In this document: in pieces, positions 1 to 64,000 of the stretch
Numbering within the stretch: the stretch's first letter is position 1
Layout: the number at the start of each line of letters is the position of its first letter
Assembly: GCF_032362555.1 (NCBI RefSeq)
Contig: NC_083523.1
Span: forward strand, 6,423,501 to 6,487,500
Reading direction: 5' to 3'
Source: Amyelois transitella
Lineage: Eukaryota > Arthropoda > Insecta > Lepidoptera > Pyralidae
DNA length: 64,000 nucleotides
The notes under the pieces: generated by a model
The model's input: the letters and a program-made list of their open reading frames with translations, nothing else
Database searches by the model: none
Told to the model about the DNA's origin: nothing
Translations under genes and position numbers: made by a program

Positions 1-394
1 TGAGTAGGTATAAATTAAAATGGATAGCAAAGGGGACAAAAAAAAATTTTTTTGCTCTCTGATGCACATTAATCGGATCTGAAAAGTATTTATTTTCGTT
101 TTTTGCTTTAGCCTGGAATCCGGAAGGAAAGGAAAAGTCAAGTGATTATACAGAATGAGTCCAGTCTGTTTTTAGTTACTTTATTAAACAACAGTAGCTG
201 CTAGAGGAAAAGAGTGGTTATTTTATGTACGAGTTTCAATGTTGTGCATGTTTAGTGAAAATGGTTATTTCTTTAGTTGCCATTTCTTGTCGCTGATATG
301 ACATCGCGCTACAAAAACTATAAGGTTTTCTTTATTAATTAAAAAATATTTAAAGACTGAACAAAATTAGAGCTCCAGTGTATTCTGTCCACGT

Positions 395-554
395 TTGTCA
401 TAGTTGCAGCGTGATGTTATATAGCCCAAAGCCTTCCTCAATAAATGGTCTATTCAACACGAAAATAATTTTTCAATTCAAATCAAAGTAGTTTCTGAGA
501 TTAGCGCGTTCAAACAAACAAACAAACTCTTCAGCTTTATAACATTAGTATAGA
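395..554 (-). mobile_element. Helitron-like fragment (5' half)
   Basis: On minus this begins TCTATACTAATGTTATAAAGC, with an A before it, then runs through the GAACGCGCTAATCTCAGAAACTAC-like block also seen at 32,259-32,525. The 3' half is missing. It lies in the last visible ASCC3 intron (1-581), in which I see nothing else. Confidence 0.6.
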
Positions 555-581
555 TAACTATAAATTCTACAAAAGACTTAC

Positions 582-3500
582 TTAAAATTAGGCGTGATAA
601 TGAGTCGTATCCTTAACACAGTCCGCGTGATGGGGTGCAGACTCGCCTCCATTTCCAACAGTGGAAATTCATCGGCGCACTTTTTCATGTGCCGCGCGTT
701 CTTTGGATTGCGAATTAAGTCACCTGAAGAAATGTTTAATACGCTGTATTAGGTTTATTTATCAAAATATTACAAAATATTCACAACAGCTTCGTCAACA
801 TCAAGGTAATACAAAATAGAAACAATCACCAAACAAACAAATACATTTAATCAAAAATACCACCCCGGACTGCACCCGGCTCAAAAGTACCCATTAAACT
901 TGCCGCATTCCCTCTTTGGATAGCTATGGAGAGCCTTTGCACCAGGTACCATCCCGAGCGGTAGTCATAACCACGTGCCCTTAAACGCCGTCCTATCTCA
1001 CCAATAAAGAGCCTCGCCTGACCATGGACCGGCTGTTTCTACGGCCACCGGAACAAACTCATACTGAGTTAATTAATAGTCATAGTGCAACACATTAATA
1101 TTTTTTTATATAGCTATAAGGTTACAACAAATTGGCAGTTGAGTGTAAGGTGGTTCTCGCAAACTTAACGCACGTTCACCCTTGCTTTTAAAATACCCCC
1201 TTAGGTACATAATTTGTGTATTTTTTCGTTTATAAGTGATCTTGAACTATTGACTTTTCCTTAAAAGTTTCGAGAAACGCTATACTTAAGCTATTGCTCT
1301 GTATTTTTTGACTGGCCAGAACTGATTTTAAGACTGTTATATCAGACTTTAATTAGAATATGAGCTAAAAGTGCAGTAAAAGAATTACGGGTCTGCTGGT
1401 AGAAATTGTATTTAATGAACTGCACGTTTCTATCTTTTTAATTCCCTTTTCTGTAAATATTTTAATTTTTATACAAAAGAAGTGGTAAAAACTCAACTGA
1501 GTCAAGAAGGGCCAAATACCTAAATCCACGGCCGTAAAACACATAAAACAATTAGAAATAACTTACCTAATTCCTGCCACTCCATCTCTCTTATCTGATC
1601 GGGTTTCAACATCGGATACTCAATACGCTCCAACGTCTCTATATTGAAACAGTTGAATTGTCTCATGTCGCTATGGAAATCCCACAACTGTAGCTCCAAC
1701 ATTTTGGCTATCTTCAAGTAAATCCCGGCCATGTATGCGTTGTTTTTGCGTAGGGTTATTTCGAAAAGAGCGCGCACTATACGGACTGCGTTCTAAAATT
1801 GGTCGGATAACATTAATGTTAGAATGTAGATAGTAATAAAATTTTGATATATAAAGGACAGATTGACATCATCATATAGCTCAAATTGATAGGTACGTCT
1901 AGAGATTTGAAGTTTGTTATGTAGATTACTTATGTGGTCTAAGGATATCCAAAAGGGGGTTGGAATGAACTGTTTTTTTTGTTTACGCGGGCGTACTATA
2001 GTAAGGTATATGATCTGCTATCAAAAGTCTTGGTCACTAGAATCTAAGCTAGATATTTAGAATATTAAGTATGAATAGTTGTTTTAATATAAATATAAGA
2101 TTTTTACCAGGTATTCAAAGTTTTATTTTCTGTTAGGCAGAAAGAAAGGAAGAAAACGTAGAAGGAATTCTCATTATTTTACCTGACTAATATAATTGAG
2201 ATCAGACTGAAGCGATGATCCATTGACGCGTCCTCTCGACAAGTAAACTTGCAGTAGTATATTAATCTTCCAATGTATATCTTCAGGTGGATCTTCTATT
2301 CGAAGTTCGCAATAGTGGTCTTTGAGTTGCCACAGTTCGGAAAGTTCTTCTTTCCTAACCTGTGGATGAAGAATTATTATAAGAAAAATAAATTAAGTTG
2401 ATTAAAAATGAAAACAATAAAAATATATATATTATAAATCAGAACAACTGTTGCCATAAGTCATGTTTGATTAATGTTTAAAAAAATATCTATATAGTTT
2501 CTAATTCTATTAAGTTCCGTATTGTTTCCGGCACATCATGTCACGATGTCACTATTTGAATCTCTGAATGTGGCCTTTCAATCTTTTCAATACTGTTACA
2601 GACGTGACTATATGTATGTATATCGGCTTTCCACCCGGGAGAGAAACCTGACCAAACATATATATGTACGTAATATGTTTATGTCATAGGAGGGGACTGC
2701 GTGAAAAACTAGTTGAAATAGCTATGTAATATATATTTTTAAGATCTAGAAGGTTTTAGAAGATACCTTGAGCTGCTGGAAGTCGGAACAGCGTGTCAAC
2801 ATTTGCAACACTTCGCCCTGAGTCATAGACTTGCGCACCATAGAGTTGAACACTTCCATAGTCTCGCACGTGATGTAGTAGTGACTTGCGCTACGGCCAA
2901 GATCTAAAATATTTCTTATATTATTAATGTTGTTTTCAAGAACGGATTTAGATTTGAATGAATAAAATTCAGGGTAAAGGTGCCTTTCGTGTTTTGTTTT
3001 TACAAAATATATAGATCTTAAATCTAAACCATGGACAAAATGTATAAATTAAAATCGCACTGACATAGTTATGAATGTAGATGAAGCGAAATAAGTGTGC
3101 CTACCTACTCCTTCAGGAATGTGGCGTCATTTTACGTACTTTATGTTGTCAGATGGCTACGGACTGAAAACTTCACCGAGATGAGAATGATATTGGAAAT
3201 AAAATAATAATATGTTATTGTGCTCTTGTCAAACTCAAAGAAGTTTGAAGTTTAAAGAAATTTGTAAAGTCTGATGAATTAATAAAATATATGACATAGT
3301 AAATATATGTGCCGTGTGGTTCCCGGCACCAATTACAAAAAAGAATAGGACCGCTCCATCTCTTTCCCATGGATGTCGTAAAAGGCGACTAAGGGAATAG
3401 GCTTACAAACTTGGGATTCTTTTCTAGGCGATGGGCTAGCAACCTGTCACTATTTGAATCTCAATTCTATCATTAAGCCAAATAGCTGAACGTGGCTATT

Positions 3501-6500
3501 CAGTCTTTTCAAGACTGTTGGCTCTGTCTCCCCGCAAGGGATATAGACGTGACCATATGTATGTATGTAAGTAAATATATAGCCCTTCTCCCATTGTAGC
3601 GCCCAACAACCTTAATTGTTCCTTTATTTTATAAATGATGACCTGAATACTGTACATTAAGGATGCAATAAATAAATTAAATTGAATCAACTTACCTGTA
3701 ACATTAAGATCGCCAGTCCTCTCATTGTACCGTATCATTTGCGTTTTGTCCAACTGCATGGCGGCCGCTGTGATTAATTCCCTGCGTTTAGTTTCCAACA
3801 TCGGCTCTTCTTGCACGTCGTTGTAGGTAAGGCCGTAAACCTAAGTCATATAAGTTAAGGTTATTTATTTAAAACTTTATTGCACAAAAAAAGTGTATAA
3901 AAGGCGCATTTAATACCGTTTGGCATTCTCTACTAGTCAACCAGCTGACCAAACAGAAAAAACTTTAAGTTGGTGGTGCAATAAAGTGCACAATAAAGGT
4001 TAATTAGTTTTTTAAGCTTACCTGTGGATTGATTCTCATTCTCACGAATAGGTAGGTGTAACTGAGCCACTCAACCGCCTCGTCTATGTTAGTAACAGTG
4101 CCAAGAGCGACCTGTGTAAGTAAGAGGACAAATAGTTTTATTTATATGCTTTATTTTCCTTTTTTTATTATGCTTTTTATTGATTTAATATACATAAATA
4201 TAATCACGTCTTATTCCCTTGCGGGGTAGATAGGCCTTAATTGACCATTCACACTGGCCTCATTTATTTTCCTTGTTAATGTACAGTATTGTACAGTCAC
4301 CTGGTGAGAAACATGTTTCTCTGCACATACAAATCAAAACTACAGAAGGTCAAGTTTTTCATCTTCTCAACTTTATTAAACCTGTATGATAAGACTTATG
4401 AGAGTAAAACTTACCTCAGCATTAAGATTGTCCGCCAAAAGATTGATGAAATTGCTCTCAATGGGAAACTGGTTGGTCATCGATTTTAGGTAATGTGTTA
4501 GCTTGTCATGTGTAGTTATAATGATACCGGTGCCAGAGGAATCGAACTGTGGTCTTCCCGCGCGACCGAATATTTGTAACACATCTAGTATACTTAAGTC
4601 CACGAATGTGCCGTGGCTTTGGTCGTAGATTTCGGTGCCCTATTTGATAAAAAGAAACTAAGTAAATTTAAATAAAAGAAAATAAGATATTGACTGTCAG
4701 TAACGGTTAAAATATTGTATTAGAGCTGTAGACTTAGGAATAAATAAATAAATAATACAAATAATTATAAGAAATAACAAAATCCAAAATAGCGTCGGAA
4801 GGCGCTATCTTCGCTCGTAATTTATAATATTACATGCCTACTTAATGTAATTTTCGATGTTTATAAAATAAAATAAAAAATACTTACCCTGATAATAACA
4901 GCGTGTGCGGGCAAATTGACTCCCCAAGCTAGCGTCGAAGTACACACTAGAACTTTTATGTATCCTTCCCCGAAATATTTCTCCACCATGTTTCTGCAAT
5001 TATTTCAAGAAGACATCATAATGAATGAATGAAATTCCTCTTATTGCACATAAGAAAAACACGAGAAAGGTGATGCATAATGCAAGATTAGTATAACGAA
5101 TACGATCTAATGGGAATATCAGGTGATTTTATGAAATACAGTTTCGATCATGATATGATCTCACTTACTCTCCTATTACAATCAGTTTGTAAATGTAATC
5201 TGACATTCAGCTTTACAGTAAATGAGATGGCAATCAAGACTATGGTATGATGAGAAAGAGAGAGTCAACAATGTTTAGAAGTGATATAAATCATCACTTA
5301 TATTTCTCACGGGAGTCTTATCCCGAGAAACAGCTAGTCAGCCATCAGAAAACAGTGAGAAACAGAACATTAAAAGATTTACCTATCACTTCTCAGCATG
5401 CCGGCATGATGGCACGCAAAACCACACGCGAACAACTCTCCCAAAATCTTATTTGGACTTGTGCTTATCGCTTTTTTCGCTTTCAAAAAGCCACCAGAAT
5501 CCTCCGGCTCGAAATGTTTCAAATGGCCCTTCTTCTGGGCCAATTCTTTGAGCACTAAAGCCGTTTGGTGTGTAGCGTTTCGGGCGTGAACGAAAACCAT
5601 CACTTGGTGACCCTTTTGGACCATATCCGAGGCTTTTTCGTAGCATATGTCGTTCATTATTTGCATCTATGGTTCAAGATAAAAAAAGAGTTTAATCATA
5701 ATCATTTATTCCTTTAATGTAGTTACAATATAGGTCTTAATAATTTTAGTATAGTTTTTGTGCACACATTTCTACCTCTCAAGGCGTCAGAATTATATAC
5801 ATATATTTTAAATAAGCAGCGTATAAAAGCTAGGCTCTGTCTAATTATGTCATTTGATATATGTTATCAAATTAGAGTCAGGAAATAAAATTTGTATGTT
5901 TTTCTTAAAATAAATTAAAAAAATAATACCTGTCTAAGATGTGCACCACCGCCGCTACCAACTTCTTTGACGCCAATAAACTGCTGCTCCAAAGGTACCG
6001 GACGGAAACGAGAGTCGAAGAAGAATAGACCGATGTTTGGGTTTACTCTTAGGAACCTGTTGAGTTTTAATCGATTTAGATTTATACCTTATGATTTCTG
6101 ATAGAAAAGAAGGAGTAGGAGTCACCAAAAAATATTCATTTATTTAGTAGGTTGTCCACCGTAAAAAGTATCTAAATCTTTTCTCAAGTCTCAAAATCCT
6201 GGTCACGTCATCCTCAACAAAAGATTCTCTTATTTGAATTGTATAATGCTATAGCATAAATATAAAAATAATACCTAAAAACGTCAAGGTAATTGGGCAG
6301 TGTAGCCGATTGTCCGACTATGTACTTGTCTCAAAGCTATAATATGAGGCGCATATACATATTAAAGTTAAAAGTGTATAATAAGAATCACCTGGCAACG
6401 TCAAGATAATTGGGCAGTGTAGCTGAAAGTCCCACTATCCTGATCATGTTCTGAGTTGACTCCACTTGTCTTAGGGTCCTGGCCACGATAGCCTCGACTA

Positions 6501-9500
6501 TGGGCCCTCTGTCCCCGTGGAGAAGGTGAACTTCGTCGATGATTAGCAGCTTTACGATTGACGCCAGTTCCGTGTCGGCTGCAAAAAGTATTGACATTTA
6601 TATTGACTGTATCATTATTTTTCTTTAAAATATTAGTAAGGATTGGAACTGACTATATGTGTGTAACCTTAAAACTTTAACAAATATTTTATGCGAAAAG
6701 TGACGGATCCTCTTGCCTTAAAAGGTTACTAAAACAGCCCATTCAAACAGCCAAAAATTGGACCATAACTCCAGACAAAGAAAAACGTCAGAATGGCTAA
6801 TGAAACTCTAAACTACTGAACTATTACCTCACGAACGGATATCCCTAACGTTTTGATACGATATTCCATATAACCTTCTAAATTTAGTTTTAGTAAATTA
6901 GTAAACTAAACTTACTAGCCCCTTTCCTGGTGACCACATCCCATTTTTCCGGCGTAGTGACTATCATTTGCGTCTGTTGGACCTCTGTTTTGGTGAGTTT
7001 CATGTCTCCTGTCAACTCCCGAACGGATATCCCGAGCCCTTTTAGTCGCCGCCCGAAGCTAGCAGTCATTTCTGATGCAAGGGCCTTCATCGGGGCTATG
7101 TAAATTATCTGATGGATAGTAAAGATAAATCATCACTCTGCTAATGCGTCGACATACATTCATAACTACTTGGTCTTAGGAAGATGAGATTTGGAGAAAT
7201 GGTTTTGTAGTTTGAGGGGAATATTAAGTAAAGATAAGCCCTTTTAAAAATAACTTATTTTACGTTTCACGGACAAAATCTAATTTAATTAACAGCTTCA
7301 AATAAAAATACCTTAAATTTATTCTTCATAATGACGTTATTCTCTATATGCTGTTTTATCTGATGCACCACAGTCAAGAGAGCTATGTTCGTTTTACCCG
7401 CTCCGGTCGGCGCGCAAATAAGGAGGTTCTCATTAGTGTTGTAAGCAGTTTGGAACACCACAGACTGGATTCGGTTCAGTTCTTTTATGTTCTCGAACGC
7501 CATTTGGCCAATCTGTAAGTAACGTGAAACCAGATTTAAATTTTTGGCCGCAATATCAAGTTACCCAAATACACTGAAACTCCTTAGAGTTCCGTGTAAG
7601 GTAACTTGATGCGGCTGACCTTACATTCTGACGATGATCTAACATTAGAAAAGTTTGTAAAGACAAATCTTTCCTACTCGATAATTGCGTACATACATTT
7701 TGGTTATTTTAATTTTAAACAATGATTCTCCAGAAGTAAATCAATACAAATGGATACTTAATTTTGTTTATTTAATTGGAGTTTTGTTATTATTTCTACC
7801 CTCTCTTGTTACTAAGCTGTAAGTCTTCCAAAAAATATATAAAATCCCAAAATGTCTGTCATTAAAAAAAAAAAATCTGTTTTTTTTGGTAAGCTGACAT
7901 ACCTCATCTAACTCGGCAATCGGCACTCGTTTATTCCCGACTTCCAATGGTGCTGGCTCGTTCTTGGGTATGATGACCTCTTCGTACTCCTTGAGGTCTT
8001 TCCTCACTGCGTTTTCTGGTAGCATCAGCTTTAGGCCAGACACGAAACCTAAAAGATATATAAGTCGATAAATACTTACTTCAAGGCTAACTCAATTTGT
8101 GTAAACTGTCCCGTATATATTAATTAATTTATACTATAATTAATGCTTTCCAATAGGAAGGTGTAGAATGCATCTTTATTAAATCTGATTTGACTTTTGT
8201 GATTGCTTGATAAGATCAAAAATTGACTTCGATTTATTATCTTATCTAAGGTTGACTGGCATTGAATTAAGTTAACCTGTTGTCGTTATAAGGCTGAGTA
8301 AAGTTTTAAATAAATGTGGATGCATACACATGCAAAAAAAGTGTGCAGGGATAATAATTATCCTTCCAAAAAAGATATTGATTATTATGTGTGAACTGAA
8401 GGCTTTTGTCCCGGTGTAATCCTTCCATTATTTACTTCAGTTGTCTAAATTAATCTGTCTACCCAGTTCAGGTAAAGATATGATATATGTGAATAATATA
8501 CATTAACATATATAGGTTCGTAATATTCTTACCAGCAGCGCCTTTAGCATCAATAGACTTATCATATACATTAGGATATTGAACTTTTGTTTGGAAATAC
8601 GATATTTTCTGAAGAATCGGGTCAATGTTGGCAGCTGATTTTGACACTGAGAAGGGCACCACCGGTTTTGATAATTCTGCTAAGCTAAAGATTATAAAAT
8701 CATTTGTTTAAAAAGCTATAGTCTTATAATTATAATAGGTATTATATTATAATAATAATTTATGGAACATTCATTTGGCTGCGTTTTTGGTAAACTGAAA
8801 ATTTCGCCTTAGAACTGGATATCTTAAAAAACTATAACATTACATTTAATTTCAAATAAAGTGTGTAAAATATTTTTTTAAATTTAAAAAATGATGATTT
8901 TTTTTTATAAAATGCTTTATTTTTTTAACAGTGAAAATGGTCTTTGAACCAAAAAAAAGCTTAGTTACCGTTTTTCCCTCATCTGAGCAATATTGATTTC
9001 GGGTTCATCGTCTTCATTGTCGTTCTTCTTAGAATTTTTCGCCTTCTTCTCCTCTTTCCTAACTAACTTTGCTATTAACTTTTCTTGTTCTGACTGTACA
9101 GACACTTGACACAAATATTGAGGCATTTTATTTTCGGGGAGAGTGGCAGCCACTGGAAAACACATGGTGAATTGAGAACCTTCTTTTTTGAATTAGGTTC
9201 AAAAAAATGCAGAATAAAACAATGGTTGATCAATGGCTCAGACCTCAAGACTAAACTTTGCCATGTAAGGGGTGAGAAATTAATGTTTTCAGAGGTTTCT
9301 ATGTTTTAGTGAAAGCACACTCAATCAAACTCAATGTTTCAAATTTGTTTTAATCACAGAAATTGAACATGTGACCTAACAATAACATTTTTGGGAACAA
9401 ATAATGTTCTTTTCAACAAAATAGTTTTTTCATTGATACTCACATTCGGCTATAGTAGGTTGAGGTGGAGGCGCTTTCAAACTCTCCGTAATCTCCTGTC

Positions 9501-11005
9501 TATGCACCAACATCTCTTGAATGAACTCAAACTTATCAAAGCCAAGCAAATCGAACAAGTCATTTTGCAACTCATCATTACTCCGAGGGGAGTTGAGGAA
9601 TGTAATGATAGATTGGAGTATGTCTGCGCTGGACATGCCACTGTCGTCACTGTAGAGTTCCTTGATTTTTATTTCCAGCCAGCTTTTGGTGAACTGTTGG
9701 TGGAATGTTTATGAGAAATATATTACACATTTTACTTTAATTCAAAAGAAAAAAAATTTAAATACATAGATTAGATGAACTTTACTTAGCCATTTATTCA
9801 TAGTACTAGAAACTAAAAAAAAAAATTAAGGACATAAAATATAAATCAATTTTTAAATTACATATTTAATGAGAATAAATGACAACTTAAAGCCCAGAGC
9901 TTTTCTTTTTTTTATCAATTGAAAAGCTAAAAGCTATTTATTACCTTAGACGATGGTGTAGTTTTACCAATATGAGCTGCATTATTATCTTTGACACTTT
10001 TGTTTTTATACTTCATCGAGAAGTCAGTGACAAAAGAGCCAGCAGTTGCGGGTTTACTGATCATTTTAGCGAGCGGTTTCTTCACAGGTTTGTATGGGAT
10101 GTAATTAATTTGTATGTGGTCACCCCAAAGTTTAACATTTTCTTTATTTTCACTTGCTTCTTTTTTGATATACTCTTTGGTCTCTTCAGAAATTTCACTG
10201 GATATTTTTGTGACAATCTGTAAAGGAGTTCATATTAATAATATCGAAGAATTAAATCATTGTTACATATTCTTTTCTCAAGTTTTGACATGAAATAAGA
10301 TGACCTCATAAAATATATCCCTCAGCATTTTAAATAACTGCACATGCAGTTCTATAAGGCCCAAGTTTTATTATACATTACATTTTTCTTATTAGAATCT
10401 AGTCACAATTTTCCCAATACTGTTTTCAAGGATTCAATTTTTTATTAATTATATGATTGAGTGTGTATGAAAAAGTTAATCTAAGATAAATTGTGTAGTA
10501 GTACCTGACAAATCTTATTGGCGGTAATAGTTGTGACTGCTCCAAAAGTCTGTCGTAGCTCATTTAGATGCTTCAGCATTACAATATCATGGTCAAGGAA
10601 CATTCTAAGGACCATCACTGCAGCATCATCAGCCATTTCATCAGACATATCACTGCTTAGTTCCAGACATGCATCTTTTAGGTTTTGTAGTAGTGTTATC
10701 AGGTCAATGGCATTAGGTTCATTTTGCTTTATGTAAGCACTGATATCTGCGAAGGATTTGAATCTGAAAAATAATTGATAAGTGTTTCCAGGTTTTAAAG
10801 AAATAAATTTAATTTTTAATCCAATTTTGAACAATTTAAAATTACACCATTATACCATAGATATTTAAAGAAACAATACTTACTTTTTCAGCTTCCTGGA
10901 CCTGAGGCCAGTTGGTTTAGTAGGATCAGTGGGTTTCAAACAACGCGGCTTATCGAGTTGCGTGTGAGCCCTAAGGGCCCGTGTTATTCTTGGAAGCTCT
11001 ATCAT
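582..11005 (-). CDS. ASCC3: ASCC3, activating signal cointegrator 1 complex subunit 3 (5' part, 20 exons, runs off left edge)
   Basis: Large Ski2-like DNA/RNA helicase of the ASCC complex, known for alkylation repair and for splitting collided ribosomes. Coding exons read on minus: 10884-11005, 10505-10763, 9945-10217, 9444-9693, 8969-9152, 8533-8684, 7903-8048, 7312-7512, 6916-7108, 6392-6578, 5930-6056, 5383-5666, 4888-4993, 4415-4639, 4022-4111, 3696-3840, 2767-2903, 2183-2359, 1567-1792, 582-723. Every junction has GT/AG and the phases fit, giving about 1,208 codons; the family has about 2,200, so the second helicase cassette lies beyond position 1. Start chosen because [14 protein letters not shown] resembles the ASCC3 N-terminus. 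First cassette motifs: GAGKT (499-503), TTPEKWD, DEVH (608-611), [30 protein letters not shown] (850-858). The order and the N-terminal [12 protein letters not shown]-type segment fit ASCC3 better than the spliceosomal relative Brr2. No break was seen. Confidence 0.95.
2515..2625 (+). repeat. short copy of the TATG-tailed repeat
   Basis: A degenerate copy with the CACTATTTGAATCTC block, a TTTTCAATACTGTTACAGACGTG-like segment and a TATGTATGTATA tail. It lies in the ASCC3 intron between exons 2767-2903 and 2183-2359. Confidence 0.6.
3311..3570 (+). repeat. TATG-tailed interspersed repeat, full-length copy
   Basis: The clearest full copy of a ~260-bp family. It opens GCCGTGTGGTTCCCGGCACC, passes CCATGGATGTCGTAAAAGGCGAC, GGCGATGGGCTAGCAACCTG and CTGTCTCCCCGCAAGGGATA, and ends GACGTGACCATATGTATGTA. 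Other copies in the window are cut at different 5' points but share the 3' tail, which suggests retroposition (SINE, or the 3' end of a LINE). It sits in an ASCC3 intron. Confidence 0.8.
3869..4005 (-). mobile_element. 3' end fragment of a non-LTR element (AAGGCGGACTTAATGCC family)
   Basis: Shares ACTTTATTGCACAAAAAAA, the GGCATTCTCTAC block and ACTTTAAGTTGGTGGTGC with the longer copy at 33,215-33,670, which encodes a reverse-transcriptase C-terminus on minus. It ends a few bases before the ASCC3 exon at 4022-4111. Confidence 0.7.
6271..6322 (-). pseudogene. partial duplicate of the end of ASCC3 exon 10, including a donor-like site
   Basis: In the intron just after ASCC3 exon 10 lies a ~50-bp copy of that exon's last bases. 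On minus it reads [10 protein letters not shown] in frame and ends in AG|GTATTA, a plausible donor, as exon 10 (6392-6578) ends in AG|GTGATT. Similarity stops upstream at about VG, where a TAG could serve as acceptor. Differences from the parent include silent changes plus Leu to Gln and Ala to Phe. Probably a dead tandem duplicate; use as an alternative mini-exon is possible but unproven. Confidence 0.6.
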
Positions 11006-12733
11006 TGTTACAAACTAACGCCACCCTTAAAAATAACAAGATAAAATTAAGTTAATCAGTAACAGATGCAAAATAATATTGTGTAATGTATAGGGAAAAC
11101 TTTGTAAATATGATGGTTAAAACATATTGTGAAATATTATAAAAGTACCTTTAGATAAAAGTTAATTATAGTTTTTTTGCTCTTTTAAGTAAGTACAGCA
11201 AAGTGGTTACATTTTAATACTACAGACAAAAAGCACCCACTAGAGACTTATTATCAAATTTAGTAAAATTTTATTAAATTGGTTTCCTCTGGAATGGTAA
11301 ATTTTGCTTTGTTTTGACACATTTCTCGTTTTCTGATGTCACTGTCAAACGATGTGACTGTAAACGATTTTTTTTGTTAGGCATAGATCTGCATTGATAG
11401 TGGCAGAGTCGGAGTTGCATGCTTACAATTTTCTGTTTTTGTTGTGCCGTGTGGTTCCCAGCATTTTAGCACTCCATATCTTTCTCATGGATGTCATAAA
11501 TGGAATAAGAGTGAAAAAACTAGCGTCTACATCTGAGACCCCTATAAATATGCGATTCATCAATCTCCCGGCTTTGCTTGTTCTAGCGTCCTCATTACTA
11601 AATTTATTATTATGACTACTTAGACACTAATTAGCCCAGCTTTTACTTGCAGCTTCTTCCGCGCCACCTAAGTACATAAAAATACAGGATTTTCATAAAT
11701 CCCTCGGGAATAAAAATTTTTACCGGAAAGAAATATCCCCTTTGTCCCTCTCTAAACTTTCAATTATAAACTAATACGCGAATTTTAATAATATTGGTTC
11801 AGTAGATAACGTGTCAAGTGGTTGTTACCTTTTAACGAACAAATAAACTTACTATTTCCTTTATAATCCTCACTGTGTAGGAGCATAATTTCCGTGGTTC
11901 TGTCTATGTATAGTCAGGATATTCACGATTAGGAAGCCAGGTTCATAATAAATTTCCGGTGACGCCCTTTCATAGGGAAATTTAACCCAGCTTGGATTAT
12001 GACACTATTTTTTCCCTTAGCTTTAAATGAAACAGCAGTCAATTTATTAAACTTGCTTTATTTTAGTGAAGCAATAATTACATTTTGGTACAATACATAC
12101 AATAGTTAATCAGATACCTACCCGTGTAGGTAGGTATGTCTAAAACTTCGGCTTTACCTGCGTTAATGAAATACATGAACAACGGCAAATCGACTCTAAA
12201 CCAGTTACACACATGAATATTTATATATTAAGTAAGTACTTCATTTTTTAGCATATAGTAAGTACACTGGATATGATTAATGTAAATTAAAATTGTGTGC
12301 CTACTTAATTACATTTAATACATAACAACTGTAGGATTCAAGATTATAACATTTTTTTTAATAACCATTCATAATTCAAACGTGAATTTCCATTAAGTTA
12401 CCTAATTTTTCTATTTTCTACCGTCTCCATTTCCCTCCAAACGAAATGAAATAGCAATAAACTTCAGTTATATGTGGATAAACTAAACTAAGAAATTTGG
12501 TGCTATAACTACATTAATTTTTAATGAATAGTTAAACAAGTACTTAAGTATGCATGATGAATTTGTTCTTAAAACCATTTGATATTTTTATGCACAAAGT
12601 AGTATCAATTTATTTTCTTGTGGCATTAAACTCACACACAGCAGTTAAGTAAATTGTATTCCTATTTCTATGGACTAACATAATGTAAATTCGTTGTTGT
12701 CCACATTATCATAGGATAATTATAGTGGCCCTA

Positions 12734-12814
12734 GTAGTATGGCACGCGAGAAGCCGTATTTAAAGCGTGATAGTTTTTAACGCGATAAAAACGACATCGC
12801 GCGTGCCATACTAC
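12734..12814. mobile_element. small foldback MITE
   Basis: Ends are a perfect 14-bp inverted repeat (GTAGTATGGCACGC and its complement). The inside has GATAGTTTTTAACGCGATAAA-like sequence shared with the larger element at 17,651-17,906. Confidence 0.7.
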
Positions 12815-13085
12815 GGGGCATGCCGTGACTTTAAGGGGGTTGACATTTTTATCAAATGATTTTAAAATAACTGCTTGTTACGATATTATTAAACTTTTTG
12901 ATATAAAATGTATCTATGGTGGGTGGATGTATATAACCGTGTGAATATATACACACGTCACGTATAGGTATATTTATCCCTATTGGCCGACTATGATAAG
13001 GTGTATATCTTATCATTACGAGAGGCCTCCATTGGAATTATTTCGGAATCTTAGAGAATATGGCTTTTCTTTTCACTACCTCTTT

Positions 13086-13123
13086 CACAAACTATGTTAG
13101 AGAATATAACATAGTTTGTGAAT
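13086..13123. repeat. perfect-arm hairpin
   Basis: TTCACAAACTATGTTA faces its complement across a short spacer (GAGAATA region). It looks like a recent snap-back inversion, not a gene. Confidence 0.6.
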
Positions 13124-13997
13124 AGCTCATCTGAAGGGGTAAGTGTACAGAGTAAACTGGAAAATAACGATACTGCGCTTAGCCAGTAAGCACTATTCAT
13201 AATACTGTGGTTTTTTACCTTTTTGTTTCGCTTTTTATTATCAAGTGAAACGGGATAGCGGTAGTGCCATTCTACGGCGGCAGCTCTCTCGTATAACTTT
13301 ATGTAAAATGCAAATGTATTTTTTTTTCAATTCAAGGGAAAAGTTATCCCGTATTAGGTAAGAACTTAAATTAGACCAAGCAAACAAGTTTGTTGGGTCT
13401 TTTCAGCTAGTTATTTGTTTATAATTAGGTATAGGAAGATAAGTAATAATATCTTTTCAATGTTTGAAACAATTTTAAATGGCATAAAACAACTTTGTTA
13501 AATATAAACAAGAAAATAACCAACCCAAATCACATATACAGGATGTTTTAAAAATCGTAACAAACAGCGCTCTTAAATTGTAATAAGACTATCGTTGTTG
13601 TAAACTAAAGTTGCCTGCCTGAAAAGGTGAAGGTTCTTCTATTTGTAACAATGACAGATATATTATATTAACAATAGGTACTTAAACCTACTTAATTATT
13701 TAACTTACAATTCTGGTGTGTTTTTGTTTACCTTACAGTGAATCATAGACTAATTTTTAAAACACATTTTTTTATTATTGAGTAACGATACTTTTGGTAT
13801 TAACAAAGTTGACCCAATTGATAAGCAGGCACTTAAACAATTAGTTTTTTGATAATTCGATGTGCCATAATAGGAATTTCATGCGTATTTTGGGCTAAGA
13901 TATTTTAGTAGAGTAATATATTTTTACTTCTAGAGTTTTTTTTTACTACACTTACAATAATATCTTAGCCATCAACAAGATGGTTTTTAAAGGCAGT

Positions 13998-14055
13998 TAA
14001 AATTTAAATAACACCTAGTTGTTAAAAATAGGGTACCTTTTAACAACTAGGCATT
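13998..14055. repeat. inverted repeat
   Basis: CTAGTTGTTAAAA and TTTTAACAACTAG flank a ~10-bp loop, with imperfect outer arms (AAATAACAC / GCATTATTT). Possible small foldback element close to where the nSyb 3' UTR may end. Confidence 0.6.
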
Positions 14056-15736
14056 ATTTGAATTTAAACTTTTGTGTTTTAAAAATTATTGCGAATTTTT
14101 TTATTGTGACTGTTTCATACAGTAATAAATATAATATTATAAAATAAATTCCAAAAAAAAACGCGTTGGATGACTAATAAATATTATTAAGATGCGTCAA
14201 ATAATTTTTGTGTTACCTAGCATTGTTTTTCTAATAATCTTAGCTTTAGCTAAGCATAAATTACAAGTTATACTGGCCAAACCTCCCTTTATAATAACAC
14301 CAGATTTACATAGTCTAACTAGGAAGCCGTTTTTACATACACTACACACAATTAGCGATGTTTGGTTATTTTTTTAAGTTATTAAGCACTCCCATGACCA
14401 GCTGGATCAAACGCAAGAGGTGAATAAATTAAAAGTAAAAAAAAATACATGCTTAGTCAAAATTAATTGTTTATTGATTAAACTAACAGTGACAATGACA
14501 ACAGTTTATGTAAATTAACAAATGATCCCTATATATTTTTTATTTCAATATTACATACTGTATGTCAACTTCATTATAATTACTGATTTATTGTTTCAAG
14601 GTATTAATATGTAATTTTATGGACAACGAAAAGAGGTATAATTATGTACGTACGATCCGCTGAACATTAGGTACTAGATTATAATACTTGTGTTAAAAAA
14701 TTAAACCCATGTCAAAACAACAGATCTAAATGTAAATCATAATTCCTTAATTTAAACTACACGCTATTTCTTATTCATATAACAACTCGAATACGTACAA
14801 ATCTTCGATTCAAATAGATATACTTAATGTTAATATTAAGTGTAACAGAAATTTAATTTATTTCTACATTAAAAAATAAAGCAATGCAAGTCAGCTCTCT
14901 AATTAAATTAATTCTTTGGTATAAAATGTGCAACTTTGAACTGTTTCTCTAAGAAATGAAAATAAGTTAAAATTTTTCTCATTATTTAAATGTGTTTTAG
15001 GAAATTTAGGCTGATATGATTATTTTGTTTATTGATATGGTTCCATTGAGGGGATATTTGGCATTTAATTAAAATATTATTGTTTCACATATTTTTATTT
15101 ACAATTTTGCCAAAGCTAAGTAACTGATAAGTAGCGCAAGATAAAGAGTCTTGCTAAAGTATTTTTTAATATTAGGTTTCTGGAACGTAAATGATAGATT
15201 ATTTTTTAACACTAAAAGCAGACCATATACAGTATAAATCGCAAGAGTCTAAAAAATAAATTGTAAACAGTGTCAGCTATTAATAAAAAAGTAGTTGCCT
15301 TTGCTTTGTGACTAGATTTTGCCACTTTGCTTAATCTTAAATAACTATTTTTACTATCATATTCAACATCTATTAAAATGACTGTATAAGTAACACAAAT
15401 ACATGCATACATATAAAATATGTTTGTATTAAGTGTTTATATCAAGATCAACGTTAAATGCTTCAGAAATAAAATTTTAAGAAGTTGATACAAAAATAAA
15501 TGTTTAGTAATAATTCATTTAAGAAATGTGGTCCAAATTGAACGAAAATATCTTAGCGTTTAGGTATACGAACATAATCTTTGTTTTTTTCTGTTATGGC
15601 TGGTATCCATTGGCCTTATCTAATTGGTAGCGTATAAAGTGACGTCAACAAGGTAAATTTTCTAAAAGGAAAATTTGTCTAAAAAATACTCTATTTAATC
15701 AGGGGTTTACAGAAAAATGCGTGTTCCACACAGAAT

Positions 15737-15852
15737 TCAAAGATGACTAAATTGATGATATAAATATGAGGATATTTTTGTTATATTAGTGATGTTTGAC
15801 CTTTTTTTTGGATAATGTGTCCCATGCTGGTGTGAATACAAGACACCGAAAC
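15737..15852 (-). other. nSyb: nSyb downstream exon: 3' UTR or alternative C-terminus
   Basis: A good acceptor (TTTATTACAG) precedes 15,852. If the 49-nt exon 16,246-16,294 is included, the stop comes in that exon and this is 3' UTR. If that exon is skipped, the frame runs on from G112 through GFGVLYSHQHGTHYP for 37 more residues to TGA at 15,737-15,739, with two N-I-T sequons on what would be the lumenal side. Mammalian VAMP1 is known to vary its C-terminus by splicing. Which form is used cannot be told here. The 3' UTR probably continues left; several TTTATT (AATAAA on minus) lie between 14,100 and 15,100. Confidence 0.5.
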
Positions 15853-16245
15853 CTGTAATAAAGATAAAAATGTTATAAAATTTACACAGATAATATTTTT
15901 TATGTCATATGTTATATAATGTTTCCTTAAAAAAATTTGCAACACAAATTTAAATATTATATTAAAATATGTATTCTGTGTAAACTAAGAATACAACCTA
16001 CTTTTGTACATCGTGGAATAAAATTATGTTTTTTAGTTTTTAAGTTTTATTTATCGTTTAAGCGTTAGTTTCGGTTGATTCCTCTTCCTGGGAGCCGAAG
16101 TCTATAATTATAATCCTGGGGATATTATATTATTTAATATTATATTTCTTGATGAGTTTTTCCTTCATTATATTAAAGCAACGGCTAGCAACCATTAAAA
16201 TGTCCTAAACTTTTACATTTATGAGAAATAATTTCTGATAAATAC

Positions 16246-16294
16246 CTGTTCGATGCTCCTGTAATGTCAGTCCTCCGGTATATTGTTTACAGAC
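16246..16294 (-). other. nSyb: 49-nt nSyb cassette exon carrying the stop codon
   Basis: Acceptor TTTTTTTAG before 16,294 and donor CAG|GTATTT after 16,246. It supplies GT CTG TAA to the split glycine codon, so the protein ends right after the membrane segment. Confidence 0.65.
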
Positions 16295-19200
16295 CTAAAA
16301 AAATTATACAATATTAATATTTAAAGTAAAAACAAACCTCTAATGTATGTATATGACAAAATAGTTTACAAAAGCGATAAATATGACAAATATTATTTAA
16401 TTATGTTAACGAGTTATCATGAAAAGTTGGTAAGTACTATTTTTATATTTAATTTATAAACTTAATTTTGTTATCGCTTCTTCCCTTTTGTACATTTCTG
16501 CATCCTTTTTATCTTTCCAAATTTTTTATAGTGTGTCTAAACCGAAACAATCAGAAGTATTAAGTAAAATTTGAAATTTATACATTCTTTACATAAAAAC
16601 TATATTTAATACTTTATTTCTTTGTTTTACAATATATAAATTTACATTGAGTTTAATATAACAATGAAAGTTAAATAAAAATGGGGTTGAAAAAAGCATA
16701 GCATTCTTGGGTAAATTGTATATATAGGTAAAGCAGTAAGTAGCAAATTTGTTTTAGAGAAATATCCAAGAATTAAATGTTTTATAAATTTAAAGCCCAG
16801 TTCTAAAGGAGTTTATTAAGGAACCATAGAAGTGACAGTTACATTTTGTAAAAAAGAAAAATGGAAACCTTCGTAAATAATATTAAATAATTTGTCACTT
16901 ATATGGTCGATTTTTTGTTAAATTGGAATATATTTTTGTATAAAAATTATTTCAAATATTTATAACCAACGACTTTACACACAATACATAGACGTACAGA
17001 GTAAAATAGACCATAATTATTTATTTTAGTAAAGTTTTTCTCGTACAAAATAACGTTCAAATCAAGATTTTACAAACAGCCTGTATATAGGAGGCTGGAG
17101 TGACTGACAGAGACAGAAAGACGAAATGACAAGAACAAACAAAGCAACACGAATTATACAACCACAATGCCCACTTACCAAAAAAAGGCAATAACCATTA
17201 TGTATTTTTTTATAAAATAACATAGGTTTTAACTATTAACAGTAACTTCTAAATTAGACTTTGTTTACCGAAACTTGTTCACACAAAGTTTGCTGGAAAT
17301 GTTAAAAAATGTAATGGTTAGTCTAAAAATAAAAATAAAACTGATGATATTCTATCCCACAAGGGATATAGACGTAATACTTAGTATGTATTTGTATGTA
17401 TGTATGATATTCTAAGGACATTAATTGTTAATATCACTTACCAATGATTAGGGCCAAAATAATGATTCCAATTACTGCGGCGATTATCATCATCTGAAAT
17501 GAAATAAATTAAATTTTAAGTAAAAAAAAAATTTTACCATTTATACATTGTTATTGCGAGGTCTTCGTTTAATGTGTCAAGTTGTTAGATTAGTTGTTCA
17601 AAAATAACCCTATAATGCCCATTCGTAGCTGATCTTTGGTAACCAGCGGAGCTAGCAGGGCACGAGCGACGCTGTTTTTATCGCGCGAAAAACTATCACT
17701 GTTTCGCTTTTTATTATGACGTGAAAGGGGACAGCGATGGTTTATCGCGCGATAAACTATCACTGTTTCGCTTTTTATTATGACGTGAAAGGGGACAGCG
17801 ATGGTTTATCGCGCGATAAACTATCACTGTTTCGCTTTTTATTATGAAGTGAACGGGACAGCGATAGTTAATCCCGCGATACAAACGTCGCGCGTGCCAT
17901 GCTAGCCCGCATTTTATTTAAGTAATATGGTGGTAAGTGCCTTTTGGATTTCTCTAACTGGTACAATTCAGACTCGAACAGAGCGTTGGTTAGAGCGTAG
18001 GTGAAGGAATGAGTGACGTAAAAAAAATTGTGATGCACAGTTCCATTTATTTAAATTTGAAGAAAATAAATTATGCAACTAGTTGTGTAGCCATGATGGT
18101 TTACGTAATAAATTTTACTTTACTTTAAAGTCGCTTCGTGTAAAAACTTGTCTTAATCATTTTCGGACCATGGCTAACGAACATCGAGCTTCTCTCCCGA
18201 GACGTGGATCCGCCACAGGGACTAACGCCAGAAGGATTCTGATGGAGGAGACCACCTTGTTGGTTCTTTCAGGGTATAAGGATTTTCTCACCTTTAAGTT
18301 CTGCAACCAGAATTTGCTTTTCAGTTTGCCAGCCTGCTGCTCAAACTGTGATGCGCCTTGTTGTAAAGCGTCTGAGAAAGATGAAACACCGTTACCAATC
18401 TCTTGTTGAAATATGAAAAATTATGGAAATTGCTTGCTATTGCGAAAGGATACGGGATAAGTATTGTCTGAACAGGTGGACTCGTAGTCCCAAAACAGCC
18501 CAGTTTGCTAAATCCATAGATATCGGATAATAACATTCTCAAAATTATTAACTTAGTAGGAAATGATATTTAATAAAAACGGGCGAACAATTCGTATCGA
18601 CAATATTTGGTATGGTATTTCCAAAGATCAAATATGGATACATACATATCAAAAGATTGATAGGCCACGTTTAGCTGTTTCGCTTAATGACAGAGTTGAG
18701 ATCCAAATAGTGACAGGTTACTAGCCCATCGCCTAATAGAAGAATCTTAAGTGTATAAGCCTATCCTTAGTCGTCTTTTACGACATCTATTAGAAAAAGA
18801 TTGAGTGGCCCTATTCTTTTAAATTGGTGCCGGGAACCACACGGCACATCAAATATGAGTATTTCCTCAAAAACTTTACCTGCTCTGTCATCGAGCTCTG
18901 ACAGCTTTTGATCTCGCTCCAACACCTTCTCCACATTGGTTTTCATGATGTCAACCACCTGGAACACGGTATTTTAAAATAAGTTATTACATATCAAACT
19001 TAGTTTGGAGATGATAATGTACCTGCTCGTAGTTGGTTTGGCTTATGAGAACGTATTTGAAGAACTCGATTCAGAACATCAGTATTCAGGTATTCGACTG
19101 ATCCTTATGAGTTCGAAACCTCCTGCGACCATGGCTCTTTTCTGAATTCGTAACGTGTTCACTTACATTATTGCTAACCGATGTTCTTAGTTACTTTGCT

Positions 19201-22200
19201 AGGTTGCAAAGCTCGTGGTTTAAGTGTTAACTAGTCAAAGTCGTGGTAAGCGAGACTATCAGCAGGAATATGACGTTCGATTAAAAATAAATTAATATCA
19301 AAGCTTTCTTCTTCTTATGCGTTACACTCTTGTCAGAGTGGTCGTGGTCGTACAGAAGGGTCAGTGGCTCGCTTTACAATCCTTCGCCACTCGTCGCGCA
19401 TCGCTGCCTTTCTGGAGCATTCACAGAGAGGGTCACCTAGTGCTGATTTTATTTGATCTGTCCACCTCATGGGGGACCTGCCTCGAGGTCGAGTACCCTC
19501 AACTCGCCCCTGCACCACCAGTCGTTCAATGGATGCCTCGTTACGACGCAACACGTGCCCGAAGAAAGTGAGAATTCGAGCCTGCACTAAGGAAGATAAG
19601 GGACGCTTGATTCTGAGTTCCTGGAGAATGGACTGGTTGGTGCGAAAGTCTGTCCATACTACTCCAAGCATTCTTCTCCAGCACCACATCTCCAGGGCAT
19701 CTATGCGTTTTCTCTCAGTGTCTCGTAGGGTCCACGTTTCCGCTGCGTAAAGGAAAATTGGGAAGATCAATGCACGTACAAGCCGTACTTTGGTCGCTTT
19801 TGTGATTTTCCGGCTCTTCCAGATCTTCCTCATCCTATCCATGGCAGATCTTGACATGGCCATGCGTCTCTTTATCTCCTCGTCGCATCCTCCATTGTTG
19901 GTGATCAACGCTCCCAGATATATGTATGAATGAACAACCTCACAACCCGCAATACTAGTGACTTCTGGCTGGTTGTTATTGACACGGTCCACAATCATCA
20001 CCTTAGTCTTCGACCGGTTGATCTTTAGCCCAAACTCCTTACTAACCGACTCCATTTTATGCAGGAATGTTTCGATATGTCCGGCACTAGTAGCAAACAA
20101 GGTGGTGTCGTCCGCATACCGCAAATTCGATATTTGCCGGCCTCCAATCGAAACACCGTCCTTCCAGTCTTCCAGGGTGATTCTCATTATTAATTCCGTG
20201 TAGATGTTGAACAGAAGCGGAGAGATAATACACCCTTGTCGCACTCCCGCAGCAGGATGGAAGCTGCTAGACATCACTTCATCGGTTCTAACGGAGGCTG
20301 TCCCATCTTCATAAAGGCGCCTCAAGAGATGTACAAGATGCTTTAAGGTGCCCATCTTTAAAAGAGTCTCCCAAAGTTTCGGCCATTTCACAGAATCAAA
20401 CGCCTTTGAAAAGTCAACAAAACATACGTAAACCGGTTTATTGAATTCTCGGGCCTTTTCTACGATTTGGCGTACTATCAAGATCTGTTCCCGAGTGAGT
20501 TACCTTTGACAAAACCAGCCTGTTCGGGGGCAATTTCACTAGATAGGTACGCCTTGAGACGCTCATTCAATATATGCAACAGGATTTTACTTGCATGCGA
20601 AATGAGTGCAATGAGTCGGTAATTACTACATCTCTTTGTAGACCCCTTCTTGTGAAGCGGAATAAAAACAGTGTGACACCATTCCTTAGGCCACATTCCC
20701 GTTTGCCATACTTTGTTGCACAGTACATGGAAGATCTGAACGCCATATTCACCAGTAGCTTTAATTATTTCGATTGGTAGAAGGTCTCTTCCCGTCGCCT
20801 TTCTATTCTTGAGGTGTTTGATTGCAGACCTGACTTCGTCTTTTAGAATAGTTGGTTCTAGTTCAGTTTCCATAGGTTCTGTATTCTCAAAACAGTGCGA
20901 CTGCGGATCTAGATATAAGGATTGACAGTACTCCTTCCAAGTTTCGGTTATAGCATCAATTTCCGTATCAACCCCTCCACGAGAATTCTCGATTGCCCAG
21001 GTTTTAGAGGTAAATGATTTCGTGATCGCTTTAATTTTCTGATACAGATCTCTAGCTTCATGCTTGTCTGCATGAGCTTCCACTTCCTCGCAAACACTTT
21101 TGAGGTGACGATTCATATCTCGGCGGCAGGCTGCTTGAATTTGGGCCGATTTTACGTTTAGTGTCCTTACGTCCACTCCCAAGGATTTTAGTTTTCGTCT
21201 CTCCTCCACAAGTGCCAATGTATTACCGCTCATCCAATGTTGGCGTTTGCGAGTTGTCTGAGCATCAGTTTCGGATGTTTTAACTGATGTTTCTATCAGC
21301 TCACGTGATCGTTCCCATAGCTGATCCGGGGTTTCTATGCCAGCGTCTACATTTGCCCATTGCATCCAGTTTTGCTCCAATGCAGCCAAAACCCTCGAAG
21401 GGTCCGTTGTTTCCAGTCTTCTTTTGCGTTCCAATTTCCTGGCCGCTCTTAGTTTCAGCCGAATTTTAGCAATAAGCAGTTGGTGATCAGAACCGCAGTC
21501 GGCCCCGGGAAGGGTATGTGTTGATCGTACCATCGTTTTCCATCGCGCTTTCACCATGATGTAGTCAATTTGGTTTCGGTAATTACCATCAGGCGAGGTC
21601 CAGGTGTATAGCCTTCGGCGATGGTTCCGAAAGAAGCTGTTCGATATTACCATGATATTTTCCGCCGCAAACTGTATCAAGCGCTCTCCTCTCTCGTTGC
21701 GCTGTCCAAGTCCAAATTTCCCGACACAATCACTAAGCTGATGGGCATTCGCACCAATTTTTGCGTTAAAATCGCCAAGAATCAACAGCAACTCTCTGTT
21801 AGGGATTTTGGACATTAATGTCTCTAGTTCCTTGTAGAAGCTTTCTATATCCGCGTCGCTAGAGGTACTGGTTGGGGCATAAGTTTGGATGATATTTAGG
21901 TTCACTGGCGTTGATCTGAGCTTAATACTTAAAACTCGATCGCTGACAGCCTCGTATCCTATCACAGTATTCCTTAGGTTTTTTGGAATGAGACACGCTA
22001 CACCATTTCTACTGCTGGTTTCATTTCCTGAGAAGTAGACTGCATGACTCTCTGTGAGAAAGTGACCGTTACCCTTCCAATGGGTTTCGCTAAGGCCGCA
22101 GATGTTAAGAGAACACCTTTTAATTTCTTCCTCTACAATTTTTAGTTTCCCGGGTTGGAGCAAACCTCGCACATTCCACGTACCAATCTTTTGGATATGC

Positions 22201-25200
22201 GCCATTTTTATGGGTTTACCAGTCGCATATTTTCCATGTGATGCCTGGTTCACCACATCAGCACGGCCGGTAGCCAATTTCTCACCGTCTGCCCCGGACG
22301 CAGTACGGCGCCGGTTGCTAAGCGGGTCGTCAGGCCACGTTACTTTCATTATTTTACCCTTCATAACGACTTTCTTGGGAAAATAGTGCAGTGGTTTCCC
22401 GTTGCCTTCTGCACCAGGCATTTTAGACGTTATTTAATACGTCTAGGTCGCTGTGCCCTCTTCCAGTCTAGCCGACTGGGTGAATGGTTATACCGCCATT
22501 AACTCGGTCGCCAGAGCCTCGTCTGTTGTCTAGCAGGGAGCACCGCGACACTAGGATGAGGGCCGCCGCCCAGTTATTCATACGAACCACCAGACGCGAG
22601 CAGGTGAGGTTGACTATTGGGTCGGATAAGTTGTTAGTTCCGTTCCCCCTTACTCTCCCCTTTATCAAAGCTTTACATATCGTAAATATCAATCAAAACA
22701 ATCTATCTAAATATCGCCTTCCAGTCTTGTATCTCTGTTTCCGGACGGGATAAAAACGTACTGAATATGTAACAAACACGATCCATTCTAACGTGGTTTG
22801 CCTTCCTACATCAAAGCCGTTGTATTCCGAATTTTCCCGTTCTAATAAACCAAACATATTGTTAGAAGATAGCATATTGGGTTCAAACAACCTTCGAACA
22901 ATTTTCCGCTTTTCGCTATGACGTCAAAGCATTCCTCCGTGAGGCTTAAATGCGGTCAACCGTTACGTCTTTCAATTCTGATCTTTATGGTAAACATATC
23001 AGAGATCAAAGTTGGTTGTAATTAGGTAGAGAATCTCTTAAGTTTGGGATATAATTTAGGGATGCTGAAAATCTATGGCATTTATGGCGTGATGTGATTG
23101 GCATTAGGGAATAATGCCAGTTTAAGGTACCGGTTTAATACAATTGGTTTTATTTGCTCTTTAGAAAATGATACCTATAAAATCATTGAGTAGTGGTGGA
23201 GTGGAGAGTACAACTTCTTAAAAAGAGCGAGTGAAAGAGACAATAATACCCTATGCTATTTTCCAACGTTCAGGGTCCGATACTCAACTCCTTCTCTCTC
23301 CACTTTGTTCTGTCTTTGCACCGGAGAACCAAATTATTTGCTTCTAAGGTACTATATTTATATCATTTTGTGGGTATAACTATCTCACACCAAGAATAAG
23401 GAAACTACATAGGGTTATCTTAATTCAGGCGGGTTGTATAAATATATTTATTTTTATTACACATACGCTAGTAAAAATATCCGATTTAAGACATCTTGTT
23501 CATATTCGTGAATAGCTTCCAACCAACTTCCAACTCGCCTCTCCATGGTAGCATCGTATATAAATGTTATTAACAGACTACAAAAATCAGAATAAAGATA
23601 AACACAATTAGTTATTTCATTCATACATTTTCACTTATCAAGATAAGGTTTCAGGATTATCTGACGAACTTGGGCCATTCACGTTATTTGTATGATATAC
23701 TCATGTATGAGCATTAGGTATGGATGAATTATATTAGCTATTGTAAGTATGTATAATATTATTTGCATAAATATTGGGTTTCTGGGCCTGATAATATGGA
23801 CAATTTTATGACAATCAAGTAGTTATGTATCAATATAAGACTTTCCTGTCCGCTGCCATCTAAACAACATACAATGGAGTCGTAGAACGTAGTTTTTACA
23901 TTTAATTTATCATAAAACAGCAGAAAAGACAGGAAGTAAGCTTATACTTATAAGCACACGTACACTTAAAATAGGAAGGCCTCATGAAATTTCATAGATT
24001 AGATTTGAAAAATAATCGTTATAGGCCTTCAACTTTGACCGCTTGTTATAAAGCAGCAACAGTGTTCACAATAATAGTATTCGTTTTTAAAATTAATTGA
24101 CATCAAATGTAATATTTTTTATTCATGATTGACTAAAAAATTAAATATTTGATGATATAATATTTGCCAAGATCTAACAACAACAGTCATAAATTATTAC
24201 GTTTTGTGTGGTGGTTCATATTTTTTGGGAAGAAGGTTCTTATAATCTTACAAAAAAAAAAAGAAATCTTGCGGCATCTGCCAAATCAGTTTAAAATGGC
24301 CAAGCAAACGCGTAAGGCGGACGGTTGAAAATTTACAGTCAATAGTGGCGACTTAATAAAAATTTAAAGGTTAATTAATTTTAATTGGATTCGACGAGTT
24401 TGACGTGGCACAGTCACAACTTAGAATGTAGCGGTTACAAATGTTTTAAACCGACCATACGTTGACATTTAATTTCCACGTGTCTCCGGAATATTTGCTA
24501 AGCTCGAATGAGCTGCTTTGAACGTAAAATGGCTCGAATAACAACTTTGACTTTACTTTGTTTTTAACTAAGTTTTTAGTTTAAAAAGGGTTTAATGTCT
24601 TGAAGTCGGCCCAGTTATTGTTTTCATTTCAACTTAGAGTATCCTAGAACATAAACTTAATTATACAACATTTTATTTAGTTTTGTTTTCAATATTTGAG
24701 TAGATGAATAAGCGCAGGGCAGAGTATTTATAAAATGTTTAATTATATAAAAAATGTAAACAGGAATTGTCTAGGATAATAATATTGAGTTCGTGTGGGT
24801 TCGTTCGTGCGTGAGAGAATTTGTTATACGAACAATATTTCACGATAGAGTGGTTGTTCTTTTTTTTTAGTTTGTAGATAGTCCCGCGGGAATTTGAAAA
24901 TAGAACTTATATTTTTTTAATTAGAATAAGTCACGTTACCATTGCCATCTGCAATTTGTGGCATACACGATATTTTTTAAACATCGAACGTTAGCAGTTT
25001 TTTTTTATTATATTAGGTAGGTATTTAAAAATGGAATAAAAACGTACCTCATCGACTTGTGCCTGCGTCTGCTGAAGGCGCCGCTGGGCCGCGATCTGCT
25101 GCGGCGTCTTCGGACCGCCCACGGGCATGTCGCCGTCGCCGGCTGGCGCCAGACCGCCCTCCGTCGCCCTGTGAAGGGTTGACATTAGCCGAATTGTGGA

Positions 25201-28200
25201 AGTAGTCTATGGCTAGCTAGTCATGTAGTTTTAAAAAGGAGGCACGTATACACACAATTATATAAATGCACACACCTTAGAGTATCTACTTAATTATAAA
25301 TAATAACACACATATCTGTAAAGTGCCGTGTGGTTCCCGTCACAAATATAAAAAAAAGAATAGGATCACTCCATCTCTTTCCCATGGATGAAATGCGATT
25401 AAGGGATAGGCTTTTAAACTTGGGAATCTTCTTGAATCTCAATGCTATTATTAAGCCAAACAGCTGATCGTGGCTTTTTAGTTTTTCGAGACTGTTGGCT
25501 CTGTCTACCTCGCAAGGGATGTGGACGTGACTATATATGTATGTACATATTTGTAACCTATAAATGAAATGTAACATCGAATATCACCGCCTCTGTCGTC
25601 CTTGTAAACGTTAGCCAAATTTCTAGGCTATTGCTGGTATGTATATGGCTAGTAAGTCTAAAATTAGAATAATTGCGGTTTGTAATTTTTTTATAATACA
25701 TTTTTCTGTAAACTGTAAATTAAATGGTAACATCGACCAACACATTAGCCAAATTGTGGGAAGCCGGATTTAATTGCCTTTTTGTCTTTGGTTAAATACT
25801 TTTTAAATAAGGAAGAATTGTCAAATCTGTAAACTGTAGAAATGAAATGTAACAAATTGTGTTTTTTCATCCGAATTATTGAATCGCAGTCAGTTTTATT
25901 CATTATTTTCCTACGGCTGTGTTGGGTGGCAGATTTCGTAGCATCAGCTACGAAATGCTACGGGTGGGTTTTATTCCCCTTTTGTCCCCTGACAAAAAGC
26001 GGCATGTGTATTAATTTACATTTATTTCTGTCTATCTGTCGATGGCATATATAATTAGGCCTTCAAACTTATTTGAGTTATTTGTTACTTTTTAAATGTT
26101 TTCATTAGAAAATGTTTCGTTTAACCTACACTAGTTTAGCTATGCCTTCTAGATAATGACAAATAAAATCTATCTATACATATAATAAAATTGTAGAAAA
26201 GTGCTGTCTGTACATTGAAAATAAAAATAAAAAAATAGCAGGGTTTATTGTTATGTCGATGTCGAACCCAAAAATGTAATTAACATTTTTTTGTCTGTTT
26301 GTCTGTTCACGCTAATCTCAGAAACGGCTGATCCGAGTTGGATGCGGTTTTCACGAATATATTGTGGTATGCATCAGTTATGCTTTAGTGTTTGTTTCAT
26401 GTCAATCGGTTCATAAATAAAAAAGTTATGTCAAATTAAAGAATCACGTCGAACACTATTCGATGCTTATACATAGGTACCATTAATCTCCGCATATTTT
26501 AGAGCCTGGCGCAACATAAAGACTACATTTTACCGCGGGAAAACTTCCGTTTCCCATGGGAATCGGTTGTTTATTGTTTTTTTAACGCCTGTTCCGGTCA
26601 ACGAACGACGTCGATCATTGTTACTAGATAGGTAAATTACAATCATTAATAGAATATGTTATAGCTACTTATTACCTTGGAATTGACTGGATTACCATGG
26701 GAAAAAAATTAAAAGGGCTCATCTAAATTCTTTCTACTTAAGTTAGTTTAGGCTGATATCATAAACAGACCCAAAATGACTGTGATTATGATCCAAAATA
26801 AAAATAAGTATATATTTTAAAAAAAACGCTGCTCTCCACGCGAACGAAGTCGCGGGCATAGCTAGTTACAAATATAATTGAATAATAGAATTTAATGGGT
26901 TGTTAAATTCTGACTATCGTGGCCGTCAATATAAAACGTGGCCTATCAGTCTTTTTAAGATTGTTGGCTCTGCCTTCCCCGCAAGGGATATAGACGTGAT
27001 TATATGTATGTTTGTATGTCATTTACCTGAGGCATTGCCCGTCTCGTGTCGTGGACCCGTAGTTAAACAATACGTATTAACAATTGTTAAAGACATATTT
27101 TATCTAAATTTCCATCCCCATTTTCATTCTTTTTAAATTCATATACCGTAAATGAGTCCCGAAACTCAATTTTCCTTGAAAGTGTGCAAACGGGTGTTTC
27201 CCAAGGTTCTATAAAACAATTTTCTTTGAAGACATTTTCCTTAAATCGAAGTGTTTTATAAGTATTTTTTTGCCATTAATGTATTTTATTTCGAGGGGTG
27301 AGATAATCGCATTGCGTTTAGATCGTTGGAGTTTATGAATAAAGTATACTTATTGGCATAATAAAATAACATGTGAACCAATTTTTACTTGTTTGAAGGT
27401 TTAAAACCTTATGTTTACTCGATGTACTTTATAATCGAGTAAACAGAGATAAAACCTTATGTTTACTCGATGTTCTTTATTTTAAAAAAGTATTTTATTT
27501 ATTGCACATACATAATAGCAGCTGTACTAGCTGTCCCGGCAAACGTTGTTTTGCCATACAAATATTTTTTAAGTAATTTGTAATCAAAAAAATGTTAAGG
27601 GTGGATAACCCTTATCACTAAGGGGTATGAATAATAGATGTTGGCCGATTCTCAAAGCTACTACTCAATATGGTCAAGCCGTTTCGAAGGAGTACGGTAA
27701 CAAACATTGTGACACGAGAATTGTAATAATAATATGATATTATAGAACAGAATAGAATAGATTTATTTTCGAAATTGGATACAAGGTATCACTTATTGAC
27801 GTCACATCACTTAAATCTAATTATAACTAGTACCGCTTCCAAAGCGCATGTGTAGAAGAAGCGGCGGAGCAAACTACACTGCAGCATTTTCATCGGACGT
27901 CAATATACAAATATAGATCTCTTAAATCTAAATCATGGACGAATGCACATTGTCTACATTAAAAAACATGAATGAATGTAGAATTAGGTACTATTATATT
28001 GATAACAGGTGATATGTCATCTCTAGGAATAGTCACAAGCGGGTAGGAGTCTTTTAACCCATTACAATGTTTTTAGGATTTAAATCGTTCATTTTAGTAA
28101 CTAAACGTATTGTATTCTGCACAACCCTTCTTTCTTACGCGGAAGTACGTCATAATGTGTGGATGTTTGTGTGTTTGTTACTCTTTCATGAAAATCTACT

Positions 28201-28932
28201 TGGCATATTTTGATGAAATTAATTGCACGGAATTGGATTAATATTAGGGTGCTTTTTATTTCGAAATTCCCATAGTAAAGTATAATCAAGAAATCGCACT
28301 GTAACGTGTTATCAAATGGATATCACAATATAATGGAAATATGGGTTCTCAAATACATTTTTAGTTCCCATATACAAATGTCAATATGGAACCTTAAAAG
28401 TTTTGTCATGTTCATCTGTTCATCCCCTATGTACCCCCGCCCAGCAATAATAACTAAGTGAAAAACCTTAACGTTAAAATAACTAAGTGAAACACCTTCA
28501 TAGTAGGGCAGATCTCAGTTTCTATATTATTGAAAATATTTAGGTGTCCAAGATAAATAAAGTAACACGACTTTGAGTAACATCTTGATTTGACTACATC
28601 AAAACCAACGCCTATGTTAATTTCACGAATAAACCTGTGTTAACGTATTTTTTTTTACGGACATGTGTAAAAATGTAGTTTCAAAGGTAGGTATACTTTC
28701 ACTACGTCATTTTATTTATTATCAAAAATACAGTAAGTAGGTACTTAATACTAGTAAATAGGCATAATGTGTAAGCTAAAAAAATAAAATAAATGTTTTG
28801 ATTTTATTTGGAAAAGTTATAATAAAAAACATCGAAAATTTAACGTCTCTTTTAACGGCATTGATCAACTCATAATGTAAAAGTGAAACACAAATAAAAA
28901 AACTATAAAAAAGAAACAAAAATAACTTACAT
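16287..28932 (-). CDS. nSyb: neuronal synaptobrevin (VAMP2-type v-SNARE)
   Basis: Synaptic-vesicle R-SNARE that pairs with syntaxin and SNAP-25 to drive transmitter release. Coding exons on minus: 28931-28932 (AT of the start codon), 25048-25168 (its G, then [13 protein letters not shown] to QAQVDE), 18880-18958 ([20 protein letters not shown]), 18292-18371 ([20 protein letters not shown]), 17442-17493 (membrane segment [17 protein letters not shown]), 16287-16294 (GL, stop). Total 113 aa, the usual VAMP size. The zero-layer arginine is R56, as in mammalian VAMP2. The [13 protein letters not shown]-terminus fits insect nSyb better than the broad synaptobrevin. One odd residue: the membrane-proximal KLKRK is KLKSK here. 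An upstream in-frame Met at 25,183-25,185 is rejected because a good acceptor (CTTCACAG) lies after it and joins a donor at 28,930 to make ATG. Introns hold an RTE LINE, a MITE and other repeats. Confidence 0.93.
17651..17906. mobile_element. foldback MITE with three internal 64-bp units
   Basis: Ends GCTAGCAGGGCACGAGCGACG and GTCGCGCGTGCCATGCTAGC form near-perfect inverted repeats. Inside, a 64-bp unit starts at 17,701, 17,765 and 17,829. The first two are identical; the third has drifted and merges with the right end. Each full unit holds the palindrome TTTATCGCGCGATAAA. It lies in the nSyb intron between exons 18,292-18,371 and 17,442-17,493. Confidence 0.8.
18640..18846 (-). repeat. TATG-tailed interspersed repeat
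   Basis: Minus copy, from CATACATAT at its 3' tail to CCGGGAACCACACGGCAC at its 5' end, about 30 bp from the nSyb exon 18,880-18,958. Confidence 0.8.
19333..20481 (-). pseudogene. RTE element ORF, part 2: reverse transcriptase palm and C-terminus
   Basis: Continues in another frame from part 1 ([15 protein letters not shown] region; the 382-codon count starts at an internal Met). Motifs: [11 protein letters not shown] (21-31), GVRQGC (79-84), catalytic YADD (122-125), [11 protein letters not shown]. The C-terminal zone has [20 protein letters not shown] and [12 protein letters not shown], typical of RTE elements. One base gained or lost near 20,490 explains the break; all catalytic motifs are present. 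Confidence 0.88.
20478..22421 (-). pseudogene. RTE element ORF, part 1: endonuclease and start of reverse transcriptase
   Basis: A 647-codon open frame starting MPGAEGNGK. The endonuclease shows GTWNVRG (80-86), LSETHWKG (110-117), GDFNAKIG (216-223), QIDYIMV (284-290) and GSDHQLL (310-316). A coiled, basic linker follows, then the reverse-transcriptase fingers ([26 protein letters not shown]) up to QAGFVKG. The frame then shifts and ends at TGA. The element is probably inactive unless the shift is bypassed; the rest looks intact. Confidence 0.88.
22675..25047. other. nSyb intron part without gene
   Basis: AT-rich intron sequence between the RTE element and the exon 25,048-25,168. I see no exon and no clear repeat in it. 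Confidence 0.5.
25323..25551 (+). repeat. TATG-tailed interspersed repeat
   Basis: Opens GTGCCGTGTGGTTCCCG and ends GTGACTATATATGTATGTA. Lies in the first nSyb intron. Confidence 0.8.
26173..26865 (+). mobile_element. nonautonomous Helitron (693 bp)
   Basis: Starts TCTATACATATAATAAA after an A and ends GAACGAAGTCGCGGGCATAGCTAG before a T, the Helitron target pattern (A|T), with a GC-rich hairpin just before the CTAG end. It encodes nothing. Lies in the first nSyb intron; a truncated TATG-tailed repeat follows at 26,937-27,020. Confidence 0.75.
26937..27020 (+). repeat. 5'-truncated TATG-tailed repeat
   Basis: Only the last ~85 bp of the family: GTGGCCTATCAGTC to GACGTGATTATATGTATG. Confidence 0.75.
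27395..27485. repeat. short direct and inverted duplication
   Basis: AAAACCTTATGTTTACTCGAT occurs twice about 50 bp apart. Between them lies AATCGAGTAAAC, the complement of part of it. A small local duplication with a snap-back piece. Confidence 0.65.
27757..27893 (-). repeat. LINE-like 3' fragment, paired with 47,186-47,312
   Basis: Both stretches share GATTTATTTTCGAAATTGGAT-like sequence, TATCACTTATTGACGTCACA and AGAAGCGGCGGAGCAAAC, then CTACACTGCAG. It looks like the 3' end of a minus-strand retroelement. Family not named. Confidence 0.65.
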
Positions 28933-29100
28933 TGTGATGCTGTCCTCTTTTTTCGTGAACTGTAACTTCAGAGGTCACCCTCTATCGATTTATAGTTACA
29001 CAATTGCAAAACCTCAACAACTTGTTTCACTAGTTTATATTTTTCACTGCTCGATCTGAATTACTTCACAGACCGACACCAAATGACTCTATTTTATGAA
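28931..29100 (-). other. nSyb: nSyb first exon (5' UTR plus AT of the start codon), upstream edge uncertain
   Basis: The exon ends CATCACAAT before GTAAGTTATT. Joined to the exon at 25,168 it forms ATG GCG ACG GAG. The transcription start was not found; 29,100 is only a guess. Confidence 0.6.
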
Positions 29101-29109
29101 TGGGAGCTC

Positions 29110-31110
29110 AAACTAGAACTTCCAAGTATGCAGGGAACCCTTCTATTTTTAGTCACACTTTTGCAAGCGAATATTTTATTAGAACTCACTAAATTATCAC
29201 CATGAACACACACGATCTCCAAAGAGTATTTATTAAGGTAAATCGGTAAGAACAGTGCTTTTAAAACGTTGATTTTCCGAAAATATATTGAGAGAAACCT
29301 TCCGCGCGTTGGTTTCCCGATTTGTATGAAAGAGGGCGCGTCTGTAATAGCATGTATTGTCTAAAAATATCATAGTTCACAAGTAAATATCGAATTAGTT
29401 CCTTATATACCTACACTTAGGGTACAAATCAGATTTGTTAGAAGTGGTTATGTGTGAGTGTTTTCAGGTTGAGTGTGTGCGTGAAGATATTGGCGCATGC
29501 GTAGAGGGTGGTTAAGAGTGGCGACAGAAATCGATTGCCTTTGGTATGTGGGTGTTACGTAATGAGAAGACATGTTGGCAGCAATGTTGGTTTATCCTAA
29601 TTGGGATTATTATTACTGGCATACTTAACCACATTCATTATTCGAATTAAAAAGAACAAGCTTGATTTTTGTCTCAATAATAATAAGTACTGTCTTTCAC
29701 TCTCTCATCTTTGCGTGTTCCCATTTGCACCCTCTGTCACTCTTTCTAAGTTCTCTTTCCACTTTGTTCGGTTAATCTTCTGTTTAGACCATTGTTTTGA
29801 GCTTTGATATTTCTTTTCTAAAACGCACCAGCCTGTCTCTAAGCGCGTGTGTTGATTGTAGGTTTAACTTATTTGTTATTCTGATGTTTCAGCTTTATTC
29901 TGTAAAGTTTCATCCAAATCGGTTCAGTATATTTTCCGCGGAAGACCTACAAATAAACATACATAAGAATGTTTTCACAGTTCACATATTCTGTATATAT
30001 TATAATACGCGTACATAATAGCAAACGTTGGCAAAATTGTACATACATGGATTTTATAGGTGACCTTAGAAGATAAGTAAGTATAATAGTATTTATAACT
30101 ATTAATAATTCTATGTCAATGCTACAAAGGGCGATGCTAGCAAATGATATATTGCCTATAATTGCGTAGGATAGAAAAAAAATCTTAACTCAAATGTCGT
30201 CCTATGATAAACATAGAGTTGGGTTGACATTTACAGCAAAAAACTACAGCTTAATGTCGTGAACTCTCATTATACAAATTATTATGTTTTTAGTGAATGT
30301 ATAACCTATTTAGTTAACCTTTGGTTTTAATTAATTATATTAACTAGACTTTGCCTGACTGCCCGGGGCATCGCTCCCGTAGGATTTTCCAGAAATAGAA
30401 GTATGCTAACTAGGTAAGTTACTTATGAAAGTTTGAGTCTTTCAATCTTTGTGCCGAATTTCGTTCAAATGAGTCGGTATTTTTGAGCATTTATTCTACT
30501 TTCTATATAACTTTCTTTTACATACCTACCTACTTTTTCTAAAATAGGTAGGCAGAGACTACATCTTTCCACTTGCCGTGATCCCTGCATACTTCTTTCA
30601 CTTCATCCACATTTACTCATTTCATGCAAGCTAGCGATCATTAAAAACATACCTAGAGTAGGTATGTGCCAACTGCTTCCTCCTACACTATTTGAACATG
30701 GCTTATAGTTTTTGTGAGAATATAGGGCTCTGTTCACCTTGTAAGGGATAAAGACGTTATTAAATTAATGTGCCAGCTGTTTCTCTTCCAGTGTGTTAGA
30801 AATAATTTATTTTACATAAGTTTTATATGTTATTTATTTTGCAAATCGTTTCAACATATATGTTGTATAAGTAAAAGTTTTAATAAGTATATACTCCATT
30901 ATCGATGATTAATATTGTTTTTGGAAACCGGCCTTTTTTAATTGACAATGGAATCATTGTGCTGCTTACATTGATTCGTGAGAATCCGTTTTGGTTTTCT
31001 GTTCAGAAAATAAATCGATTCATATTAAATATTTGGTATTATATCTGCTTACTTCTTATTTAAGTATTTTTAAATATTATTTGTAAAAATCAAATCAATC
31101 AAGGGAAAGT
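29110..31110. other. gap upstream of nSyb
   Basis: No gene seen. Holds the presumed nSyb promoter. A minus fragment of a non-LTR C-terminus (about 30,540-30,640) has AGGCAGAGACTACATCTTTCC, the complement of the KWKEVVSA coding end seen at 31,555. A decayed Helitron piece lies at about 30,350-30,500. Confidence 0.5.
29493..29501. promoter_or_regulatory. NRF-1/Ewg-like site upstream of nSyb
   Basis: GCGCATGCG fits the core of the NRF-1 palindrome (Ewg in flies), about 560 bp upstream of the first nSyb exon end. A 9-bp match can occur by chance, so this is only suggestive. Confidence 0.3.
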
Positions 31111-31199
31111 ATGATTGTATTAATGTACTACAATCAAATAAAAAAATACTCATTACATCATGAATTAATAAATATTGATGGACATGTCATTATAACATA

Positions 31200-31625
31200 C
31201 AAACATTATGAGCAACTAGACGGAACTAGCGCACGCGATTGGATTCGAACCCGCTTACCTCGCCGCGACATTGACCGAGCATTGATCTCTCTTTCCGGAC
31301 GGTCGGTTAATCGCTTCCGATATTATGGGGAAGTGTTGTTGCAAATCACACCGGTGATATTTTCCGCCATTTTGGGCGATGAATGTGGGCAGGAGAGTGT
31401 GGAGGGAAAGGTCGGAGTGGGAAGACCTAGACGAACGTATCTTGATCAAATTAAGGACGTCCTGGTAAAGGGTCAGGTCAAAAGTACCCGAAACCGCCGA
31501 GCTTGCATGAAGAGAGTTATGAATGTGGATGAAGCGAAGGAAATATGCAGAGATCGTGGCAAGTGGAAAGAGGTAGTCTCTGCCTCCGGGAAAGAGGCGT
31601 GATTTTATGTATGTGTGTATGTATT
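31200..31625 (+). mobile_element. 3' fragment of a non-LTR retrotransposon
   Basis: The open frame ends with a non-LTR C-terminal tail: GRPRRTYLDQIKDVLVKG, then [20 protein letters not shown] and RGKWKEVVSASGKEA, stop at 31,602. After the stop comes GCGTGATTTTATGTATGTGT, nearly the tail of the TATG-tailed repeats. The reverse-transcriptase core is absent, so this is a 5'-truncated copy. Clade not named. Smaller pieces of the same end occur at about 30,540-30,640 and 52,020-52,120 (minus) and at 55,320-55,400 and 59,520-59,590 (plus). Confidence 0.75.
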
Positions 31626-32258
31626 TTGGGCGATCGTGTTGGTAGCTATGCGAAAAAAATAATTCTTCTTTTAAAAGCAATCCTGCTCGTCCTGGCGTTA
31701 GTTCTGGTTACATCCCCTCTCTCTGAAGACGAGCCTGGCGGCGTCTTTTGACAATAGTCACGAATTGAGTAAGTTGAGTATTTACACGAAGCGCCTTCCG
31801 TCTGACCTTTGCAACCTTTGCAGGGAACCTAACCTATATTGCATCATGCATCATCACCATTGAAATGGAATTCCATAGTCTCTGCCTGCCCCAATGGGAA
31901 ACAGGCATGATGGTATATATGTATGTATCATCATCATCAAAAGCTGCGCTAGATGCGTGACTATTTGTTTTATCGCCTTTAACGACATCTATACATATGT
32001 AAGAGATGGCGTACTCTTATTATAAAGTGCCGGAAATTACTTCTTTCTAACGCGATTTCAAATCTCAAGTCCAAATTTAACGTGACGTCGAGTCTTGCTA
32101 CTATTGGCTTTGTAAGTATATCTATAGACGTGATATGTTGTATATTTGTACGTTAGTGTGCCGCCGAAAGTACTTATTACTGAGTTTTTTGAGGCAAAAC
32201 AATACGAGTATGATATCTGCAGTAAATAATACGAGTACCAGCCGAGCAACTTATGAAA

Positions 32259-32525
32259 TCTGTACTAATATTATAAAGCTAAAGAGTTTGTTTGTTTGAA
32301 CGCGCTAATCTCAGAAACTACTGGTTCGAATTGAAAAAATATTTTCGTGTTCAATAGACCATTTATCGAGGAAGGCTTTAGGCTATATAACATCACGCTG
32401 CAACTATTAGTAAGCGAAGAAATAATGGAAAATGTGAAAAAAACGGGGAAAATTATTCATCCTTGAGGGCTTCAATGATGCCCAAAATAACTATTCCACG
32501 CGGACGAAGTCGTGGGCAGAGCTAG
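32259..32525 (+). mobile_element. nonautonomous Helitron (267 bp)
   Basis: Begins TCTGTACTAATATTATAAAGC after an A and ends CGGACGAAGTCGTGGGCAGAGCTAG before a T, with the 3' hairpin. Same family as the fragment at 395-554. Confidence 0.8.
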
Positions 32526-33214
32526 TGTTTGATATGCACTAAGTGTAAAACAAATCGATTTCACACTTTATTGCACACGTTTTCATATCAGCAACTCAAC
32601 TCACTAGTAAAATAAATAAATACAGGATGGAATTAAATAATGATACGGCTATGTATCTGTTTAATAGGTAAGGATTCTTAAATTTTACTGCAATTGCAAT
32701 GTAATGGCAAAACACTATTTATTAGGAAAAAAGTTATTTTTTTACATCATGACCTAACCTGATCATGACCTGAAATTTTATTAAGGAATATCAGAAAATA
32801 TACCTATATAATTTTATACGATAATTGTAAACGACTAAATTAAAATTTATTTCATTTCAGTAATTATATTTATTCCGTGGCCATCAACTCAGCACTTTAT
32901 TTGGGTAAAAAAATTATTGTATAGGTATTTTTTAAGTTAAAGTTTTTATATTTAACAGTATTTTATTGTATCTGTCTAAATGTACACGGGGCTACTAAGA
33001 GATAACCAGTTTCCCCAAGTGCACGAAATTATATGTATATATAAAAAAAGTTATCATTGTGTTGTGTGTCATCATCGTCATATAAATATAAATTTAAATG
33101 AGGCCAATGACTGAAAATTCTAATCAAAGTCCAAAACCTTGCTCATTTGGTATAGAAATTTGCCATGTAGGTTACTTACGTAGACTAGGGGTGTACTAAG
33201 GGAGGATTTTCAAT

Positions 33215-33670
33215 AATTTATAAACTTTATTGCACAAAAAAATGTACAGAAGGCGGACTTAATGCCGTTTGGCATTCTCTACCAGTCAACCAGCTGATCA
33301 AACAGAAAAACTTTAAGTTGGTGGTGCGATAAAGTGCACATGTATACTGCAAAATACATTCATTACAAAAAAAATGCATAAATGCATACAAGATACATGA
33401 AATACATTAAAAATACATATACATACATAAAATAATAAATTAGAAGACCCATTATTGATCTGCCGAAGGAAGAACCCATTCACAGCATGTTTGAACGCAG
33501 AGCGACTAGGAGCTCTCCTAATTATTTCAGGAAGAGCATTCCAGAGTCTTACAGCCTGTACCTGGAAAGATTTGTCAAAAAAAGTAGACCGGTACAGTGG
33601 AGTACGCAGTGTCAGGGTGTTTGAAGAGCGAATAGTTATGTTCCTTAAGAACCCACACTTCACTACTAAT
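33215..33670 (-). mobile_element. 3' fragment of a CR1/Jockey-like LINE
   Basis: Minus frame 33,313-33,663 reads RTPLYRSTFFDKSFQVQAVR then LWNALPEIIRRAPSRSAFK, the usual C-terminal end of CR1/Jockey-type reverse transcriptases (SF..A..LWN.LP). The 3' part (33,215-33,320) recurs at 3,869-4,005 and 58,836-58,925. The rest of the element is missing. Confidence 0.8.
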
Positions 33671-34457
33671 TATGTGTCTTGTATATGTTGGTTGTAATTA
33701 TTGAAGTTGGTGTACAAAACCATTTGGATTGTGTTAAATATTGCGACGTTTCTATAGTAAGTGAAATGTTAAAAACATGAAAGTTAATTAATAAGTGTAC
33801 TTAGTCTCAAGAGTCCACGTGTTCGCCCACGCTTCGTTGAAATAGAATATTTTATTTCAAAACAGATTAACTTTTTCTAGAAGAGAAGATGTTTATTTTA
33901 TGTAAACTAAATTAATGCCATTTGATTTTCTTTTTTTCTCCAACGTATACTGTGTATACTACTAGTACTGTATTTAGTTTATTTGATAAGTTGCGCTTTT
34001 ATCACATAATTCACCTAATTATTAAGATTTAAAATTTCTATGATCTTCACTTTATTGTGTATAAACATTGTTCTATTTTAAACGAAAGGGAATTATTTTA
34101 GAACAAAACTACGAAATAACGCCGAAATCAGTAAACCTGTATGTGTTAGGTATATGTTATATTATACCTAATTAATGTGTTGAATGTTTTACTCCAGGCA
34201 CAAATTGTAATTACCTACACTTTTTGTGGCTCAAAGGTAACGCGTGCCGACTTACCCATAATCCTCTTCTTTTGTGACCTAACCATGAATGAGGAAGGTC
34301 ATTCCCTTCCTCTACAGCTATTCCATTAAAATATGCTCTCGTTTTGGGATTTCTACCGCTTTCAAAGGTTGACTTAAAATGCTATAAGCATAAATAAATA
34401 TGGTGCTTAAGTAGTAGTCCAATGGATTTCTGTGGAATTCGTGTAGTTAGATATCCA

Positions 34458-34600
34458 GCTTTATTTATTTATTCATGTACACAAAATTATATACAGGAGC
34501 ATTCAATACAGTTATTCTAGTACAAAGGTGCTACTTATTTCAATAGAAATCTCTTCCAGTAGATCCATGAGAGGAGAGATGAATTTTGGAACGGTATGGC
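34458..34600 (-). repeat. LINE-like 3' fragment, paired with 36,867-37,015
   Basis: Shares TTTATTTATTTATGTACA-like sequence, the GTGCTACTTATTTC block and AAATCTCTTCCAG with 36,867-37,015. Another related 3' end with GGCGGACTTAATGC lies at 35,050-35,160. Confidence 0.6.
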
Positions 34601-35337
34601 GTGTTTTGTTTTCTGTTTTTATGTTTTAAAACAAAAAACCTAGGCCCTGTCTGCTGTTACAAATCACGTGTAAGTTACAATATAAAATTCCTGGGTCAAA
34701 ATTAAATTAAAGTCACACCCAGCGTGAAAGCAAATGCATGTATGTTGAAGTTAAAGATTATGATGTCATCATGTGGGTGGGTTTCGGATGGGGCTGTCTG
34801 GTGACGCACTTTTGTGCTATTTGTGACATACTCGTACTGTAAATAACATTAACAGGGCTGTTAGTATTGCAGTATATAGGATAGTTCGATATTTATGATT
34901 GGGAGTGGATATACCTGTGGCCCTGTTGATAAACTTACTCTTTAACTTTGTACCTGTGTTTTTTCTGATTTTCTTTTTGTTTTGGTACAAAAAAGAGTTT
35001 ATCTATCTATGTGATAAAGTTCAAAATATTAATTTATTTTTTAAACAATTTATTTATTTATTCTTTATTGTAACAATTACAATTTGTAAAGTACAATAGG
35101 CGGACTTAATGCTAATAGCATTATCTAACATTTATGTACAGAGAAAATATTACAGGAATGATAAGCACAAGAATTGGTACTGGTTAATATCCTCTTCATC
35201 AGGACTCCCTCATCTAGCTCATCTAGATGCGTGATCTCAGTCGAAGTCACTGATAGATACACGCTTGTGGTCCACGATTGAGATAAAAAATAACTTGGAA
35301 ATAATCTAAATAAGTTCGAACGTTCTACTTGTATCGC

Positions 35338-35600
35338 GTGGTATCTAGCACTTTAGAATAGAACCAGTCCATATCTTTCCAATAGATGTCGCAAAATGCG
35401 ACTCAGGGATAGGCTTATAAACTTTGGATTCTTCGTGTAGGGGATGGGCTAGCAACCTATATGACATTATTGTACATTATATAAACATGTTATTATTTGA
35501 ATCTCAATTCCATCATGAAGCCATACAGCTGAACGAGGCCTTTCAGTCTTTTCGAGGCTGTCTACTTCGCAAGACGTGACTTATGTATGTATGTAAGTAC
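35338..35600 (+). repeat. TATG-tailed repeat, degenerate
   Basis: Recognisable blocks: CATATCTTTCCAATAGATGTC, GGGATGGGCTAGCAACCT, GAATCTCAATTCCATCATGAA. It ends only about 20 bp before the Kazal-like exon of gene A, so its tail sits in the splice branch region. Confidence 0.65.
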
Positions 35601-35622
35601 TACTAGTTATATCGTTTTCCAG

Positions 35623-36824
35623 CCCTTGGACATGTGCATCTTGGCAGACATATGCAACCACACCTGGATCCCGGAATGCGCGCTGGAAAGGGACGAGGAC
35701 TATTACAGGCTCTTCATAGACGAGTGTGACATGTTCGAGTATAACTGTGACAACCAACTGCGTAAGTCACACCAAACGCAGGTCAGAAGCAGTGCAGTCT
35801 GCAAGCGGGCCCGCACCTACTTGTAACACGACTCTCTCTCTCTCTCTCTCTCTCTCTACAAAACTCTTCGAATTCGTCACATCAAATTAAAACGCGCGCC
35901 TGCGCGTTTGAAGAGGTTCAGCTTGGTGTGTGTGCAGGTTGATTTATATGTAAAAACTATGTGAATCATGCAAATAAATTATTGTGGGCAAGTTTTTAAT
36001 CAGCCCTGCTACTGATGTTTGTTTGACGTGCCTGGCTTTTATGGGAGATACTTCACTTCCATCATGTGCGCCATCTATTTGTCAGGCTTTAAATTTGGTG
36101 CATTGTTTATTTAGTGTACATCGAGTACCCTCAATATTTAATGCATAAGTAATTTCTATAGACAGTAGACTTTTTTCTGTACATGACGTTTATTGTCTGT
36201 TTCTGTATGTTTGTTGTATTATTTGCAGACTTCGAAGTAAGAAACTATTCGGAGTGCTTCTCTCAAGGTCCTTGTCCACCAGCGAAATGTCCTCCCACTA
36301 AGCAATGTCCAAGTCACCGTCGATTTCATGGAAAGGACGATGGTTTCCTGTTTTATAGGAAGTCTTTGAATCCTCCAACAAGGGCCACTCCACCACCAGA
36401 CCTTCCGAAACACATGCTCCACGGCAAGAGAAGATATACTCCAAATAAATACAAAAAGAAATTACGAATAGAAGATTATCCGCCAAACCTTTTGCTAATG
36501 TTAAAAAGACAATTGGAGAATGATGCAAAAAAAGCTAAAAAGCAAGAAATGCAGAAATATAATAGAAAAAGTCCCATGCGAGCGTTGAAAACCAATACTA
36601 AGGCTACAACCAAGACTGCATCAAGGACTCCGAATAAGCCTAAAACGCGACCTACTACTCGTGTGGTCACTGGATTAACCACTAGTTTGTGGATAACTAA
36701 GATTATAAAGACGAGTATTTTTATAAAAAATGGTGTGAGAGTCATAAAGATATTCAAAAGTATCAATAGACATGTCAAATCTACGAAACCGATGAACACT
36801 GAAGATTCTGATTACTTACAATGA
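35623..36824 (+). CDS. gene A: secreted-type Kazal-like domain with long basic tail (first exon not found)
   Basis: Exon 35,623-35,761 (TTTTCCAG before, GTAAGT after; phases 0 and 1) encodes PLDMCILADICNHTWIPEC through FIDECDMFEYNC. Exon 36,229-36,824 (TTTGCAG before) adds HFEVRNYSEC, the sixth cysteine, then GPCPPAKCPPTKQCP and a long Lys/Arg/Pro/Thr-rich tail ending DSDYLQ. Cysteine spacing is C-x5-C-x7-C-x15-C-x6-C-x13-C, close to Kazal domains but with a longer third loop. The two exons give 244 residues. The leader exon, which should end in phase 0 as in genes B-D, was not found upstream, so the gene may start further left or be broken. Role unknown; the basic tail could bind acidic polymers (inference). 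Confidence 0.72.
35829..35858. repeat. CT microsatellite
   Basis: About 14 CT units in the gene A intron, just after the Kazal-like exon. Confidence 0.9.
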
Positions 36825-36866
36825 AAACATGAAAGCAGCTTTTTCAACTAAAGAAATTACTTTGTT

Positions 36867-37015
36867 ATTATAAATTTATTTATTTATTTATTTATGTACA
36901 ACAAGAAAAATTAGCAAAAAAAAAAACTTAAAATAAAGAGAAATTCAGTACAAGGGCACTACTTATTTCTAGAGAAATTTCTTCCAGCAGGCCCACGACA
37001 GGAAAGTGTAAAGAA
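36867..37015 (-). repeat. LINE-like 3' fragment just after gene A
   Basis: TTTA repeats, then sequence shared with 34,458-34,600. Its AATAAA at about 36,934 could serve as gene A poly(A) signal, as none is seen nearer the stop. Confidence 0.6.
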
Positions 37016-37831
37016 AGGCATTGGCTTGTGTACATACCTAATATTTAATATATAAACTTACATAAACTTACTGATATTAATAGACCTAAAACATATTATC
37101 AAATAAATGTATTTTTTATTGTGTTTTTTCTGGAGATACATATTTAAAATCGATCCAGTGTGAAAGATTAGGTGACCGAAAAAAAAAACATACATATACC
37201 ACGATTTTATTTTATATAGAGTAGATAGAGTAGACGAGGCAGCAGGCTCATTTAAGCTATATGGCTTTATGATAAAACTGAATTTAAGATAGTGACAGTT
37301 GTTTAGTTCATGGCCTTCACTTGATCGACTTTAACAATTTATATGGGAAGAGAAAATCATAAACACTGGTTTTTGTTCATGATTAAACTAGCATATTAGC
37401 AAGAAATAAAAACACATGGCTTAATGATAGAATTGAGATTTAGGGATAATGACACGTTGCTACCAACATATTGAAACTATATGGGGAATCCAAAGTATAT
37501 ACAATACAACAATTCTTGTTGATCAAAATAAATCACAGAACGAATCCATATTTAAAAACAGCGAAAAAAAGGTAACTTCAACAATTAACTATAGACATTT
37601 ATTAGGATATAAATTGCTTTAAAAACTTTCTTTAGAAAACACAAATCTCTACAGCACGTGACGCGATATAGGCGCTGGTCTTTTATTTTCTTGTGTTACA
37701 CAATAATGTTCAGTGTTGTAAAGCGTTAGTACTCCTTGTATATTTTATTATCACACGACATAAATTCATGGTTACTCGTAATATTATTACTTCGAACAAA
37801 ATGTGATACTTAAGAAACTAAAACAAAAATT

Positions 37832-39799
37832 ATGTTAGCAGATAGTGCTCTAAAATATGTGATTGTAAATTTGGTTTGCTCCGTATTTTATACGATACCA
37901 AGACCGCATTTTGAAGCGGTAAGAAAGAACAATATTATAGAAAATGCAAAATGTTATTGTCTGTTTGCTTTATAAATATTAAAAAAAAAAATATGTGTAG
38001 TGTTGTCAAAAAACCTATAAAATTTTTCTACGAACTCACATATCACTTCGATTTTTTTAAACAGAGAATCGAAACATTTCTTTACGTTTATGAAGCAAGT
38101 TAACTCATAAAATATCACAATAGGTTCCCTTACTCGGTACTTGTTGTATCGAATGGTGTATTTTTGATTTTTGATCACAGGTTTCCAATTCCTCATTTTC
38201 AGGTCAACAGTGTTTGTTATCTGTCAAGCATCTGCAATCATACGGGTGTCGTTGTATGCGGGATTGAAACCAGATCATTGGACAGAAAGTTGTTTTTGGA
38301 CGAATGTGATATGATTGAGTATAACTGTAATGATCGCAAAGGTACAGTTAACATTTTGAAATACACGTATGTTCTTTCCCTTAATTTTACGTTTAATTTA
38401 CTTTGGATAACGGGATAAGCGATCCGATTATATATTCTCTTCACTTTTAAAAAGATTTACTGTTTAAGTTACAGCGGTGTACAGATAGCAGGCAGCAGTT
38501 AGTCTCTGCACTAGCAAAAAGTTTATTTATGAATATAGATTGAAGAGGTATATGAAATATAAATGACCTTAAATGGAAATTTGTGAGGCTAGTCGATGGT
38601 AGAAATATGTTGAGATTTGTTCCATTCATAAAAATTACATCAAAATAATTTATGATATCATTCATATTTCAGCATACAAAATCTCTGAAATGACAAAATG
38701 TGCATCACATGGAAGCAGAGAAAATGACGTGTTGCCTTCGTACGCAACCAGCTTATTAACGACACAGATGACCACTACACTAACTTTTACAACACCTAGT
38801 CCAAGCGAATCTACAGAAACTTCTCCTACTACAAGTCTTAGCACTCCGGAAATCATTGTTACTACAGTAACTGCAACTATTGGCACTAAATCAAAAACTT
38901 CTACAAATACTGAACCGCAAACAATTCTTACAACCACATCAAGTACCGCAATGACTACAACTATTGCACTAGAAACAACAACAACCACATCTTTACCACA
39001 AACAACAACAACATCATCTCTACCAGGAACTACAGAAACAACACAAACAGCGCCGACTGAATCAACTCATGCCCTATGTTCTTGTACTTGCCATACAACG
39101 ACTGAAGCGATGACTGATACATCTTCTACAACTACGACGGCATCAACAACTATGACGACGAAAACAACAAGTGAACTAACTACAAGTGAAGCGACAACTA
39201 TTTCAACAAATCATTCTCATGCGCCTGATTGCTGTACTTGTACGCCAGCTACAATTTCTACAGTAACACCATCCTCAATAGATGTTCAAACTAAAAGTGT
39301 ATCAGCAACAACAACTTCAAGTAAAACAAGTGAAATAACGGCAACAACAGAACTCACGACTACAAATACTTCTGCAGAAGTTGATGAACTATCTACTACG
39401 GTTGAAACCACACTAATTATAGATGATGATACAACACAGACAGAAAATACACATACTGTTAATGAAACATCTAAAATTATATCTACAATAGAAGCTTTAA
39501 ACGTAACAGAGACCGATATTGAAACATCAAAAATCACATCGATAAAACCAATAAAAAGAAATTGTTCATCTACATATCCTGACGACTGTGAAATACCAAC
39601 AACTTGGGAGACCACTGCTATGGGAGAGAGAAGAGATTTTTTCCAAATACTTAAACAGAAATTTGGTAGAAGAGCAAGATGGTTGAAAGATACTACACAT
39701 TTTCCTAGACGCAGAACGATTTTATTGGAAAAGGAAGGTAATGGATTTCGATTCGGGCATCACAATGAAAAACTTTCTGTTGATAAAGAATATTTATGA
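37832..39799 (+). CDS. gene B: Kazal-like domain with Thr/Ser-rich mucin-like tail
   Basis: Exon 37,832-37,918 encodes a leader, MLADSALKYVIVNLVCSVF to HFEA, then GTAAGA; its end resembles HIEAAK and HSEAIK in genes C and D. Exon 38,203-38,341 encodes the cysteine domain (VNSVCYLSSICNHTGVVVC to DECDMIEYNC). Exon 38,673-39,799 gives AYKISEMTKC, which supplies the sixth cysteine, then about 300 residues rich in Thr and Ser with two small Cys islands (HALCSCTCH and HAPDCCTCTP), and a basic C-terminus after NCSSTYPDDC. Total about 450 aa. Spacing C-x5-C-x7-C-x15-C-x6-C-x13-C matches gene A. The Thr/Ser stretch is likely heavily O-glycosylated; mucin-like secreted or surface coat protein is an inference. 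The leader exon is the least certain part. Confidence 0.75.
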
Positions 39800-40003
39800 A
39801 GACATACGAACTGAAGACCTTTAATGAACACATACGCTTCTGATTGTTAAAGCTCGCGTTAAGTTCTCCTTAAACAAAACAAAGGCATTACATTGATTGA
39901 GTTCCACAAGTACTTATTAAGATCATATTATTTTTATTCTAAGCATCCTGGTTCCATTCCATTATCTAATCTTTATTTTTTTTCATCTTTTATTTTTTTC
40001 ATT

Positions 40004-40080
40004 ATATAATCGCAGTCAGTTTAAAAAACTTTTTTTAGTGACCTAAAAAAAGTTTTTTAAAGATTCGACTGCGATTATAT
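40004..40080. repeat. long hairpin after gene B
   Basis: Outer arms ATATAATCGCAGTC / GACTGCGATTATAT (14 bp) and inner arms TTTAAAAAACTTTTTTTAG with its complement (19 bp) surround the loop TGAC; the arms are separated by a 2-base and a 5-base bulge. It may be a tiny foldback element or may act in transcript 3' end formation. Confidence 0.7.
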
Positions 40081-40720
40081 GGCTGGTTACTTGCCCTACG
40101 TTATAGTCCTCTCCTTTAGAAATATTGCCTATGGTCAAGGCTATTTTTAGGAAGGGACTGCAGCGCGACAAAGCCGCCTTTTCTATTTTCTTTTTGTAAA
40201 TACTTGTTGCCCTATATTTTTTTTTCGTACAATAATGTGTAAACTAAACTAACACACTTAAAAGGCTATGTAGTTTCTAGTGGCAGAAATACACGCCGAT
40301 TATGTGAAATCTGGAAATTTATCCTTCATTCAAATAATCTCACATACATCCATTGTCATAATCTTATGATCGGGTTTGATGTATTATTATATGCCTAATT
40401 ACGCCTTTACAATCAATTTGCTGGCATTCAAAACAAGATCCTAGACACAGATAGTTCGGGAGCAAACATTATAGTAATGTCAAGGAGACATTGTGTATTA
40501 GATGGTTAGATATCGCAGTAACGAGATGTAAGCATTTTTGTGAATCACGTGAGTATTTTGAAACAGTGCTGTGATATTGCAAAGACAAATTGTCTGTCGG
40601 TATTCGCCCTTCAATAAGTTGGACATGAGTGTCAATTGCGATTTGTGAAATAACTGTTTATGATTTGTCAATTTTCAATACTAATAGGTTGTACACAGTT
40701 TGTTAGCACATATGGTTAGC

Positions 40721-40995
40721 CTTGTGGTTCCCGGCACCAGTACAAAAAGAATAAGACCACTTTATCTCTTTCCCATGGATGCCGTAAAAGGCGACTAAGG
40801 AATAAGCTTATAAACTAGGGATTTTTTTAGGCGATGGGCTAGCAACCTGTCACTATTTGAATCTCAATTCTATCATTAAGCCAAATAGCTGAGCGTGGCC
40901 TATCAGTCTTTTCAAGATTGTTGGCTCTGTCTACCCCATAAAGAATATAGACGTGACTGTGACGTGCTAACATACATACATACATACATACATAT
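40721..40995 (+). repeat. TATG-tailed interspersed repeat
   Basis: Full-length copy, CCTTGTGGTTCCCGGCACC to GACGTGACTG. Its 3' end is followed by an inverted copy of the tail: GTGCTAACATACATACATAC, then GTATGTATGTTAGCAC at about 41,007-41,022. Confidence 0.8.
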
Positions 40996-42895
40996 GCTAT
41001 GTATGTAAGTATGTATGTTAGCACAGTTGTGTTGCTCTGAAAAGTGGATATTCAAACGTGTAATGAACCTGCTGCGCAGATTTATACTTAGATTGATAAA
41101 GGTAGAGGAAAAGGAAAATTATAACGTAATAAGCTTTTATCAGCAGCTTCGTCCATGCGTATTTAGCGCCTACACACACGAATTTAACGCCACCTACAAA
41201 AGATTTGGTTCAGTACATAATGCGTGAAGAGGAAACAAACATACAAACTTACTTTTGCATAAGTACAGATATATGTATACTTTTCTAAATCCAGCCTTGG
41301 ATGGTAGGCGGAGATTACAAAGGATCCCTTTTTTCTCTCTATGCACGGAACCTTGGAAAACGCATCAAAACAGCAGAATTTTTGAATGTGGACAAGGCAT
41401 ATGTCATAACTTCTCTCTAAACGTATCGCTGAGTGACACCAATGACATATTTTTTATTTAATCTATAATTTTGTAATTTTTATTGTATTTAGTGTGTGTA
41501 GCAATTCAAATAAATGCATTATCTATCTATTTGTCCATTGTTGAGGTTTACCGAACTTGAAGAAAGAGAGGAAAGACAACACATGTCTTCGTGAATGACG
41601 CTACGCTCATTGGTGAAAGCCTAGAAGCGATTGCATTTTTATTATTTGTAATACAAGTCTCGAACTTACTAGGCAAATTCAATCTTTGTAATTAATGACT
41701 TAGATATTTATTGTTATAATTTTTTTTCGTTAAAAGTTGCTGACAAAAATAGCATTATCAGATTTTTAATGCTCCTGTTCGCTCAGGGATTAAAACAACA
41801 TCAAATTGCTAATAGAACAATCTCTATAATCATTGCGACACCATAATGTCGTCTAAGTAGCCGTGTGTTGCCTAACAGATTGCAATGAACTTGACCATGT
41901 ACGGCATTTAAATTGATGACGATGATGCAATGACATCGAGATAATGAGGTGAGTAGGAAACCGTTGTAATGATGGTTTGGTAACGTTTTCTTCTTAAGAG
42001 TTATTATGCGGATGTGTCTTTAAATCATTTAGGTAATGATGGACACGAAATATTTTTTGATGAAAATTTCACTGATTAAAATGCCATTCCGTGCCGAATA
42101 AATGACGTTCATTAGTTTGGTTTAAATTTTGTGTAACTAGCGACCCGACCCGATTTCACATGGGCAGCATTTATTGATATTAACCTTCTCCAGAAAATTC
42201 TCTGTGCAACATTTAAAATCCATCCACAACTTTAAAAAAATAGCGCGTACATACAGAGAGAGAAATAGGGACTTTATTAAATGTAGTGATTGATAAAACC
42301 AAAACAAAGGGAAGAGGGCGAATTAAGCAGATTTTTTTTTTATTTTGTAATCGTAAAGAAACTATAGTTAAAGAAACGATATTAGGATTAATATATGTAC
42401 TTACTTTGACCATTTCACTGGTCTTTTAAAAGAATATTTAAGAAGAATTTTAAAAAAATGTTTTCATTTTATATAACAAAGAAAAATTACTAAATTAAAC
42501 TTACCAGCGATTAAAAATATTAGTAGTAAATTCGAGATTTACTAAATGGTATGTATGACATCAAATATTACTCAATATATAGGTTTTTTGCCTATACGGC
42601 TAAAAATGTCCTTCTAGAAACTTTATAATTTTAATCCAATGTAATTTATTTCCGCATTACTATGGAAATGGACTCGAGAACTATTCCCAAAAGCCTTTGC
42701 TTATGTTAATTGTTCGCGGCCTTCTGTCGGGTTTAGTATGTAAACATTTATAAACAAATAAACAAACACTGCGTCATGTCCAAGGGTAACGCATAACATA
42801 CGAATTTAAAAGGGTAAAGATTGAAGACACATTTGCTGCAGTTTCATAAGCATAATAGCTTTTGCTAGGACAATGATAATGATTATTACGATATT

Positions 42896-43047
42896 TATGG
42901 CTTGATGATGGAATTGAGATTGAAATAGTGACAGGTTGTTAGCTCAGCGCTTAAAAGAAGATTCTTAAGTTTATTAGCCTATACCTTAGTCGCCTTTTAT
43001 GGAAAAGAGATGAGATGAGAGATGGTCAAAAACCACACGGCACTTTA
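42896..43047 (-). repeat. TATG-tailed repeat, partial
   Basis: Minus copy with GATGGAATTGAGATTGAAATA, CTTAGTCGCCTTTTA and the AACCACACGGCAC end; the tail is missing. Confidence 0.7.
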
Positions 43048-43320
43048 GAATAGAACTATACCTATATGTACTTATAGCAATAAAGATGCGATATTTGTGT
43101 GTGTGTATATACATTCTTATCTTATTAACGCACGACAATGTATGAATGTAGGTACCTGAGTAGGTCTCTCGTGGTTAGAGTCACATCTCATGAAGGCCAC
43201 ACTGCCCTTATTTGAGTACAACGGACCAACATACACTGTTTATTTATAGATTGCGACATATCAACAGAATAGTACACTTAATTGGTTCGTAGGTACAGTG
43301 GAATAAAAAGAAAGGAGTGT

Positions 43321-43530
43321 CGCAGTTAGGCGATGGGCTAGCAACCTATCACTATTTGAATGTCAATAACTAATAAACGAGAGAGAGAGTATTCTCTCTT
43401 CTCTGTCTACCCCGCAAAAGATATCTCTTGCGGGGTAGACAACAGTATCAGTCTCTTCAAGACTGTTGGCCCTGTCTACCCCGCATGAGATATAGACGTG
43501 ATAATATATGTGTATGTATGTATTTGCTTT
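43321..43530 (+). repeat. TATG-tailed repeat with an internal snap-back
   Basis: GTCTACCCCGCAAAAGATATC meets its own complement (TCTTGCGGGGTAGAC) at about 43,420-43,441, then the repeat resumes to GACGTGATAATATATGTG. Confidence 0.75.
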
Positions 43531-44179
43531 TCCATAAGATCTTTTTAGTCTTTATCTTGTTTTATTACAAAAGGTTGTGAAAAATTAAGTAAAAGCTAAC
43601 CTATTGACTACTTGTTTAACTTTTATGAAGCGAACGAGTTATAACACGCCTTATTCAGAAGTTATCTTGTATAAAGCAAGCACGTGTAAGTTTAAAATCG
43701 CGTTAAAATTAACATACATTTACTCGTATAACTTAGTCTTGACGAATTCACCTAGAAAGGTTTTCAAAGATGTCTTTCTCCCGATCGGAGTTTTATTGTC
43801 TTTATTCAGCTAGCTAACGTACTCACCTAATATACCATTACACCTTTATAGCACTAATACGTATTCTCATAATGGCGATAAAGTTAATAGACAAAGTTAC
43901 GATGATAATAAAGTCTTGCTTGATCTAGGAAGGTTATGACCTATTAAATTTGAGCTACCTATGAGGAGAGTTGAAAAATATCGATATCGGGGATCGTCAA
44001 AAATTTAGTTTTTAGAATTTCCGTCTGACTTTTCCAGCCATAGTAGCTATAGTATTTTTTTCCTATTCTCATTTTTAATCCTGTACAAGAATCATCGCGA
44101 ATCGTGGAAGACATGCGCGTACGCATTTAATAAGTGTAAAGGAATTATTAATTATGGATACGTCATGATCAAATCATCA

Positions 44180-44452
44180 TTTAATACATACATATATACA
44201 TATGGTCACGTCTATATCCATTGCGGGGTAGACAGTGCCAACAGTCTTGAAAGGACTGGATGGCTACGTTCAGCTATTTGGCTTAATGATAGAATTAAGA
44301 TTCAAATAGCGACCGGTTGCTAGCCCATCGCCTAGAAAAGAATCCCAAGTTTGTAAGCCTATCCTTTAGTCGCCTTTTACGACATCCATGGGAAAGAGAT
44401 GAAGTGTCCTATTCTTTTTTGTATTGGTGCCGGGAACCACACGGCCATTTAA
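44180..44452 (-). repeat. TATG-tailed interspersed repeat
   Basis: Full-length minus copy ending in GGTGCCGGGAACCACACGG on plus. Confidence 0.8.
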
Positions 44453-44837
44453 TGGTATATTTATTTTAAATTAATTGCATCTAAAGGTACCACATCTAGT
44501 ATGTACGGTCGATTTAGTAAATAGATGTAGTCCCCAAGCATCGGAATTGTGAAATCTAGTCAAGGATTCGAAAGGTTTGTCTCAGGACATTACATAAAAT
44601 GATGCATTATCAATGCAAAATAGAACGGTACACGGTATGTAGGTTTGTTTTGCAAAGGCCGTAACCATTGTCATTTGATTTTTATTTAAAATTTTATTAT
44701 AATAAAAATAACTGCTCAAAAGATAATTGACTGTGGATAATTTTTTCTGTATGAATATTATTCAGCTATATTTTGGTAGAGTAGAATATTTGGGAGAGTT
44801 ATTAGTTAAAGTACCTAGTAAAGCATTGGCTAGATAC

Positions 44838-45115
44838 TGTTCCGTGTGGTTCCCAGCCAGTTAGAATGGGACCAATCCATCTCTTTCCCACGGATGTCGT
44901 AAAAAGCGACTAAGTGATATTAGCCTATCACTTAGCCGCTTTTTAACTTGAGATTCTTTTTTAGGCGATGGGCTAGCAACCTGTCACTATCTTAATCTCA
45001 ATTCCATCTTTAAGCCATACAGCTGAACGTGGCTTTTTAATCTTTGTGAGACTGTTGGTCCTGTTTACCCCGTAAAGGATAAAGACGTGATGATATGTAG
45101 ATATGTATGAATGTA
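44838..45115 (+). repeat. TATG-tailed repeat with an internal snap-back
   Basis: AAAAAGCGACTAAGTGATA is followed at once by TATCACTTAGCCGCTTTTT at about 44,898-44,943, an inverted copy of part of the repeat. Confidence 0.8.
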
Positions 45116-45237
45116 GTGGTTAGAATTGGTTAAGATATACGACTCAAAAAGTGTACTCAATCCATAGTGCACCAGTTTGAATCAAACTATGCTCATGTAT
45201 CAAGGCCTCTTTAGTGAGTACGTACATTAGTTTGATT

Positions 45238-45658
45238 CTTCTTCTTCTTGCGTCGTAAACCTCATTACTGAGGGTCGTGAACTCCCCGGAGACAAGTCAG
45301 TTTAGAGCGCACCACGTCTCTCCACCTTGCCCGGTCCTTAGCGGTGTGGAGCGCCTCATGTAGGTCCTTATCCAGAGTCGAACGTATCTGGTCAGTCCAT
45401 CTAAGTGGGCTACGTCCCCTTGATCGTTTCCCCTCTACCTTGCCGGTGATCATCAGCTGTTCCAAATTGTCGCCATCTTTGCGGGCTATGTGGCCAAAAA
45501 ATTCCAGGATTCTTCGTAAACAGATGGTGGAAAGCCTAGTTTGGATGTTGAGTTCACGAAGAATAGACCTGTTTGTGCGAAATGCAGTCCATGGAATCTG
45601 GAGCATCTTTCTCCAGCACCACATCTCGAAAGCATCAATGCGGTTAGTTAGGTTAGTT
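45238..45658 (-). mobile_element. 5'-truncated RTE LINE copy with target duplication
   Basis: The minus frame 45,265-45,675 encodes only the C-terminal end of the RTE protein (FEMWCWRKMLQIPWTAFRTN to RGRSPLRWTDQIRS). It is related to, but clearly different from, the copy at 19,308-22,662. The 12-bp direct repeat ATTAGTTTGATT flanks it (45,226-45,237 and 45,659-45,670), and the 3' end is again an AAG repeat. Between the 5' break and the duplication are about 18 bases of GGTTAGTTAGGTTAG-like filler. Confidence 0.85.
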
Positions 45659-46327
45659 ATTAGTTTGATTACCAACTTTAAAATAAGTTTTAATTTTGTA
45701 TAGTTTTGACCAGTCCGTTTTCAATTGTAATGTGAGTCACGTGTGTAAGTGATGTAAAAAGAATTGCAGAAAAGCACCCGTACTGAATAATAAAATTGCA
45801 ATGAAATGTAAAGGAAAACTTTTAAGGTTGAACTACATATAAATGTTAAATAACTTAAAAAAATAGATTTCCCTTTTCGTAGAAATTTTGGGAAACCCTT
45901 TCTTTGTACCACATAAGAAATATGTCTATTTTCAAATAGGTATCTGTCTGTTTGTCTACGTTATCGTATCTCCCGAATGGATAGACCGCTTAGATTTTGA
46001 TGGTTTTTTTCTTTGAATGTCTAGACCCAGTGGTTTGGGCTATGCGGTTATCACTTCAGTAAATCAGTGTCCTTTTTGAAAAATAAAATGAATATGATTT
46101 TTATATCTTACCACTTATTGTAACTTATTGTTATCATTTACGAGTATAATTACTGTGACAATATTTCAATGGAATTAGATCATATCAAGTAGATCACCTC
46201 GTCTGCTTCCGGTTTCCGGACTTCCGCTTCTTCCGGTTCTTGCTTGAACTTTTGTAACGTGATCAATTGATGCTGATTGAAGTGCCTTCATTTATTAATC
46301 CAGTTGTAATTACATCACAAGGCTTAT

Positions 46328-46540
46328 TAAAGGCGACTAAAGGAATGGGTAATGAACTTGAGATTCTTCTCGTACGGAATGGGCTAGCAATTCCTGTCAC
46401 TATTTGAATTTAAATTCCATCATGTACAGCTGATCATGGCCTTCAGACTTTTCAAGAGTATTGGCTCTGTCTACCCCGCCAGGAATAATATTAATATAAT
46501 GTCAATATATGTATGTATATATGTACGTATATGTAAAAGG
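46328..46540 (+). repeat. TATG-tailed repeat, 5'-truncated
   Basis: From GGCGACTAAAGGAATGGG to a TATGTATGTATATATG tail. Confidence 0.7.
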
Positions 46541-47185
46541 CTTGTAAAGACGATGGTGATCGAATGGTTAATGCACCTGAATAAATAAAACGTGATGCTC
46601 AGGTTCAAACGGTAACGGCCATTTAAACGAATATTAGTTTGATTGCTAGCCGATACTCTTAACTCCTGCCAATAGACAACTTTTTTAAAACTTTATATAA
46701 CTTTATATATATAATGGCACATTCTATAACTAAATAGAAAACGCGATCGGAGGAATAGTCCCGGAAATAAACAAATTTTAATAAGAGAGAAAAATTATCT
46801 CTTGGTTAAGTTTTGAGAAGGTTGATTTGAAAATGGCAAGGCAAGACTAAATTAATAACATCAACTTTGTCTCTTGAATGACCTTTTGTCTTGGAAACCA
46901 AATAATTCCATTGTTGAAGATAGAGAAGTATATCAAATACTTTATCGATCCCTTACTAATATTATAGTCTTTTCCTCTTTTACAGTTAAACCGCTAGATC
47001 GATTCGAATGAAATTTGGTATGCATATAGTTAAAAACGATCTTACATAGGATACTTTTTTTTTAAATTCAACCCTAAAAATACTAAAATGGCGGTGAAAG
47101 TTTGTATAAAAATCTAAAATGCTACCCGTGTGCTAAATAATTAGGCGCTTCGTGGTACTCAGCGTAATACCACGGATAAGAAATA

Positions 47186-47312
47186 GAATAGATTTATTTT
47201 CAAAGTTGGATACAGGTATCACTTATTGACGTCACATCACTTAAATCTTTTTATAACTACTATCGCTTCCAAAGTGCATGTGTAGAAGAAGCGGCGGAAC
47301 AAACTACACTGC
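47186..47312 (-). repeat. LINE-like 3' fragment, paired with 27,757-27,893
   Basis: Near-copy of the earlier stretch, including TATCACTTATTGACGTCACA and AGAAGCGGCGGAACAAAC. Confidence 0.65.
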
Positions 47313-48089
47313 AGTATGTAAGTACTTAATGATTAGTCTAAGGTTAACTACGCCACGTTAAGAAACGGCACGAAACAAGGCGATCAGCTGAGATAATTGA
47401 TTATAGGGGAATATAATTTGCAGCAATGCAACATGTGGCAACACTTCAAGGTGCAGGAGAATCGATTAATGGCGTACTAGGAGAAAAATCGATTAGATTT
47501 TTTTTTTAATTCAAGATTTTATTTTTTTATTTAGCTGATGCCAAGCAATCAGTTGTTAAATACTCATTATACTAACTCCTAAACTTTATTTTTTGCGGTT
47601 ATAAGTATTGCTTAAGTATAGCATGTCAGTTCGAAGCTTCTAAAGTTAAGAAATGACAATGCTTCAATTTTTATAAAAAATAATTTCTTTCTAGAATTTT
47701 ATTTATCGATTTAATGATACCTATATTTTTTCTTTTCGTATTCCAAATTGCACCCTCGCAATACTTTAGAGGGCCTTAGCTCCACTTTCCATCATCCATT
47801 TTTAAGAGCATTGGCTCGCATATTATCTTTTGCGACGTCTAACCAGGATTTCTCCGGCCCGTTTTACTTGGGATTGGCAGAACCAGCATATCCATAAAAT
47901 TGAAGGTTTCATTATATGGATATGTATATATTTAATCAAGTTCATAAGGATTGATTGATTGATACGTACGAAATAAGATAAATTTTATTACAGATACGCT
48001 TAAAAAAGTGAGGTCCATCGTGACTCCATGAGAATCTTGTCCCGGAAGCAGGCAGAAGGTTACTTGTTTCTATAGACTATAAATTCGTA

Positions 48090-48162
48090 GCATTGCATGC
48101 GCTCGCGCAGTTACCTGACTAGCGCGCACCGCACTTGTGTACTGTGACCGTGAATTTTGAAC
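48090..48162 (+). promoter_or_regulatory. candidate promoter and 5' UTR exon of the 49.9-kb gene
   Basis: A GC-richer patch (GCATGCGCTCGCGCAG, then GCGCGCACCGCAC) precedes TTTTGAAC|GTAAGT at 48,162, a good donor. The coding exon of the next gene begins with an acceptor at 49,942 and has only five bases before its ATG, so a 5' UTR exon upstream is needed. That this is the one is an inference. Confidence 0.35.
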
Positions 48163-48425
48163 GTAAGTGACGTTACCATTCTAGTGAGATCGCGCCTTTG
48201 TTTTTGAAATTGGAATGTGTCTTTTGGAAAATGGCGGGTGTAATAATTTTATATCAGTGATGTGTGTTGATGGCCAGTGTCATGGAATAGTTTTGCATAA
48301 GGGTGTTTTGACAGTTCAGTCTAAAAATATAAAGCTTCAATAAGATGTTTAAATACTAACTTTTATTAAAAACAACATTTCTTGATCTATTTATTGACAT
48401 GTGTTAAGAAAGTTTTATATTTACA

Positions 48426-48630
48426 CTAGAGGCCGCCCGCGACTTCGTCCGCATGGAAACCCTATCAATCCCGCGGGAACTCTGGGATAAAAAGTAGCAT
48501 ATGTGTTATTCTGGGTCTTCAGCTATCTACATACCAAATTTCATGGTAATCGGTTCAGTAGTTTTTGCGTGAAAGAGTAACAAACATCCATACATCCATA
48601 CAAACTTTCGCCTTTATAATAGTAGTAGGA
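48426..48630 (-). mobile_element. nonautonomous Helitron (205 bp), twin of 53,664-53,868
   Basis: On minus it starts TCCTACTACTATTATAAAGG and ends GGACGAAGTCGCGGGCGGCC then TCTAG, between A and T. I count three differences from the twin. Confidence 0.85.
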
Positions 48631-49947
48631 TTTTATCCCCAGATATAACGAATCCTTAACAGAAAATTAAAGATATTGTAGAGCACTTAAACTTTTTTAT
48701 TAAGTTACTGATCAACGTTTTTTGGTAAATTTTTGGCTCGGTCAAATTTGTTAATGTTGATGACTGTACATAATTTCTTATAGCATTCAATTCAATGAAG
48801 TGATATATTCTACAAATAAATATAATATGTACTGTAACCAGAAAAAAAAACTCATTTCAAAACTCTTGTTTAGGTAGTCCTTTGACCTAAAATTCAAAAG
48901 ATTCTCATAGTCATGCACGTGTTTAAAATACTAAAGGCGATAATTGCTCACGCCTTCCCTTGCGATTGCTAAATATTTTCGCTTTTCATTGAATATTGCG
49001 AAAAACGAACTTTCACTTTGTTTACGTCGTTCTATAAATGTCGTCTGGAAAAATGTTGCAACTTGATAAATCAGGAAAACAAATGACGGTAGCGCTGTTG
49101 CGACACTAATTTGAACTTGACTAGTTCGGAGACTATTTTCTGAATAGACGATGGGCAGCCGAGTGGTCTTTTGTCTTTTGGAGACTGTTGGTTATTTTTA
49201 TTTGGTAAGGGATAAATGTAGTACGATGATGTAGGTATGTGAGCTAGTTTCCTATCCTTATTTCAAAAGTTTCGCAAGCCTTTATGAAGCTAAATGTGTC
49301 TTTTGTTGAAAAATTGAAGGATTTTTCTACCACTAGTTAAGACGAGATGATAAGATAAATATTTAATGTAGATAATTGTGAAAGTTTCATACTGAAAATA
49401 CATATAGGTGAAAACCATACGTACGAAGGTGTCGTGAAAAGGTTCATGAGACTTCCAGAAGATTTTAGTTCAAGTACTCAGCTGCGATAAGGAGGCTTAT
49501 AAATTGGGTATTGTTCTTTCAAGTAATGGGCTAGCAACCTGTTTTATATCAAAATTCTCAATTCAATCATTAATCCAACTCTTATTACTCTGTCTGACTT
49601 ATAAGGTAGTGGATGTAATACGATTATTTGTGCGTGTTAGCTGAGAACGGATCTTTCAAATTACACCGCATAAAACTTTGGGCAAAAGTTAATCAAACAT
49701 TGCATAAGTAGCTTAGTGCCTATTTGCGTGATCTTTGTCTTGAAAGTAGCCTATGGCGTCCTTTGAGATTTTAGGGTCAAAACGTTAACGTTGAAGGTCA
49801 TATGAAATTATTATAATCATAGCCTATCCTCTACAGAATAATAGAATGTACTTTACTCAGATCGTAGCATTATTTTGTGTCTCAGTATACAAATTCGGAA
49901 CAAAGTAAAGGCTACTTAATTATATATTTTTTTCTCCTACAGAAAAA

Positions 49948-50289
49948 ATGCGTCTTATCATCGCAGCGGCTATCTTAGCGGTGGCTCAGGCTAGGCCAGC
50001 CCTCATCTACACACACCCACTCCTACCCCTGGGAGTGGAGTACGCCCATACTTCAGTCCCAGCGGTGCGTCCACATCCAGCGGTGGAACGGAACGCGGCC
50101 AGAGAGGCCCTCTTACCAAGGGATTTACTAAAGTCCAACGATTTTTACGATAACCCATCCATTGCTGCCGGACTAGCTAAAGAATCCTGGTTCACCAACA
50201 AAGAAATGCAAGTAGTGGAACGGGAAGCTGAGAAAATACCACGCGAGAGAATCTACCATATCGTCAAGAGCGCTGGATTTTTAGACTAG
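49948..50289 (+). CDS. small secreted protein, 113 aa, family not recognised
   Basis: A single coding exon; CTCCTACAG ends at 49,942, so the 5' UTR is spliced. MRLIIAAAILAVAQA is a clear signal peptide, probably cut before RPALIYTHP. The mature part begins with Pro/His-rich sequence (THPLLPLGVEYAHTSVPAV) and continues with a charged part (ARREALL-like helix, then AAGLAKESWFTNKEMQVVER) and IPRERIYHIVKSAGFLD at the end. No cysteines and no membrane segment besides the leader. It looks like a real, constrained protein, but I cannot name it or its role. Its opening could suit a cuticle or haemolymph protein, but that is a guess. Confidence 0.8.
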   Translation: MRLIIAAAILAVAQARPALIYTHPLLPLGVEYAHTSVPAVRPHPAVERNAAREALLPRDLLKSNDFYDNPSIAAGLAKESWFTNKEMQVVEREAEKIPRERIYHIVKSAGFLD

Positions 50290-51614
50290 ATTCTAATTTC
50301 AAATGAATATTTTTTTATTGTAAAAACGAAAAATGACACCTAATATTATTCAGACTTTAATTTTATGTATTATTTTTGTGTCTAAAATTCTTTGTAATTA
50401 TTATTACTATTTAACAGTAATATGGCATGTCGTTATGCGCATGCGTGTGTATGTGTCCATACTATTTAAATATTTTCTTTGCTGGACTCCACTTTGTAAT
50501 ATTTTTAGGTTAATATATGAAGAATACGTTTTGTTTGAAAGCAAAATTATGAATGGTTGATTAAGATTATATTTATCAAAAAAAAAACACTTGAAAAAAT
50601 GCACGTTTAAGAATAGTTTAAGTTATTAGATTTTACTATTTTCGTACATACATACATCTAAGTAATTAATACAATATTAAGTTCACAAACTATTTCAATG
50701 CTGTATAATGTATTTGTAGAGAAAAATCGTCACCTTGTGTATAAGTGTAATATAGTGTAAGTGAATCTAAGTCATAAGTTCGTCAATATTAAAGGTTAAT
50801 AATATAATTTGTACAACTATTTAAACTATGCATGCAATGTATTTAATCTGTGGTATTTATGTAAATATTAGGAAATTATGCGCGTAATTTCAACGAAACC
50901 GGTTAAACTAAGTTATTATAGCTACTAGTGGATATTTATACTTGAAATTAAGTTATAATTAAGTGCAAACTGTGATCTCGGACAATAAGTGCTTACGCAA
51001 GTTATTGCTCCATTGTTGTTATTAAAAGCAATTGTTTTGATATGTTTGGCATTTTTAATTTTAAGTAGAAACAGGTTTGAAAATCCTCACATTAATTTAT
51101 TGTACTTTGGCGTTGGTTTGCCTTGAGTAACATCGTTATACTCGTACCTACGTAGTTATGTTTGGACCCAAACCAAATTTGATAAATCATACTATCCTTA
51201 AAATTCGATTTTCTGTTTCTGGTTTTCTAGTTACATTCGGTCTCCCCTTCAGAGATGTGAGGAAATTACTGATACAAAAACCTGGAGAAAAATCGAAATA
51301 AAGAAAACAGGAGATTTTTTTTGAGTTAAACACTTTGGATTTCATAGAATCTGGGCACAGAGATAGCCAAAATTCTGAGGAGTAACATTGTTTTATTTTT
51401 CGAATTCCCACGGTGGTACGTCCCAGGTGAAAGTCAGGGATATAGAAACCTAGTGATACAAAGCAATATCTAGCTTTAGACCAGATCCTTAGTGCATGGT
51501 GAATTATCACTAGGAGAGCCGACCAGAATTGTTTGTTCCAAAATTAATGGGAAATGCGAAGAAAACAGAGAAAGAAAGCAAAGTCCAGCAAAAGGGAAGC
51601 TTAGTAATAATTTT
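50290..51614. other. 3' UTR of the secreted-protein gene and spacer
   Basis: AT-rich; no AATAAA seen close to the stop. ATTAAA occurs at about 50,796 and 51,023. Open frames here (50,333-50,560; 51,187-51,510 minus) show no family features. Confidence 0.45.
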
Positions 51615-51620
51615 TTATTT
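51615..51620 (-). terminator. poly(A) signal of gene C
   Basis: AATAAA on minus, overlapping the last A or two of the stop codon TAA. Confidence 0.6.
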
Positions 51621-54600
51621 AAACTAGGTTTTGTTTGTCACAGTCAAGTCCGAATTCTGTCTTCTTGAAACTCCTGCCTCGTTTGCACGTCACCCAGCAT
51701 TCGTGTTGTGGTTTTTGGACAAAATCTGCAATGGAAACGTTATACGTTATAATATAATACGTACCTACGTAATAATGTACCTACATTATTCACGTATATA
51801 TCCCTTGCAGGATAGACAGAGCCAACAGTCTCGACAAGAATAAGAGGTCACATTCAACTAAATGGCTTAATGATGGAATTGAAATTCAAATAGTGACAGG
51901 TTGTTAGGAAAAGTCATCATCATCAACAAGGAAAATCCCAAGTTTATTAATAATTTTCTTAGCTGCCTTTAACGATATCCATATACATAAATATATTATC
52001 ATACATACACTAAAATCACGTATCTTTCCCGAAAGGGTAGGCAGAAACTACATTTATTCACTTGTAACGGTCCTTGCTTATGTCGCTTCGTCCATAATTC
52101 TCTTCATGCAAGCTCGTTAGTCTAGGGTAATCTTGGCCTGACCGTTGCCAATGATATCATGGTGCCAGTATCTAGCAATTGTCCTATATAAAAACCGGTC
52201 CGGTTCGGTTCTCCTGCAAACGTTGCGGAGGTCAGACGGGAGAAGCTTCGTGGGAAAACCTGACTTCCCTAATCCATCTAATCCGTGCATTTTGCCCCTG
52301 CTACCCCATAAGGGATAAATATATTATGATGGTATATATCTGTTGTTCTAGATAATCATGCAATTTTCAAGAAAAATACAATATCATGACCCCATTATAT
52401 CTTGATAGAGTTATATTACTGTAGTTATAGTTTTATTTCGTTCGCTTTGTTGTAAATTTCTGCGTGGGTGCGTCGTAAATTATCTTCTCAACAAGCAAAT
52501 TCAAAAATCTTTTGATACAAGTTCATTAATATAATTGTGAAATTGAATAATTATTTGATGCTAGAGTACGCCTGTGGCCCCGCCCGCATAGAACGAAAAT
52601 TCCCCTATTGTTTCCGTTCCCGCGGGAATTCTGGGAATTTTCTCTTAGTGTTTGACCATGATCCTTGATTAAGTCAGGTTACGAAGCGACTCCCATCTGT
52701 TTTCTGAAACCTAACTTTACCAAACTCATATTGGACCATGGTAAAAGCTGAACTGGGTGACTTAGTCTTTAGTCCCTTAGTCGCCTTTTATAACATCCGT
52801 GGGAAAAAATGTGTGAGTGATCGTATTTCAACATGTAGGGAACCAAACAGGTGTACATTATAATCATTGAAATTTAAATAATGTATTACATTATACCATA
52901 ATGTACGTAAGGGATAAAGATGTGAGTTTATGTATGTTTTATTAAAATTTCTATAATTACAACCTTATGTAAGAGATATTCCGCCTCTTAAATTGTTAGG
53001 TTTAAACTAAATAATTGACTATGAAGGCTGAATCTGAGGAGAACCTCGTGTAAACTTGCCTTAATCCCCACCCAGTCTCTGGCGCCAGTGTGTGGGCGGT
53101 AGAATAACCATCTCAGTATGACCTATGCTGGATAAAGGTACTATAGGGATTGCAACAACGTTTAATTTTATACTAGCTGTTGCACGCGACGTTACTCGTT
53201 ATAAAAGTTTACTAACAAGAAAGTTCTAAAGGAAGTCTTTTGAAGTTATACCTAGCCTAACGTATCTACTCGTAAGAAAACCGCATTAAAATCTGAGCAA
53301 TAGTTCTTGCTTGATGCAAGTACAAACATACATATAGACATACATTCTAAAAGTCACATTTTTGACTTTTATTTATTATGAATAGATTTTTTGTATGTTT
53401 GTATCTTTCAAGTACGGACATCGGTCAATCAAAAGTTTATTATATGCAGGTATGGATTTAAAATTTTCCAATACAGCAGGGGTTGAAAACTTTTTATCGA
53501 GTTTTATTTTTATTGAGTGAGAAAAGGTTGACGCAAAAATAACTAGGTTTTCTTCGAAGTTTCGGCCCCGAAGCAATTTTCCAAAATCCCTTCGTTGGAT
53601 CCTTACGTAATCATAACTTTTTGTATGGCAAATTGTCTCGGTATACCTTTTTTTTATTTCTTACTAGAGGCCGCCCGCGACTTCGTCCGCATGGAAACCC
53701 TATCAATCCCGCGGGAACTCTGGGATAAAAAGTAGCCTATGTGTTATTCTGGGTCTTCAGCTACCTACATACCAAATTTCATGGTAATCGGTTCAGTAGT
53801 TTTTGCGTGAAAGAGTAACAAACATCCATACATCCATACAAACTTTAGCCTTTATAATAGTAGTAGGATAACTTTATAAGATTGAAATATTTTTTTTTTC
53901 TAAAAGCAGGCTCTCAGTACTCGCACTATTTAGTGATTTATAAAGATTTTAATACAAAAATAATTTAAATTGAAATCTGTTCGTAGTTTTGTGTACATTA
54001 ACTAAACCAGTCATCATTTTCTTCTTAAATAAGTTTATTTGTTCTTGATAAAAATAGTAAAAAACAATTTTACCAACTACAAACATCATTAACAGTTATA
54101 TGAAAAATCATAACTTCTAAAAGAAGAACTTTTTGAAGCTTATTGGATTCCATCGGATATTTTAACTCAACGATTGAAACCGCAGGAAACACATAGTACG
54201 TACCTAATAAAGAAAATCTTTAGTCTGTAACGATGGCGCGTGGGCGGATAACCTTTGAAAATACCAAGTTTAATAAACATTTTCTTTCATTAGCAATTCA
54301 TTTATGTTTTGCGGCAAAATTAATTTCAACTTTTAGGTATTTCGTGTTGAAAAACGTATGATGAATAATGATTAATAGGTATAAGTAGACTTTACAGTTA
54401 GTCAGTGACTAGCTTCTAGTTAGCATTTCTCTCTCATTCGTTTTTTGCGTGGGAGTGTGGAGTTTGTTTGTTTGTAATATCTTTATTGCACAGAAATTTA
54501 CACAGATATAAGAAAAATTATATAAAATAGCAATAAATAAATAAATTCAGGGATCTCTTTCAGTCAACCGGCGAACAATAAAGGAACTAGATAATTAAGT

Positions 54601-56618
54601 AAAAAAGTGGCAGGTACTTACTAGTAAGAGTCGGCAAGTCTGAGTTTTTGAATGGAGAGTAGGGAAACTTACTGGAAATGGCTAGAAGGATTCTTAAGGC
54701 TTCGTGTAGCTAAAGTACCTATATTCTTCATTTAGTACTTAATCATCAAATCTTAGCATTAGTGCTGATTTCGATTAACCCCAGGTACGCTTAGTGACCG
54801 TGATGCTGGAAACTAGAACTAGGTACTAAGTTAGAGTCCAAGCTAAGGGTCAAAAATAAAATTTACTTCACGTAAAGGCGCACATGATCACAGTTTTTTG
54901 GGGTTCCGTACTTAAAAAGTAAAAGTATTATTAAGCCTCCGCTGTCCGTCCATCTCGCACTTGGCTGGTTTTATTCAATATATTTCTTTTGCTAGCAAAA
55001 CTTTTTAAGGCGCCATACTCAATCGATGTTAAGCGTCATGTTATAAGTACTCTTACTTTCTGAGAATATTATCGAGAATAGGACAAGATGAGAGAATTAG
55101 ATATTCAGAGAAGCGGAGCTCTGATTATCGAGAATAGGCTAAGACGAGATAATGAGAAATTCAGAGAAGCCAACTATTAACAAGTTAACCAAACTCTATC
55201 TACCCCATGAAGATGTAGGCGCGATTGTATCGACCTTTCTTCGTATTCTGTCTGGCTTATTTTAGGATAAATTAAATAGTGACCTTGATCAAATATTAGG
55301 AAATCATAAACTCACGCCCTTGCGTGATGAATGTGGGTGAAGCGGAAGAAGTATGCAGGGAGCAAGTGGAAAGATGTTTCTTCCTGGCTTAATTTTTATG
55401 TATTCATATAATCACGTCTACATCATGTATTCATATAATCACGTCTACATTTTTTGCAGAGCCGTCAAGCCAGCAAGGGATATAGACATAGATATAGCAA
55501 GCTAAACGTGGCCTGTAAGTCCTAAAAGACTTACAGGCCACGTTAAGCTGTTAGGTTTAACGATAGAATTGAGAATCTCAATTCAATGTATATATGTATA
55601 TTGTATACCTTTCTTGCTATCACAGTTGAACTCGTGCATGTCACAGGTGTCTATAAACGTCCTCATTTCCCCACAGGAATCGATACCGCAGATCGGGACT
55701 TGGTCGTGTCGGCAAATGTCCGCTATTTTGCATTCCTCTTCTAACTGAAAGTGTAAAATATTGATAAAAAAAGCAAAGCTAAAAGAAAGGATAGTTTGTA
55801 ATTATATATAATAAATGTATGTGGGATGGTCTTAATTCATATTATTTTATCATTCAAAATAATATGATTTTAATATGATATTTTTAACGTAAGAGAAATG
55901 AACAGAGGGAATCCTGTGTGGAATCAGTACCAAACTGTAATTATTTTGACTGTTATAATTATTGTACCTAGCAATAAAACAATTTCATTTTAATTCAATA
56001 CTATTTTCATTTGAGAATAAATAAACTTAATTGGTTGTAATATAATAGCAAAAAATATCTTTGACGCCATTAATACACCACAAATGTCGTTCCCGTGGGA
56101 AATAATATTAAATCCTCTCTTAGTAAGTATTCGTCTCTACGCAAAAAACATATACATTTACACTTAAATTGTGTCCCTACAAACATAGTTAGTGTTGCCA
56201 TAAATACTGTTCTCATTAAAAACAAACATACATATAGTCACGTCTATATACCTTGCGGGGTAGACAGCAAGACAGAGCCAAAAATCTTGAAAAGACTGAT
56301 AGGACACGGTCGGCTGTTAAGCTTAATCGATTTGGGATTCAAATAAATAATTATTTTTTAAATTTGGAATGTATCATTTTTATATGACTGTTTATTGTAT
56401 TTGGTGAGTTTCTAGTCAATAATCTACGACTCTCGTACTAAAATGTCTGATATTAGACAAAAAATTGGGCCATTATTCGCGTGTTCTCATGGTTGCACTC
56501 GAAATCCAGGGTTTGAAAGGTAAAAATAAAGTTCACTTACTTTGGCGGCTTCAATATGTCCGTAAGTAGTTTTAAAGATTGATACTAATATTATTGTAAA
56601 AAAGTAATACTCGATCAT
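51619..56618 (-). CDS. gene C: small secreted Kazal-like Cys-rich protein (106 aa)
   Basis: Three exons on minus. 56,541-56,618: leader MIEYYFFTIILVSIFKTTYG and HIEAAK, phase 0. 55,609-55,744: LEEECKIADICRHDQVPICG, IDSCGEMRTFIDTCDMHEFN, CDSKK, phase 1. 51,619-51,725: DFVQKPQHECWVTCKRGRSF then KKTEFGLDCDKQNLV, stop. All splice borders fit. Cysteines C-x5-C-x7-C-x14-C-x6-C-x13-C form a Kazal-like frame (PICG, TFIDTC, NC), with one extra Cys in the third loop and two in the tail. The intron before the last exon is about 3.9 kb and holds a Helitron. A poly(A) signal AATAAA overlaps the stop codon. Secreted and disulfide-rich; protease inhibitor is the family default, but see the His at the P1 position. 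Confidence 0.85.
51770..51930 (-). repeat. TATG-tailed repeat, partial
   Basis: Minus copy in gene C intron 2: TATATCCCTTGCAGGATAGAC to CAAATAGTGACAGGTTG. Confidence 0.7.
51931..53663. other. gene C intron part: repeat scraps
   Basis: Holds a minus non-LTR C-terminal scrap (52,020-52,120), a Helitron end (about 52,560-52,650), a weak TATG-repeat piece (52,770-52,860) and another Helitron-like end at about 53,172. No exon seen. Confidence 0.5.
53664..53868 (-). mobile_element. nonautonomous Helitron (205 bp), twin of 48,426-48,630
   Basis: Same length and ends as the twin, in gene C intron 2, between A and T on minus. Confidence 0.85.
54470..54590 (-). repeat. LINE-like 3' fragment
   Basis: TAATATCTTTATTGCACAGAA and TCTTTCAGTCAACCGGCGAAC resemble the 33,215-33,320 end. 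The rest of 53,870-55,300 shows nothing I can name. Confidence 0.5.
55420..55600. repeat. repeat scraps with direct and inverted duplications
   Basis: TGTATTCATATAATCACGTC occurs twice in a row, and AGCTAAACGTGGCCTGTAAG meets its complement across a short loop (55,499-55,550). Built from pieces of the TATG-tailed repeat. It ends right beside the gene C exon 55,609-55,744. Confidence 0.7.
56227..56350 (-). repeat. TATG-tailed repeat, 5'-truncated
   Basis: Minus copy in gene C intron 1, tail CATACATATAGTCACGTC. Confidence 0.75.
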
Positions 56619-57549
56619 GTTATTTAAACAGTGGTTTGTTATTTCAAATAAATATAATTTACTACATTTCAACAGATTTTTATTTGCTGAAATATAGTTA
56701 CGCACTGTATTTACCTACTGAAGAAAGTAATAAAATTGTTCCACTTTTGTTTTATCAATTTATTGCTCCATTTACCTTCCGCCGGCAGCTTCATTCGCGT
56801 GTAATTTGTAGTGTATTAGCTTTTGAATTACGTAAACTAAGTTACCATAAAATTTCATCGCAAGCCGTTCAGAACATTTGGCGGGAATGAGTAAACATAT
56901 GTACGATCGCGTTCATATCTGCAGTCATAGTTTTAAAATTCTTACGGGTTAAAATAGCGTGCACTGTGGTTCCACTAGATACACACACACATGCATATTT
57001 AAAAAGAATAAATATTCCTTCAAATGAATACGGTCTTTAATACCAATGATTACTAAGTAAAACAGTTTATTATTCTATGACATATAACATAACAAAACAA
57101 AAAGAGAGGGTAATCAACGATGTCCGAACTGGGCCCGATAATTGTCGATCGAGATATCGTCGTCTCTCATTATTTGCATAAGATTTGCCTATAGAGGGAA
57201 GCCTGCGACTGCCAGACTTATGTCATTTCAATAAAGTTGAAAGTTTGTCTGCACACGACCCTAACATAGGTAGTGGTTCCTTTGAAAGTTATTGGGTTGC
57301 AATTTTATTACTTCGTTTGTGCAAGTGAGATCAAAGATATATTAGATAATCTCGCTTGCTCACACTCGCTTGTTCTAGTTACTAGCGGATTCCGAAGTTA
57401 TTCAAGGAATTTCTGTCTATTAAAAATAATAATATATTGTTACTGACAATTTTTAATGTTTCAAGGTGCCATTTGAACTAAGTAACTGACTGACTAACTA
57501 ACTAACTGATATCTAAGAATTACGATACCCGTGTCTTCAAACACGGAAA

Positions 57550-58480
57550 TCAGCAAGAAATATTAAACAAGAGGGAGCAAAATAAAACATTCAATAATTA
57601 AAATTAGTAAATTTTATTGAAACAGTTTACCTATAGTTTTGTTTACATATTGATGATTATATAAAGGTATACATACAGCATATTACACTAATTTACCTAT
57701 CTCCTGTTATTAAGGTTACAGCTTAATTATTCGTTTTCATAAAGAAAAGATATTGAAGCTGTCCTTAAAATACTATCTAAGTAGTAGTTTTAATATAAAC
57801 TGGCAGAACCTTTCACGCACTATATGGACTCGATACACAGGGTAGTTGTCTTGCACAAATGATATTGCATATCATCAATCGGATAAATACACCGCACAGT
57901 TGGTAACATGGTTTCTTCCAGCACTTGCACATAATGAGCAGCTGTAGCGCGTCCTGCTATCCACATCTGTTCTCCAGGTCCAGCAGCACTCATCCAGCCC
58001 CACATATTTACAGATATGCGTCCAGACTCCATATTTGGCACAATATTTTTTTCTTCATACCGAGTTGCATTTCTTCGCCATAAATGAAGCCTACCGTGTT
58101 GCGATGACGTAAACGAACTTTTTGTCCGTAAATATCGCCGTGTTCCAGTCAAAATCCAAATACTGCCGAGCAAATTCTAAATGTTTTTGCTTATTTATTT
58201 CGGATAAATACGGCTTTCTTGCTGGCTGTCTGTGGAATGTATGTGGTCCCTCACGGTGCAAACTCGACGAACAGTAACCACTGATGTGTCAAACTGTTCC
58301 GCAAATTCTGTTCTGGTCGGTATGAAGCCATTATTTTCGTACTGTTCCACCATGGATCTCCGCTGTGTGGCGTGTCGCTGTGTTGATTAGCGGACGACGG
58401 TCGCTGCCCGGTCGACTTTTTACACTACCCTCTTGATGGCGCGTTACCCAACGCTTAACCGCTTGTTGTTTATTGTGTTA
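57550..58480 (-). pseudogene. decayed Tc1/mariner transposase
   Basis: Minus pieces in several frames: AVKRWVTRHQEGS and SRPGSDRRP (N-terminal HTH end, about 58,385-58,450), EQFDTSVVTVRRVC, KQKHLEFARQYLDFDW then IFTD, and in frame 57,820-58,173 GRLHLWRRNATRYEEKNIVP, SVNMWGWMSAAG and AAHYVQVLEETMLP. The order is that of Tc1-type transposases. At least two frameshifts and an early stop. Terminal inverted repeats were not found, so the borders are loose. Confidence 0.75.
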
Positions 58481-58719
58481 TTTGTGTGAATGTGTGAGTG
58501 ACAGCGGTGACTGCAAGCTATAAAGTTTTGCGAACTATGACTGCAATTATGAACGCGACCGTACATACAATGAACTTTCGCTATAACGATATAGTGGAGA
58601 GTGAAATAGGCAAGGTTATATCAAAACTTTCATGCTGGTCTGATAGCGAAACCATAGATGCTTCTCTTTCCGTGCAGTTTGTAAAAGTCAGTCAAGGGAA
58701 ACGCTATTAAACTTGAAAT

Positions 58720-58925
58720 TCTTCCTTAATGCAATGACCTAGCAATCTGTCACTATTTGAATCTCAACTCCATTATTGCGCTTTTAAAGACTGTGGGTTT
58801 TGTCTACTCGTAAAGAATCAAGTTGTTATTTATTTATTTAAAATTTTATTGTACAAAAAAATGTACAAAAGGCGGACTTAATGCTGTTTGGTATTCTCTA
58901 TCAGTCTACCAGCTGACCAAACAGA
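58720..58925. repeat. degenerate TATG repeat (plus) next to a LINE 3' end (minus)
   Basis: 58,720-58,825 has CTGTCACTATTTGAATCTCA. 58,836-58,925 has AAGGCGGACTTAATGCTG and ACCAGCTGACCAAACAG, as at 33,241. Confidence 0.65.
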
Positions 58926-59025
58926 ATTATGTCCATCCGAAAACGCCACAGTAAAGCGTTTTATATTAATGGTAAAAACTACAGGGAAAAATAAATTGGA
59001 ACATATAATTTCTACCTTAAAATAA

Positions 59026-59031
59026 TTTATT
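59026..59031 (-). terminator. poly(A) signal of gene D
   Basis: AATAAA on minus directly after the stop TAA, the same layout as in gene C. Confidence 0.6.
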
Positions 59032-60569
59032 TTAAACTCTATTATTTTTGATGTTGATGTTGCAGTCAGTTCTATATTCCGGCTTTTTGAATGAACGTCC
59101 TCTTTTGCAAGTCACCCAACATTCGTGAATCGGTCGATTTTTGAAATCTAGAACATAAATTTTATTTTATTTTGCTATTATTCATGCCAGTTACAAAATA
59201 ATGGTGGTATAAAAAAGTTTAAGAAAAAAAAGGAAGCGGTGAATTAATCCGTGAGCCAATTTTTTTTGTACGGCATCCTGTAATATTGAGAAAATGATAT
59301 TTCTTTTAGGCACAAAACAGAATGATAAGTCTACAGGGAAAACGTATTTCATCATATTGTAACTGAATACAAACTGATTGATATAGATTACGTACTAAGT
59401 ATTTATTTTCGATAAGTAAATAAGTAAGCATATACATATATGCATCAGTATGCAGTAAAAGTCAATCAAGGGAAAGGCTTACACCTGGGATTCTTCTGAA
59501 TTAGCAACCTGTCACGTGATCTTGGCAAGTGGATAGATGTGGTCTCTGCCTACCCCTCTGGGTAAGTGGCGTTATTTTATGTATGTATGTACCTTTCTTA
59601 CTGTCACAGTTGAACTCATGCATATCACAAGTGTCAATAAAAGTCCTCATTTCGCCACACGAATCTATCCCACACATCGGTACTTTGTCGTGGACACATA
59701 AATCTGCTATTTTACATTCTTCTTCATTCTGTGAACGTAAAGAATTAGCTTTTCTTACTTATCTATCAATATATTTTAATGCAAAAATCACCTATTCACT
59801 AGCACTCTTTGAGCATTTAAAGATCGAATTTAGCAGGTACCTGGATAGATTGTAATAATTAGACGTCCAGTAAAAAAGCCGCGGGAACGGTGATAGAGGA
59901 TATTTTCGTTTGACGCGGGCGGAGCTGCGGGCCTAGGTACTCTAGTCAGAATAAAAAGCAAGCTAGTTTGTCTTAAAAAAATATTGACTGTATTTGATCT
60001 CGGTTTTTAGATTCCCCCTTCGATTACTCTTTTTTAAGTGTATTACGAAAAACGTGGCGAATGAATCACTTGAACTTAGATTCAAATTTGAAGTGATAAG
60101 AAGGTTTTAACTTATCAAATTTATTATCTATTGCCAGGAAAGAAGTAAAGATAACTTTTTAATGTATAAATATTTTTTATAACAAACAGATACTAATAAA
60201 ATACAAATAAAACAACACGGTTCAACGACAAGGTTCAAGTATTTTTGGAATGTTTGTTTGAAAACTAAATATTTGGTAACTTTAATAAATACTTACTTTA
60301 ATAGCTTCACTGTGGCAATTCGCTGATGAAATCATATACAAAAGTAATCCTGAAAGATTTGAATTTTATTATTTTATACAAGTAAATCGGTAAATTTAAT
60401 AAAAGAAACGTTATTTGTGTTAATTGAAAATGAAAATGGATATTATTTTATTCATGTTGAAAAATTTTTTTTCACGCGTTATTTATACAAACATTACCAA
60501 CCTACAGTTATCTATTTATGCGCCAGACAATAATATACTTAAAAAACAACGTTTTTTTAAAGAAAACAT
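59032..60569 (-). CDS. gene D: small secreted Kazal-like Cys-rich protein (about 111 aa), paralog of C
   Basis: Exons on minus: 60,539-60,569 (MFSLKKRCFL, phase 1; inferred), 60,297-60,349 (RLLLYMISSANCHSEAIK, phase 0), 59,593-59,728 (NEEECKIADLCVHDKVPMCG, IDSCGEMRTFIDTCDMHEFN, CDSKK, phase 1), 59,032-59,147 (DFKNRPIHECWVTCKRGRSF then KKPEYRTDCNIN to NNRV, stop). The cysteine exon is almost the same as in gene C over its second half, with identical length and phases; the last exons share HECWVTCKRGRSFKK. So C and D are a tandem duplicate. The leader is split by an extra intron not seen in C, and the start exon is less certain (an in-frame Met also at 60,585-60,587). AATAAA follows the stop at once. 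Confidence 0.82.
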
Positions 60570-60599
60570 TTTTGTACTGCACAACATGTTAAAAGCGGA

Positions 60600-63031
60600 G
60601 ACGTTAATTCAATGCACCAAGCGAACAGAGACATGACACGTCTTTTTTATGGTACGCCGCCGTTTTAAAAAAGTGCCACGAGATGGCGTTGTACCGTATT
60701 GAAACGCGGTATGGTTTTTCCCATGCAATATAATATAAGCTTCAAGCATTTTATTTGAAACCATACATACATATTAATCACGTCGCTACTTTAAGTGGCA
60801 GAGACTTTTTTTGTAACCTCATGACTCTTACTTAGTTAAGAGCCAAGAGGGTCATATCACCTAATATTTACTTACAGTATTCTAGTCAGTCATTGTTATA
60901 GTTTTCTACTTCCTTTCCTTTGCCTGCCTTCCTCCTACCTTAAGCAATGCGATTTGTTGGGGATGTATGCATGTTTATTACTCTTTTACTTAAAATAGAA
61001 TGTAATTTTCTTTTTTTAATATATATGGGTAGAACGGATATTACGTGCGTACTTTCGGTACCGTAAAACGGGAGTGGAGCCCTCGGGCGTAGCTAGTTTT
61101 AATAATTGATGAATTAAGTTTCGTAATTTTTAAGCAAATTTTTTACATTATTTTATTATTCTTATTATCCTGGGGATTTATTAGTATTTTCAAAATATCT
61201 GCTGATCTAGTAAATAATAATACAAAAATTTAAATCTTACCTAACTTACAAAAATTTTTAAAATGCCACATTATAAAACATTTTTGTGAACTAGTTTTCG
61301 CAACATTATTTTTAAGTGTGTAACTTTAATAGCAATGGGTCCGATATTTTTTATTGTTTTATTTTATCGAAATAATATAAGTTTGGACTTAGTTTTACAT
61401 TTTCATGTTTTTAATCTTTTTCTTCACACCGATTAATTTCTAGGAAAGGCATTCCTTCAGTTCAATAATTAAATTCGCCAATACCTGATCATGTTCTTTT
61501 TAACACTAGGCATTGCTATACGTTTAAATATTATAAAAAGTAAATCAATCATAAATATTTGAAAATCGTAGAAGTATTCGATTGATACGTGAAGTTTAAA
61601 TAACTCAATAAAAAATAACGTTGTTAACTGATTCAGGCCAATCGCAAAATTTAATCAGCTTTGGTAACGTCATTAAAAAGGCATATAATGATAGGAGTAA
61701 GAACCTAATTAATTGCATAAACGTCAAGCGTAAAAAATTGCAATAATTAATGCGCAATTTACCCGGAGGGCCGTATCGGCCGCGATATTCAATCAGGCGC
61801 TGCTTAGTGCCAATAAATCTTATTCCAAGAGGGTATCTATGGAATAAAAGATCTTGATATTTACAATAATAATTAGGACATTTTTTTATTGGTTAAGGAA
61901 ATTCTTATAGCATATTAGGACGATGAAACTGAGTAGGTTTCCATAAGTAGAACATAAAAATTTAATAAATATATGTGGGGACTCCATTACAACTAATGTA
62001 TTTATTACTTCTTTACCTCGATTTTGCTAGCGGCAATGGCGCGCGCTTGAAATATTTCAAAAACCAGTAAATTTCGCATTTGTATGTTCATATGGATAAT
62101 GAATGGTACTGAACTCTTCGTCCGCGTTTCTGACTCGCACTCGGCTGGTTTATATTACACATTTTTATATTCATATTTTTTTGATCTTACTCAGTAGTTA
62201 TATTGTTTTAGATGGGACTTAGTGAAACTATCAAGATCATTTAATGCCGTACACAATTACCGACAGTATAAGTGGCTGAAGCGGCGCGTCCCGACCTACT
62301 TGTTGGGCGTCCCTGATCCCAAGTAGATCACTATGGAGCCACTAGTCTTTGGTGAGAATAAATCCTTAAAGCCATCTCTTAATATTATAATCACTTACTC
62401 ATGATTAAGTGTACATGAGAAAAGTTATAAAACATACTGAAAAGAGGTTTCTTTTTTTGGGAAAATGTTGTACTAATTTAAATTGTAACAATTATCTTTG
62501 ATAAACTTAATTCTAATTTCAAAGATTAGAACAAAATCAAACGAAATATCATGCGCACTTTAAACGCTTTTAATTTTTTCTAGGATTATGTGTATGGCTG
62601 TTACTTCATATATCTCAACAGTCTCCTGCGCATAAAGATCAACAAACACGCAGGGTGAGGATTGTTTACTTGAACATTTTATTTACATATATGAAATAGA
62701 TTGCTTCGGACGCCGATCTAATTCCAGAGAGATTAGAATGTAACCGGAGTCACCACCAGAAGAAAGACCCGTCTCCACATACTTATAAATTTGGCGAATG
62801 TTTAATTAAAAGTATTATTTTTTATTATTCATATAAGTATTATTTTTCATATTATAAATAGAAGCGAAAATAATTTAAGAAGAGCAAAACCTCCTTAATT
62901 TAATTAAATTTGTCTGAAAAAGTTGTTTTGTAGGAGGTCTATCTACGTAGGCAAATTTACGCCCCAACAACTCGATATCTATTAGTAGACATTTTTCAGT
63001 TTTGATAATTACGTGGTTTAACTAAATTATA
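60600..63031. other. spacer between gene D and the last gene
   Basis: AT-rich. A Helitron-like 3' end (CCTCGGGCGTAGCTAG) lies at about 61,080-61,096. No gene, tRNA or other feature is recognised; upstream exons of the gene ending at 63,561 may be hidden here. Confidence 0.45.
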
Positions 63032-63190
63032 TAATCACATCTATATCCCTAGTGGCGTAGACAGAGCCAACACTTTTGATAAGACTGAAACCACGCTAAG
63101 CTGTATGCCTCAATAATGGAATTGAGATTCAAATAGTGACAGGTTGCTAGCAAATCACCCAAAAGAAGAATACCAAGTGTATAGGCAATT
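63032..63190 (-). repeat. TATG-tailed repeat, partial
   Basis: Minus copy with TAGACAGAGCCAACACTTTTG and GAGATTCAAATAGTGACAGG, ending about 30 bp before the last coding exon. Confidence 0.7.
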
Positions 63191-63222
63191 ACTCGCTTTT
63201 TAAATAAAATTATATTTTATAG

Positions 63223-63561
63223 GCAAATCGTAGTGCAGTTAGAGGGTTCCTGGAAGACAAACTTATTGAGCACGGACAGGCGCTGGAAGAAATACTTAAA
63301 ATCGTTCAAAAGAATGAAGAGCTTACAAAGAGAATTATAGACAACTTTAGTATGAAACTGTCTCCGCCCAAAATGCCTGAGAAGTTAGAAGGACCGACAG
63401 AATCTGGTAGAAGGAACTTAGATGGATTCACTTTGCATCCGGTAGAACAATTTGCTAATATGGTACCAAGGTTTGGGAACTTAGTGAAGAGTTGGCTCAT
63501 CACCCAAATGAAATATCAAGCGAAGGACCCAGTAACTTTAGTAGAACAGGATTTCGAATAA
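63223..63561 (+). CDS. terminal coding exon of an unrecognised gene (112 residues seen)
   Basis: TATTTTATAG ends at 63,222. The frame then stays open from ANRSAVRGFLEDKLIEHGQA to the stop at 63,561 (KDPVTLVEQDFE). It starts with a likely amphipathic helix (LEEILKIVQKNEELTKRIID), followed by a Pro-rich linker (KLSPPKMPEKLEGP) and LHPVEQFANMVPRFGNLVK. Composition and the long open frame well before any Met suggest a real exon in phase 0. No signal peptide, cysteine pattern or known motif; the upstream exons were not found, so its function is open. The first in-frame ATG (63,352) is not taken as the start. Confidence 0.65.
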   Translation, partial: ANRSAVRGFLEDKLIEHGQALEEILKIVQKNEELTKRIIDNFSMKLSPPKMPEKLEGPTESGRRNLDGFTLHPVEQFANMVPRFGNLVKSWLITQMKYQAKDPVTLVEQDFE

Positions 63562-64000
63562 CATTTTTTTTTTAATTTGTTTATGCGTAGGTGCAAGTTC
63601 CATTTGAATTTTTAACCAGCCAGTGATATTTTCGTATTATTTTTTATAGCCAGCCAGTATGATCATTCATCTCCAGTGAATCGAGAAAAATATGAAACCC
63701 CGTTAACGTTTTAAAAAGTTTTGTTATTTAATAAGAACTGCAGTTTATTAAAACAGATTTTTTTCTGATCGTCACAGGCTTTGCACTGCAGTCAGTGAAA
63801 GGCTAGATTTTTTTAAGACTGTTCAGATTTAAATTCTGTTCTATATTATGTCTATGATTTTTCTAAGTGCGTGTTTGTAACAAACTTAAAATAATTATTG
63901 ATATTCTTAATGTGTGTGAATGAAATTTTCATCCTAAATCACAATACATGATTTTCACTCTAATTACAAATTGCAGTAAGTAAATACTTTCAATAAATAA
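63562..64000. other. 3' flank of the terminal exon
   Basis: AT-rich, likely 3' UTR. CAATAAATAA at the right edge of the window (about 63,990-64,000) holds an AATAAA. Nothing else recognised. Confidence 0.4.

Follow-up and report, generated by a model that had tools for sequence, protein, structure and literature searches.

How one type of small cysteine-rich head comes to carry C-terminal tails with little in common is the question raised by a group of genes in a 64,000-nucleotide stretch of the Amyelois transitella genome (contig NC_083523.1, positions 6,423,501 to 6,487,500; hereafter the window). A preliminary description had proposed a cluster of four Kazal-like genes, A to D, in which a shared head is joined to three kinds of tail, exchanged by way of an intron inside the domain. 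The exons of these genes are listed in Table 1, with the six cysteines of the head numbered C1 to C6.

Table 1. Exons of genes A to D, in positions of the window.
Gene	Feature	Position	Strand	Details
A	Cysteine exon (Kazal-like head, C1-C5)	35623-35761	+	139 nt; acceptor score 5.2
A	Tail exon	36229-36824	+	C6 and 188 further residues; rich in Pro and Lys, net charge +33, pI 10.6
B	Candidate signal-peptide exon, phase 0	37832-37918	+	Unproven
B	Cysteine exon	38203-38341	+	139 nt
B	Tail exon	38673-39799	+	C6, then 365 residues; 29% Thr, 12% Ser, mucin-like, acidic
C	Probable signal-peptide exon MIEYYFFTIILVSIFKTTYGHIEAAK	56541-56618	-	Donor AAA/GTAAGT
C	Cysteine exon (C1-C5 and one extra Cys)	55744-55609	-	136 nt
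C	Tail exon	51725-51619	-	C6 and 25 further residues; rich in Cys and Lys
D	Possible second half of signal peptide	60297-60349	-	Entered in phase 1, left in phase 0; read by eye
D	Cysteine exon (C1-C5 and one extra Cys)	59728-59593	-	136 nt
D	Tail exon	59147-59032	-	C6, then 28 residues; homologous to C tail

The exon boundaries confirmed that a cysteine exon of 136-139 nt, entered in phase 0 and left in phase 1, is common to all four genes, with AG before its start and GT after its end in 4/4. The proposed C5-x13-C6 spacing, with C6 encoded in the next exon, also held in every window gene, and each of the four tail exons is open up to its stop codon. The pattern C-x5-C-x7-C-x(10,17)-C-x6-C occurred at only four places in the window, namely A-D (six frames, open segments of at least 25 residues), and a profile of the four heads recovered A-D at E < 1e-27 from the six-frame open segments, with the next match at 0.31. 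The C and D sequences differ at 34.5 of 42.0 synonymous sites, a saturated level, but at just 29.5 of 198.0 non-synonymous sites, indicating that these are real coding genes; C and D are old duplicates under purifying selection. The end point 60569, the supposed start of D, was not upheld; the scan gave no first exon for D that would join the split signal read by eye (Table 1).

The cluster itself is real, but four genes proved too small a count, as it holds at least 14 genes and one outlier and continues beyond the end of the window. Across the genome there are 15 such cysteine exons: 14 are packed into 85 kb on this contig, and the other lies 0.43 Mb from them. All 15 are followed by a phase-1 GT four residues past C5, which is the top-scoring donor in 11 and the second in A, B, H and L; in A it scores 0.4 and is outscored by a phase-0 GT 20 nt downstream (2.9). 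A tail exon with C6 was found for 13 of the 15 genes, and the tail search returned nothing acceptable for E and H. At the H locus a 138-bp unit is repeated in tandem about 6.4 times, and H may be decaying. The tails chosen are the best-scoring acceptors for A-D, F, I and L-P, that of P being 3.9 kb away, while the J tail is the fourth by acceptor score and the nearest, and the K tail, with a score of 1.4, was picked by eye. A single-exon scan for signal exons (within 1 kb, score at least 8) gave candidates for 7/15 genes, as against 4.8% of 400 random intervals, and none for A, D, E, H, K, N, O and P. The common gene plan is a cysteine exon of phase 0-1 and a tail exon whose C6 makes the domain complete, together with a signal-like first exon in about half of the genes.

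That the heads are Kazal-like, as first suggested, was borne out by PDB profile matches, by Kazal_2 matches and by a profile-profile comparison with ordinary Kazal domains of the genome. The PDB profile search gave seven chains at E of at most 10, all Kazal-type or follistatin proteins, the best being 2n17 (E 4e-4). Kazal_2 matched 5 of 13 cluster members (best 3.9e-5), and against seven same-genome Kazal domains with C4-x6-C5 the head profile reached a probability of 81%, compared with at most 1.2% in 10 shuffles. Two cluster members were also matched by CpG_bind_C (0.0039), and a non-Kazal chain, MalY, was among the matches of the C protein alone (E 0.2). All window genes fall below the Kazal_2 cut-off of 22.8, a database threshold and not a biological definition (C, 14.3 bits; D, 12.9 bits; A and B, no match); in the genome scan, L alone among the cluster heads passes it (23.1, reading through two stops), with M at 20.0. 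Since the four window genes lie under this standard cut-off, similar clusters may be unannotated elsewhere. C1-x5-C2 and C4-x6-C5 are present in 15/15 heads and C2-x7-C3 in 14/15 (x8 in E), while C3-C4 ranges from x13 to x15 and C5-C6 from x12 to x14. Predicting the structure from the cysteine exon by itself, C6 lying in the next exon, gave very low confidence (pLDDT 42, pTM 0.19). By sequence comparison, the heads are homologous to Kazal domains.

The preliminary description knew of no family with this layout. This stands in part: the head partly fits the non-classical group 1 Kazal inhibitors, in which Cys I and V are shifted towards the C-terminus, but the literature searches returned no listing or passage describing this cluster, and the passages obtained from the silkworm (PMC3278429) and diamondback-moth (PMC5309989) inhibitor surveys and from work on oak processionary venom (PMC11335235) do not contain it. 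The closest match, TFP4 of the termite Coptotermes formosanus (2n17), belongs to non-classical group 1 and is described as an active inhibitor from a gland secretion (PMC4433142) that has C4-x6-C5 and C2-x7-C3 as in the cluster heads. It has C3-x13-C4 against x13-x15 in the cluster and C5-x14-C6 against x12-x14, and it differs in C1-x3-C2, where 15/15 heads have x5, in a P1 Met where 13/15 have His, and in its total of 61 residues without a long tail. Domain 1 of horseshoe crab CrSPI-1, a non-classical group I Kazal domain, has a P1 His and bound subtilisin, according to PMC3082530; it is likened to the heads on this description, is one of two domains in its protein, and has two disulfides only. 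Weaker matches (E 0.029-0.53) were greglin (4gi3 chain C), the elastase inhibitor 1y1b, the ovomucoid 1z7k and silk protease inhibitor 2 (2m5x). The first three align in register with the heads across C2-C6 and have Leu, Met or Lys opposite the His, and the C3-C4 loop of 1y1b and 1z7k is shorter.

The P1-equivalent residue, which is the third of the loop counting from Cys II in the relevant passage of PMC4433142, is this His in 13/15 heads, compared with 0/17 other Kazal domains of the same genome. These 17 were the ones parsed among 30 loci, the best-scoring of 122 matches and all above the Pfam cut-off; 13 with an unparsable pattern were left out, and two of the 17 duplicate another's sequence. 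Two positions before C4, 12/15 heads have Asp whereas 11/17 of the other domains have Asn, and this Asp may weaken inhibition. Kazal inhibitors usually vary in the loop that contacts the protease, as stated in passages of PMC4433142 and PMC3082530. The near-constant His suggests a single conserved target class, with subtilisin-like proteases as the leading candidate, given that subtilisin is bound by the horseshoe-crab domain, whose P1 is also His. A constant P1 would be just as compatible with a role other than inhibition.

On that alternative, the heads would have ceased to inhibit and would use the Kazal scaffold for structure or binding, with a binding or metal function for their conserved His-Asp/Asn pair. 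Follistatin- and vasotab-like proteins use Kazal-scaffold modules in structural or binding roles. The replacement of the more usual Asn by Asp, a P1 that hardly varies where that of Kazal inhibitors does, and PDB matches that include follistatin and follistatin-related chains all point this way. We nevertheless regard it as somewhat unlikely, given that the C2-x7-C3 loop length is retained, that a P1-His Kazal domain is described as binding subtilisin and that the closest match is described as an active inhibitor.

The tails bear on how the family diversified. One head with unlike tails was a correct account, and across the whole cluster the kinds of tail number more than three. Past C6, only CD (z 18.7) and LM (z 14.6) of 78 tail pairs are clearly alike, each with 0/200 shuffles, and the next most similar pair has z 3.2 (1/200 shuffles). 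The proposed exchange of tails among paralogues through the phase-1 intron draws on three observations: all 13 tails start in the same phase, so that the frame would survive a swap; A, B and C/D have tails that do not resemble one another; and unlike tails are found on the sister heads J and K (SH-aLRT 91, bootstrap 81) and on the near heads C and O, which are 60.5% identical and rank second of 105 pairs. These two pairs show that tails change quickly, by divergence or by replacement. Against exchange, the clearly alike tails are confined to C/D and L/M, which are sister heads in the tree, and the start of exon 3 (9-11 residues, an aromatic second residue and C6) is common to 13/13 tails, which means that exon 3 is not foreign in its entirety. 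Genome searches for donors of the tested parts found no second copy of the A tail (next match E 0.19) and no other match at E 10 for the C-terminal 81 residues of the B tail. Tail exons were thus not found to occur independently of the heads, nor, for the A tail and the end of the B tail, with donor copies elsewhere, although J and K leave some room. We consider exchange improbable, including an old exchange whose donors have since been lost; divergence and extension inside exon 3 explains the tails with fewer assumptions. Still less probable, in our judgment, is that some tails are genes in their own right, the cysteine exon being spliced to another partner. An open frame at 36183-36824 in A was indeed among those listed and opens with a signal-like stretch, MTFIVCFCMFVVLFA, and the family donor of A is outscored by a GT in another phase. 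However, this hydrophobic stretch is read where a good acceptor (score 7.0) has its pyrimidine tract, which by itself encodes residues of this kind, and F and C6 follow at the family positions.

We infer that the locus is probably a tandem family (14 genes in 85 kb and one outlier) of probably secreted single-Kazal proteins near non-classical group 1, with a conserved P1 and fast-changing C-termini. The head would work by the Kazal route, its exposed C2-x7-C3 loop entering the active site of a serine protease. The chain past C6 would be free of the constraint of the fold, so that the C-terminus would have been lengthened or altered within exon 3, lineage by lineage; the tails have 6 to 365 residues after C6. 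The basic (A), mucin-like (B) and Cys/Lys-rich (C, D) tails would place the same type of head in different extracellular settings, candidates being matrix, mucus, silk and eggshell. A narrower proposal, which we think rather doubtful, is that the subfamily with a fixed P1 His is a dedicated inhibitor of subtilisin-like proteases, whether from invading fungi or bacteria or the convertases of the insect itself, and that it varies mainly in the tail, an address label keeping a single type of inhibitory head in many extracellular matrices.

The head belongs to a known family, and the unusual contact residue and fast-changing tails look new. A contact residue near-fixed across old paralogues, combined with a C-terminus changed beyond recognition, is the reverse of the usual Kazal pattern, and the cluster is a case in which to follow how a small disulfide domain acquires long tails of a basic or mucin-like type. 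Kazal exons are likewise arrayed elsewhere in this genome (for example, C2 7.81-7.98 Mb and C23 1.15 Mb); at one of two C23 genes examined, the donor also comes soon after C5, but in phase 2, 8 nt on. A search with the P head recovered the cluster genes and one weak match on another contig (C27:3292424, E 0.053).

Searches of the whole genome (327 Mb, 33 contigs; the window is G000:C19:6423501-6487500) placed the four window genes, A to D, within a larger cluster. With the cysteine exon of gene C as query (the head, which carries C1 to C5), 12 exons were retrieved, every one on contig C19. Profile searches covering 133.5 kb (the window and fetched stretches), plus 10 kb around an outlier, located 14 heads between positions 6459132 and 6544740 on C19 and the outlier head at 6975529 on the same contig; the 15 heads were named A-F and H-P, the letter G being unused. 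Used as genome-wide queries, the A head had 12 matches at E<=10, the M head 4 and the P head 14. All of them lie on C19 apart from a weak P-head match on C27 (E 0.053, 36% identity), which may be a distant relative or a chance hit. Because the genome search scores the best candidates only, further distant copies of the head may lie elsewhere in the genome.

The preliminary description had reported a shared cysteine exon with phases 0 and 1, followed 13 residues past the fifth cysteine by a sixth supplied by the next exon; this layout was recovered in all four window genes. A four-head profile run against the six frames of the window detected A-D at E < 1e-27, the next match being 0.31. In all 15 heads, a GT in phase 1 lies exactly four residues past C5; under a simple donor score it ranked top in 11 heads, the exceptions being A, B, H and L, where it came second. 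The cysteine exon of gene H has its 3' half within a 138-bp unit that is repeated in about 6.4 tandem copies (86% matches), and segments like CDMFDFNC consequently recur in the frame. Between C and D, 34.5 of 42.0 synonymous sites are changed, a saturation that precludes a ratio. Non-synonymous changes affect only 29.5 of 198.0 sites overall and 8.2 of 112.7 within the cysteine exon; C and D are therefore old duplicates kept by purifying selection.

Profile comparisons confirmed, at the level of sequence, the earlier assignment of the heads as predicted Kazal domains. The C protein alone had three PDB matches, one of them non-Kazal (MalY, E 0.2), and a four-domain profile had a single match, 2n17 (E 0.0083). 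With a profile of 13 complete domains, seven PDB chains matched at E<=10, each of them either a Kazal-type or a follistatin protein: 2n17 (4e-4), follistatin-related protein 1, greglin, elastase inhibitor, ovomucoid, silk protease inhibitor 2 and follistatin. Follistatins contain Kazal-like domains. Among the 13 members, five matched Pfam Kazal_2 (best 3.9e-5), four Kazal_CFAI and two Kazal_1, the best unrelated family being CpG_bind_C (0.0039); when the predicted proteins were searched against Pfam, A and B gave no match and C and D stayed below the cut-off. Of 17 ordinary Kazals parsed from this genome, seven are distinct, complete and spaced C4-x6-C5; profile-profile comparison with these seven gave a probability of 81% (E 1.2e-5) with C2-C6 in register, versus at most 1.2% for ten shuffles, six of which kept the cysteine columns. 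A genome scan with Kazal_2 returned 122 matches at E<=1; L was the only cluster member above the cut-off, with 23.1 bits for a match that runs on into the intron across two stops; M scored 20.0.

The next exon, exon 3, was identified in 13 of the 15 genes by an acceptor in the matching phase with a cysteine 8-10 residues further on; the same search found no acceptable next exon for E and H. An aromatic second residue, which was not part of this rule, is present as Phe or Tyr in 13/13, versus 54/321 candidates of the whole region (true ones included). Exons for A-D were taken from the preliminary description; those of F, I, L, M, N, O and P are the best-scoring acceptors, all seven with the aromatic residue, and those of J, whose acceptor ranks fourth, and of K, whose acceptor scores 1.4, were picked by eye. 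Past C6, the tails measure 188 residues in A, 365 in B, 25 in C, 28 in D, 11 in F, 6 in I, 14 in J, 36 in K, 81 in L, 89 in M, 7 in N, and 10 each in O and P. The B tail is 29% Thr and 12% Ser, and the A tail has a net charge of +33. Heads C, D and P have an extra cysteine after C3 and their tails also carry extra cysteines, making a head-tail disulfide possible; the A and B tails have extra cysteines too, without one in the head.

That tails had been exchanged through the intron inside the domain, as previously proposed, is unsupported by these data. Among 78 tail pairs, C/D (z 18.7) and L/M (z 14.6) stand out (0/200 shuffles each), the third-ranked being K/N (z 3.2, 1/200). Both pairs are sisters in the tree of 15 heads (bootstrap 86 and 90; support is weaker at most deeper branches), indicating that alike tails occur on sister heads only. 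Genome searches found no further match to the A tail better than E 0.19 and, for the B tail, no other match at E 10 to its non-repetitive final 81 residues. The reverse is not true, and tails therefore change quickly: those of the sister heads J/K (SH-aLRT 91, bootstrap 81) show no clear similarity (z 2.2, 11/200), and the C/O heads, 60.5% identical and second most similar of 105 pairs, bear unlike tails; the L/M heads share 47.7% of residues (rank 14/105). All tails found start in phase 1, so in-frame exchange could occur, and an old exchange between genes is possible. Since the exon-3 start and C6 are common to 13/13 tails, divergence and lengthening inside exon 3 past C6 is the simplest history.

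In a simple scan, signal-like first exons scoring 8 or more lie within 1 kb of seven of the 15 heads (B, C, F, I, J, L and M), that of gene C being the clearest, versus 4.8% of 400 random intervals. None was found for A at this distance and score; the scan was empty for D, whose signal may be split over two exons.

According to one study, the Kazal reactive residue P1 is the third loop residue counted from Cys II (PMC4433142). The equivalent residue is His in 13 of the 15 heads, Pro in M, and Leu in E, whose loop is one residue longer; Asp or Asn follows it in 11/15. For comparison, 17 Kazals were parsed from the 30 best-scoring Kazal loci outside this family; their P1 residues are Ala, Leu, Pro, Asn, Val or Ser, and none is His. 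Two residues before C4, the heads carry Asp (12) or Asn (three), and the 17 others Asn (11), Ser (five) or Gly (one). By analogy with a horseshoe-crab Kazal domain that likewise has a P1 His and binds subtilisin (PMC3082530), the P1 His is consistent with an inhibitory role and suggests proteases of the subtilisin type as targets. The cluster is described nowhere in the open-access text examined. Taken together, it is a variant of the known Kazal kind, marked by a conserved, unusual P1 His and fast-changing tails.

Other features of the window and genome are listed with the window genes below. The short repeat, read by eye, has two near-identical copies (gccgcccgcgacttcgtccgcatgg...) and is probably a mobile element.

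Coordinates of cluster exons and other features (window positions unless a contig is named)
Feature	Position	Strand	Remarks
Gene A cysteine exon	35623-35761	+	phase 0 in, phase 1 out
Gene B cysteine exon	38203-38341	+	phase 0 in, phase 1 out
Gene C cysteine exon	55744-55609	-	phase 0 in, phase 1 out
Gene D cysteine exon	59728-59593	-	phase 0 in, phase 1 out
Gene H tandem repeat (L009)	G000:C19:6492231-6493307		
Match to P head	G000:C27:3292424-3292522	+	
Intact 113-aa frame	49948-50289	+	between genes B and C; signal-like start; no Pfam match
Non-LTR retrotransposon-like frames	19333-22421	-	
Longer retrotransposon-like frame	20478-22421	-	matches endonuclease and reverse transcriptase families
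Short repeat, copy 1	~48430-48630		
Short repeat, copy 2	~53665-53870		
Frame that we take to resemble a mariner-type transposase fragment	57820-58173	-	
Other Kazal array	G000:C2 7.81-7.98 Mb		
Other Kazal array	G000:C5 0.77-0.78 Mb		open frames >1000 residues, many Kazal units
Other Kazal array	G000:C16 8.61 Mb		
Other Kazal array	G000:C23 1.15 Mb		
Other Kazal array	G000:C7 8.2 Mb		
Other Kazal array	G000:C25 3.08 Mb
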